Below are positions 1 through 64,000 of a stretch of 64,000 nt of DNA, piece by piece. Each line of letters begins with the position of its first letter. Position 1 is the stretch's first letter. The stretch covers positions 60,831,754 through 60,895,753 of the forward strand of contig NC_061508.1 in assembly GCF_022539505.1 (NCBI RefSeq), read 5' to 3'. Position numbers and translations under genes: made by a program. This stretch comes from Lolium rigidum (taxonomy: Eukaryota > Streptophyta > Magnoliopsida > Poales > Poaceae). The notes beneath the pieces are model-generated. The model searched no databases. It saw only the letters and a list, made by a program, of their open reading frames with translations, and was not told where the DNA came from.

Positions 1-2280
1 ATTAGTGATCTTGGATGGCAATCGTTTTTCCATGATGTATTTGATGCTAGAGGAAGCAGCAGTACGTAGAGGGATTGTATGCTTGTTTTTCTGTCCATTT
101 TTTGGCTCCAGATCCTTCTTCAATGATATTCTTCTCCCTCGTCTCTTGCATCCATGAGTTGGTCATTCCTCAATTTGCTTATTTTCTCCTCTTCAACCTC
201 CTTTAATGGAGGACCTTCAGGTTGAAGCAGCAGTACGTAGAGGGGATTAGTGATGTTCTTCCCTCAAGCTGTTGTCCAGTGCCCATCGAAGGGCCTTTAC
301 TTAGCAGCTAGAGCATAGGCTTCTAAAAAATCCAGAGCGTCTGTGGCCAGTTCTCCCTCTCACACGGTTAAAAAGAAAGTTCTTGCTCTTAATTTCATTC
401 CAGATAATGGTCTATTGGAGCGGCTTTCCATTCGCTGGACTAACTGAGTTATAGCCTGTGATGCTTTTTACCTCAGGTTTAATACTAGTATAATATAGCA
501 TGGTTTCTATCTTAAAAAAAATAATTGTGCTATCTGAAGCGAGAGATGGTGCTGGATCAGATAGAAGATTCTTTTTGTTTCAGAAATTTGTTGCAAGAGA
601 TTTTGGAGGTTGGGAAAAAGCAAGTATGTGAGCCAGAAGGCATCGCACACGTGCATCGCCATTCGTGCCAGCACTTGCTGCTTACTGCTTATTTGCTGAC
701 AGCTTATTGCGAGCTGCGCGGCAGCCGGAAACCTCGACGTCTCGTACATACTCGGAATGGTATGATCGATTTTCTCAGTAACAAAAACACCATCTCCTCG
801 TTTTTGCCTCTTCAATCGTCTGGAAAACCTGTCCTGCCCGCGGGAGAAATATGCAACCGTCTCCCCTGCCACCTGATTCACGTAAAGCCTTCTCAACTGC
901 GCCGTAATTCCAAGCAGCTCGAAGTCTCGGCCCGCACGGCAACCTGTAAAAAAAAGAAAGGCTAGCATTTGAGTGGAAAGATCGTTGGCAGAATATCCAT
1001 ATTAGGCAGGAAGAAATCAAAAATGTGTGGGCGAAGAACAGAAATTAAGCACCCATCTGCTGGGACAGCAGACGACATCGCGAATCCACGGATGGTTTGC
1101 TCGGAAAGAAATGTTGTACTAGCTCAGCCACATAAAAATGTGAGAGCTAAATCATAACAGTGCGATGTGCTAAATCCTACTGCTAATTGCACCACCACAA
1201 AGCAACGTCTACCATTTACCAAATACCATGGACTTCCGTAGGACATATTTTTTAGTTTGAACCGTACCGTGCCGATGAAAATGTGTGAAAACTAGTAAAA
1301 AATCACACATTGCATACGGTATGGCTAGCAACCGTCACCAGCTACCGTCGCCGGTGCAAATTGTCAAAAGGAGTAAAAAATGCTAAATTTTCACACGACG
1401 GATGGTCATCACCGTGGCCGACACAATGTGTGAAATCATGTTAAAAAAGGTGTTGGAAAGTTGTGGCAGCTTTTTTCCCTGCCGTATTAGACTGCATGCA
1501 ATCACGGAGCACAAACGTCCGTTCAGTAAAAGTGCTCCTGGGTATTTGATCTGGCCATGAGTAGAATCTGAACTCCTTCTATCCAACGGCTGCTACCCTA
1601 TGCATAGGTACCACCCTTGGTAGTAAATCCGCGTCGATATATATTATATCATAGTAAATAAATAACAAATTAGAAAAAAATCAGCACGAATTACGAAGTC
1701 ACTACCGGTCGGATGATGCCCGGTAGGAACCGGCTCCGTCAGAAAATCCTCTCTCTAGGGTGTTGTTCTTTTTGTTGTGACTGTTTTTCCCCGGGTTTTC
1801 CTCCATTTCATTTTTGAATAACAACTAAATATGCTCTCAACAACTTACGGGAAGAAGTCGAAGAAGCATTACCTTTCTTTTGAGGACGAAATGACAAAAG
1901 TACCTCTCCCAAACTCACACGTGCTCTCCATATGATCATTTGTTATGGGGCAGAGGCTAAATTGGTACGCAGTAATCCTAGACTTACGGACACACTGTTG
2001 CCTACGGAAATTGCACGGTGAATTGATTGGCCGTGTTTTGAATCCGTAAGAAAATTATGCAGGAATTGTCCATACACGTAGCATTTCCCATTGATACCTC
2101 ACCATGTGTGGAAGTGCTAAGACTTGGAGTCGTTTTCGTCTGCCTGTCGCACGGAGAAGCTAGCTGGATCGAGGAAGCTATGTATAAGAGCGTTTCCTTT
2201 ATTCTGTTGAATATAAATATAGTGTCTAGCCTTTTTTCAGTAAATCGGTCTTTTGAGATAATTGGCTAGTACATAAATCC
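1..2280. other. Intergenic DNA with no recognisable gene
   Basis: Both strands carry only moderate open frames (the longest are about 150 codons at 507-968 minus and 525-965 plus). They overlap each other, show no family motif, and have no convincing promoter or splice structure. A short phrase (AGCAGCAGTACGTAGAGG) occurs twice, near 54 and 224. A stretch at about 1836-1920 resembles one at 61950-62045, so at least part of this block is dispersed repeat. I see no TIR, LTR end or RNA gene. Confidence 0.5.
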
Positions 2281-2430
2281 TATATATTGAACATTGAAAA
2301 CCAAATGTTTACGGGAGAAGCAAACAGGAAAAAAAATTATGCGGCATGTGCACCGAACCCATGATAAGAACTATATATTCAACATCAAAAACCAAATGTT
2401 TCCACGAGAAGCAAACATGCACCCGGCCAT
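2281..2430. repeat. Imperfect direct duplication, period about 90 bp
   Basis: A phrase containing AACCAAATGTTT followed by GAGAAGCAAACA occurs at about 2281-2330 and again at about 2372-2420, each preceded by ATATATT. The duplication lies just downstream of the stop codon of the minus-strand acyltransferase gene, so it may fall in its 3' untranslated region. No function is inferred. Confidence 0.6.
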
Positions 2431-2517
2431 GGCGCATCCACCAGGATGGAGCACACAGGCTCCAACTGAAAGTTAAGCAAGCGGAAGGACCGAAGGAAAT
2501 AGGAAATACAATCGTAG

Positions 2518-4456
2518 CTAAGATAACTGAGGCTTCACAGTGTTTAACAGCTTCTCCACCTCAGCGGCGAACCGATCCATTGCCAGCCGGGGCAGCACGA
2601 CCGGCACGGCAACTGCGTCGTCCCCACCGCGATCCTTGACGGCGATGAAGAAACTCAGACCGAAGGCAGCGTCGGCTGGGCCAGCGTAAACCGGCTCGCC
2701 CCACCCGAAGTCGACGCGGTGAAACCCGAGACGTCGGGCGTCAGAGATCACCAACATGTTGGCCGGCCACAAGTACCGCCGGCCGAGCAGCACCATCTCG
2801 TCGATCATGGAACGAACGTATTCGGCGGTCACCGCGGCCTTGGCCCGCCGCACCAGCGCCACGGCGTCGCCCAGCGAGCCGCCACGTAGCGCCGCCGGGT
2901 CGACCAGCACCGTGGAGTGCACAATAGCGTTGCCGTAGTATCCCGTGGGTAGGCTCATCTCGGCGGCGGCGCTCCTCAAGTTAGTGACAAAAACCAGCGA
3001 CGCAGTCCCGCCTGGAGGGAGCTCAAGCGCGGCGGTGCGAGCACGCCAGAGGAACGCGGCGAGGGCCTCGAAGGTGGTGGCGGTGTCGCGGAGGAGGCTT
3101 TTCTTGATGGCGGTGAGGTCCGATGCGCCGAAAGTGAAAGAACGCATGACCATATCGCCGGCCGGCGGAGGCGGCTCAAGTAGTTGGTCCAACTCGCGGT
3201 GTGTAAAGGACGGCGCAGGCGGGTCGCGCACCTCGAGGAGCTCGCGGGACCAGACGGGCTCGACGGTCGTCGACGGGAGACCTCGTGCGAGCTCCGCCAT
3301 GGCGTTCATGAACTGGGCGATGCCGATCCCGTCGCAGATGGTGTGGTTGAAGCGGAGCGCGAATATGAAGCTGCCGCACAGCAGACGCGTTACCTAGTCG
3401 ATCGTCGCCAGTTCTGGTTAGATTAGATCATGTATCCATGCAATACTTCAATAAAAAAATTAGTCTCTGTAACTGCGCGTTCTGCTTGTTCAAGGATGTC
3501 ATCGAAGTCTATTCATCATGCTACCTAATTTCAGTTAATACTTGACGATATTCTATTGAAAATTGCAACTTTTTCCAATCCAAATTAATTGATGTAGGTT
3601 TAGACAAAATGTTTAATAAATTTATCTAGGTTCAATAAGATCTATGATTGGGCGAAAACCTAAGATCTATGAGTGTGGATTTTCTTCATGATAAAATCCT
3701 AAGATTTATTTTCAAGAAAAAAAATCCGAAGACTTATGATTGAGAGACGATGACACGTGTGTACTATTTTTTTTGTTGGAGACATCATTTTTAGAGAACT
3801 TAAACTTTAGGTGTTATCACGGTGGGGTTTGTGCTGCGGCTATAAGAACTACTACACCACTAGAACCTATTTTTAGAATGTTGCTGTAGATATCGAATGT
3901 AATTGGTATTTTCACGATATATATATTAATTTTATCAGGAAAAAATGCTAGTTTCAGTAAACCTTCCAGGATCAGATAGTATTGTAATTACCTGTATAAG
4001 TAGCAAGGGAGAGTTAAGCACGCTGCTGGAGCCCTCCACGTCGAAGAGCAGCTGATCCCAGCAAGGGAACGGCGGCCTGAGCCCGACCGCCTCCAGCTCT
4101 GCCAGCCGCACGTCAGCGTCGGCCTCCACGAAGAGCACCCCCTCGCCGGTGCAGTCGACCACCAGCTTCCCATCCTCAGCCTCCCTGAGCCGACCGGCCA
4201 ACGGGTAGTAGCGCACCAGCGCCTCGCCGAGCGCGCGTCGGATGACGCCGGCCGGGTCGACGCCGTCGTCTCCGCCGCGGTAAAAGAGGGCCAAGGACAC
4301 ATGCACGCGCAAGTCTTCCATGTCGTCGAGGTCCGACAGACGCTTCGTCTCCCGGGGCGTATGGGCAGCCGGGCCGACGAGCTCCGGGTCACGCCGGCGC
4401 ACGGCGTAGGCCAGCGTCGCCGGCGTGTGCACCCGCTCCTTGGTCTGCTTTAGCAT
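2518..4456 (-). CDS. BAHD-family acyl-CoA-dependent acyltransferase (two exons)
   Basis: Exon 1 is 3992-4456 and exon 2 is 2518-3393, with a 598-bp GT-AG intron at 3394-3991. The product is 446 residues, normal for the family. BAHD enzymes are soluble cytosolic proteins that move an acyl group from a CoA thioester to an alcohol or amine. The N-terminal part carries the RRRDPELVGPAAHTPRETK and LSDLDD phrases. The catalytic HxxxD is HTICD near residue 175, early in exon 2, and DFGWG lies near residue 380. The intron falls after LLLIQ and before VTRLLCG, the conserved intron site of many BAHD genes. The N-terminal phrases resemble the benzyl alcohol benzoyltransferase/HSR201-like clade, but the substrate cannot be read from sequence. 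The start at 4456 gives a normal N-terminus; an in-frame ATG at 4666 would add 70 residues. No lesion is seen. Confidence 0.9.
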
Positions 4457-4695
4457 ATCCACGGGCGGAGTTAGCTTGTGAGTAGAGCCATCTGAGCTGA
4501 GTTGACGAGGCCGGCAGGGGTTCACCCATGGAGATCGTTGCTCCTTCCTGCTGTAATTTCTGTGGAGGATGCTGGGCAGAGCCCGGGCAGCTGCCCTCGC
4601 TCGCCAGACTATAGCCCCGCAGCTGAGCATAGCTAGGATGGTCTCGGAGCAAGTTGGAAGCAACAACTACTACCCTGTTGGCTTCCAGAGTTCTG

Positions 4696-4710
4696 CACGT
4701 GTACTTATAG
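4696..4710 (-). promoter_or_regulatory. TATA box and G-box-like motif upstream of the BAHD gene
   Basis: On the minus strand CTATAAGT lies at 4703-4710, followed at once by CACGTG (4696-4701). A TATA box here would place initiation near 4675. That leaves a leader of about 220 bases before the preferred ATG at 4456. The CACGTG core could be a G-box, but it sits downstream of the TATA motif, so its role is uncertain. Confidence 0.45.
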
Positions 4711-4928
4711 TACATCAATGTGAGATTGTAAGCGGCTACAGAACATCGCTCCTACTAGCGGCGCGACGCATTTTAATGTTCGTTTGCGTCGCGGTACGGA
4801 CGTAAAAATGATCGTTTTTATCCGCGCGTCCGTTTGCGTGGGGTCTGCTCTAGCGGGGCGACGTATTTTTTTTTCTTTTTTTTTTCCTCTTCTTCATTTA
4901 AACATAGTTTCAAATATAACATTTTAAA

Positions 4929-4995
4929 ACATGATTTTACACAAACTAACACATAGTTTGGAACATGGTTTACACAAACTAACACATAGTTTGAA
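4929..4995. repeat. Two-unit tandem repeat of about 34 bp
   Basis: The core ACACAAACTAACACATAGTT occurs twice in direct tandem, each copy preceded by an ACATG phrase, and a third partial start (ACCATGATGG) follows. It lies in the left subterminal part of the B3-carrying transposon, after a poly-T tract at about 4866-4890. Confidence 0.7.
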
Positions 4996-5231
4996 CCATG
5001 ATGGACACAAATATAATTTGTTTTTTAAAAAGCCAGTTGTGTTGATTTCCGTATGTTCACTGCCAAGAAAGAACATTCGAGGGCACACCCAATCACCCAA
5101 ACTGGAAAATCCAGCGGGAGGAGATGGTGCCCTTGTTGGTTCTACCGATGAGGCGAACATCCAGAAACCTCGACTACTGGCTTCGTCTGGCCCGTAGCTA
5201 GATTCGATGCAAAGAAAGAACACTCGACATT

Positions 5232-5718
5232 CTAACTATCGGTGTCGGAGCCAGAGTCGTCGGTGTGGTAGTGCCTGCGGCAGGCTGTGTCGTCGAACAC
5301 CTTGACGATCATCTCGCCGTCCCCCTCGTAGAGGAAGGTGAGCTGGCAGCCGGGCTCGAGCTCGAGGTCACGGGCGAACTTGTCCCACCCCGTGTGCAGG
5401 TACATCTTGCCCTGCCCGTCGAACATGACCTCCACGGTCCAGCGGCAGAAGTTGCAGCTGGCCTCCTATAGCTGTAACTGCGCCGACTCGACGCCGTCGA
5501 CGAACTCGGCGAACTTGTCCGGTAGCCTCTTGATGGCGAGTGGGTCGTCGTCGATGCGGAGGAGGAACTCGAAGCAGCGCTCCTTGCGAGGACGAGGAGG
5601 GCGCAGGCGACGACGAGCGTGGGGCCGTAGCTGCTCCACCACGGCGGCCCCTGCCCCGGCCACGGGGGCGCCCAGGGCCGCGGCCTCGACCGCCTCGCCG
5701 GCCACCAGGACCGGCCAT
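5232..5718 (-). pseudogene. B3 DNA-binding-domain protein fragment with in-frame stop
   Basis: On the minus strand one frame runs from about 5705 through ERCFEFLLRIDDDPLAIKRL and LPDKFAEF to a TAG at 5466-5468. The same frame then continues with VEVMFDGQGKMYLHTGW, DKFARDLELEPG, VKVFDDTACRRHYH and an acidic tail DDSGSDTDS, ending at 5232. This order (LPDKF start, GW-x-F-A turn, VKVFD strand, CRRHYH end) is typical of plant B3 transcription-factor domains. The only ATG near the 5' end (5718) is in another frame, so the start is also damaged. It lies inside a TIR element and is most likely a captured or element-borne copy, now inactive unless the stop is an assembly error. Confidence 0.7.
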
Positions 5719-5833
5719 GGACTTCCTCGCGGGCTTGGCTGCGTCGCAGGAACACCTAGGCAGCGCTACGGTCGAGCTTTGTGGCGGCTAGGGTTTCTTT
5801 GGAGGAGTGGATGAGGAAGAAGAACGCGCGGCC

Positions 5834-5843
5834 CTTTATATAG
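5834..5843 (-). promoter_or_regulatory. TATA box upstream of the B3 fragment
   Basis: The minus strand reads CTATATAAAG here, about 115-125 bases upstream of the first possible start near 5718. The spacing and GC-rich flanks fit a grass core promoter, so the element seems to have taken promoter and coding sequence together. Confidence 0.5.
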
Positions 5844-6242
5844 GCCGGCGGCATGCGGTGGCCGCGGGACGCGTGGCGTCGCAATTAACGTGGTTGGCGA
5901 AGGTGGGCGGCCGCTCGGCAGCCGAGCCATCGTCGCCATTAACGTGGCGCAGAGTGCCGAAGCGACGCGGCGGCGCAGTCGCTGGCGCGTTTGAGAAGAC
6001 GCATCGACGCAGGGTCGCTGCCAGGCGGGCCCAACGAAACGTCCGCTAGACGCGAGCGGACGTTTCCGGACGTCCGCAGAGACGCATCCGAGGCACATAT
6101 TTGGGCCAGGTTTGCCTCTCCGCGGACGGCCCGGTCACTTTGCATCGCCCCGCTGGAAGTGGTGCCAGACGCATTTCCGGTCACGGCGGACGAAAACGGT
6201 CGCTGAGCGTCCGTTTGCGTCGCGCCGCTGTAGATGCCCTTA

Positions 6243-7197
6243 CCCGACGAGGTGGGATGAGAGGCACCCAGCTGTAAATTCCATCCTGCCTGGAATCGAT
6301 CCATCGATTGAAAGAAGCGCGCGCAAAATATGTTGTATTATGAACTATATAAAAAAGAAAAACTTATGACAAAACTATCCATATATACGACCATAAATTT
6401 GTTTTTTTTCATGTAGCTCAAAATACAACACAATTTCTTCCGAAACTTCGCATGAGTATTCCGGATATACGAGTGTATTTAGGAAATAAATTTTATGAAC
6501 TTATTGAAACATTAACGTAAAATTTACAAATATTTCAAAAACCAGTAGCACTGGTACTCACTTTCATCAAATCTTCTGTCGACTAATAAAATGTATATGC
6601 TTTGCATGTGGTGGTCTGTGTAATATCACCGCTGCTTTTTGTGTGCAGGGGACCATTGGGTTTTCTCGTTTCAAAGATATCATTGGAATTTCCCTTTTCT
6701 CGATATCATTTGTTTTATCTCAATGCAATGGAACCGGCCGTGTTGATCCATGTTGCTCTATACCAAGATATATCGCAATTATACGTTATTGGCAAATAAT
6801 CCTATTAATTGTGGTAGTCGATGTACCCGTCAATTACGATATGCCATGATTTCGTAGCACATGCACTATTCACTATGAAGGTTCATGATTTTGTTTTTGT
6901 TTTGCGCACATCAAGATGTAACTCATCATTAATACTCGCAAAGATGCATCCTATGTATTTTTCAGGACTTTCATAACTTAAAGGTAGATTATTTTATCAT
7001 TTATTTTTATTTTTGGAGCCTAGAGTCAAAGATCCATATTCCAAACCTTGGCAGCCCTATCAAATCAAAATAGCCTATATTTTATTTCATGCTCACGTAA
7101 AAGCAAAGTCCATAGTGACATGGTGAAAATTTCGCACATAATCATTATGAACAATCAAGGGAGCAAAGGCGTCAACAATGAAAATGACCAAAAGAAA
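6243..7197. other. AT-rich intergenic DNA, nothing recognised
   Basis: No open frame above about 75 codons, no terminal repeat and no RNA gene is evident between the two DNA transposons. GTGTGCAG near 6640 followed by a short open stretch resembles a splice acceptor, but no matching exon is recognisable. Confidence 0.5.
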
Positions 7198-7199
7198 TA

Positions 7200-7809
7200 C
7201 TCCCTCCGATCCGAAAAAAGTGTCCGAAGGCACAGTATAATAACATTTTACAATACACCCCTTCCAAATTAATCAAAACAAGATTAGCGACCAGCACTTT
7301 CACGAACAGAACAATGGCCGGGAACAGCCTCCTCGCCCCGGTCCAGTCACATCCCGTCCTCTCCGCAGGGACAGAGTGCGGCGTCGAGGAGCAGACCCCC
7401 CTCGCGGACGCGGGCCACCGGAACCAGAGCGGAGCGGGCAGCCGTAGGCGGCGGCCGGTGACCGGCGCGGGGATCTGGGCCGCGTGCGGCTGGGGTGGCG
7501 GCGGCCGGTGACAAGCGGGGGAGCTGCGCCGCTGGGGTGGCGGCGGCCGGCGGCCGGCGACCGGCGCGGGGAGCTGCGCTGCGTGCGGCTGGGGCGGCGA
7601 CGGTGGCTTTGATGAGGAGGGAGGCGTCGGTGGGGATGGGCGGACGCGGCTTTGAGGAGGACGCGGCTTCGGGCGTGCGTTGCGTGCGCGAGATGGGAGA
7701 TGGCGTGCGTTGGTTTGGTTCCGTTTAGGAGTGCGGGATAAGGAAAAATAAAACTCTTGGGCTTGTTTGCAAAATCGCCTTTCAGACACTTTTTTCGGAT
7801 CGGAGGGAG
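7200..7809. mobile_element. Stowaway/Mariner-type element with GC-rich internal insert
   Basis: The ends are inverted repeats of about 25 bp beginning CTCCCTCCGATCCGAAAAAA on both strands. They are flanked by the TA dinucleotide (7198-7199 and 7810-7811), the Tc1/Mariner target duplication. Stowaway MITEs are usually AT-rich and below 500 bp. This one is 610 bp and its middle (about 7314-7730) is strongly GC-rich, open on both strands (a 205-codon minus frame spans nearly the element), and holds an internal tandem duplication of a GCGGCGGCCGGTGACCGGCG-like unit. The insert resembles a grass leader or first exon read on the minus strand. No transposase is encoded. Confidence 0.75.
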
Positions 7810-7999
7810 TAAGTAAACTGATGGAACTTATTAAAAATTACAAATTTCTAAATAGGGAAAGGTGAAAATAATGTAAAAAAACAATGGAGTTAGGTAAAGT
7901 TACTTCTGGTTTTTCGTAAATCTTATTTTGTATTCATAATTTGTATAAATAATCCTGTCAGTTGTCCAGTGGCCACATTATCTATTATCTATGTATTAT

Positions 8000-9474
8000 A
8001 TACTAAAAGCAATATACGAATGTCTAATAAAGCCACCACGTTAAGCCACACATCTTAATTATTTTGTTGGTTACAACTAAAGATTAATAGTTATGTAACA
8101 TTATAGTCGTGTTTGACACGTTCGTATAACATGCGAGGTATAACACATGAACTTTAATAAGTATATATATTAATGGTGGATATTTAAAATATCTATGTAT
8201 ATATGGAACATGTATCGGCGCATAACTAACGCGATCAACTAGCACACCTACTGAAAAGAAGAAGTCCGGTAGGCTGCATGTGGACAGCAGAGAAGTCCTG
8301 ATCTTACTCGTTCAGTTAGGCCAACTCTATTTATTATTTAGCTCCATCTGTTTTATGTTTTATGTGAAAGAAAAGAAAAAGAAAACTATACCCTATCTAT
8401 CTATCAGACAGGAGCTACATATCCGTCTGAATGAAAAAAAAATACACAAGCTATCTCCGTTTGAAATAAAGATTAGTTCAATGGAGATAACAGGTGTAGT
8501 TATTTTCTTTGAATTATGTATAGGAGACTAGCTATGCATGCATGGTAAAAATAAAAATAAAAATATATACGCCTCCACATGGTTTTCTGGTTACCATGGA
8601 GAAAAAATACTGCCAAACGAAAATACAGGTATTTATATAATTTTCTCAAATTTAAAGAGTTTGGAAATATTTTGAACAAATTTGAAAATATGTTTGATAA
8701 ATCTCGAGTGGTATTTTCGACAGTACTTTTGGTACCTGTACTCGAATATTATAATGGAGACACTATTTCGACCATACTAAAAGCAATATACAGATGTTTA
8801 ATAAATCAACCACATTAAGCCACACAATCTTAATTATTTTGATGTTTATTTTTAAAACTTACGGCTGTGATTTATCTAGAGTTTAATAGTTACGTAACAT
8901 TATAGTCATGTTTGGCACGTCCGTATAACATGTGAGGTATAACACGTGAACTTTATTAAGTATATATATTAATGGTGGAGATTTAAAATATCTATCTATA
9001 TATGAAATTTGTATAGGCGCATAACAAACGCGATAAAGTAGCACACCTACCAAAAAGAAGAAGTCTGGTAGCCAGCCAGCCGTCCGTTTTCTGTACACAA
9101 AGAATTCCTGATGTTGTACCTTCAGTTAGGCCAACACTATTTATTACTTAGCTCCATCTGTTGTACATTAAAGTAATAAAAAATACTACAAGCTACCTAT
9201 TTATAAGACAGGAGCTACATATCCGTTCGGATGGAAAATAGATACACGAGCTATCTCTATTTTAAATAAAGATTAGTTGAATGGAGATAAGGCGTGTAGT
9301 TATTTTCTTTGAATTGTGTATACATGCATGTCCGATAAAATTAAAAATAAAAATAAATACGCCTACACATGGTTTTCCGGTTACCACCGTAAAAAATACA
9401 GCCAAACGAAAATACAGGTATTTACTTTTCGATTTTTTTGAACGAATTTGAAAATATGTTTGATAAATCGCGAG
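8000..9474. repeat. Old direct tandem duplication (two copies, offset about 770 bp)
   Basis: Copy A is about 8000-8707 and copy B about 8775-9474. Both begin TACTAAAAGCAATATAC. Both run through CATTATAGTC, AAGAAGAAGTC, GTTAGGCCAAC, TAGCTCCATCTG, GGTTTTC and GGTTACCA, and end GTTTGATAAATC followed by CGAG. Many substitutions and small indels separate them, so the event is old. No coding potential or transposon terminus is recognised. Confidence 0.8.
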
Positions 9475-9586
9475 CACTAGTATAGATCGGGCGATCACAC
9501 ACGGCTGAAATGGTATGTTGCACATGATAAACCTACCCATCACTATGCAAAGGTTATTCGATCAATTTTTATTTATTTTCATTCAG

Positions 9587-9716
9587 GAGTGACATGAAGA
9601 AAAGTCCCTCTATCATGTTGGATGTGCCTTTGGATGGGCTTGCGAAACGAATTGCGCAAGTTGGGATAGCTTCTCGCCCCCTTCTAGATCAGCCATCTGA
9701 TGATCCATACACAACG
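9587..9716 (+). CDS. Internal exon of an unrecognised host gene (5' of the giant intron)
   Basis: A good acceptor (TTTCATTCAG) at 9586 precedes 130 bases with one clean frame, followed by a GTAGCT donor at 9717. After one carried-over base it encodes SDMKKSPSIMLDVPLDGLA, then KRIAQVGIASRP and LLDQPSDDPYTT, ending in phase 0. I do not recognise the family. The next exon that fits in phase is at 52346-52405; everything between is intron filled by nested transposons. No convincing earlier exon is seen upstream, so the gene could be a fragment, or short 5' exons may be missed. Confidence 0.55.
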
Positions 9717-9815
9717 GTAGCTGCTCTTATTCCTTGAAACTAAGTTGTTTGAACACGCTGATATCTGTTTTGGGTGTTTTAGCATGCTTACAACGTATCT
9801 TTGTCATTGACCTGC

Positions 9816-10357
9816 TGTCGAGGGTACTCCTCGGCAATGCCTTTCGATTGGGGCTTAGGGTTGATGGAATCCTGCAAGCTGACACGAGTCATCGGTTCAC
9901 AGATAAGCGGGGAGAGCGATTTACCCAGGTTCGGGACCCTCGATGAGGTAAAACCCTTACGTCCTGCCTGTCTGTTCTTGATTATGAGGATATTGGGTTA
10001 CAATGGGGTGCCGAATAGTTCGGCTGAGATCTCGTCGAGATGGCTAAGTGCTATGGTGATCTAGCTCTAAGATTTTGGTGGCTAAGGTTGCTAAGATTGA
10101 TTGTGTCTTCGGCAGCCCCTCTCCTGGCCTTTATATACGAGGTCAAGTCTCAAGAGGTCTAACCGAGTACGACTAGGTTTACAGTAGCTTTAGATCTAAT
10201 CTTTCATTGTTCAGCCGCCTCGTTATCTTGCCTGCCAAAGAATCTTTTGGTGCGCCATCCAAGTGGCCCGCCTTGCCTCCAAGTGCCTTCATGGGCCTCC
10301 AACTGGACAATACGGGATAGGGCAATGTCGGTTACCCGAAGGGTAATGCCCACGTCA
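9816..10357 (-). repeat. 3' LTR of the Tat-lineage element
   Basis: It begins TGTCGAGGGTACTCC and ends CCCACGTCA in plus orientation and matches 51621-52163 along its full length. A target-site copy CCTGC precedes it directly at 9811-9815. Confidence 0.93.
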
Positions 10358-10473
10358 GTAGCCCCCGAGTGTCTAGCCGAACATTGTTCGGGTAGAGACT
10401 GAAGCATGTCTTCTTTTGATGTTCTTCTCTTTTATTGTCCTTGTTCATCTTGAATCAGCATCGTCCTCTTATG

Positions 10474-10954
10474 TCGGGTGCGCGTCAGCGCTCCCGATGG
10501 GAGTAGCCCCCGAGTCTAGGTACGGATGCTTGCAATTCGTACGTAGACTCAAGTTGTACCACTCGAATATTTTTCTCTGCCGAAGTTTTCTGCAGGTCTT
10601 CGTAAGTCATCCGATACATTTTTTTGCTTGCAAGGGATGATGAGTAACGTGCCCAGCTTTGGTTGGTTAACTACCGATGGCAAAACAACGTTACCCTACG
10701 CAGAATCAAGTCCCCGGGCATGATCTTGGAGTGCAAAAAAGTTCTATCGGGTGCGCGTCATGCACTCCCGATGGGAGTAGCCCCCGAGTCTAGGTATGGA
10801 TGCTTGTAATCCGTGCGTAGACTCAGGCCAAGCAACCACCTTTCTCTTCATTTTTCCTTCGGGTCCTTGATTTATCGGGTGCGCGTCAGCGCTCCCGATG
10901 GGGGTAGCCCCCGAGTCTAAGTGCAGATGCCTCACAATCTGTGCTTAGACTCAG
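10474..10954. repeat. Three about 80-bp hairpin-forming units in the Tat 3' untranslated region
   Basis: Units start near 10474, 10746 and 10874. Each reads TCGGGTGCGCGTCA, then CTCCCGATGGG(A/G)GTAG, then CCCCCGAGTCTA, and closes with a GTAGACTC or TTAGACTC phrase. Two inverted-repeat stems can form: ATCGGG with CCCGAT, and GAGTCTA with TAGACTC. The lead-in CAGTAGCCCCCGAGT also follows the LTR directly (10356), and degraded pieces occur near 20893 and 46661. Tandem repeats in the 3' untranslated region are a known habit of Tat elements. Confidence 0.75.
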
Positions 10955-11272
10955 GTTCATCATCCGATAACTTTTCATTTTTTCTTCGAGTGCTTGCAAC
11001 AATCTCTATGACGTCACTGTTGACGTGCGGCTGCTGTGGTTTGATTGACAAGACTTGACCTGACGGGCCCACCCTAGTTCTGCGCAGGCAGTTTTTAGGA
11101 CTTGACCAGTGTACGCGCGGCGACCGAGGCGTCCCCTCGATTTTCGCACAACGTGGGAATAATGGGCCGTCGGTTCCGTTTTATTTTCAAGCGCCACGTG
11201 TACAGCCAGATCCGCTCCACCTCCCACGACGCTGTGGAGTTATGGCCACGATCTCACACATATTTTTACGAC

Positions 11273-11280
11273 ATAAATAG
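11273..11280 (+). promoter_or_regulatory. TATA-like box of the antisense gene
   Basis: ATAAATAG on the plus strand lies about 107 bases upstream of the ATG at 11380, and the leader between them is pyrimidine-rich. It would allow transcription opposite to the retrotransposon's own mRNA. Confidence 0.45.
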
Positions 11281-13221
11281 AGGGCCTCCATGTTTTTACT
11301 TTTCACACCTCTTACTGCTCATCTTCCTCGCCCAAACCTTCCTGCTTCCTCTGTTTCTTCGCCAGAAGTTCCGCACGCCATGGGCAAGAAGAAGAGCGCC
11401 AGCACTTCGGACGCGGCCAAAGTTAGCCGCGATTGGAGTGCCTCCGCCATTTGCAACCGCGACATCAACAAGCTGCGCGCCCTCGGTTTCATCTCCGCAT
11501 CTGAAGATGATATTCGTCTTCCAGGTGCGGTTTCTCGCCCAAGGCCCCCGAAGGGTTTCACTGTCATGTTCGTTGCCTTTTTGTTCCGTGGTCTTTCTCT
11601 TCCGGCCCACGAGTTCCTTCGCTCTCTTCTTTTCTTCTACGGGATCCAGCTCCGGCAGCTGACCCCAAACTCCATCCTCCATCTCTCCATTTTCATCACT
11701 GTTTGCGAGGCCTTCCTCGGCATTGACCCTCACTGGGGTCTTTGGAGGAAGATCTTCTACGTGAAGCGCCACAATGACAGCAATGCCCCCCCCGTCGTCG
11801 GTGGCGTCGGCTTTGTTGTCAGGAAGGAGGTCGACTACTTCGACTATCCAATGAAGGAGTCCGTCCAGGGCTGGCGCAACAAGTGGTTTTACCTGCGTGA
11901 TCCCATAATGCCCGGGCGGCGCTCAAATCTCCCTCACTTTGATGACGTCTTAGTAGCTCACAAGAAAAAGTCCTGGCGAAACGCCCTTTCTCCCGAAGAG
12001 AGGGCGACAGCCGACAAACTGTTTGAGCGGGTCATCGTTTTAAAGAACACGGGAGGCTTGACAATGTGCGGCACTGAAGTAGTTTCAGCGTTCCTACAAC
12101 GTCGAGTGCAGCCGCTAATGTCCCGACCCCATCAATTATGGCTTTATACCGGCAAAACCGACAAGTCGAGGATCAGCTCTGCCGACCTGTCGGCAGATGA
12201 GCTTCGGGACGAGGTTCGTCGCTTGACGTGCCTTAGTATGAAGGATAATATTGTCTTGACATCGGCTCGTCCTCCTTACGATTTTGACCATCTCCCGACT
12301 GAGGTAATCTCTGCCGCTCTTTGCTTGCTTTCATCTCTTCTTTCTTCGTTGTGTTTTACAAACTTCACTTTCTCTTCTTGATAGGCCTCCTCCGTCGTCC
12401 AATGCTATCCTCCCACGCCAGAAAGCGGTGTGGAACCAGAGGTTGATGATGACGATTCCGAGGGGACTGAGGACGCCCAGCAAGTCCTCGAGGACAGCGA
12501 TGTCCACGAGGACGACACTGTCGAAGAGGTTGCTTTTACCAGGAGCAAGCGTCGCTTGGAGATAGACGAAGATTTTATCGCGACGGCTGAATCTAGTCCC
12601 AGCGACCGAGATAATGATGCCGTTGGAGCTTCTCCGCCTTCTCCTGCCGACAAGGGGCAATCAGGCTTTTTCGCTGCCGAGGATGACTTGGAAATGTATG
12701 CATCTTCATTCCATTGCATCTTAACCTTTGTCTTTTTGTATACTAATCATTCTCCTTTCTGAAGTAGCTCTGATGATGATCTTGTCCCTCTCGCGAAGAG
12801 GGCTAAGTTATCTGCTGAGAGAGCAGCATCAGCTAAGGAACCGAATCCTTCTGCTGCCAAGTCGACGCCTCCCACGAGGACGACCGTGGAGAAAATTCCA
12901 GTGTCGAAGGTCATTCCTCCCGGCGATGCTCCTACTTCGTCGGCTTCTCGTGATCACGTAAGTATTTATTTTGCCTTGTTTTACTGAATTTTCCTCATGT
13001 CAACTGAATCTCCCTGATTTCCCTTGCTGCAGCCGATTTATGCCACAGTCGATGCTGTGGTAGATTTCGCCGAGCAGTTTACTCGTCTAGAGGCTGAAAA
13101 CGCCCAGCTTCGGAAGACCATCAAATCTTTGGCTGATCAGGTGCTGGAGGCCAACAGGCTTGCCACCGATGCCAAGAAAGAAAACGCCTTGCTGAAGGGG
13201 GAGCTGACGAAGCTGAAGCAG

Positions 13222-14929
13222 TGATACGTCTCCGACGTATCGATAATTTCTTATGTTCCATGCCACATCATTGATGATATCTACATGTTTTATGCATACT
13301 TTATGTCATTATTATGCGTTTTCCGGAACTAACCTATTGACGAGATGCCGAAGGGCCAGCTTCGTTTTCTCGCTGTTTTTGGTTTCGGAAATCCTAGTAA
13401 GGAAATATTCTCGAATCGGACGAAATCAACGCCCAAGCATCCTATTTTTCCACGAAGCTTCCGTAACACCCGAGAACCGTCGAGAGGGGCCACAGGGGCC
13501 CACACATGGTGGCGGCGCGGCCCGGGAGGGGCGCGCCGCCCTAGTGTCCGGTGGCCCTGCACCCCTTCCGACCTTGCCCTTTCGCCTATTTAAAGCCTCC
13601 GTCGCGAAAACCCCGACACGTTCGATGAAACCGGAGAAAACCTTCCGGAGCCGCCGCCATCGCGAAGCCAAGATCCGGGGGACAGAGTCTCCGTTCCCGC
13701 ACGCCGCCGGACGGGGAAGTGCCCCCGGAAGGCTCCTCCATCGACACCACCGCCATCTCCATCAACGCTGCTGCCTCCCATGAGGAGGGAGTAGTTCTCC
13801 ATCGAGGCTAAGGGCTGTACCGGTAGCTATGTGGTTAATCTCTCTCCTATGTACTTCAATACAATAATCTCATGAGCTGCCTTACATGATTGAGATTCAT
13901 ATGATGATGCTTGTAATCTAGATGACATTGTGCTAGTCAAGTGGATTTTACTTATGTGATCTCCGGAGACTCCTTGTTCCACGTGTGTAAAGGTGACAGT
14001 GTGTGCACCGTGTGGGTCTCTTAGGCTATATTTCACAGAATACTTATTCACTACTATGAATGGCATAGTGAAGTGCTTATTTATATCTCTTTATGATTGC
14101 AATGTGTTTTGTATCACAATTTATCTGTGTGCTACTCTAGTGATGTTATTAAAGTACTTTATTCCTCCTGCACGGTGTAATGGTGACAGTGTGTGCATCG
14201 TGTAGTACTTGGTGTAGGCTATGATTGTGATCTCTTGTAGATTATGAAGTTAACTATTGCTATGATGGTATTGATGTGATCTATGCCTCCTTTCGTAGTG
14301 TGAAGGTGACAGTGTGCATGCTATGTTAGTACTTGGTTTGGTTATGTTGATCTGTCATGCACTCTAAGGTTATTTAAACATGAACATCAAATATTGTGGA
14401 GCTTGTTAACTCCGGCATTGAGGGTTCGTGTAATCCTACACAGTTAGTGGTGTTCATCATCCAACAAGAGGGTGTAGAGTCTAGCATATATCTATTTTTT
14501 CTGTTATGTGATCAATGTTGAGAGTGTCCACTAGTGAAAGTATGATCCCTAGGCCTTGTTCCTAAATATCGCTATCGCTGCTTGTTTACTCGTTTTATCG
14601 CATCTGTACTTCCTGCAATATTACCACCATCAACCACACGCCAGCAAGAACTTTTCTGGCGCCGTTACTACTGCTTATATTTATTCATACCACATGTATT
14701 TCACTATCTCTTCGCCGAACTAGTGCACCTATTAGGTGTGTTGGGGACACAAGAGACTTCTTGCTTTGTGGTTGCAGTGGTTGCATGAGAGGGATATCTT
14801 TGACCTCTTCCTCCCTGAGTTCGATAAACCTTGGGTGATCCACTTAAGGGAAACTTGCTGCTGTTCTATAAACCTCTGCTCTTGGAGGCCCAACACTGTC
14901 TACAAGAATAGAAGCACCCGTAAACATCA
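13222..14929 (+). repeat. 5' LTR of non-autonomous element copy 1
   Basis: It contains a TATTTAAAG promoter motif at 13587-13595 and a GC-rich leader with GAGCCGCCGCCATCGCGAAG-like sequence. An internal CTGGCGCCGTT phrase (about 14658-14668) resembles the primer binding site. It pairs with 18428-20141; most mismatches lie at CAG/CTG versus CG sites. Confidence 0.92.
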
Positions 14930-14939
14930 AGCACTTTTC

Positions 14940-15026
14940 TGGCGCCGTTGCCGGGGAGGAAAGGTAAACGGCACACACACACCGGACCCCGGCAACTAGC
15001 CACTTTTCTGGCGCCGTTGCCGGGGA
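14940..15026 (+). other. Duplicated tRNA-Asp-type primer binding site
   Basis: TGGCGCCGTTGCCGGGGA, complementary to the 3' end of plant tRNA-Asp, occurs at 14940-14957 just inside the LTR. It occurs again at 15009-15026, each copy within an about 69-bp repeated block (ACTTTTC before, GGAAAGGTAAA after). A third, degenerate version (TACTTTTCTGTTGCCGTTG) follows near 15066. Only the first is at the normal distance from the LTR. Confidence 0.8.
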
Positions 15027-15161
15027 GGAAAGGTAAAAGGCACTCATACTCCGGTCCCAGGTAAAGTACTTTTCTGTTGCCGTTGTGTGTGTGCTTGAAG
15101 ATATTTCCTTTAGATCCTGCAATTGCATCTTTTTGTTTCTTGTTTACACTAGTTAGGCATA

Positions 15162-15887
15162 ATGGACAACAATGAGCTTCTTATTCTATTTCTTGATTTA
15201 AGACATGGATGGTTTGATGCGAAAATTAAAAAACCTATGGAACATATTAGTATGAACGCTTTGAACACCATTGTTGCTAATGATATGGAAAATTCTAAGC
15301 TTGGGGAAGCTGGTTTTGATGAGCATGATCTTTTTAGTCCACCAAGCATTGAGGAGGAAATTTACTTTGATGATACTTTGCCTCCTATTTATGATAATTA
15401 TAATGATATTGGTCTTTTAGTACCGCCTGTTATGGAGGATAAATTTGATTATGATTACAATATGCCTTCTATATTTGATGATGAGAATAATAATGATAGC
15501 TACTTTGTTGAATTTGCTCCCACTACAACTAATAAAATTGATTATGCTTATGTGGAGAGTAATAATTTTATGCATGAGAATCATGATAAGAATGTTTCAT
15601 TTCATAGTTATATTGTTGAGTTTGCTCATGATGCTACTGGATATTATTATGAGAGAGGAAAATATGGTTGTAGAAATTTTCATGTTACTAAAACACCTCT
15701 CTTTTTGCTGAAAATCTTGAAGCTGCACTTGTTTTATCTTTCTATGATTGTTGCATTATGCTTCATGAATTTGTTTATTTACAAGATTCCTATGCATAGG
15801 AAGCATGTTAGGCTTAAATTTGTTTTGAATTTGATTCTTGATGCTCTCTTTTGCTTCAACTACTATTTCTTGCGGGTGCATCATTAA
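15162..15887 (+). CDS. ORF of unknown function in the non-autonomous element (241 aa)
   Basis: The frame starts MDNNELLILFLDL and ends YYFLRVHH. The first 150 residues are acidic with Asn/Asp-rich runs (SPPSIEEEIYFDDTLPP, FDDENNNDSYFVEFAP). The last 75 contain two hydrophobic stretches (KLHLFYLSMIVALCFMNLFI and LNLILDALFCFNYYFL) around a basic HRKHVRL, as in a small membrane-anchored protein. It has no zinc knuckle, protease DTG, RT or integrase motif. The sister element (56476-57124) encodes the same protein with in-frame indels plus one frameshift, so the reading frame seems to have been under constraint. I do not recognise a family. A gag-like or envelope-like role would be speculation. 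Confidence 0.6.
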   Translation: MDNNELLILFLDLRHGWFDAKIKKPMEHISMNALNTIVANDMENSKLGEAGFDEHDLFSPPSIEEEIYFDDTLPPIYDNYNDIGLLVPPVMEDKFDYDYNMPSIFDDENNNDSYFVEFAPTTTNKIDYAYVESNNFMHENHDKNVSFHSYIVEFAHDATGYYYERGKYGCRNFHVTKTPLFLLKILKLHLFYLSMIVALCFMNLFIYKIPMHRKHVRLKFVLNLILDALFCFNYYFLRVHH

Positions 15888-16587
15888 AACTGCTGAGCCC
15901 ATCTTAATGGCTATAAAGAAAGAACTTCTTGGGAGATAACCCATGTGTTTATTTTGCTATAGTACTTTTATTTTGTATTTGTGTCTTGGAAGTTGTTAAT
16001 ACTGTAGCAACCTCTCCTTATCTTAATTTTGTTGCATTGTTGTGCCAAGTAAAGTCTTTGATAGTAAGGTTCATACTAGATTTGGATTACTGCGCAGAAA
16101 CAGATTTCTTGCTGTCACGAATCTGGGCCTAATTCTCTGTAGGTAACTCAGAAAATTATGCCAATTTACGTGAGTGATCCTCAGATATGTACGCAACTTT
16201 CATTCAATTTGATCATTTTCATCTGAGCAAGTCTGGTGCCTCAATAAAATTCGTCTTTACGGACTGTTCTGTTTTGACAGATTCTGCCTTTTATTTCGCA
16301 TTGCCTCTTTTGCTGTGTTGGATGGATTTCTTTGTTGCATTACCTTCCAGTAGCTTTGAGCAATGTCCAGAAGTGTTAAGAATGATTGTGTCACCTCTGA
16401 ACATGTGAATTTTTGATTATGCACTAACCCTCTAATGAGTTTGTTTCGAGTTTGGTGTGGAGGAAGTTTTCAAGGGTCAAGAGAGGAGGATGATATACTA
16501 TGATCAAGAAGAGTGAAAGCTCTAAGCTTGGGGATGACCCGGTGGTTACACCCTGCACATTTCAAGAAGACTCAAGCATCTAAGCTT

Positions 16588-16608
16588 GGGGATGCCCAAG
16601 GCATCCCC
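16588..16608. other. Perfect 9-bp-stem hairpin inside the non-autonomous element
   Basis: GGGGATGCC, a CAA loop and GGCATCCCC form a perfect stem-loop, preceded by AAGCTT. The same 21 bases occur in the sister element at 57822-57842. A second AAGCTTGGGGATG lies about 60 bp upstream and a third is the polypurine tract itself. Confidence 0.75.
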
Positions 16609-18427
16609 TTCTTCATCGACAACTTATCAGGTTCCTCCCTTGAAACTATATTTTTATTCGGTCACATCTTATGTACTTTACTTGGAGCGTCTGTGTGCTT
16701 TTATTTTTCTTTTGTTATTTTCATTCTCTGAATAAATACATGCTTGTGTGGGAGAGAGACACGCTCCGCTGTTGCATATGAACACATGTGTTCTTAGCTC
16801 ATAATGTTAATGGCGAAGGTTGAACTGCTTCGTTAATTGTTATATGGTTGGAAACGGAAAATGCTACATGTAGTAATTGGTAGAATGCCTTGAATAATTT
16901 GATACTTGGCAATTGTTGTGCTCATGTTTAAGCTCTTGCATCATATACTTTGCACCTATTAATGAAGAAATACCTAGAGCTTGCTAAATTTGGTTTGCAT
17001 ATTTGGTCTCTCTAATGTCTAGATAATTTCTAGTATTGAGTTTTGAACAACAAGGAAGACAGTGTAGAGTCTTATAATGTTTATAATATGTCTTTTATGT
17101 GAGTTTTGCTGCACCGGTTCATCCTTGTGTTTGTTTCAAATAACCTTGCTAGCCTAAAACCTTGTATCGAGAGGGAATACTTCTCATGCATCCAAAATCC
17201 TTGAGCCAACCACTATGCCATTTGTGTCCACCATACCTACCTACTACATGGTATTTCTCCGCCATTCCAAAGTAAATTGCTTGAGTGCTACCTTTAAAAT
17301 TGCTATCCTTCACCTTTACAATATATAGCTCATGGGACAAATAGCTTAAAAACTATTGTGGTATTGAATATGTACTTATGCACTTTATCTCTTATTAAGT
17401 TGCTTGTTGTGCGATAACCATGTTTCTGGGGACGCCATCAACTACTCTTTGTTGAATATCATGTGAGTTGCTATGCATGTCCGTCTTAGAGAAGAACATT
17501 GGGCCGCTAACTAAAGCCATGAATCATGGTGGAAGTTTCAGTTTTGGACATATATCCTCAATCTCATATGAGAATACTAATTGTTGCTACATGCTTATGC
17601 ATTAAAGAGGAGTCCATTATCTCGTTGTCCATGTTGTCCCGGTATGGATGTCTAAGTTGAGAATAATCAAAAGCGAGAAATCCAAAATGCGAGCTTTCTC
17701 CTTAGACCTTTGTACAGAGCGGCATGGAGGTACCCCTTTGTGACACTTGGTTAAAACATGTGTATTGCGATAATCCCGGTAGTCCAAGCTAATTAGGACA
17801 AGGTGCGGGCACTATTAGTATACTATGCATGAGGCTTGCAACTTGTAAGATATAATTTACATGATACATATGCTTTATTACTACCGTTGACAAAATTGTT
17901 TCTTGTTTTCAAAATAAAAGCTCTAGCACAAATATAGCAATCGATGCTTTCCTCTGCGAAGGACCTTTCTTTTACTTTTAATGTTGAGTCAGTTCACCTA
18001 TCTCTCTCCACCTCAAGAAGCAAACACTTGTGTGAACTGTGCATTGATTCCTACATACATGCATATTGCACTTGTTATATTACTCTATGTTGACAATTAT
18101 CCATGAGATATACATGTTATAAGTTGAAAGCAACCGCTGAAACTTAATCTTCCTTTGTGTTGCTTCAATACCTTTACTTTGATTTATTGCTTTATGAGTT
18201 AACTCTTATGCAAGACTTATTGATGCTTGTCTTTAAGTACTATTCATGAAAAGTCTTTGCTTTATGATTCAGTTGTTTACTCATGTCATTACCATTGTTT
18301 TTATCGCTGCATTCATTACATATGCTTACAATAGTATGATCAAGGTTATGATGGCATGTCACTCCATAAATTATCTTTATTATCGTTTACTCCGCTCGGG
18401 ACGAGCAGGAACTAAGCTTGGGGATGC

Positions 18428-20141
18428 TGATACGTCTCCGACGTATCGATAATTTCTTATGTTCCATGCCACATCATTGATGATATCTACATGTTTTATG
18501 CATACTTTATGTCATTATTATGCGTTTTCCGGAACTAACCTATTGACGAGATGCCGAAGGGCCAGTTCCTGTTTTCTGCTGTTTTTGGTTTCAGAAATCC
18601 TAGTAAGGAAATATTCTCGGAATCGGACGAAATCAACGCCCATCATCCTATTTTTCCACGAAGCTTCCAGAACACCCGAGAACCGTCAGAGAGGGGCCAC
18701 AGGGGCCCCACACATGGTGGCGGCGCGGCCCAGGAGGGGGGCGCGCCGCCCTAGTGTCTGGTGGCCCTGCACTCTTCTCGACCTTGCCCTTTCGCCTATT
18801 TAAAGCCTCCGTCGCGAAAACCCCGACACGTTCGATGAAACCGAGAGAAAACCTTCCCGAGCCGCCGCCATCGCGAAGCCAAGATCCGGGGGACAGGAGT
18901 CTCCGTTCCGGCACGCCGCCGGACGGGGAAGTGCCCCGGAAGGCTCCTCCATCGACAGCACCGCCATCTCCATCAACGCTGCTGTCTCCCATGAGGAGGG
19001 AGTAGTTCTCCATCGAGGCTAAGGGCTGTACCGGTAGCTATGTGGTTAATCTCTCTCCTATGTACTTCAATACAATAATCTCATGAGCTGCCTTACATGA
19101 TTGAGATTCATATGATGATGCTTGTAATCTAGATGTCATTGTGCTAGTCAAGTGGATTTTACTTATGTGATCTCCGGGAGACTCCTTGTCCCACGTGTGT
19201 AAAGGTGACGAGTGTGTGCACCGTGTGGGTCTCTTAGGCTATATTTCACAGAATACTTATTCACCGTTATGAATGGCATAGTGAAGTGCTTATTTATATC
19301 TCTTTATGATTGCAATGTGTTTTGTATCACAATTTATCCGTGTGCTACTCTAGTGATGTTATTAAAGTAGTTTATTCCTCCCGCACGGTGTAATGGTGAC
19401 AAGTGTGTGCATCGTGTAGTACTTGGTGTAGGCTATGATTGTGATCTCTTGTAGATTATGAAGTTAACTATTGCTATGATGGTATTGATGTGATCTATGC
19501 CTCCTTTCGTAGTGTGAAGGTGACAGTGGTGCATGCTATGTTAGTACTTGGTTTGGTTATGTTGATCTGTCATGCACTCTAAGGTTATTTAAACATGAAC
19601 ATCGAATATTGTGGAGCTTGTTAACTCCGCATTGAGGGTTCGTGTAATCCTACACGCTTAGTGGTGTTCATCATCCAACAAGAGGGTGTAGAGTCTAGCA
19701 TCTATCTATTTATTCTGTTATGTGATCAATGTTGAGAGTGTCCACTAGTGAAAGTATGATCCCTAGGCCTTGTTCCTAAATATCGCTATCGCCGCTTGTT
19801 TATCGTTTTACCGCATCCGTACTTCCCGCAATATTACCACCATCAACCACACGCCAGCAAGCACTTTTCTGGCGCCGTTACTACTGCTTATATTTATTCA
19901 TACCACCTGTATTTCACTATCTCTTCGCCGAACTAGTGCACCTATTAGGTGTGTTGGGGACACAAGAGACTTCTTGCTTTGTGGTTGCAGGGTTGCATGA
20001 GAGGGATATCTTTGACCTCTTCCTCCCTGAGTTCGATAAACCTTGGGTGATCCACTTAAGGGAAACTTGCTGCTGTTCTATAAACCTCTGCTCTTGGAGG
20101 CCCAACACTGTCTACAAGAATAGAAGCACCCGTAGACATCA
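18428..20141 (+). repeat. 3' LTR of non-autonomous element copy 1
   Basis: It begins TGATACGTCTCCGACG directly after the purine tract and ends GTAGACATCA before the AGCAG target copy. It is full length against the 5' LTR. Confidence 0.92.
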
Positions 20142-20950
20142 AGCAGCAGATGAAGGATGAGCAGGATTCCAGGCGTGCGGCAGCGGCCACAATCGATAAG
20201 AAAGAAGGCGTCCTCTGTGAATCCATCAAGGATTTATTGGGTCAAACTCACGACACATAGTTTCTTTTTTGGTACTTCTTTACTGGCTATTGATCTGTCT
20301 TCTTTTCAGAGGCCGCCAATATAACCGTCACTCGACGCCATCAGCTCCGGGAGGATTCTACAGCCGATGCTCTGTCGCTTGCTGCTGAGTCTAACGTCCA
20401 AGTCCTTGGACGTCTGCAAAAGACTAAAGGAGCGTTGTCGAGGCTATAGATCTTCCCGAAGCAGAAGCAGGACAAGAGTCTTGGCAAGATGGCGGATGCT
20501 TTTCTCGTTGATTCTTCCGAACCTGTGGAGGTATTGAAACGCCGCTCCCACTTGTTTGGGGCGGTCCTTACTTTCCAACTGCTGATGGGTCATGGGATGG
20601 GGTCTAACTTGGAGAAGTTATCTAAGGCATTGCCTGTTGGTGATGACAACAATTTAGTCGACCTTGAGCCTTTCAAAAGATCGGCAGTAACTTGTGCCAA
20701 TCAACTCCTGAAGCTGGTAGATGAAGCACAGGCCAAGCCTATTCCTGAATCTGCCCCTGGATCATAATCGGCGAACCCTTGATATCTTGCCTGACTTATT
20801 GTAAATAAGATCAACCATATTTTGACATAGTCCTGTTTTATTTCGGCTCTGTTGCCAATTCTAACATCCTTTTGAATGTAACATATATGCCACGCGCTCC
20901 CGATAAGAGTTTTATGTTAATGTTGTTCTGAACTAAGGAATGTACTGCAG

Positions 20951-21715
20951 ATTCCTTCATCTTCTTCCCGTGCCGAGCTTTTTCCAAATCTTTCAAGTAA
21001 TGACGAGTCAGACCTTGTTCGCCGCTTACGTGACCAAGTGTCTCGTTTAAATAAAGACATTGCTTCTCTTCGGGCCATGGCAGCGTTGGTGAAGAAAAAG
21101 GGGGAAAAGCAACTGCTATCGAGCAATATGCTCTCGATAGTCTTCATGTTGCCACCGAAAGTTTGGGCTGTGAGTAGTTTCCCCATCTTCTGACTCCTGG
21201 CGCAGCTCGGGTGTTCTTTTTAACTGATATTCGTTCCTTTCCAGTAGTATCTTCAGATAAATCCGAGGAAGACAGGAAGATTCATGAAAAGGTCGAAGCG
21301 ATGACTGATGCTGCTCACCCAAAGCACGATCTGTGGCTGCATCATCCGAAGGCTGTTATCATGGCGAAGTTTAAGTATCGGGTGGAGAAGGCACACTACT
21401 ACTTCGATAAGTTCCACGCCCATCTCACGATGGTCTGGAATACTTTGTTTCCTCTGGACCAAGCACCCGAAACTTTATCTGCCCTGTTCACCCGATTCAA
21501 GTCTCCCGAAAGGATTCGTCTGTTGGTGCGGAAAGAACTTCTGGCTGGTGCTGAGCTTGCCTTTGCTTCGGTATTGGCATGCCATCCGTCTTTAGACTTG
21601 AGGGCCGTAGCGAACACTGAGAGGAGTTTAGGCCAATATTATGATGTTGCTAGAGGTCCCGCTTATACCATTGTTTCTCGGATGGAGTCATGCTTTGAAA
21701 AGGATCTGAAGGCCC
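20951..21715 (+). pseudogene. Second antisense coding block of the Tat element
   Basis: After about 180 bases of non-coding DNA a new coding block begins (SSSSRAELFPNLSSNDESDL, then LVRRLRDQVSRLNKDIASLR, coiled-coil-like). One base is missing near 21107, after which the frame reads IEQYALDSLHVATESLG up to a GTGAGT donor near 21170. The next exon starts after CAG near 21244 (VVSSDKSEEDRKIHEKVEAM). It continues through KAHYYFDKFHAHLTMVWNTL and SLGQYYDVARGPAYTIVSRM to the N gap. The last codons reappear after the inserted element at 46273. This could be a second gene or the 3' half of the first antisense gene with alternative splicing. Confidence 0.5.
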
Positions 21716-21815
21716 NNNNNNNNNNNNNNNNNNNNNNNNNNNNNNNNNNNNNNNNNNNNNNNNNNNNNNNNNNNNNNNNNNNNNNNNNNNNNNNNNNNNN
21801 NNNNNNNNNNNNNNN
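21716..21815. other. Assembly gap (100 N)
   Basis: This is a fixed-length run of N. It must hide the left LTR and most of the left interior of the gypsy element whose right LTR is 44756-46267, so its true size is probably several kilobases. Confidence 0.97.
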
Positions 21816-21892
21816 AATTCATCATCGGTGTTGGCACTCCCTTGGTTTGTTCCAAGCTTGGGGGAGTGCCGCGGTATCACATCATCACTATC

Positions 21893-24800
21893 TGTGGTGA
21901 CCCGGCATACCACTGCATGGTGTAGTATGCAAGTCTGATATAACACCAATGAAACACCGTTCCACTAGTATTATATCGCTCAGAGTGGTACAACAGAAAC
22001 ATATGCGGGTCCAAGGCATGTCTATAGAATTACAACACGTACTCTTTACAAAAGATCATCACAGACCTCCTACTTTACAATGAGGTAAAACTGCAAATAA
22101 ACTCCAGAAGAACGACTCGTGGTCTAATCCTAACACGAACTCTACTTGTAGAGTATTTAATTAGCTACAGAGGCTATGAATAGATTCTAGCTAAATAGGA
22201 GCTAAGTTCAGGAAGCTAGTTCCTTTCTATTGCTAATCTAGGTTTCTCCTTGTTGGATGTGGTATCTGACTCCTCTGATAGGGTCCTGTCTCTTGAAGTA
22301 GTTGTTGACTCCTCGGCCTTCGAGTTGCACTGTAGATCCTCCTTCGATGCCTCCATATCTAAGCAGGGGATTTAAGAGTGGGATGAGTACGAGCGTACTC
22401 AACAAGTTCATTATAGGAAAGAGGTGTTTAATGCACTAGCTACAGCATTAGACCGTAAAGTCTAATACCAATGCAGGTTTTCATAACCATTTCTTCAAAA
22501 GGTTGCTTTTATTCAGAAGAACTATGTCCGTCAGCCTTCACCGGTTTACTATAACTTCATGGAGCTCCTTTCCGGCAGCGTTCGCAGTTCCATATCCCGG
22601 AATAGGGAGTGACAGGTCACGGTTCTTTACACTCTGCAGAGGTGTGTTGCTTTACCCATAAGAGATCTTAACCTTGGTGCCAACCGAGTTGCAGGCTCGT
22701 CAACACTTCCTTTGGTGTGAGGCCCGGTATAAGGTCTAGCCAATCATGTTCCTCCGCTACCTCGAACACCCACCCTTTGTTGCATGCCCCGACCCTGGGT
22801 CCTCGCCGGTCCCATTATTCCCATAGATTTCGGGGTGGACCCCGACCACGACGACGAGTCTGGGATCGAACCAAACTCCTTCGCCGGTAGCTGCAACCCA
22901 TCATAGACCGCAATACCGTGGGGACTTAAGGCTTCCCCAGCCTACCGCTTGTTCTTCGAGCGACAAGTGTCTACGGACTATGCCGTGGGAACTTAAGGCT
23001 TCCCCAGCCTACCGCTTGCCCTGACAGATACAAGTGTCTACGGTAAAGCGCATCCGTTGATGAACGAGAGGTGGAAACACTTTTGACTACTCCGTCCCAC
23101 TCCGGATCTTATGGTTAACACGGGTATTACGGCACAAGAATCACTGGACGACATTTGTTGTTAATCCTAGATGGATATTAACCCTTGCAATGGAACCTCC
23201 ACCATATCAACACAATCCATGGTTCCATTACCCACCACATAGTCATATTCATAGTTATGAAAGTAGTGGTTTTGGTTTTTATGCAATAGTGATAATCATA
23301 TTACTTTGCAAGTAATTTGATAAAGATACTCAAATGACATGAGCAAGCGATGAACTTTCCTTTCTTGACTGCAAGATTATGCAGTCAAGGTCTTCGATAC
23401 GCAATAACTCCAAATTCTGAAATAGCAGCATCGTCCGATAAGGACGATGTTTAAAAGATTGGCAAGGATGCAATAATGCATAAGTATGAGATGCAATCGC
23501 TCTAAGCGTGACCTAACCCCGATGATTTAGGATTAGTGAATTGGAATGATTTGTTTAGGATGTGTTGCACTTTTAGGGTGATTCACAAACAAAGTTCTTA
23601 TTTAGGTGTGATTACATGGTATCATGAACAGGTCTGTGAATATATAATAACAATAAGATTAGTAGCACACAACTATAACATTTGGTATAATCTTAACATG
23701 TAATGAATAGTGGTTGGTTTTAACACTACATGGCATGGTTAATGATTGATTATTATATACTTAAAAAGAATAACTTTTGAAGAACATATTCTTCAATAAA
23801 GGACAAGTATGATAATTAGGTTGGTGGTTCTATGGTTGACTATGGTTTCATGTAATTGTTGGAGTAAGTATTAGATGGATCCCCAACAATGTTGGATTCA
23901 TCAACACCTAGGGCTTGTAAATTTGAGTTAAGCCTAGGCATCCTAAGCAAGTATTTATACATGGTTGCTATCAAGGTTAATTCATCTCGATCGGTGATTG
24001 CTGGCTAGGGTTTATAGGTTCTTATAAGCAGGGTTGGTGATGCTTCTTTAATTACTTCAAAAGAATAACTTTTGAAGAACATACTTCTTAAGTAATAAGA
24101 AGTATCTCAATTGGAGTTGAGGTGGTCTAGGTTTTACTGTTGGTTTTATTAGGTAAGGAATAATTGGCTCCTAAATAGGATGGTTGATAAGTATCCAACA
24201 CTAGTAGGGTTTAGTGGAATATGGTTATGTAATGTTCAAGATTTGGCATAGTTGCTCATGAGGTTCATCACATTGATGTGACGCTAAATAGGAATGAATA
24301 GGAATGATGGTTTTGGGTAATAGGGTCTAGGGTTTTCACTTGGTTGACCCTACTTGATTAGTTGTGTCTGATGAGGATGAACACATGGGATACTAATTAG
24401 TAGTGATAGGGTTCTACATTTTATGTGGACATAGATATGTCTTTAGTTGCTAATTATGGCTCTATGGTAATGGAGTAACATGATCACATGTTCTAACCTA
24501 GGGTTTAGGTTAGAATTAAATTAAGATTCACATGTAATCATGGATCTAGGGTGTGATGCATAATTGAATTAGGGTCTTAAAGTTCCACATAAAATTATGA
24601 GGTTGTGTTCTTTATTCAATATGGAACTAGGGTTTCCTAATTACTTTATAGGTCTATGATTAATAACTTCATTATCAAGTTGAAGTTATTAACAATGTTG
24701 AAATAAAATTTAGTTTTGGATTTGACATTTATTATTATTTTTAAACAATTAATAATTAGGGTAATTACTAATTAGGGTTTAAATTCTAATATTAAGGATT

Positions 24801-27800
24801 AAATAAGTTATAATTAAAGAAAATTAGTGTTAATGTTTTCTTTATTTACCTTACTGGTTTTTATTTATTTTAGATAGTTTTCCTAATTATTGAAGTTTAA
24901 TTGAATTTAGAATTAATATAAAAGGCTTAAATAACAAGGATTAAATAGTTGAATTTTTATTAAAAATAAAAATTCATTTTATATTTTTATTGCATAGGGT
25001 TTTCTTTTCTAAGAATTTTAATATCTCATTTACATTTTTCTGACTTAAATTGGATTTTCTAAATTTATTTGAAGTTGCAGGTGTTATTGTATTTTGAAAT
25101 AAATGAAAAGAAGTGCTAAATACACACTGCTGTTTCTACCCGTGGTCACTGACCAGTGGGCCTATGTCCACGTCAGCCGCCACGGTGTCATTGACCAATG
25201 TCAAAATTGAAACTCTGGCAGGTGAGTTCACTGCCGGCGAGGATTGACGACGGCGTTGAGGCTACGGGCGATTTACGGGCGCGCGGTGATGCTCTAGCTG
25301 TTCTACGCGTCACGGGAAGTCTAACGGTGGTAGCGCCGCCTGATTTTGGTCGCCGACGCTTGCCCGACGGCAAGTCCGAGCGGCGGAGCGCGCAGGTCTA
25401 CGGCGACGACATGATCCGAGAGCTAGGGAGAGAATGGAGTGGGCCACGAGATGCGGGAGCTCACCGGGAACTTGTAGGAGTGCTCGAGGCGAGGCGGAGG
25501 TGGCCGGACGGCGACGATTTCGTCCATGGCCGCGGCGGCGGTGGTCGGAAGAAATGGCTAAATTCGTCATATCCGGGGCTTCCTAGCTTGCACGCGTCGA
25601 TGAGGTGAACGAGGAGAAGATGGCGGTGACGGGAGCATCCACGGCGAGGCTTGGGACTGCCTCAGTCGCCGGCGAGGATGAACGGCCGGGCGAGCTAGGG
25701 TTTCGAAATTGGGGAGGAATGGGCAGAGAAGAGGAAAATGGAGGGCTCCCGCGCGCTTTATAGCTTCTAGGCCGTGCGCTGGCGGTCAATATCGTCGGCG
25801 ACGACCACGGGACGTGGCCTTCACAGCGCCGTGGCGCTCTCCTGGACATCGACGCGTGGCGAAGACGAAGGTGGCGACCTCGTCTTCGGTCTTATCCAAC
25901 GAAGGGGTATTTGGGCTGGGTCTGTGATGGTCTGGGCCGAGTGTTGGGCTGCTGCTGGACTCTTGTGTTGGGCTCGGCAGCTGGGCTGCTGCGGCCAGGT
26001 AAGCTCTTTTCCCTCTCTTTCTTTTATCTATTTCCTTTTTCTGTTTTATAATTCTGTTTAGAATTCAAATTTGAATTCTTTTCTATTTTGCAGGTCTTAC
26101 TTATTTGAAACATATAAGGATTAGTTCAAGATACTGCAAGGTCTTGAGTGGTGTATTTGCAAATTTAATGTGGCACCATAACATTGGTTTACTTATTATT
26201 ATTGGTATTTGAATTTCAATACCCCTATGTACATGAATTTGAATATTATCTTTGGGAATATTCAAATTGTTTTCCAATTGGTAGTTTTCTTACTTAGTAA
26301 TATTTCTTGTTTTATTTGGTATTGCTTTGCAAGAAATAAGTTGCCAAGTAAGGTTTGTTTATGGAATTCTATTAAGTAAGTGACTAAATGGCATGATTTC
26401 ATGTGCTAAAATATCTCTAAGGATTTGATCTCTCATTTGAGATTGTTGGTCACTTACACATGAATTTATGTGAGCTCTTGCTTGTTAAGGTCTTGTGAGG
26501 TTTATCTTAATTTCTATTTCAAGTTTAATACTTGTACTATTATTTTAATAACACCTTGAAATACTTAGAGTAGGTATTACTCTCATCAGGGTTTGGTTTT
26601 GATTCTAATGATAAGTGGTTGATTACCACTTATGGGTTTGAATTATTAAATATAGCACAAGGTTAATCTTTGGTTAATAATTGAAACCAAAGATATAGTT
26701 TGTGAGCAATTTCTAAGGTTCTAATGAGATTCACCTAATGGCAATTGGTTTGAATCTCATCTATGGCCTGGTTTGTTTTATGATCACCATAGTGATACAT
26801 AAACTAAGGTTGAGATTTAATTATAGGTTGTAGAGATGAGGTGACACCATATTGTATCTGCTAGGGTTCAATCTTCCCTAACCATGGCAATATGGTTACT
26901 TGCTTCATATTTTATGTGCTTCCCTAATTACTAAGGATTTGAGAATTGGTTTTTATCTTCTACCAATTAGCTTCTCTTAGTATCCTTAATTAATCATTAA
27001 AGTAACTATAATAGTTATAGTTTTTTTTTATAGTTAACTTTGGTCATATGGATATATGGTTTCTCACCATATGAAGTATAGTGTTTAACTCTAAGGTTTC
27101 CTTAGGTTCATTAATTGATGAATGAATGAGAAAATAGATGTGGTAAGATTCTACTTATTATCACCAATTGATTTACAATTATAGGTTGGGATATAAGCCT
27201 AGGGTTGCTTATTAGTTACCTCCCTATAATTTCATGTGGTGAATGATATCTACTTATCTTATTAGGTTTTAACTTATCCTCACATACCTCAAGAGCATGA
27301 TTATGGATTAGGCATGATCAACTTTTTCTTAATATCTCTACCTCAAGTTCTTAGGGTTTATGATCATCACTCAATTTATAATGATCAAGGTTTGGCTTCC
27401 TAAGGTACTTCTCATTAACTAGGTTTCTCACTTCCATGATCAAGCATTGTCTTGTTCAACTAGGGTATAGTACTTCTAATATTTGTTTAAGTAGCTAAGC
27501 TAAAGATTCAATTGTCTAACTTAATTGAATTAGTTTCCTCCTTACTTTATCAATTCATGGATATCATCTTATTCCATGTGATATTAGGTTATCTCACCAC
27601 TCCAAGGGAAATGGTTTACAACCTAATACTTAAGTTCATTGGTTGTCCTTTATTCTTAAATAGGTAATTCTAAGATTGGTATGAATGGTCTCACTCATTT
27701 GGGAAGGGCTTTAATTCTAACCTGAGGTTAGGCTTTATAGAGATTGATGTGATCATCAATGTCTTTGTTAAATATAAATGGTTTATCTCTCTAGGAATTG

Positions 27801-28460
27801 TCTTGGATAATATCCTAGGGTTTCTCTTGAAGATAATGTTTTGAATACTTGGATGCATATCCAAGGTTTAGCTTAAGGTTTGTTATTGCTTCTCTAATAA
27901 TTATAGTACATCTCTCACCTCTCTAGGTTTGATGTATAACTATTTGGAATAGAGAAGAATGTGTATTTCTAGAGTTGATCTCCTTGTCATGTTTCCCAGA
28001 ATGAAGTAAAAGAAATACCATGAGGTTCATGGTAGGATCATGGATTAGTTTAAAACATGGAGAAGATAAGGGAAGAATGGTTTCTCCATTTTATTCTTAC
28101 TTGGTTTGTAATTGAACAGATGTTCATATGTTATGACAAGGATTACCAGCTTATAATCTTTTATAAGATCAAGCAATTGATCATTGAGTAAAGTGTTGTT
28201 GTGTTAATTATTAGTTCCATTTGATCTAACCCCTTAGATCAAATTCATCTCTACCCAAAACAAGGTTTCAGCAAGGTCACATTGAGGTTTATAACGCTTG
28301 ACTTGATGAGCTACTTCAATTCCACCAAGGTCAAGTGAAACTTCGATATCGTGGACTGTTTTACTTTAAAGCGCGAAAATTCCCAGGATTTTCTATGCAT
28401 GAATGCAATGCACACATCTGTTTCCTCTATTTTTGTAACCCCATTACCTGGGATATTACA
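21893..28460 (-). repeat. 3' LTR of the LARD-like element (6568 bp)
   Basis: It is AT-rich except for a GC-rich island at about 25130-25990. It aligns end to end with 31372-43033 apart from the Mutator-like insertion. Single differences cluster at CG, CAG and CTG sites. Confidence 0.92.
25130..25990 (-). promoter_or_regulatory. GC-rich promoter-and-leader island in the LARD LTR
   Basis: The minus strand reads CTATAAAG at 25756-25763, followed by a leader with AAACCCTAGCTCGCCCGGCC, a phrase typical of plant 5' untranslated regions. GC-rich sequence then runs to about 25200. This would be the LTR promoter and start of R, leaving about 2.7 kb of U3 upstream. The second copy is at 39705-40565 (TATA at 40328-40335). 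Open frames in it are not conserved between the copies, so I do not call a protein. Confidence 0.5.
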
Positions 28461-31371
28461 GTCTCTACCCCTTAAACTAAACTTCGTCCTCGAAGTTTGA
28501 ACTCTCTCACGTTTCAGAGTGTGGATCTGACTTGTGCAGACTACGACTTTTCTCAAACTCCGTATTGTTCTTACTGGATATAATTGAATACATCCCTTAT
28601 CCAGATTCTTCCTGGAATCCATTAGTATCTGTCTCTGAACATTAGTTCTTACTCCAGTTCTATGATTTTCTTCCTGGAATCTAATAATACCTGTCTCTGA
28701 ACCATGGCTTCTAACTTTAATTATTTGATTTCTTTCAATATCATAATCTTATTTCCTTTCTCATTGAAGATTCAAGGATTGGGACTTCTTCTGTTGTTGC
28801 TAGTCTTAACTGAAGACTAATTTGATAACCTACTCCTAATTGGTAAATAGGTCTTTGTTTTCCCTTACTACCAAACTGCAATAATGGTACTTGTAACGTA
28901 CTTACCATGGAAATGGTCGTGATGGTTTATTCCTCTAAGAATGGATTAGACTCATTTAGTCCATCCAATCATGGTTTATAATTGATACCTATAACTCTTT
29001 AGATTCATTTAGGTTCCATGAAAGGAATCATTCTACTAGTCTTTGATTTTGGTATAGTCAATTTCCTTCGGTCTTTGGTCTTCTTGAGCTGTATTTGGTC
29101 TATGGTATTTTCTTCGTTCAACTTCTTTATGCTTAAATTACTTGAGCTTTCGTACTTCTGAGTAAATACTACTCACTTTCTCAAGTTATAGTCCACTTCT
29201 TACTTCCTCGAGGTATGAACCTCGGCTTCTGGTCTGACTTCCTTCTGAAAGTATTGTTCATCAATCTTATGAAAATAAGATCGAACTTCCTCTCAGTTCA
29301 GACCTTCTTCTTTTATTATGCTCAAAGTATTGAGTTATTGTACATCGAACTCAATCTTTACTCTACCCCTTATAGTTTTCTTATGGTCTTCAACTCCTTT
29401 TCTTCCAACTATTGGACTTATAATTAGAATATTGGTATAGGTCTTGTTTATAATTTATATTCCTCTAAGGTTTTGCGAAGAAACTTTGTGGTGTATCCAC
29501 TCAATGGTGGACAACCAATGTGAATCCTTTGACTAAATGATTATAGATCTAGCTATTTAGCTGACAAGATTTTTATTTGTTCACAAACTTTTGTTACAAC
29601 TAATTAAATCGTGGACTATTTGTAATACCAACTGATACCAGCTGTGGTTATCATACCAACTGTGGCTATTTGATATCTAAAAATGGATTCTATTATAGGT
29701 TCTGATTAACTGGACGAGACATCTTCTACTCCATCTCGCAGTATTGATCTTATACCAATCGTGGTCTTTTGATATCAACTATGATCTTCTTATATCTGCT
29801 ATGGTTTCATAGGTTATCTTCCTTCCTTCAAGGTTTATTTTGCAGAAAAACCACTAGCTGACACTATGAATATAGTATCCTAAGTGATTTCCCATGCATT
29901 CCCTCTTCTATATTAACTATGGATCTGCGTGAGCTTCACCATAATCATCATATTTCTCACCTTCATGCTTCTTCCGCACTAAAGTACTCCTCTGTTGAGG
30001 TAAAGCATGAGCTTTGATTGGTACTTCCTTCTGAATATTGTGGTTGCTTCCCACAACTTTGTTTCCTTTATCTGTGAACCTTCATCTGGTCTTCAGAATA
30101 TTCCGAATTCGTCACTTCCTCACACGAATACCATTACCCTCTAGATCTATAGCATCAAGTAAGGACTTGATATTGCAACATGCATTTGCATATCGAAGTC
30201 AAACTTCATGTATGGATCTAATCAAACAATGAAAATCCAATAAAATCCAAGAAGATTCAGCTTTGTGCATATAATACACACCATCATAAGCCTGAATATA
30301 CTAGTTGAGTAAGACATCTCTAAACATCAGACTGAGATGTGTAGTATATAACACCACGTAAGATAGGTTTATATCGTGATACTTAGCACGAGTATATGGG
30401 ATTCTACTGTTTGTCTCAACATATACCTTAATTGCACAATTGCAATGAGATAAACTTGAAACAAAGTGGTCTAGGATAGTTGTGGTTAACCTAATTTTCT
30501 TTGGAAGTACTAACTTAGCTTCCATTTTGTTGAGGACTATTTCAATGATATGTCTGGTTCTAACATCACTATTCTAGACACATAACTATTGGAATATAGC
30601 TCCTATACTTCCAAGTTATTGTATCGTAAGGCTATGGACCTAATGTTCTTGACACAGTTCCCATGGTTTTTGGAACATAATTCTTACACTATTGTTTAGC
30701 ACTTGGCTTCTTATTGTACTCCTCCAAAATACTTATAATGTTCTATTCCATCACATAATGATTCTCAGGTGAATCATATATGATTAACAACTCTACCATG
30801 TAAGTAATCATATTTTATTCATATCTCTCTTCCTTATCTCCCATGATTGACTCATCATGGTCTATACTACCTCATATGACTCATAGTTATCACTTACTAT
30901 CAATTGTTTCACATGTCTAGATAGTTTTACTTACTCATTACTTAACTTGGTCTACATCTTCTATTAGGATATCTTAATTATCTTCATCAATTGATTTACT
31001 CCTATTACATGTCTGAATAATTCTTACTTAATCATAACTTGTGTTGGTACACATCTTCCAATAGGATATCTTCCTTATGGTTGTATCCTCTCTTTGGACT
31101 ACCATGTATTGTATACCAACTGTGATCTACCCATCTATTGTTTAGGACTTAATTGTGTGCTATATGTTTGGGATTAGCTAACTAACTTAGGAAAGATAGG
31201 GAAGAAATGTTGACTTAAGTGTGTCAGGATTATTCTCAAGTGAATATCCATCTCAAGTCATATGCAGTATTTGGTTTACCTAGGACAACTTCCTATAGAC
31301 ACTACCCATCCTATAGGTCTCCTTTGAAGGGTTTTAATCCTAGGGTCAAAGCATTTGCTCTGATACCAAGC
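28461..31371 (-). other. Non-coding interior of the LARD-like element
   Basis: About 2.9 kb of AT-rich sequence with no frame above about 115 codons and no gag or pol motif on either strand. A purine-rich minus-strand tract (GGGGTAGAGAC) abuts the left LTR. Phrases like ATACCAACTGTGG recur (29622-29790, 31110) and echo the primer-site/LTR junction. It may act as a packaging or dimerisation region, which is inference only. Confidence 0.6.
31357..31368 (-). other. Primer binding site (initiator tRNA-Met type) of the LARD-like element
   Basis: The minus strand reads TGGTATCAGAGC, the canonical plant initiator-Met primer site, 3 bases from the right LTR (31372). It fixes the minus orientation. 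Confidence 0.9.
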
Positions 31372-34300
31372 TGTGGTGACCCGGCATACCACTCGCATGG
31401 TGTAGTATGCAAGTCTGATATAACACCAATGAAACACCGTTCCACTAGTATTATATCGCTCGAGTGGTACAACGAAACATATGCGGGTCCAAGGCATGTC
31501 TATAGAATTACAACACAGACTCTTTACAAAAGATCATCACAGCCTCCTACTTTACAATGAGGTAAAACTGCAAATAAACTCCAGAAGAACGACTCGTGGT
31601 CTAATCCTAACACGAACTCTACTTGTAGAGTATTTAATTAGCTACGAGAGGCTATGAATAGATTCTAGCTAAATAGGAGCTAAGTTTAGGAAGCTAGTTC
31701 CTTTCTATTGCTAATCTAGGTTTCTCCTTGTTGGATGTGGTATCCGACTCCTACGATAGGGTCCTGTCTCTTGAAGTAGTTGTTGACTCCTCGGCCTTCG
31801 AGTTGCACTCGTAGATCCTCCTTCGATGCCTCCATATCTAAGCAGGGGATTTAAGAGTGGGATGAGTACGAGCGTACTCAACAAGTTCATTATAGGAAAG
31901 AGGTGTTTAATGCACTAGCTACAGCATTAGACCAGAAAGTCTAATACCAATGCAGGTTTTCATAACCATTTCTTCAAAAGGTTGCTTTTATTCAGAAGAA
32001 CTATGTCCGTCAGCCTTCACCGGTTTACTAGAACTCCATGGAGCTCCTTTCCGGCCGCGTTCGCAGTTCCATATCCCGGAACAGGGAGTGACAGGTCACG
32101 GTTCTTTACACTATGCAGAGGTGTGTTGCTTTACCCATAAGAGATCTTAACCTTGGTGCCAACCGAATTGCAGGCTCGTCCACACTTCCTTTGGTGTGAG
32201 GCCCGGTATAAGGTCTAGCCAATCATGTTCCTCCGCTACCTCGAACACCCACCCTTTGTTGCATGCCCCGACCACGGGTCCTCGCCGGTCCCATTATTCC
32301 CATAGATTTCGGGGTGGACCCCGACCACGACGACGATGCAGGATCGAACCAAACTCCTTCGCCGGTAGCTGCAACCCATCATAGACCGCAATACCGTGGG
32401 GACTTAAGGCTTCCCCAGCCTACCGCTTGTTCTTCGAGCGACAAGTGTCTACGGACTATGCCGTGGGGACTTAAGGCTTCCCCAGCCTACCGCTTGCCCT
32501 GACAGATACAAGTGTCTACGGTAAAGCGCATCTTGATGAACGAGAGGTGGAAACACTTTTGACTACTCCGTCCCACTCCGGATCTTATGGTTAACACGGG
32601 TATTACGGCACAAGAATCACTGGACGACATTTGTTGTTAATCCTAGATGGATATTAACCCTTGCAATGGAACCTCCACCATATCAACACAATCCATGGTT
32701 CCATTGCCCACCACATAGTCATATTCATAGTTATGAAAGTAGTGGTTTTGGTTTTTATGCAATAGTGATAATCATAGTACTTTGCAAGTAATTTGATAAA
32801 GATACTCAAATGACATGAGCAAGCGATGAACTTGCCTTTCTTGACTGCAAGATTATGCAGTCAAGGTCTTCGATACGCAATAACTCCAAATTCTGAAATA
32901 GCAGCATCGTCCGATAAGGACGATGTTTAAAAGATTGGCAAGGATGCAATAATGCATAAGTATGAGATGCAATCGCTCTAAGCGTGACCTAACCCCGATG
33001 ATTTAGGATTAGTGAATTGGAATGATTTGTTTAGGATGTGTTGCACTTTTAGGGTGATTCACAAAAAAAGTTCTTATTCAGGTGTGATTACATGGTATCA
33101 TGAACAGGTGCTGCAATATATAATAACAATAAGATTAGTAGCACAAAACTATAACATTTGGTATAATCTTAACATGTAATGAATAGTGGTTGGTTTTAAC
33201 ACTACATGGCATGGTTAATGATTGATTATTATATACTTCAAAAGAATAACTTTTGAAGAACATATTCTTCAATAAAGGACAAGTATGATAATTAGGTTGG
33301 GGGTTCTATGGTTGACTATGGTTTCATGTAATTGTTGGAGTAAGTATTAGATGGATCCCCAACAATGTTGGATTCATCAACACCTAGGGCTTGTAAATTT
33401 GAGTTAAGCCTAGGCATCCTAAGCAAGTATTTATACATGGTTGCTATCAAGGTTAATTCATCTGACTGGTGATTGCTGGCTAGGGTTTATAGGTTCTTAT
33501 AAGCAGGGTTGGTGATGCTTCTTTAATTACTTCAAAAGAATAACTTTTGAAGAACATACTTCTTAAGTAATAAGAAGTATCTCAATTGGAGTTGAGGTGG
33601 TCTAGGTTTTACTGTTGGTTTTATTAGGTAAGGAATAATTGGCTCCTAAATAGGATGGTTGATAAGTATCCAACACTAGTAGGGTTTAGTGGAATATGGT
33701 TATGTAATGTTCAAGATTTGGCATAGTTGCTCCTGAGGTTCATCACATTGATGTGACGCTAAATAGGAATGAATAGGAATGATGGTTTTGGGTAATAGGG
33801 TCTAGGGTTTTCACTTGGTTGACCCTACTTGATTAGTTGTGTCTGATGAGGATGAACACATGGGATACTAATTAGTAGTGATAGGGTTCTACATTTTATG
33901 TGGACATAGATATGTCTTTAGTTGCTAATTATGGCTCTATGGTAATGGAGTAACATGATCACATGTTCTAACCTAGGGTTTAGGTTAGAATTAAATTAAG
34001 ATTCACATGTAATCATGGATCTAGGGTGTGATGCATAATTGAATTAGGGTCTTAAAGTTCCACATAAAATTATGAGGTTGTGTTCTTTATTCAATATGGA
34101 ACTAGGGTTTCCTAATTACTTTATAGGTCTATGATTAATAACTTCATTATCAAGTTGAAGTTATTAACAATGTTGAAATAAAATTTAGTTTTGGATTTGA
34201 CATTTATTATTATTTTTAAACAATTAATAATTAGGGTAATTACTAATTAGGGTTTAAATTCTAGGGATTTCTATTTTCGTGCCCTCGGGTCCTTAGTTGT

Positions 34301-35675
34301 GCTCAGTTTTCCCCAGCTCCTTAGTTTTTCCTCAGTTTTACCCAAGCGTTTGTCTGAAACCATCACACGTGATGTAACGGCCGGTTGCCCGACGGTTGAC
34401 CATCCATCTTTGTTTGACCGTAAGCATCGCTGTATCCCTGACCAAAACGCGAACGAGTGGGGCTTCGGTATATCAAATGACAAGTGGGGCCATGACGCTG
34501 ATACAAGGGGCAATACACGGGTAGGATTAGATTTTTAAATGGAGCTCTACAGCGATGGCACGGAGGAGGTGGCATGCGGGGTGCCGAGATGAGATCGACG
34601 TCCACAAAGAACTGCATGAGGCGAGACCGGACGCATTAGATAGATATGAACTAGACGCGTTTAACCATGCAAAGAAGAGAAGAAATGGTCGACGACATCG
34701 ACGACCACCTCAAAACTTTGACTGACCGTGTCGGACACGAACGCGAGCAATGTAGAGAAAACTAGTGTCTCTCCTTTCGGCGTGTATAGGTGGGTGCTAG
34801 GAGAGTGTGGTGGCGAAGGGAAAGACCTCGCGGCGGTCCGTGGCGTCCAGCATAGCGGGTCGGCGTGGCCGTGCCCACGGCGGCGTGCATGCATGATCGG
34901 CATTGGCATCGGCATGTACGTTCGGCATTGGCCTCGGCGGTATCTGCGGTGTGTCGGTGATCGAATGAGGGGACGGGATTGAGGGTGCATCCCGACGTTG
35001 ACCTAGCGGTGGCGGCGAGCATAGCCGTTCGACCATGCCGATATCGGCATCGGCATCGTTTGGAGGCTGTGGTGCTCGAATCAAGTTGGGATTTGTTTCT
35101 TGTAGGCCAAAATGAATTTGAAACAAGTTTCATGTTGAAGGTTAGGTAACGAAAGTTTGTAACTATCCCAAAATTATACTAGCGCCATGGTGAGGTTCTT
35201 TTTGATAGAGCTATACGGTTGGGCAAACTTTTTTGACACTTTTTAGATAGGGTTCCTTGTTGTTACACGTATGGCATCATGTATGGAAAATTTGGGGTCA
35301 TTTGGAGATGTTCGAAAAAATCACTTTGCTTAAGCGCATGCCGTTTCGTCTCACTTGAAACCAGCTTTTCTAACAAGGTGATTTTTTCTACCTTCTCTAA
35401 ATAACCTCAAATTTCATACAGCTGATCTTCTATACATAGATAGATAGATTGTTTCGTTTTTACATTTTTTGAACTTTTTATTTCCCTTTACAATACCCAA
35501 TTGATTTTCAGGTCAAAACCTCGAAAAACAGCATCATGTATGGCATCATTTCACCCTAAATTTTTCGAAACTTTCCCTTTTAGATATTCCTTGTTGTTAT
35601 AGGTATGCCATCATGTATGCCAAACTTGGTTAGGTCTCACTCGAAACCAGCTTTTGTAACAAATTAGGTTTTTTC

Positions 35676-36340
35676 GCGTGAAAAGTAATGGCTACAACAA
35701 ATTGTTGATGGTTTATCATTTTTTTGCGTGAAAAGTAATGGCAACAACAAATCGGTGATGGTTTATCATATTTTTTGCGTGAAAAGTAATGGCAACAACA
35801 AATTGTTGATGGTTTATCATTTTTTGCGTGAAAAGTAATGGCTACAAAAAATTGTTGATGGTTTATCATTTTTTGCGTGAAAAGTAATGGCTACAACAAG
35901 TTGTTGATGGTTTATCATTTTTTGCGTGAAAAGTAATGGCAACAACAAATCGGTGATGGTTTATCATATTTTTTGCGTGAAAAGTAATGGCAACAACAAA
36001 TTGTTGATGGTTTATCATTTTTTGCGTGAAAAGTAATGGCTACAACAAATTGTTGATGGTTTATCATTTTTTGCGTGAAAAGTAATGGCAACAACAAATC
36101 GGTGATGGTTTATCATTTTTTTTGCGTGAAAAGTAATGGCTACAACAAATTGTTGATGGTTTATCATTTTTTTGCGTGAAAAGTAATGGCTACAACAAAT
36201 TGTTGATGGTTTATCATTTTTTTGCGTGAAAAGTAATGGCAACAACAAATCGGTGATGGTTTATCATTTTTTTGCGTGAAAAGTAATGGTAACAACAAAT
36301 CGGTGATGGTTTATCATTTTTTGCGTGAAAATAACGCCTA
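35676..36340. repeat. Tandem repeat, 13 units of 49-51 bp
   Basis: Units begin GCGTGAAAAGTAATGG at 35676, 35726, 35777, 35826, 35875, 35924, 35975, 36024, 36073, 36124, 36174, 36224 and 36274, with a partial copy at 36323. Two main variants alternate irregularly: CTACAACAAATTGTTGATGG and CAACAACAAATCGGTGATGG, plus a hybrid. Each unit ends TTTATCAT and a T-tract. Minus-strand open frames here are only the repeat read through. The spacers are not unique, so it is not a CRISPR array. Confidence 0.95.
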
Positions 36341-37285
36341 AAAGAGTTTATAATTTTTAGCGCGTGAAAAATAATACGAGAAAACCGCCCTTCAGAGATA
36401 CTTAGAGGGTGGAAGCTAATTAACCGCCAACAGAGAGAGAGAGGGGTTATCCTCGCCCGTTCCCTATATCATACGATCAACGGTCGGTGGGCACGATCCG
36501 CGTGACATGGGCTAGACCAATCGGAGCGATGATGCACGTCCGCGAGAATTTGTGAAGAGAGAGGGCAAAACTGAGTACTATCAAGAAACCAAGGGCACCC
36601 GAGTAGTAAATAGACTAAGGGATTCAAATATGAGATTTAAAAAATGGAAAATGCGTGTTTTGTACAATGAAACCCATCTTGGCCTACCTCAAACTATTTG
36701 CAATACCAATATACATCGGTGTGAGAATTGTGGCCTCATTTAGACAAAGTATGATTTGGGGGAAGCTGTTTTGGGAAGGGCTTATTGTGGAAAACCATGC
36801 ACCTTCATAGCTACTAGGTGATTTGAGAAGTGGCAATTTGTGGTAAAACTTGATTTATCTATGATTTATCTATGATTTGAGAAGTGGCAATTTGTGGTAA
36901 AGACTCCATGAGTAAGTGCCACTCTTTTTAGGATTTTTTTGCACATTAAATGACTCATTTAACTAGTTAATCCCATTTGTTGACTCTCTGTTGACCAGCC
37001 ACTTGAGGGTAAAACTGAGTATATTGCACTAGCCGGTATTAGCACTCGAGGGGAAAATTGAGCACACAAAAAATGCTAGTATAAGACTCGAGGGTATACC
37101 TGAGTATATCTAAATTTCCAGGGTTAGACTCGAGGACACGTGCAATTGTTGACGCGTAGACGCGGGTCGCGGTGGAGAAGTCGAGACGTGCAATCGTGGA
37201 CGCGTGTCGCGTTGCAGAAGTCCAAGACGTGCAGACATGCACATGTGCACGTGTAGGACGCGGGTCGCATTAACCACCCCTCGCC

Positions 37286-37293
37286 TTTATAGA
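37286..37293 (+). promoter_or_regulatory. TATA-like box of the gene carried by the Mutator-like element
   Basis: TTTATAGA lies about 126 bases upstream of the ATG at 37419, and a pyrimidine-rich leader (CTCTCTCGTCACTCTCACTC and later CCTCTCCCTCTCC) follows. This is a typical grass promoter and 5' untranslated layout. Confidence 0.5.
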
Positions 37294-37418
37294 CGCCTCC
37301 TCGCATCGTCTCTCGTCACTCTCACTCGCTCACGCATCGCCAACTCTCTCACGTCCCATCATCTTCTCCAAAGCAAAAACCCTCTCCCTCTCCCTCTTCC
37401 TCTTCCTCCGCCGGAGAG

Positions 37419-38600
37419 ATGGACAAGGAGAATGCCAATCCCATCGTCGAGGTTGGCTCGAAGCGCGACGCCTCCATCTTCGGCCCCGTCCCCTCGACGG
37501 ACGACGCCGCCGCCGCCGCCGCCGTCGCCGGTGCATCGGAGGCTGCCGCCGCCGGTGGCGGTCGGATCCGGGCGGGATGGGACCCCTACGACCCCGTGCC
37601 GTACGTCCCGCCCCCGAACCCCTACGACACCTCCCTGGAGGACCCATGGAACGAGGTAACTACGGTTTGCTTCCTTTTTTGTTCCCCATTCCTTTTTGAA
37701 CCCTATTTTTGCTGGTGTAGATGGATCTGTAGATGGATGAGTATTGGGCTAATATTTGCGCCGATTTTATTCCATTTTGTTTTGATCACTTCTTGATTTT
37801 GTTTAAGATTTGGGGTTCGGCTGTTCGGTTAATTTATGCAAGTAATATTGGATCTCAATCAGTTAATTTATGCAAGTAATCATGGGATCTCAATCAGTTA
37901 TTTTATGCACTAATCAAAAGATATCAACCGTTTAATTTTGCAAATAATCTCGAATGTGTTCAAGTTCAGATCTAGTTCAGATCTAGAATCTGTTTCTTTG
38001 CCTATGATGAATGGTTGGGCACAAATTTTACGAGGGAGGGTTCGACGAACCATTGCTCGTGTACAAATCTGTTGTGCATGAGCTTTAGTTCGCTTACACC
38101 TTCCCCGTAGATATATAAGCATGTCCACTCTAACCGAGGCTGACTCGTTTTTCTTAACTTCGTTATCATGTACGTTAGTCATCGTTGCAACTCATTCACT
38201 AGTTTCTATTTGATATGGATCAGATGTCTGGCAGCGACGTCGGCAGCGACGAAGAGGAGGAGGACGTCAAGACTCGCCGAGTGCTGCGGAGGCTGCAGGT
38301 CGGCCGATACATCTCCTACTTCGCCAAGGAGGTGTACAGGTGCCCCTTCGCACCGGGAGACTCGGCGCCACGGACTTCAACTGCCTCGTCACGCATGCCG
38401 AGAACATCAGCAACACCTTCCCCAAGGTCGGCACGACGGTGAACGTCCACTCCTTCCGCGCCAAGCACGGGCGCTCGGCATGCACCTCCGCAGCTTGCGG
38501 CGGGTGAGATCTCCGCCGGGCGCATGCCTCCGCTCAAGCCCAAGGCTCCCAAGGGGAGCAAGAGCAACAAGTGGAGGGAGAGCCGGATGGGGTAGGCGGA
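37419..38600 (+). pseudogene. Two-exon gene carried by the Mutator-like element, zinc-finger-like
   Basis: Exon 1 (37419-37655, 79 codons) starts MDKENANPIVEVGSKRDAS and ends PYVPPPNPYDTSLEDPWNE at a GTAACT donor. Exon 2 begins near 38224 (CAG acceptor; an upstream TAG acceptor is possible). It reads MSGSDVGSDEEEEDVKTRRV, then LRRLQVGRYISYFAKEVYRC and PF. The frame then shifts by one; in the next frame it continues RRLGATDFNCLVTHAENISN, TFPKVGTTVNVHSFRAKH, then shifts again. A CPFC followed by His residues suggests a C2H2-like or XS-type zinc finger, but I cannot name the family. Both breaks lie where CTG or CAG would be expected and CG is written, so they may be base-calling errors and the gene may be intact. 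Confidence 0.55.
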
Positions 38601-41600
38601 GTCCCGGACGTGTGCTGCTGCCGCCGCTGCCTCCTAGTTTGTTGTTGGGATCCCTTTGTTGTTAGCTAGGGATCCCTTGTTGTTATGTTAGTATGATGGT
38701 GCTCGTGAAGAACTCCGTTACTATGTTGGCTGCTGTGTATGCAGCCTATTATCTATCCATATTATCTATGGATTATCTATCCCTAGTCTACTATATTTTG
38801 TTGGCCGTACTTAGTTTTCTTGATTTACTATGACTGTGAATTTATCGTACATTATCCTGGAGATTTGCTTCTAGATTTAACTACATACATATGGACCGGT
38901 AGGGAGTACTAGATTTGCTGCCATATTGGGCAAACAACGAGGGCCAAAAGGCACAAATAATTGAAGAAAGTCAGAAATGCAAGCTTCTCTAGATTTTATA
39001 CTAATTTGGTGAAAAGGACAGAGAGAAAGAGGGGAAAAAGGTGCACTTAATAATGCCAATTTGGGGCCGAGAGAGACAGAACCCAGCCTCCCGCTCACGT
39101 GCAACCAAACGCTTCTCGTCTCCGTCCCACGCGGTCCCTTTCTACCGGACCCACGCGACGCGGGCCCACACGACTCGGTCCCACAAGACGCGGCCCCACA
39201 CGTGACGAACGTCAACTAAACGGGAATCCTGCCGTCTGAGCTGCTTCTGCGGGTTTCAAACAAGGGCTTGGGGAAAACTGAGGAAAAACTAAGGAGCTGG
39301 GGAAAACTGAGTACAACTAAGGACCTGAGGGCACGAAAATAGAAATCCCTAAATTCTAATATTAAGGATTAAATAAGTTATAATTAAAGAAAATTAGTGT
39401 TAATGTTTTCTTTATTTACCTTACTGGTTTTTATTTATTTTAGATAGTTTTCCTAATTATTGAAGTTTAATTGAATTTAGAATTAATATAAAAGGCTTAA
39501 ATAACAAGGATTAAATAGTTGAATTTTTATTAAAAATAAAAATTCATTTTATATTTTTATTGCATAGGGTTTTCTTTTCTAAGAATTTTAATATCTCATT
39601 TACATTTTTTCTGACTTAAATTGGATTTTCTAAATTTATTTGAAGTTGCAGGTGTTATTGTATTTTGAAATAAATGAAAAGAAGTGCTAAATACACACTG
39701 CTGTTTCTACCCGTGGTCACTGACCAGTGGGCCTATGTCCACGTCAGCCGCCACGGTGTCATTGACCAATGTCAAAATTGAAACTCTGGCAGGTGAGTTC
39801 ACTGCCGGCGAGGATTGACGACGGCGTTGAGGCTACGGGCGATTTACGGGCGCGCGGTGATGCTCTAGCTGTTCTACGCGTCACGGGAAGTCTAACGGTG
39901 GTAGCGCCGCCTGATTTTGGTCGCCGACGCTTGCCCGACGGCAAGTCCGAGCGGCGGAGCGCGCAGGTCTACGGCGACGACATGATCCAGAGAGCTAGGG
40001 AGAGAATGGAGTGGGCCACGAGATGCAGGAGCTCACCGGGAACTTGTAGGAGTGCTCAGGCGAGGCAGAGGTGGCCGGACGGCGACGATTTCGTCCATGG
40101 CCGCGGCGGCGGTGGTCGGAAGAAATGGCTAAATTCGTCATATCCGGGGCTTCCTAGCTTGCACGCGTCGATGAGGTGAACGAGGAGAAGATGGCGGTGA
40201 CGGGAGCATCCACGGCGAGGCTTGGGACTCGCCTCGGCCGCCGGCGAGGATGAACGGCCGGGCGAGCTAGGGTTTCGAAATTGGGGAGGAATGGGCAGAG
40301 AAGAGGAAAATGGAGGGCTCCCGCGCGCTTTATAGCTTCTAGGCCGTGCGCTGGCGGTCAATATCGTCGGCGACGACCACGGGACGTGGCCTTCACAGCG
40401 CCGTGGCGCTCTCCTGGACATCGACGGTGGCGAAGACGAAGGTGGCGACCTCGTCTTCGGTCTTATCCAACGAAGGGGTATTTGGGCTGGGTCTGTGATG
40501 GTCTGGGCCGAGTGTTGGGCTGCTGCTGGACTCTTGTGTTGGGCTCGGCAGCTGGGCTGCTGCGGCCAGGTAAGCTCTTTTCCCTCTCTTTCTTTTATCT
40601 ATTTCCTTTTTCTGTTTTATAATTCTGTTTAGAATTCAAATTTGAATTCTTTTCTATTTTGCAGGTCTTACTTATTTGAAACATATAAGGATTAGTTCAA
40701 GATACTGCAAGGTCTTGAGTGGTGTATTTGCAAATTTAATGTGGCACCATAACATTGGTTTACTTATTATTATTGGTATTTGAATTTCAATACCCCTATG
40801 TACATGAATTTGAATATTATCTTTGGGAATATTCAAATTGTTTTCCAATTGGTAGTTTTCTTACTTAGTAATATTTCTTGTTTTATTTGGTATTGCTTTG
40901 CAAGAAATAAGTTGCCAAGTAAGGTTTGTTTATGGAATTCTATTAAGTAAGTGACTAAATGGCATGATTTCATGTGCTAAAATATCTCTAAGGATTTGAT
41001 CTCTCATTTGAGATTGTTGGTCACTTACACATGAATTTATGTGAGCTCTTGCTTGTTAAGGTCTTGTGAGGTTTATCTTAATTTCTATTTCAAGTTTAAT
41101 ACTTGTACTATTATTTTAATAACACCTTGAAATACTTAGAGTAGGTATTACTCTCATCGTGGTTTGGTTTTGATTCTAATGATAAGTGGTTGATTACCAC
41201 TTATGGGTTTGAATTATTAAATATAGCACAAGGTTAATCTTTGGTTCATAATTGAAACCAAAGATATAGTTTGTGAGCAATTTCTAAGGTTCTAATGAGA
41301 TTCACCTAATGGCAATTGGTTTGAATCTCATCTATGGCCTGGTTTGTTTTATGATCACCATAGTGATACATAAACTAAGGTTGAGATTTAATTATAGGTT
41401 GTAGAGATGAGGTGACACCATATTGTATCTGCTAGGGTTCAATCTTCCCTAACCATGGCAATATGGTTACTTGCTTCATATTTTATGTGCTTCCCTAATT
41501 ACTAAGGATTTGAGAATTGGTTTTTATCTTCTACCAATTAGCTTCTCTTAGTATCCTTAATTAATCATTAAAGTAACTATAATAGTTATAGTTTTTTTAT

Positions 41601-44600
41601 AGTTAACTTTGGTCATATGGATATATGGTTTCTCACCAAATGAAGTATAGTGTTTAACTCTAAGGTTTCCTTAGGTTCATTAATTGATGAATGAATGAGA
41701 AAATAGATGTGGTAAGATTCTACTTATTATCACCAATTGATTTACAATTATAGGTTGGGATATAAGCCTAGGGTTGCTTATTAGTTACCTCCCTATAATT
41801 TCATGTGGTGAATGATATCTACTTATCTTATTAGGTTTTAACTTATCCTCACATACCTCAAGAGCATGATTATTGATTAGGCATGATCAACTTGTTCTTA
41901 ATATCTCTACCTCAAGTTCTTAGGGTTTATGATCATCACTCAATTTATAATGATCAAGGTTTGGCTTCCTAAGGTATTTCTCATTAACTAGGTTTCTCAC
42001 TTCCATGATCAAGCATTAATTGTCTTGTTCAACTAGGGTATAGTACTTCTAATATTTGTTTAAGTAGCTAAGCTAAAGATTCAATTGTCTAACTTAATTG
42101 AATTAGTTTCCTCCTTACTTTATCAATTCATGGATATCATCTTATTCCATGTGATATTAGGTTATCTCACCACTCCAAGGGAAATGGTTTACAACCTAAT
42201 ACTTAAGTTCATTGGTTGTCCTTTATTCTTAAATAGGTAATTCTAAGATTGGTATGAATGGTCTCACTCATTTGGGAAGGGCTTTAATTCTAACCTCGAG
42301 GTTAGGCTTTATAGAGATTGATGTGATCATCAATGTCTTTGTTAAATATAAATGGTTTATCTCTCTAGGAATTGTCTTGGATAATATCCTAGGGTTTCTC
42401 TTGAAGATAATGTTTTGAATACTTGGATGCATATCCAAGGTTTAGCTTAAGGTTTGTTATTGCTTCTCTAATAATTATAGTACATCTCTCACCTCTCTAG
42501 GTTTGATGTATAACTATTTGGAATAGAGAAGAATGTGTATTTCTAGAGTTGATCTCCTTGTCATGTTTCCTAGAATGAAGTAAAAGAAATACCATGAGGT
42601 TCATGGTAGGATCATGGATTAGTTTAAAACATGGAGAAGATAAGGGAAGAATGGTTTCTCCATTTTATTCTTACTTGGTTTGTAATTGAACAGATGTTCA
42701 TATGTTATGACAAGGATTACCATCTTATAATCTTTTATAAGATCAAGCAATTGATCATTGAGTAAAGTGTTGTTGTGTTAATTATTAGTTCCATTTGATC
42801 TAACCCCTTAGATCAAATTCATCTCTACCCAAAACAAGGTTTCAGCAAGGTCACATTGAGGTTTATAACGCTTGACTTGATGAGCTACTTCAATTCCACC
42901 AAGGTCAAGTGAAACTTCAGTTACTGTGACTGTTTTACTTTAAAGCGCGAAAATTCCCCGGATTTTCTATGCATGAATGCAATGCACACATCTGTTTCCT
43001 CTATTTTTGTAACCCCATTACCTGGGATATTACACTATCTTTTACCTTTTTACTATCAAGTAGTGTTATATCATGAGTAGGGAAGTTATCATATAAGATG
43101 TGTTGCAGTATGGAAGTATCTCTCTTTAGTTGGTTATGTATGTATCCCTTGGTGTGAGTTATCGTTATGGAATATTAATGAGAAGTTTTATCATCTACAT
43201 ATTGCACATCTTATTTTAGTTTGCAATCTTTATTATATGATTGATCTTGTTGATAGTATTGGTATCACTTTGGGAGCATTGAGTAAATCTATTTGGTTTT
43301 GGCAAACTTAGCATTGGTCAATAGCAACAACACTTTAAGTTTAAGTAGAAAAGAGGAAATACATGTAGATATGTTATTATCTTTCTTGTTCCTAGCTTTG
43401 TATTCTGAAGTTAAAATTGTTTGTGCTTACAAGGAAGATGCATGATTATTTCTATCACATGTATATTTGTTTGTTTCCCTCAACTCTTATGCTTGCTAAT
43501 TAACCTTGCTAGCCAAAGACCTGTACCGAGAGGGAATACTTCTCGTGCATCCAAACCCTTAAACCAAACCAATGCCATCAGTTGTCCACCATAACTACCC
43601 ATTATGTGGTATTTCCCTGCCATTCCAAGTAAATACTTCATGTGCTACCTTTAAACAATTCAAAAATTATTACCTCTTATTTGTGTCAATGTTCTATAGC
43701 TCATGAGGAAGTATGTGGTGTTTTATCTTTCAATCTTGTTGGGCATTTTCCACTAATGGACTAGTGGCTTCATCCACTTATCCTATAATTTTGCAAAAAG
43801 AGCTGGCAACGGGGTTCCCAGCCCAATTAATTAACTTCCATTAATAACTCTCTTCACATGTTTTGCCCTGATTCATCAGTAAGCAACTTAATTTTGCAAT
43901 AGACACTCCTCCATAGTATGTGAAATGTTGGAAGTCACCCGAGGATTCGGTTAGCCATGGCTTGAGAAAGCAAAGGTTGGGAGGAGTGTCATCCTTAAGT
44001 AAACTAAAGTACATTTGTAAACAAAAGAGAAGGGGGATGATCTACCTTGCTGGTAGAGATAACGTCCTTCATGGGAGCCGCTCTTTGGGAGTCTGTTTGG
44101 CAAGGGGGTTAGAGTACCCATTACCATTCGTTGACAACAACAAACACCTCTCAAAACTTTACTTTTATGCTCTCTATATGATTTCAAAACTTAAAAAGCT
44201 CTAGCACATGATTTAATCCCTACTTCCCTCTGCGAAGGGCCTATCTTTTACTTTATGTTGAGTCAGTAAACCTATTTCCCTCCATCTTAAGCAAGCAATT
44301 GAGTTGTTGTGATCCAACCATCTATATTGTGATTTACTTAATCATGCCTTTTTATTCTCCCTTGTTTAGTACAAGTTTTATCTGAATGAATATAGATTTG
44401 AAGATTATCAATGACTATGAGGAAATTATTATGATTGAGTATGCAAGTTTTGTTATAAGCTTTAATGTAAGAGCGCTGCTCAAAAGATAAGTACAATTTG
44501 TTAACTGTTCTCTGACCAAGAACAAAGTTTGCCATCACCAATTATGATTTCCTATGCACCTTTATTTGTGATTTCCTTTTGCTTGTTTCAAGTTGAATTA

Positions 44601-44755
44601 TATGAGGAAGTTGTTCACTAGAATGTCTTGTGTGAATTAATATGATGCTTCTTGTCCGTATTTTATTTACCGACTCTTCACTCCATAAACATGTGGTCTT
44701 GTTTTCCGAGTTCAGTTTCGCTTGGGGACAAGCGAAGTCTAAGCTTGGGGGGTTT

Positions 44756-46267
44756 TGATACGTCCATTTTGCATCACTATTTTATATCATAATTTACCGT
44801 TATTCATTGATATCTTTTCATATTTAGAGATGATACTTATGTTATTTCATCTATTTTGCATGTTTCATGATTATTGGAGAATCGCGCACCGGAGTCAGGA
44901 TTCTGCTGGAAAAAGCACCGTCAGAATGCAATATTTCGGAAGATCAGCAATTGACGGGAATTATACTGAAAATCCTATTTTTCCAGAAGACGGAGGTAGC
45001 CAAAAGGAGGAGCCGAGGAGGGCCGCCATGGGCCCCCATAGGCCGGCGCGGGCCCTGCCCTGGCCGCGCCGCCTTGTGGGGAGGGGGCCCACAGCCCCCT
45101 CTGGCCTCCTCTCCTTCGCGTACTTCTTCGTCCCGAAAACCTAAGCTCCAGAGGATAGTCGCGAAGAGTCACAGCCGCCTCTGCGGGGCGGAAAACACCA
45201 GAGAGAAAAGAGCTCTCCGGCAGGCTGAAATCCGCCGGGGAAATTCCCTCCCGGAGGGGGAAATCGACGCCATCGTCATCATCATCGAGCTGGACATCAC
45301 TGGGATCATCATCACCATCATCTCCATCATCATCACCGCCATCTCCACCGCTGCACCTCGTCACCGCTGTAACAATTAGGGTTGGATCTTGATTGTTTGA
45401 TAGGGGAAACTCTCCCGGTATTGATTTCTACTTGTTATTGATGCTATTGAGTGAAACCATTGAACCAAGGTTTATGTTCAGATTGTTATTCATCATCATA
45501 TCACCTCTGATCATGGTCCATATGATGTCTCGTGAGTAGTTCGTTTAGTTCTTGAGGACATGGGTGAAGTCTAAATGTTAGTAGTGAATTATGTTGGTTA
45601 GTATTCAATGTTATGATATTTAAGTTGTGGTGTTATTCTTCTAGTGGTGTCATGTGAATGTCGACTACATGATACTTCACCATTTATGGGCCTAGGGGAA
45701 TACATCTTGTATTCGTTTGCTAATTGCGGGGTTGCCGGAGTGACATAAACCTAAACCCCCGTTGGTATATCGATGCGGGAGGGATAGCGAGGATCTCGCA
45801 GTTTAAGGCTGTAGTTAGATTTATCTTAATTACTTTCTTGTATTTGCGGATGCTTGCAAGGGGTATAATCACAAGTATGTATTAGTCCTAGGAAGGGCGG
45901 TGCATTAGCATAGGTTCACCCACACAACACTTATCAAAACAATGAAGATTAATCAGCTATATGAAGTGAAAGCACTAGACTAAATTCCCGTGTGTCCTCA
46001 AGAACGTTTGGTCATTATAAGTAAACAAACCGGCTTGTCCTTTGTGCTAAAAAGGATTGGGCCACTCGCTGCAATTATTACTCTCGCATTTTACTTACTT
46101 GTACTTTATTCATCTGCTATATCAAAACCCACTAAATACTTGTCTGTGAGCATTTACAGTGAATCCTTCATCGAAACTGCTTGTCAACACCTTCTGCTCC
46201 TCGTTGGGTTTGACACTCTTATTTATCGAAAGTACTACGATACACCCCCTATACTTGTGGGTCATCA
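44756..46267 (+). repeat. Right LTR (1512 bp) of the gapped gypsy-like element
   Basis: It starts TGATACGTCCATTTTGCATC after the purine tract and ends GTGGGTCATCA. It holds a GC-rich block (44990-45250) and an ATC-rich microsatellite. No partner LTR is visible because of the gap at 21716-21815. Confidence 0.85.
45265..45365. repeat. ATC/ATCACC-type microsatellite in an LTR
   Basis: Irregular runs of ATCATC, ATCACC and ATCTCC alternate over about 100 bp. The minus strand therefore reads as an Asp-rich frame, which I do not take as a gene. Confidence 0.75.
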
Positions 46268-46819
46268 AGCCCAATCATGAATGTAATAACCTTGTTTTCG
46301 CACAAATTTACTGCGTACGTTGCACACTATGTTAGTTTGATTGGTGTTTTATTGTCGAGGGCAGCTGAGTGATCAGTTCAACCTGCTCTCTCGACGACTT
46401 CGTTGAATTATGCAATGTTATTGCGAAGCCGATATGTAAGTTTTGTAAGAGCGAGACCCATCGACGTAGTCGAGGGAATTAGACGTTTAGCTTCGTCACG
46501 CGGTGCACCGGTTTGAGCTTCATTTTGCGATAATGTAACCATCGACTGCAGCACTCGTGTATTTTTTCGAGGCTTGGATTGGTTGTTTTTGTGTGTCATT
46601 AATCTTAGCTCCCGTTGAGAGTATTTAATTAATGACATTGTGTAAGCGCATTTTTTAGGCCAGCGCTCCTGATGGGAGTAAGAGCCAATGGTAGGGGCCC
46701 CAAACGTTATGTTCGGGTGATAAAGCCTGAAGCAAGGAAAAAGGTAGAAAACCTGATTAGAACTTTATTCATAGTGCAAAAGTAATCTTAAGGGCTGTTG
46801 AGTAAAAAACAATCGTATC

Positions 46820-47943
46820 CTAAGTATAAAATCGCCGCAACTGCGCGATGTTCCATGGATTCTCAACGTCTTTTCCCGAAGTTGGGTTTTTGAGTCGATA
46901 TGCTCCTCCTGGTATCACTTCGGTGACGATGTACGGTCCTTCCCATGGGGATTCAAGTTTCAAGGGTCTTTCTTGCTTCATCCGAAGTACCATATCCCCG
47001 ACGTTAAAGCTTCGACTGCGTATTCGTCAGCTGTGATAATTTTTCAACGCCTGTTGGTATACCGTCGTTCTTGCCAAGGCGATGTCTCGTGCCTCGTCGA
47101 GGAGGTCCACAGCGTCTTGCAGCGCGATATTGGAAGAGGATTCCGTGTATGCTATCACCCGAGGTGCTTCAAACCAAACGTCGGCTGGTAGAACTGCCTC
47201 GGCTCCATGCACCAAGAAGAATGGGGTGTACTGAGTCGACCTGTTAGGTGTAGTACGCAAACTCCAGAGTACGGATGGTAACTCTTCGACCCAGGCTCCA
47301 GCCGCACCTGTAAGGCGTTTCTTGAGGCCATCTCCTATGAGACCGTTGATCCTTTCCACCTGGCCATTGGTCTGTGGGTGGGCCACTGATGCAAACTTTA
47401 GTTTGATTCCTCCGTCATCGCAGAATTTTCGAAACTCTTTTGAGTCGAAGTTGGTTCCGTTGTCTGTGACGATACTGTGAGGCATACCAAATCGACAGGT
47501 TATTCCCTTGAAGAATTGAACTGCAGTTTTAGCTTTTTGATTTCGTACAGGTACTGCCTCGACCCACTTGGTGAATTTGTCGACTGCGACCAGTAGGTAC
47601 GTATGTCCTCCAGGTGACGACCTTGGCAACGGTCCAACTTGGTCGAGTCCCCATTGAGCAAAGGGCCATGCCAGCGGTATTGTCATCAGATCTGTCGCAG
47701 GGGCGTGCAGCTTTGGTGAAAAACGCTGGCAGGGGTCGCACTTCATGACCAGATCTCGAGCATCCGAAGCTGCCGTTGGCCAATAAAACCCCGCCCTGAA
47801 GGCTTTCGCCACAAGGGCCCTGCTTCCTACATGATGTACACAGGTTCCTTCGTGTATCTCGCGCAACAGTGCTCTTCCATCATCAATAGCAATGCATCTT
47901 TGGAAAATGCCAGAAATGCTGCGTTTGTAAAGTTCACCGTTTA
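46820..47943 (-). pseudogene. Integrase of the Tat-lineage element (frameshifted and interrupted)
   Basis: The frame follows RNase H after a one-base shift at about 47944. It holds the zinc-binding region (EIHEGTCVHHVGSRALVAKA then CDPCQRF). The catalytic core comes next: GLDQVGPLP for the first Asp, IVTDNGTNF for the second, and the Glu in NGQVERINGLIG. A TGA interrupts at 47027 right after NYHS. The same frame then continues with SFNVGDMVLRMK and a GPY-type end (WEGPYIVTEVI), closing at 46820. Integrase inserts retroelement cDNA into the genome; this copy cannot be made as written. Confidence 0.85.
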
Positions 47944-50034
47944 CTATGGGAAGGCTTTTGATCGTCTAATGATTCGTCCCGCTTCTACTGGATCCTCCGG
48001 CAACTCCTGCTTTGTCAGATACGCTAGGAACGGCTTGGTCCACAGTGGCTCGAGGAGGAGGACTTGTTCGACAGGAGGAGTTGGAGGTTCTTCGGCGGCT
48101 TGCTGCGGGCTCGCTTCCGATGTGTCAGCCGACGGTTTTGGAGGTATCGACACCTTCTCTTTTATCGATCGTTGAATAATGACTTCGTAGAACACTCCGT
48201 CTGGGATGGGGGAGCACATGGACCCGATATTCGCCAGAGTGTCGGCTTCCTCGTTACTGGCTCTGCCGATATGTTTGAGTTCGCACCCTTCGAATTTGGC
48301 TTCCATGTTTTGGTACAACTGTCGGTAAGCAATCATGTTATCGCTGACTGCGTCACACAGATTCATCGACTGTTGTACTACCAAGTTTGAGTCTCCATAG
48401 ATTTCCAGGCGAGTTGCCCCACATGCCTTCGCCATCTTCATTCCATGCAACAATGCCTCGTACTCTGCCTCGTTATTCGTTGGCAGGGGGAAATTCATAC
48501 GTAGTATGTACCTCATCTTATCTCCCTGTGGTGATATCAATACTACCCCTGCTCCTGCACCTGTGCTCCGTTTCGATCCGTCGAAGTACATTATCCATGA
48601 TCCCGACATATCGGGTGCTACTGGTGTCTGTGACTGGATCCAATCTGCCACGAAATCTGGGAGGATCTGGGATTTTATCGCTGTTCGATTAACGTAAGTT
48701 ATATCGTGTGGTGCTATCTCGATGGCCCATTGAGACACTCGACCTGTAGCCTCTGGATTGGTCATTATGTTCTTCAGTGGCGCTTCGCTTACGACGATAA
48801 TCGGGTTCTCCGTGAAGTAGTGCCGTAACTTGCGGGCTGACCTCCATACTGCGTACGCCAGCTTCTGATGGTGGGGGTACATCTGCCTTGCAGGCGTGAG
48901 CACCTCACTGAGGTAATAAACGGGCCTCTGCACACCATGAACTCTCCCTGCTTCTTCTCGTTCGACGACCAAAACACTGCTAAAGACTTGTGTTGTTGCG
49001 GCTATGTACATAAGCAATGTCTCTTTCTCACGCGGAGTTACGAGGACTGGGGAAGTCGACAAGATTTTCTTCAGGTTGTCGAAGGACTCCTGCGCCTCCT
49101 CTGTCCACTCGAACTTTTCTGACTTTTTCATCAAGTTGTAGAAGGGCAGAGCTTTTTCCCCTAGCTTGGCGATGAATCTGCTAAGCGCTGCTAATCGTCC
49201 TGCCAACTGCTGCACTTGGTGCAGATTCTTTGGCGGCTCCATGTCGAGAATGGCTTTGATCTTCAAGGGGTTGGCTTCAATTCCTCTGGCTGAAATGAAG
49301 TACCCGAGTACTTGTCCTCCTGGCACTCCGAAGAAACATTTTTTGGGATTCAACTTGATCTTATACCTGTCTAGGTTGTCGAAAGTTTCCCGTAAATCAT
49401 CGATGAGAGTGGCTACGTGCTTCGTTTTCACCACGATGTCGTCGATGTAGACTTCAATGTTCCTCCCAATCTGCTCTCCAAGGCAAGCTTGCATGCAACG
49501 TTGATAAGTTGCTCCTGCGTTTTTCAACCCAAAAGTCATGACGTTGTAACAGAAAACACCGTGCGGGGTGATGAACGCGGTTAGCTCCTGGTCTTCTTTC
49601 TTCAGCTTAATCTGATTATACCCGGAGTATGCATCAAGAAAGGAGAGACGATCGCATCCGGCTGTGGAGTCGACTATCTGGTCTATGCGAGGCAGCGGGA
49701 AGTGATCTTTTGGGCAGTGCTTATTAAGGATGGTGTAATCGATGCACATGCGGAGGGCGGTCGTGTCTTTTTTCGGCACCATAACGGGATTAGCCACCCA
49801 TTCGGATTCATTAAGCTCTCGAATAAATCCTGCCTTGCGGAGTCGACTAACTTCTTCGCCAATTGCTCTTCTCTTTGGCTCGGAAAATCGGCGCATTGAC
49901 TGCTGTACTGGTTTGGCTGTCGGGTCAACATTGAGGGTGTGCTCAGCGAGTTCCCTGGGGATACCTGGCATGTCGGATGGTTCCCATGCAAATATCTCCC
50001 AGTGCTCACGGAGGAACTCGATGAGCGCGCCTTC
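47944..50034 (-). pseudogene. Reverse transcriptase with dual RNase H, Tat-lineage gypsy
   Basis: One open frame of about 697 codons. RT motifs run from KAGFIRELNESEWVANPVMV through CIDYTILNKHCPKDHFPLPR and LSFLDAYSGYNQIKL to the active site YIDDIVVK. A first RNase H/connection domain follows (LLMYIAATTQVFSSVLVVER, HHQKLAYAVW). A second, archaeal-type RNase H follows that: WIMYFDGSKRSTGAGAGVVL, NNEAEYEALLHGM, LEIYGDSNLVVQQ, ASNEEADTLA. The extra RNase H is diagnostic for the Tat clade. The frame is open here but is cut off upstream by a stop at 50035-50037 and downstream by a frameshift, so the polyprotein is broken. Confidence 0.92.
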
Positions 50035-50974
50035 CTATGCGTTAGTAAGGTCAGCCGATGTATTGACCGTCTTCTTCGGGTCAGCGGGGTGCACCTGCAG
50101 CTTCTTGGTCTCCTTTGTAGCGTGAAACTCGTCGGATCTTACATTTCGATTGTCGGCTGGCGGTTGCATGTGATCTGTAACGGTGTCGATCGCGTTGAGT
50201 TCTTCCTTGGCTCCGAACTTCGAGGCGATCTTCTGGAACTCCCTGTCGCAGTTGTCCGATCGAGCAAAGCTTCCATGAACGGTTATTGGGGTCCCGTTGT
50301 TGCCTAGCATCTTCAGTTTTCAGGTACGTGTAATGAGGTACGGCCATGAATTTGGCAAACGCGGGCCTGCCGAGGATGGCGTGATACTGAGACTCCCAGT
50401 CGACTACTTCAAACTCGATCTTTTCTTTCCTGAAGTTGCTGGGTGTGCCGAAGACTACGTCCAATGACGTTTTACCAAGAGAATAAGCGGGTCGAGTCGG
50501 TATAATGCCGTGGAACCCTGTGTCAGACTCTTTTAGCATATCGACTGTTAGACCCATTGCCCTCATTGTGCTGGTGAATAGCAGGTTCAAGCCACTTCCT
50601 CCATCCATGAATACTTTGCTCATATTGTACCCTCCAATCTGTGCTTCAAGGACAAGGGCCGCGTGGCCGGGCCTTGGAACAGCTTTCGGATGATCCGCTC
50701 TGCCGAAGGTGATACTCTGATCTGACCAGTCGATGAAATCGGGTGTATCAACCATGGCGACTTCCGCATACTTTACTTCTCGGGAGAACTTCTTGATTTC
50801 TCTCTTTGAAAAGCTGGTTTTATGGATCATGTTGACTTGCCCGCATGGTTCTGGGAATACCTCGGTTGGTACATGTTCGTTTCCTCCTGCCGGTACGTAC
50901 GGTTCCGGTACATATGGTTCTGGTGGATAATTGTAGGACCCCGCCCTTCTTTCCATTGTGCGAACTCTCGACAT
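50035..50974 (-). pseudogene. Aspartic protease region of the Tat-lineage element
   Basis: The frame from 50974 (MSRVRTMERRAG) leads to the protease core: HAALVLEAQIGGYNMSKVFM then DGGSGLNLLF. DGGS stands where retroviral-type proteases have DTGA, as is usual in this clade. The flap and C-terminal loop include VVDWESQYHAILGRPAFAKF. One extra base near 50312 shifts the frame. The linker then reads MLGNNGTPITVHGSFARSDN to a TAG at 50035, followed directly in frame by FLREHWEIFAWEPSDMPG and RT. Confidence 0.8.
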
Positions 50975-51600
50975 AGCTTCGGCTCTGAGATCATCGCAGA
51001 ACTGTCGAATTTCCAGAAAATGTCGACAGTTCCTTAGCAGGTGACTGGATTTCTCTCGACCGTCCTTCGGGTCAATGTAAGAGTGAAGGTAGCATGGTGC
51101 CTCGAGCTGCTCCGTAGCCGATAGATACGGTGAACGGGTGCGACCCCTGATTGATGATGTGTCGTGGCACCCTTGTTCGAACTAACGAAGGTGAGGCGCT
51201 GTTTGTCCTTCCTCCTCGCGGTGCGAGCCCCTTCGTCTTTTCCTTTGTCCTGTCATGACGTCGAAACCTCCTCTGCTGCTTTCTGGTGTGCTCCTAGGTG
51301 GAACCTTTGGGGTTGCTGTTGGAGGAACGCCTTCCAAACCCGCGGCCTGCAGGTCGGATGCGCTGGTCCTAGGGAGGCGAAGGAAACCTCCGGAGTCGAT
51401 GATGAAGTGGACACCACCGAAAGTAGCTTCCATGTCGTGAGATGGTCCCACAGGGATCGGGTGTAGTGCTTCGCGGTGCGGCACGAACTCAAAAGACCCG
51501 CAGCGGATTGAATCTCTTGGTTCTTCCGGCGTCGGTGATTCGAGTAAGAACGCCGCGGAAGTGACTGGTACTGCCGATAACTTGCCTGGTGCCGACAGGC
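50975..51600 (-). pseudogene. Gag remnant with internal deletion
   Basis: After the primer site the frame contains MEATFGGVHFIIDSGGFLRL and a basic KRRRGSHREEE. A TAG follows at 51182, and the same frame then continues with CYLHSYIDPKDGREKSSHLL and RNCRHFLE, a degenerate zinc-knuckle-like region. The capsid portion expected between these parts (several hundred residues in related elements) is missing. Gag forms the virus-like particle, so this copy depends on others. Confidence 0.6.
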
Positions 51601-51620
51601 TTCCCACAGACGGCGCCAAT
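51601..51620 (-). other. Primer binding site region of the Tat-lineage element
   Basis: The minus strand reads ATTGGCGCCGTCTGTGGGAA directly after the 5' LTR. TGGCGCC fits the 3' end of a tRNA of the Asp type, with divergence in the rest. Confidence 0.75.
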
Positions 51621-52163
51621 TGTTTGAGGGTACTCCTCGGCAATGCCCTCCGATTGGGGCTTAGGGTTGATGGAATCCTGCAAGCTGACACGAGTCATCG
51701 GTTCACAGACAAGCGGGGAGAGCGATTTACCCAGGTTCGGGGCCCTCGATGAGGTAAAACCCTTACGTCCTGCCTGTCTGTTCTTGATTATGAGGATATT
51801 GGGTTACAATGGGGTGCCGAATAGTTCGGCTGAGATCTCGTCGAGATGGCTAAGTGCTATGGTGATCTAGCTCTAAGCTTTTGGTGGCTAAGGTTGCTAA
51901 GATTGATTGTGTCTTCGGCAGCCCCTCTCCTGGCCTTTATATACGAGGCCAGGTCTCAAGAGGTCTAACCGAGTACGACTAGGTTTACAGTAGCTTTAGA
52001 TCTAATCTTTCATTGTTCACCCGCCTTGTTATCTTGCCTGCCAAGGAATCTTTTGGTGCGCCATCCAAGTGGTCCGCCTTGCCTCCAAGTGCCTTCATGG
52101 ACCTCCAACTGGACAATACGGGATAGGGCAATGTCGGTTACCCGAAGGGTAATGCCCACGTCA
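51621..52163 (-). repeat. 5' LTR of the Tat-lineage element
   Basis: Full-length partner of 9816-10357, ending CCCACGTCA in plus orientation and followed directly by the CCTGC target copy. The first bases (TGTTTGAGGG versus TGTCGAGGG) differ by one inserted base and a substitution. Confidence 0.93.
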
Positions 52164-52345
52164 CCTGCTTTAGGACCGTAAAATATGATATTGCTGTTGT
52201 GTTTGTGTGCAAACACTAGATGAGACACAACAAAGAATTGCAGTAAACATCCATGCACTTTTGTAAACCCTCTACGTGCATATTGGCTGTAGACATGTTC
52301 CCACTAGTTAACATGCATGACTCAGTGCTTTTGTCTGCTCCACAG

Positions 52346-52405
52346 GCTTTCGCAAAACTTAGCCTGCTTAGGGAGCAAAGAGGGAATGCTTATGCTGCTG
52401 GCGAT
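52346..52405 (+). CDS. Exon of the unrecognised host gene, 3' of the giant intron
   Basis: It follows CTGCTCCACAG and ends at GTAAGG: 60 bases and 20 codons in phase 0, AFAKLSLLREQRGNAYAAGD. It joins in frame to the exon ending DDPYTT at 9716. The piece looks helical and charged. With the Tat element removed the intron would be only about 280 bp, normal for a grass gene, which supports the pairing. Confidence 0.55.
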
Positions 52406-52521
52406 GTAAGGGTTTCACTTGAAGTTATGTTAGGTTCATAGATAAACAGGGTCACCATTTATTTGGGCCTGAGCAAATTTCTAATTCAGCAGAAAATAAG
52501 TGTCTCCATTTATCTGTGCAG

Positions 52522-52559
52522 ATATTGCAGCTAAACATGGTCATGGAGATGTCTCTCAG
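52522..52559 (+). CDS. Probable next exon of the host gene
   Basis: Between TATCTGTGCAG and GTAACC lies 38 bases reading ILQLNMVMEMSL plus two bases, in phase with the previous exon. A second possible acceptor (ATTGCAG, exon from 52531) exists. Downstream exons are not found. A copia LTR begins 88 bases later, so the gene may be truncated here or continue beyond the window. Confidence 0.4.
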
Positions 52560-52817
52560 GTAACCCCAACTTATATCGCGATTGAGGTATTGCACATATC
52601 GAGTCAATTTTTTGTGTCCAGTTGAGGTATTTTCCTCTGATGTAACTGTTGGTGATATGCCCGAGAGACAATAATAAAATGGTTATTGTTATATCTTAAT
52701 GTTCATGATAAATATTTACATCCTATGCTATAATTGTATTAGCTGGAAACATTAATACTTGTGCGTATTGTAAACATAAGTCTTCCTAGTAAGCCTCTCG
52801 TTTAACTAGCTTGCTGA

Positions 52818-54131
52818 TGTAAGGGTTTTTACATTTATCCATTATTTTGGTAACAATGATACCGTAGCTAGAGTATTCATACTAATACATGACTATAGGA
52901 TTATTCTCAGGTATTACTCTATCAGGCATAATGGTGTATCAATAGAACAAGAAGGTGAAGCGAGACCCCCCCACTTCTATGAGAAAAGTGGACGCTTTTC
53001 TCTCTTCAGGCCGGCACCTGGTCCGGCGGCATCGGCCGAGATGCCGGCTGGCCCGGTGCCGACCGGCCCTGGCACCGGTGCACACCTGGCACATTCCAGG
53101 GTGCTTGGCAAGGACGCCCGGTGCCCGCTCGGTCCCTCGTCCGGTTTCTGCCAGCTGGCCCGGCGCCCAGCCCGGTGGCACCGGCTCCTACACCGGCCGG
53201 CCCGGCGTAGGCCGGCCCATACGCCAGTGCACACCGGAGCACTTCCAGGAGCTTGACTTGCCCACTCGATGCAGCCTCGGCGCCAAGCCCGACGGCTGCC
53301 TGCCGGCCCGGTCTGTGGCCCGGCGGCACCGGGCGTGTCACCGGCCAGTCCGGCGCCCCGCCCGGCAGACTGGCCTCCTCGACTCACTGCTGAGCTGGAC
53401 AAGTCCCCAATGGTTGGATTTCAAGTGAAGCTATATATACCCCTTCTTCCAGCTCAGAACAGTTAGGCACTACACTACAACATGTTCTTGAGCTCTATCT
53501 CATACTCCATTGTTAGAAACACCAAAGGTCTCAGATCTCCCTCCTCCGCCACCCAAACTCAAATCCCTCGGGGGAAAAGCTAGAGGAGGTCTTGATCTAT
53601 AGTTCCACCGAGCCAAATCTTGTTCCCCCATGTATTCTTCAAGATACATGCTCTCTAGGGTTTCTTGAAAACCCTATGTGGGCAAAAGCGTCTGCAAGCA
53701 TCCGGGCTATGGATTTTCTCCTGACAAGATTGTGAAGGTTTGGAGGCTGCCTCAAAGTCTACCACAACTAAAAGAGCTATTCCTTCGTGGGATAGGCTCG
53801 GAGAAGAAGGTGAGCCTTCGTGGCCTTGGGAAATCCTTCGTGGGATCCCCACCTCTCCAAACGTGACGTACCTTCTTGCAAAGAAAGGGAACACGGGAAT
53901 ACATCTTCGTCTCCGCGTACTTTCGGTTACCCTAACCGAACTCTTTACTTGTGCTATATATCCCGTGAGAGCCTTCGTGCTTGATATACTCGTATTATCA
54001 TCTAGGGTGCCTCACCTAGTTTGCATTAGGCTCACATTTATATTCCGCAAAGCCTAATATTGCAAAGAAAAGAATTAAAATTTGTAGAAACCTATTCACC
54101 CCCCTCTAGGTTTACCATCTCTGAACATACA
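52818..54131 (+). mobile_element. Probable solo LTR of another element
   Basis: The segment interrupts the copia LTR remnant. It has TG...CA ends (TGTAAGGG and ACATACA) and weakly matching flanks (GCTGA and ATTGA). A GC-rich block of GGCCCGG- and CCGGC-rich sequence (52990-53390) precedes a TATA motif (CTATATATAC, 53431-53440) and a leader ending in AACCTATTCACCCCCC-type sequence. That is the layout of an LTR with U3, TATA and U5. Boundaries are tentative and no internal region is present. Confidence 0.45.
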
Positions 54132-54571
54132 ATTGATTAATAGATGATCATGGTTTTCTGATCATGAACATTAGATGTTAGTAATAACATGATCGTATCA
54201 TTAGGAGAATGATGTGATGGATACACACCCATAGTAAGCATAGCATATGATCAAGTCATTAAGTTCGTTTTGCTACAACCTTTAAGATACATAGTAACCT
54301 AATCCTTCGACCATGAGATCGTGTTAATCACCTGCACCGGATGGATGCTTTGATGACGTCAAACACTACTTTGTAAATGGGTGGTTATAAAGGTGGCATT
54401 AAGTATTCGGAAAGTATGAGTTGAAGCGCATGGATCAAGAGTGAGATTTGTCCATCCAAATGTTGAAGCGCATGGATCAAGGGTGGGATTTGTCCATCCA
54501 AATGACGGAATATATACTCTGGACCCTCTCGGTGGAATGTCATCTAATTAGCTTGCAAGCATGTGACTGGG

Positions 54572-56221
54572 TGATACGTCTCCAACGTATCGATAATTTC
54601 TTGTGTTCCATGCCACATTATTGATGTTATCTACATGTTTTATGCACACTTTATGTCATATTCGTGCATTTTCTGGAACTAACCTATTAACAAGATGCCG
54701 AAGTGCCAGTTCCTGTTTTCTGCTGTTTTTGGTTTCAGAAATCCTAGTAACGAAATATTCTCGGAATCGGACGAAATAAACGCCAAAGTTCCTATTTTCA
54801 TCGGAAGCATCCAGAACACCCGGGAAGAATCGGAGGGGAGCCCCGGGGGCCCCACACCACACCCCGGCGCGGCCAAGGGGGCGCCCCCTAGGGTGTGGGC
54901 CCCCTTCGACCTTCTGCGCCGCCTCTCCGCCTATATAAAGCCCCCGGATCGAAAACCCTTACACGATTGACGAAAACCACGAAAACCTTCCGGAGCCGCC
55001 GCCATCGCGAAGCCAAGATCGGGGGACAGGATCTCGTTCCGGCACCTGCCGGAGCGAGGAAGTGCCCCGGAAGGCTTCTCCATCGACACCGCTGCCATCT
55101 CCACCGCCATCTTCATCACCGCTGCTTGCTCCCATGAGGAGGGAGTAGTTCTCCATCGAGGCTCGGGGCTGTACCGGTAGCTATGTGGTTCATCTCTCTC
55201 CTATGTGCTTCAATACAATAATCTCATGAGCTGCCTTACATGATTGAGATTCATATGATGATGCTTGTAATCTAGATGTCATTATGCTAGTCAAGTGAGT
55301 TTTACTTATGTGATCTCCAGGAGACTCCTCGTCCCACGTGTGTAAAGGTGACGAGTGTGTGCACCGTGTGGGTCTCTTAGGCTAGATTTCACGGAATACT
55401 TATTCACTCGTTGAATGGCATAGTGAGGTGCTTATTTATATCTCTTTATGATTGCAATGTGTTTGTATCACAATTTATCTATGTGCTACTCTAGTGATAT
55501 GTTATTAAAGTAGTTCTATTCCTCCCGCACGTGTGTAAAGGTGACGATGTGTGCACCGTGTTAGTACTTGGTTTGTGCTATGATCATGATCTCTTGTAGA
55601 TTATGGAGTTAACTATTGCTATGATAATATTGATGTGATCTATTCCTCCTACATATGCATGAAGGTGACAGTGTGCATGCTATGCTAGTACTCGGTTTAG
55701 TCTATTGATCTATCTTACACTAAAGGTTACTTAAACATGAGCATTATTGTGGAGCTTGTTAACTCCGGCATTGAGGGTTCGTGTAATCCTACGCAATGTG
55801 TTCATCATCCAACAAAAGTGTAGAGTATGCATTTATCTGTTCTGTTATGTGATCAATGTTGAGAGTGTCCACTAGTGAAAGTGTAATCCCTAGGCCTTGT
55901 TCCTAAATACTGCTACATTACTACTGCTTGTTTACTGTCCTGGGCAGAGCACTTTTCTGCCGTTGCTACTACTTATTCATACCACGTGTATTTCACTATC
56001 TCTTCGCCGAACTAGTGCACCTATTAGGTGTGTTGGGGACACAAGAGACTTCTTGCTTTGTGGTTGCAGGGTTGCATGAGAGGGATATCTTTGACCTCTT
56101 CCTCCCCGAGTTCGATAAACCTTGGGTATCCACTTAAGGGAAACTTGCTTGCTGTTCTACAAACCTCTGCTCTTGGAGGCCCAACACTTGTCTACAAGAA
56201 TAGAAGCTCCCGTAGACATCA
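54572..56221 (+). repeat. 5' LTR of non-autonomous element copy 2
   Basis: It starts TGATACGTCTCCAACGTATC and ends GTAGACATCA, with the TATA motif CTATATAAAG at 54931-54940. Confidence 0.9.
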
Positions 56222-56475
56222 AGCACTTTTACGGCGCCGTTGCTGGGGAGGAAAGGTAAAAGGCTCTCATACTACGGTCTCGGGTAAAGTATTTTTCCGG
56301 CGCCGTTGTGTGTGTGCTCAAAGCTATTTCCTTTAGATCCTGCAATTGCATCTTGTTGTTTCTTGTTTACACTAGTTTGGCATAATGTACAAGAGTGAGC
56401 TTCTTATTCTATTTCCTGATTTAAAACATGGATTGTTTGATGCGAAAATTAAAAAACCTATGAAATCTTCTTTGC

Positions 56476-57124
56476 ATGCTTGGTAGTAATATTAGTATGA
56501 ACGCTTTGAACACCATTGTTGACAATGATATAGAAAGTTCTAAGCTTGGGGAAGCTGGTTTTCATGATATTTTTAGTCCCCCAAGCATTGAGGAGAAAAT
56601 TTTCTTTGATGATACTTTGCCTCCTATTTCTGATGATGATAATGATAGTGGACTTTTGGTGCCACCTACTATGGAGAGTAAATTTTGTTGTGATTATACT
56701 ATGCCTCCTACACTTGATGATAATAATAATGATAGCTACTTTGTTGAATTTGCTCCCACTATTACTAATAAAATTGACTATGCCTATGTGGAGAGTAATA
56801 ATTTTATGCATGAGACTCATGATGAGAATGCTTTATGTGATAGTTATATTGTTGAGTTTGCTCATGTTGCTACTTGAAAGTTATTATGAGAGAGGAAAAT
56901 ATGGTTGTAGAAATTTTCATGTTACTAAAACACCTCTCTATGTGCTGAAATTTTTCAAGCTACACTTGTTTTATCTTCCTATGCTTGTTACTTTGCTCTT
57001 CATGAACTTGTTTATTTACAAGATTCCTATGCATAGGAAGCATGTTAGACTTAAATGTGTTTTGAATTTGCCTCTTGATGCTCTCTTTTGCTTCAAATAC
57101 TATTTCTTGCGAGTGCATCATTAA
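56476..57124 (+). pseudogene. Copy 2 of the unknown 241-aa-type ORF, frameshifted
   Basis: The first part (MNALNTIVDNDIESSKLGEA, then SPPSIEEKIFFDDTLPP and NNNDSYFVEFAP) runs to a stop at 56877 after EFAHVAT. The second part continues one frame over with YYERGKYGCRNFHVTKTPL and the two hydrophobic stretches, ending YYFLRVHH at 57124. The N-terminal start is also altered relative to copy 1. Identity to the copy-1 protein is high along its length, with in-frame indels, so the protein was conserved in the family before this copy broke. Confidence 0.65.
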
Positions 57125-57821
57125 AACTGCTGAGCCCATCTTAATGGCTAAAAAGAAAGAACTTCTTGGGAGATAACCCATGTGTTATTTTGCTACAGTA
57201 CTTTGTTTTATATTTGTGTCTTGGAAGTTGTTTACTACTGTAGCAACCTCTCCTTATCTTAGTTTTGTGTTTTGTTGTGCCAAGTAAAGTCTTTGATAGT
57301 AAAGTAAGTACTAGATTTGGATTACTGCGCAGAAACAGATTTCTTTGCTGTCACGAATCTGGGTCTAATTCTCTGTAGGAAACTCAGAAAATTATGCCAA
57401 TTTATGTGAGTGATCCTCAGATATGTACGCAACTTTCATTCAATTTGAGCATTTTCATTTGAGCAAGTCTGGTGGCCTAATAAAATCCATCTTTACGGAC
57501 TGTTCTGTTTTGACAGATTCTGCCTTCTATTTCGCATTGCCTCTTTTGCTATGTTGGATGAATTTCTTTGATCCATTAATGTCCAGTAGCTTTATGCAAT
57601 GTCCAGAAGTGTTAAGAATGATTGTGTCACCTCTGAACATGTTAATTTTTATTGTCCACTAACCCTCTAATGAGTTGTTTCGAGTTTGGTGTGGAGGAAG
57701 TTTTCAAGGGTCAAGAGAGGAGGATGATATACTATGATCAAGGAGAGTGAAAGCTCTAAGCTTGGGGATGCCCCGGTGGTTCATCCCTGCATATATCAAG
57801 AAGACTCAAGCGTCTAAGCTT

Positions 57822-57842
57822 GGGGATGCCCAAGGCATCCCC
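57822..57842. other. Perfect hairpin, copy 2
   Basis: GGGGATGCC-CAA-GGCATCCCC is identical to 16588-16608 in the sister element, at the same place relative to the hydrophobic ORF and the polypurine tract. Confidence 0.75.
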
Positions 57843-59724
57843 TTCTTCATCGACAACATTATCGGGTTCCTCCCCCGAAACTATATTTTTATTCGGCCAC
57901 ATCTTATGTACTTTACTCGGAGCGTCTGTGTGCTTTTGTTTTTGTTTTTGTTTGAATAAATTGGATTACATCATGCTTGTGTGGGAGAGAGACACGCTCC
58001 GCTGGTTCGTATGAACACATGTGTTCTTAGCTCATAATATTCATGGCGAAGTTTCCTCTTCGTTAAATTGTTATATGGTTGGAATTGGAAAATGATACAT
58101 GTAGTAATTGCTATAATGTCTTGGGTAATGTGATACTTGGAAATTGTTGTGCTCATGTTTAAGCTCTTGCATCATATACTTTGCACCTATTAGTGAAGAA
58201 TACATAGAGCATGCTAAAATTTGGTTTGCATAATTGGTCTCTCTAAAGTCTAGATAATTTCTAGTATTGAGTTTTGAACAACAAGGAAGACGGTGTAGAG
58301 TCTTATAATGTTTTCAATATGACTTTTATGTGAGTTTTGCTGCACCGGTTCATCCTTGTGTTTGTTTCAAATAACCTTGCTAGCCTAAACCTTGTATCGA
58401 GAGGGAATACTTCTCATGCATCCAAAATACTTGAGCCAACCACTATGCCATTTGTGTCCACCATACCTACCTATACTACATGGTATTTTCCCGCCATTCC
58501 AAAGTAAATTGCTTGAGTGCTACCTTTAAAATTCCATCATTCACCTTTGCAATATATAGCTCATGGGACAAATAGCTTAAAAACTATTGTGGTATTGAAT
58601 ATGTAATTATGCACTTTATCTCTTATTAAGTTGCTTGTTGTGCGATAACCATGTTTCTTGGGAACGCCATCAACTCATTGTTGAATTTCATGTGAGTTGC
58701 TATGCATGTTCGTCTTGTCTGCAAGTAAGGGCGATCTACACTGAGTTGAATGGTTTGAGCATGCATATTGTGAGAGAAGAACATTGGGCCGCTAACTAAA
58801 GCCATGATTCATGGTGGAAGTTTCAGTTTTGGACAAACATCCTCAAGTCTCTAATGAGAAAAGAATTAATTGTTGTCAAATGCTTAAAGCATTAAAAGAG
58901 GAGTCCATTATCTCGTTGTCTATGTTGTCCCGGTATGGATGTCTAAGTTGAGAATAATCAAAAGCGAGAAATCCAAATGCGAGCTTTCTCCTTAGACCTT
59001 TGTACAAGCGGCATAGAGGTACCCCTTTGTGAAACTTGGTTAAAGCATATGTATTGCGGTGATAATCCAGGTAGTCCAAGCTAATTAGGACAAGGTGCGG
59101 GCACTATTGGTACACTATGCATGAGGCTTGCAACTTATAAGATATAATTTACATGATGCATATGCTTTATTACTACCGTTGACAAAATTGTTTCATGTTT
59201 TCAAAATCAAAGCTCTAGCACAAATATAGCAATCGATGCTTTTCCTCTATGGAGGACCATTCTTTTACTTTCATTGTTGAGTCAGTTCACCTATTTCTCT
59301 CCATCTCAAGAAGCAAACACTTGTGTGAACTGTGCATTGATTCTTACATATTTGCATATTGCATTTGTTATATTGCTTTGCATTGACAATTATCCATGAG
59401 ATATACATGTTATAAGTTGAAAGCAACCGCTGAAACTTCATCTTCCTTTGTGTTGCTTCAATGCCTTTACTTTGAATTATTGCTTTATGAGTTAACTCTT
59501 ATGCAAGACTTATTGATGCTTGTCTTGAAGTGCTATTCATGAAAAGTCTTTGCTTTATGATTCAGCTTGTTTACCCATGTCATATACATTGTTTTGATCG
59601 CTGCATTCACTACATATGCTTTACAAATAGTATGATCAAGATTATGATGGCATGTCACTCCAGAAATTATCTTTGTTATCGTTTTACTCGCTCGGGACGA
59701 GCAGTAACTAAGCTTGAGGGATGC

Positions 59725-61378
59725 CGATACGTCTCCAACGTATCGATAATTTCTTGTGTTCCATGCCACATTATTGATGTTATCTACATGTTTTAAGCAC
59801 ACTTTATGTCATATTCGTGCATTTTCTGGAACTAACCTATTAACAAGATGCCGAAGTGCCGGTTCTGTTTCTGCTGTTTTTGGTTTCGGAAATCCTAGTA
59901 ACGAAATATTCTCGAATCGGACGAAATCAACGCCAAAGTTCCTATTTTCATCGGAAGCATCCGAACACCGGGAAGAATCGGAGGGGAGCCACGGGGCCCC
60001 ACACCACACCCCGGCGCGGCCAAGGGGGGGGGCGCCCCCCCCTAGGGTGTGGGCCCCCCTTCGACCTTCCTGCGCCGCCTCTCCGCCTATATAAAGCCCC
60101 TGGATCAGAAAACCCTTACACGATTGACGAAAACCACGAAAACCTTCCAGAGCCGCCGCCATCGCGAAGCCAAGATCTGGGGGACAGGATCTCTGTTCCG
60201 GCACCCTGCCGGAGCGGGGAAGTGCCCCCGGAAGGCTTCTCCATCGACACCGCTGCCATCTCCACCGCCATCTTCATCACCGCTGCTGCTCCCATGAGGA
60301 GGGAGTAGTTCTCCATCGAGGCTCGGGGCTGTACCGGTAGCTATGTGGTTCATCTCTCTCCTATGTGCTTCAATACAATAATCTCATGAGCTGCCTTACA
60401 TGATTGAGATTCATATGATGATGCTTGTAATCTAGATGTCATTATGCTAGTCAAGTGAGTTTTACTTACGTGATCTCCGGAGACTCCTCGTCCCACGTGT
60501 GTAAAGGTGACAGAGTGTGTGCACCGTGTGGGTCTCTTAGGCTAGATTTCACAGAATACTTATTCACTGTTGAATGGCATAGTGAGGTGCTTATTTATAT
60601 CTCTTTATGATTGCAATGTGTTTGTATCACAATTTATCTATGTGCTACTCTAGTGATGTGTTATTAAAGTAGTTCTATTCCTCCCGCACGTGTGTAAAGG
60701 TGACAGTGTGTGCACCGTGTTAGTACTTGGTTTGTGCTATGATCATGATCTCTTGTAGATTATGGAGTTAACTATTGCTATGATAATATTGATGTGATCT
60801 ATTCCTCCTACATATGCATGAAGGTGACAGTGTGCATGCTATGCTAGTACTCGGTTTAGTCTATTGATCTATCTTACACTAAAGGTTACTTAAACATGAG
60901 CATTATTGTGGAGCTTGTTAACTCCGGCATTGAGGGTTCGTGTAATCCTACGCAATGTGTTCATCATCCAACAAAAGTGTAGAGTATGCATTTATCCGTT
61001 CGTTATGTGATCAATGTTGAGAGTGTCCACTAGTGAAAGTGTAATCCCTAGGCCTTGTTCCTAAATACCGCTACATTACTACTCGCTTGTTTACTCGTCT
61101 CGGGCGAGCACTTTTCTGCCGTTGCTACTACTTATTCATACCACCCGTATTTCACTATCTCTTCGCCGAACTAGTGCACCTATTAGGTGTGTTGGGGACA
61201 CAAGAGACTTCTTGCTTTGTGGTTGCGGGGTTGCATGAGAGGGATATCTTTGACCTCTTCCTCCCTGAGTTCGATAAACCTTGGGTATCCACTTAAGGGA
61301 AACTTGCTGCTGTTCTACAAACCTCTGCTCTTGGAGGCCCAACACTGTCTACAAGAATAGAAGCTCCCGTAGACATCA
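59725..61378 (+). repeat. 3' LTR of non-autonomous element copy 2
   Basis: It is full length against 54572-56221 and ends GTAGACATCA before the CTGGG target copy. Differences from its partner again include CAG versus CG sites (TTCAGAAAT versus TTCGGAAAT; CATCCAGAAC versus CATCCGAAC). Confidence 0.9.
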
Positions 61379-61525
61379 CTGGGTCATAAGGGATGTCATA
61401 TCACGGTACGAGAAAAGAGTACTTATCGGTAACGAGGTTGAACTAGGTATAGAGATATCGATGATCGAAACTCGGATAAGTAAAGTATCGCGTGACAAAG
61501 GGAATCGGTATCGTATGTTAATGGT

Positions 61526-62063
61526 TCTTTGTGTTCTAGGATCTCCATTGTGTTCTAGGATGAGGTCGTCGAGTCGCAGCATGTCCCTACCTCCAGCCAC
61601 CAATGGCAGGGTTGGGGTTTGGGTTGGAGTCGTGCGAGGACGTGAGTACGATGCCCCTCCTGCTTGGTGAACACGTCACCTCAGCTGCTTTTGGTGGCCG
61701 TCGTAGTAATCTAAGCATGGGAGGAGAACTCCAATACTTGCCTTGCCGAGTTTACAGGGAGATCGTTTGCCAAGCATATGTACATAAATAATAAAGGAGC
61801 TAAAGTTTCCACAGTTTTGTCTGTTTTAGTCCGGTGGCCCTTGATTTCGTTCGACGCGTTGCTATTTTCGTATCGCACGAGTCAGTTGATGGGAGTTCGA
61901 TCCGAACAGAGTGAGTATTGTAAGAACATACAACCTGGTGATATTGCCATAAATATATTCACGATAACTTATAGGAAGAAGTCAAAGAAGCATTATCTTT
62001 TACATTTCTTTTGAGGATCAAAAGACAGAAATACCTCTCCGAAACTTCTCAAGTAGAAAAAGG
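61526..62063. other. Unassigned DNA between the copia remnant and the CACTA element
   Basis: No gene or terminus is recognised. TGTGTTCTAGGAT occurs twice at 61529-61560. The last 90 bases (about 61950-62045) resemble 1836-1920 (GGAAGAAGTC(A/G)AAGAAGCATT, then TTCTTTTGAGGA and ACCTCTCC). Confidence 0.5.
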
Positions 62064-62569
62064 CATCACTGGTAGAAAAACGGCCATTGGTCGCGGTTCG
62101 CAACTGCCATTAGTCGCGGTTGCGCAACCGCGACCAATTATGCGCGACTAAAGGCCCCCCTTTAGTCGCGGTTCCTTACGAACCGCGACTAAAGGCCCGT
62201 CCACGTGGGCGGCGAGGCAGCGCCGGGGCGGAGGACCTTTAGTCGCGGTTCTTCTGGCCAACCGCGACTAAAGGCCTCCGCAGGTTTAGGGTTTAGCCCC
62301 CCCCCAAACCTGGTTTCTTTTTAATTTGTATTGTTTTATTTCTTTTGGGTTTTAATTTTGAAGGAGTTTCACATATTCTACGGTACTACATATATACATG
62401 CATATGAATGTACAATTTCAAACAAATTTGAAATTAGAACCAAAAAGAATTCAAGAGGAATATAGAATATATATTCAATATCGGATGACCATATACAATT
62501 TTGAACAAGTTTCCATACATAATTTAGTGCATATGAAGTTCTACGTCCTCTACATAGTGTTCTCCTCTA

Positions 62570-63306
62570 GGATCGATGACTTCCCTCGCGAACCATCCAG
62601 CTAGTTCCTCTTGAAGTGGTCGGAAGCGAGCTTCGGACTAAGCGTCTTCCGGAGGTTATTCCTCTTGATGTTGATCTCGGACGACTGGTCCCGCTCATTG
62701 GTGTATCTCCGGATCCTCTCACAAACATAGTATCCACATAGATTGGTCCCCGGTGGCTGAATATCCCCGAGTCCCGAGCACTCGCCCTTCTAAATTGTAG
62801 CTCTTTTTTGAATTCACCGACCTTTTCATCTACGAACCGTCTCCAAACCCGACGAGGCAAAGAAAATTAAATGAACAAGAGAGTTATTAATTAGTTACTT
62901 GATATTAGGAAATGATGAACGAAATAGGCCGATCGATATAGAGCGCAAATGAATGAAAACAATTACTTTTGCATCATTTTTCTCATGTCGGCCCAAAGCG
63001 CCGCATCCATATTCGAGAGAGTCGTGGACGAGAGCTGTGGAGGTGTGAAATTGAATAACCATCGGAATCCAGTGGAACCTGCGGACACGATACATGCACG
63101 ATCATGCATAACTCATCGATTAGCCACATACCATGCATGGAGTAAACAAAAGAGAATGTGCTCAAGACAGAAACACTCACCCAAAATGGTAAGGAAATAG
63201 AATATCACTTTTGAGTTCCTGTTTTCTAAGAAACCGCCACAGGTCTTCCTCCACGTCGGCGGGGTGGTGTTCTAACACATATGAATTAACGATGTGTGGG
63301 TCAATG
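62570..63306 (-). pseudogene. Ulp1/C48-type cysteine protease domain of the CACTA element
   Basis: The minus strand encodes PHIVNSYVLEHHPADVEEDL, WRFLRKQELKSDILFPYHFG, a GTGAGT donor at 63180, and from 63078 FHWIPMVIQF with the catalytic His. HDSL with the catalytic Asp follows, then (after a one-base shift) MDAALWADMRKMMQK. From about 62850 WRRFVDEKVGEFKKELQF follows, then in another frame LCGYYVC with the catalytic Cys. This His-Asp-Cys order is the Ulp1 SUMO-protease fold that many CACTA elements carry. Frameshifts and a stop break the frame. One shift is at CTCTCGAATATGG, where CTCTGAATATGG would restore the frame. Confidence 0.7.
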
Positions 63307-63340
63307 TGTTGGAGATATGCCCAAGAGGCAATAATAAAGT
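63307..63340 (+). mobile_element. Start of a BARE/Angela/WIS-type copia LTR
   Basis: TGTTGGAGATATGCCCAAGA and the following AATAATAAAGT are the canonical first bases of this Triticeae LTR family. They interrupt the CACTA protease exon at GTCAATG. The rest is lost in the gap. Confidence 0.85.
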
Positions 63341-63440
63341 NNNNNNNNNNNNNNNNNNNNNNNNNNNNNNNNNNNNNNNNNNNNNNNNNNNNNNNNNNNN
63401 NNNNNNNNNNNNNNNNNNNNNNNNNNNNNNNNNNNNNNNN
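63341..63440. other. Assembly gap (100 N)
   Basis: A fixed 100-N placeholder that begins 34 bases into a copia LTR. The true missing sequence is probably a whole copia element, and the order of the flanks is not proven. Confidence 0.97.
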
Positions 63441-63483
63441 GGCCTGCTCGATGCACAATTAAGTGTCGTTGGCCTATACATAG

Positions 63484-63632
63484 GGTTTAATTAGGGTTTA
63501 GGGTTAGCTAGGGTTTAGGGTTAGGGTTAGGGTTAGGGTCTAGGCCGGGTTTAGGGTTTAGTGTTTAGGGTGTTTAGGTTTAGGGATTAGGGATTATATA
63601 TTTACGGTTTTAGGGTTGTTTAAGGTTTAGGG
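63484..63632. repeat. Degenerate telomere-like TTTAGGG/TTAGGG stretch
   Basis: About 150 bases are built from TTTAGGG, TTAGGG and decayed versions, the plant telomere motif and its shorter form. It lies just beyond the gap, in or beside the CACTA element. The array is too short and irregular to be a telomere. Confidence 0.7.
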
Positions 63633-64000
63633 ATCATCGATCGAGTGCGCACACACATTATTAGAGGCACCGGCGCCTTTACGCATAAATTGCATGCATA
63701 TATATGTGTGTTTTTTGGCCACCAACGATATATAGATGATCGAGAGAGAGAGATTGAAATCCCCAAGAATATGTTCAAATATACATTAAAACATATGCAC
63801 GAATGCATGGTAGGACATGCATGCACACTAATTATATATATATATTATGAGGCAACTTAATCAAATGTGTTTTCATTCGAGAGAACTTGTCAAAATTAGA
63901 GTTAATTAATTTATCACGATAATTATATAATTAATTAATGAATCTCGTGGGATATGTTATACAACATGATCGATATAGGCCATGTATATATTAATTGGTG
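63633..64000. other. AT-rich DNA to the window end, nothing recognised
   Basis: It contains ATGCATGCAT-like and TATATATA runs and a GAGAGAGAGA microsatellite near 63740. No frame above about 70 codons and no terminus is seen. It may be CACTA interior. Confidence 0.5.

What the first reader, a model, noticed from the sequence alone, without database searches (positions are those of the whole stretch)
13222..63306. Systematic CAG/CTG versus CG(A) discordance between repeat copies: likely methylation-context base-calling artefact
In four LTR pairs or gene contexts the differences cluster at one motif type. LARD LTRs: CACTGCATGG versus CACTCGCATGG, GCTCAGAGTGG versus GCTCGAGTGG, ACAACAGAAAC versus ACAACGAAAC, GCTACAGAGGC versus GCTACGAGAGGC. 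Copy-1 LTRs: TTCGGAAAT versus TTCAGAAAT, GTCGAGAG versus GTCAGAGAG, TTCTCGCTG versus TTCTGCTG. Copy-2 LTRs show the same. Frameshifts in unrelated genes fit too: TTCGCACC where TTCTGCACC is expected and CACGGGCG where CACAGGGCG is expected (Mutator-borne gene), and CTCTCGAA where CTCTGAA is expected (CACTA protease). CAG, CTG and CG are the CHG and CG methylation contexts of plants. True deamination would give C-to-T changes, not length changes, so an error of a long-read base caller on methylated cytosine is the better explanation. If so, LTR ages and pseudogene calls here are inflated.
Basis: partly seen in the sequence, partly recalled or inferred. Interest (0 to 1): 0.82.

Follow-up and report, generated by a model that had tools for sequence, protein, structure and literature searches.

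The report
Nanopore miscalls at methylated CAG sites
In this ryegrass-type DNA many differences between repeat copies look like reading errors in which the sequence CAG or CTG was written with a CG, most likely because the sequencer's software did not know the methylation mark that plants put on those sites; this makes repeats look older and genes look more broken than they are.

Summary
Five repeat pairs give 153 difference events; 58 exchange CAG/CTG in one copy for CG in the other. Among 51 one-base indels 23 are of this kind (random placement: mean about 1.4, maximum 7 in 5,000 runs), and 10 of 15 multi-base changes (null mean 0.66). The change has a form: read on the CAG strand, 52 of 58 put a G straight after the C (CG, CGG, CGAG, CGT, CGA, CGC). 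An exon inside a Mutator element gives the direction: 7 of 10 differences from a Lolium perenne relative can be read as CAG/CTG turned into CG, 5 of them with little ambiguity. A host gene with 63 such sites shows no hit at protein level. Most likely these are nanopore base-calling errors at 5-methylcytosine in CHG context that survived polishing. Contrary evidence: the artefact is patchy; a Ty3 ORF and one repeat pair show none, the C1/C2 internal region few. No reads or methylation data were available, so platform and methylation are inferred. The kind of error is known; this exact signature I did not find in my searches.

The parts
13222..14933 (+). C1 element, 5' LTR (mate 18428-20145)
   Evidence: 96.9% to mate; 14 exchanges of 45 events
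18428..20145 (+). C1 element, 3' LTR
21892..24788 (+). LARD LTR, first part, upstream copy
   Evidence: 98.4% to 31371-34263; 12 exchanges of 34 events
24780..28466 (+). same LTR, second part ('BIG'), upstream copy, joined to the first part; carries the empty Mutator target site
   Evidence: 99.1% to 39350-43040; 10 exchanges of 22 events
31371..34263 (+). LARD LTR, first part, downstream copy
34264..39349 (+). Mutator-like element inserted in the downstream LTR copy; inverted ends 34257-34361 / 39252-39355; 9-bp target duplication TAAATTCTA
38215..38592 (+). exon inside the Mutator element; against the L. perenne LOC127304888 product it has 3 frameshifts and 7 residue changes; 7 of these 10 can be read as CAG/CTG -> CG
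39350..43040 (+). same LTR, second part, downstream copy
54573..56221 (+). C2 element, 5' LTR (mate 59726-61378)
   Evidence: 96.9%; 22 exchanges of 42 events
59726..61378 (+). C2 element, 3' LTR
9820..10357 (+). R5 repeat (mate 51626-52163): contrast region, 0 of 10 events are exchanges and there is no indel
2518..4666 (-). BAHD acyltransferase host gene in two exons, control: no frameshift, no Q->R, 63 CAG/CTG sites
47947..50034 (-). Ty3-type pol ORF, contrast region: 696 aa open, 78 CAG/CTG sites, no hit visible

Best explanation
The discordances are residual long-read consensus errors. In silenced grass transposons both strands of CAG/CTG commonly carry 5-methylcytosine (CHG methylation; established knowledge, not measured here). 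A nanopore base caller trained mainly on DNA whose 5mC lies in CpG reads the methylated C of mCAG and writes G as the next base, giving CG, CGG, CGAG, CGT, CGA or CGC in place of CAG. Short-read polishing repairs unique genes but not all repeats, so errors stay in transposons. Shown here: the exchange, its excess, its one-sided form, and (in one exon) its direction. Inferred: that the platform is nanopore, that those C's are methylated, how the caller errs, and that polishing explains where errors remain.
For: 58 of 153 events are CAG/CTG<->CG exchanges; 23 of 51 one-base indels against a null mean of about 1.4 and 10 of 15 multi-base changes against 0.66, six of them CAG->CGT. One-sided: oriented to CAG, length-changing and multi-base outcomes put the new CG at the C in 20 cases and at the G in 0 (12 plain losses of A are neutral; 3 unresolved and 1 other left out); substitutions are CGG 20, CCG 2 (sign test). 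Exon 38215-38592: 7 of 10 differences from P0122 can be read as CAG/CTG -> CG; the window has R where 35 of 37 and 36 of 37 aligned relatives have Q (columns 22, 31) and a frame break where 36 of 37 have C (column 46). Between the two C elements the CHG form is the one shared with the other element in 11 events, the CG form in 5, both in 2, neither in 17 (35 events). Host gene 0 of 63 sites visibly hit against 7 of 18 in the exon, Fisher P 9e-6 (or 5 of 16, P 2e-4, without the two CGA codons). 20 of the 51 one-base indels are homopolymer length changes, the other usual nanopore error (recalled). Nearest named relatives are Lolium and Festuca; Lolium assemblies built from nanopore reads with short-read polishing are in print (passages of PMC8358221, PMC12376112, PMC10940895, PMC9664059). 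Precedent: in a Klebsiella test genome about 70% of consensus errors of then-current ONT callers lay in CCAGG/CCTGG Dcm sites and a model trained on such DNA nearly removed them (passages of PMC6591954; that the Dcm 5mC is the C before AG/TG is recalled). Authors of a plant study name methylation as the likely reason for lower accuracy and for plant models (passages of PMC9749173).
Against: Patchy. C1/C2 internal region: 0 of 26 one-base indels, 3 of 57 compound events and 4 of 106 substitutions are exchanges, though C1's CAG/CTG are depleted there as in the LTRs. Ty3 ORF: 9.0 visible hits expected at the LTR rate (P 1e-4; 4.7 frameshifts, P 0.009), none seen; none of its 10 window-unique residues is of this kind. 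R5: 4.3 expected, 0 seen (P 0.014). The host gene's cleanness is expected under several explanations. Polarity by the second element is 11 to 5, not unanimous. The exon test rests on proteins; the ancestral codons are inferred, and two of the seven (window codon CGA) could also derive from CAA. Platform, reads and methylation could not be checked.
Confidence: 0.82

Rival explanations
1. Ordinary mutation: CpG/CHG deamination plus random small indels since insertion.
For: 22 of 58 exchanges are single substitutions, 20 of them transitions; CAG/CTG are depleted in the hit LTRs (0.42-0.64 of expectation; 1.05-1.08 in the host gene), as past CHG deamination would do. R5 and Ty3 differences look ordinary.
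Against: Does not give length changes or repeated CAG->CGT; one-base exchange indels exceed chance about sixteen-fold; CG-changing transitions hit CAG/CTG in 20 of 23 cases against 30% expected; the exon has four Q->R changes, the reverse of deamination.
Confidence: 0.06
2. Long-read error at CAG/CTG that does not depend on methylation (a bias of pore or model for the k-mer itself).
For: No methylation data were available; the context alone was measured.
Against: The host gene (63 sites) and Ty3 ORF (78 sites) show no hit at protein level, so the k-mer alone is not enough unless polishing removed the errors there. [quoted passage not shown]
Confidence: 0.09
3. A real mutational or editing process targets CHG sites in these transposons and inserts, deletes or replaces the base after C with G.
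For: Motif and form are consistent over three independent LTR pairs and one exon.
Against: Several different products at one motif with homopolymer length changes alongside; no such process is known to me (recalled; no search made for one). In the 378-bp exon up to 7 of 10 differences would be of this one kind.
Confidence: 0.03

Closest known systems
Dcm-site (CCAGG/CCTGG) consensus errors of nanopore base callers in enterobacteria (PMC6591954, passages seen)
   Same: Errors sit at methylated cytosine in a motif holding CAG/CTG; attributed to models not trained on that methylation; survive into the consensus.
   Different: Longer bacterial motif; the passages seen do not give the wrong letters, so the CAG->CG(N) form could not be compared.
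Lower accuracy of generic nanopore base callers on native plant DNA; plant and species-specific models (PMC9749173, passages seen)
   Same: Plant methylation is named as a likely cause; remedy is retraining.
   Different: Its text has 0 occurrences of CHG, CHH or 5mC, and the passages seen give no base-level signature.
Homopolymer length errors of nanopore consensus (PMC6591954, passages seen)
   Same: Also present here: 20 of 51 one-base indels are homopolymer length changes (runs of two or more counted).
   Different: Not tied to CAG/CTG.

Membership tests
Methylation-induced nanopore base-calling error | Errors concentrate at a motif that the organism methylates | tested here: inconclusive
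   Concentration at CAG/CTG is met: first of all exchanges for one-base indels and multi-base changes, 23 of 51 vs null about 1.4. That this plant methylates the motif is established for plants in general (CHG), not tested here
Methylation-induced nanopore base-calling error | Direction: true motif lost, wrong letters gained | tested here: met
   Exon: 7 of 10 differences readable that way, 5 with little ambiguity. LTR outgroup: 11 for, 5 against, 19 undecided of 35
Methylation-induced nanopore base-calling error | Absent from unmethylated DNA of the same assembly | tested here: inconclusive
   Host gene shows no visible hit at 63 sites (about 7.8 expected at the LTR rate, the sum of its two exons), but its methylation is unknown and polishing may explain it; some transposon stretches are clean too
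Methylation-induced nanopore base-calling error | The error sites carry 5mC | not testable with these tools
   No methylome or raw signal
Methylation-induced nanopore base-calling error | Assembly built from nanopore reads | not testable with these tools
   Window unnamed; relatives are Lolium/Festuca, for which nanopore assemblies are in print
Methylation-induced nanopore base-calling error | Corrected by accurate reads or amplified DNA | not testable with these tools
   No reads held
CpG/CHG deamination | C to T (G to A) changes without length change, from CG/CHG | tested here: not met
   36 of 58 exchanges are not single substitutions; in the exon the changes are Q to R, R to G or frameshifts

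The most novel reading that the evidence does not exclude
The errors are a fossil methylome: because a G is written after the C only where mCAG was present, the CAG->CG(N) discordances between repeat copies in a finished nanopore assembly record CHG methylation, so hit stretches (LTRs, Mutator exon) and clean stretches (host gene, Ty3 ORF) could be told apart as CHG-methylated and not, without raw signal.
Probability: 0.25. Interest if true: 0.6.

Novelty: new member of a known kind. Interest (0 to 1): 0.36.

Why it matters
If such errors are widespread in nanopore-based grass assemblies, LTR divergence, pseudogene calls and CG content of transposons are biased. Here, leaving out the exchange events lowers LTR divergence from 1.04 to 0.62% (LARD), 1.82 to 1.12% (C1), 1.28 to 0.49% (C2) and 0.52 to 0.25% (BIG), while R5 stays at 2.23% (true deaminations may be removed too, so the lower figures are lower bounds). 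Up to seven of ten differences that make a Mutator-borne exon look broken are likely artefacts. The signature is simple to screen for in any assembly: compare LTR pairs and count CAG/CTG<->CG length changes.

Tried and rejected
Alignment artefact: rejected. Chance from base composition: rejected. Hot spots within CAG sites: the same CAG is hit in both C elements at alignment columns 165, 242 (with different outcomes) and about 798; by hand reckoning (no call) an error rate near 15% per site (58 exchanges against 320 remaining site copies) would give about two such coincidences, so I draw nothing from it. A<->C and G<->T changes in the LARD LTR looked frequent by eye; not pursued. Rfam gave nothing. 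Naming the exact assembly was not possible. In one paper search the term 'sup_plant' was read by the tool as 'supplant', so the plant model's file name was not truly searched.
Full report
Check of the observation. A self-comparison gave five repeat pairs long and alike enough to tabulate: LARD 21892-24788/31371-34263, C1 13222-14933/18428-20145, C2 54573-56221/59726-61378, BIG 24780-28466/39350-43040 and R5 9820-10357/51626-52163. Pairs of lower identity, the cross-comparisons between C1 and C2, and tandem arrays were left out of the main count; the C1/C2 internal region was counted apart. For BIG the first 10 bases, which overlap LARD, were dropped. The five pairs hold 153 difference events: 73 single substitutions, 51 one-base indels, 15 multi-base substitutions, 7 longer indels, 7 complex.

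Enrichment. An exchange was defined as one copy having more CAG/CTG and the other more CG within two bases of the event. 58 of 153 events qualify: 22 of 73, 23 of 51, 10 of 15, 1 of 7 and 2 of 7 of the classes above. For the one-base indels, random placement keeping the base gained or lost gives means of 1.3-1.5 and maxima of 6-7 in 5,000 runs. Outside homopolymers it is 23 of 31. A scan over all motifs puts CAG/CTG-for-CG first for one-base indels and multi-base changes, and second for single substitutions. Changing the alignment scoring does not alter the picture.

Form. Oriented so that the CHG form reads CAG, the outcomes are CGG 20, CG 12, CGAG 11, CGT 6, CCG 2, CGA 2, CGC 1, one other, three unresolved (58 in all). 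The new CG sits at the C of CAG in 40, at the G in 2, at both in 12 (plain loss of A). Leaving out substitutions it is 20 to 0 (sign test P 2e-6). So the rule is that a G is called directly after the C of CAG. If the C of CTG on the other strand were misread by the same rule, CCG, CACG or NCG products would appear on the CAG strand; only the two CCG cases do. I infer that mCAG, not mCTG, is misread, perhaps because A and G after 5mC are hard to tell apart.

Deamination. If the transitions were CpG decay, 30% of CG-changing transitions should make CAG or CTG (over 1,336 possible changes); 20 of 23 do (P 2e-8). So most of these substitutions probably belong to the same artefact.

Direction. An exon at 38215-38592, inside a Mutator element, has a 127-residue relative annotated in Lolium perenne (P0122, LOC127304888). 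A frame-aware alignment gives 10 differences. Seven can be read as CAG/CTG turned into CG: four Q->R (38278, 38305, 38498, 38584), one R->G across a codon boundary (38355) and two frameshifts (38350, 38469). At 38278 and 38305 the window codon is CGA, so the source may be CAG (CAG->CGA, seen twice in the LTRs) or CAA. One difference is a frameshift by loss of one base that is not at CAG/CTG (38504). Two are residues also seen in other relatives (38412 in P0121, 38578 in P0123). Codons of the relative are inferred, as only its protein is held. Columns 22, 31 and 46 are Q, Q and C in 35, 36 and 36 of 37 relatives of 110 residues or more (43 were found). Between the C elements, the CHG form is the one shared with the other element in 11 events and the CG form in 5 (two of those at one place, columns 798-799), both in 2, neither in 17 of 35.

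Controls. The BAHD acyltransferase gene at 2518-4666 (second exon 96% to a Lolium multiflorum protein) has 24 residue differences from that protein in 509, no frameshift and no Q->R; its stretches hold 63 CAG/CTG sites. Conversions that do not change a residue cannot be seen this way; 43 of the 63 sites would show a CGG/CCG-type change, and 3.2 plus 4.6 visible hits would be expected at the LTR rate. The exon has 7 of 18 hit (11 remaining plus 7), Fisher P 9e-6, or 5 of 16, P 2e-4.

Results against the reading. R5 has no exchange in 10 events where 4.3 would be expected (P 0.014). The Ty3 pol ORF has 78 CAG/CTG sites and is open; 4.7 frameshifts (P 0.009) or 9.0 visible hits in all (P 1e-4) would be expected, and none of the 10 residues that 13 chosen near relatives lack is of this kind. 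In the C1/C2 internal region 0 of 26 one-base indels, 3 of 57 compound events and 4 of 106 substitutions are exchanges. CAG/CTG are depleted in the hit LTRs (0.42-0.64 of expectation) and the Mutator exon (0.56-0.57), and nearer expectation in the host gene (1.05-1.08) and the Ty3 ORFs (0.83-1.26). This fits CHG methylation of the former, but the C1 body is depleted (0.47-0.50) and hardly hit. Patchy polishing, patchy methylation or both could explain this; I cannot tell which.

Mechanism. Most likely: nanopore base calling at 5mC in CHG context, with a model trained on DNA where 5mC is followed by G, so that G is written after mC. In a Klebsiella test genome about 70% of consensus errors of then-current callers lay in CCAGG/CCTGG and nearly disappeared after training on such DNA (PMC6591954, passages). 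A plant-specific model came with Guppy 6.1.2, and the authors who report it name methylation as a likely cause of lower accuracy (PMC9749173, passages). Lolium assemblies in print from nanopore reads with short-read polishing include Kyuss (Guppy 4.0.14, Flye, medaka, Pilon; PMC8358221, passages), Kyuss v2 (PMC10940895, passages), Rabiosa (PMC12376112, passages) and L. rigidum (PMC9664059, passages). I do not claim that the window comes from any of these.

Known or not. I searched the open-access library eight times, seven times with nanopore/methylation error terms and once for Lolium assemblies, and saw passages of nine papers; none was read whole. I saw no description of the CAG->CG(N) signature; the library lacks most subscription journals and preprints. 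The kind of error is known.

Consequences. LTR divergence falls by 39-62% when exchanges are left out, in the four LTR stretches. With a recalled rate of 1.3e-8 per site and year, ages go from 0.40 to 0.24 (LARD), 0.70 to 0.43 (C1), 0.49 to 0.19 (C2) and 0.20 to 0.09 (BIG) million years.

Structure noted. LARD and BIG are one 6.6-kb LTR: in the upstream copy they are contiguous; in the downstream copy a Mutator element with ends beginning GGGATTTC and a 9-bp target duplication TAAATTCTA lies between them.

Noticed in passing
21892-28466 and 31371-43040: The two repeats described as separate are one 6.6-kb LTR pair; a 5-kb Mutator-like element (inverted ends 34257-34361/39252-39355, 9-bp duplication TAAATTCTA) sits in the downstream copy, with the empty site kept in the upstream copy.
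   Followed up: yes
38215-38592: Mutator-borne exon of a Lolium gene family of unknown function (43 relatives found); apart from likely miscalls it is close to its L. perenne relative.
   Followed up: partly
21892-24788 versus 24780-28466: The two parts of one LTR differ in divergence from their mates (0.62 vs 0.25% after leaving out exchanges), which one insertion age does not readily explain.
   Followed up: no
15001-18427 and 56224-59725: The C1 body is strongly depleted in CAG/CTG (0.47-0.50 of expectation), yet the C1/C2 body comparison shows none of the one-base exchanges found in their LTRs.
   Followed up: partly
35670-36331: Array of about 13 units of 49 bp inside the Mutator element.
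   Followed up: no
63491-63632: Degenerate TTTAGGG-like repeat shortly after a 100-N gap (63341-63440).
   Followed up: no
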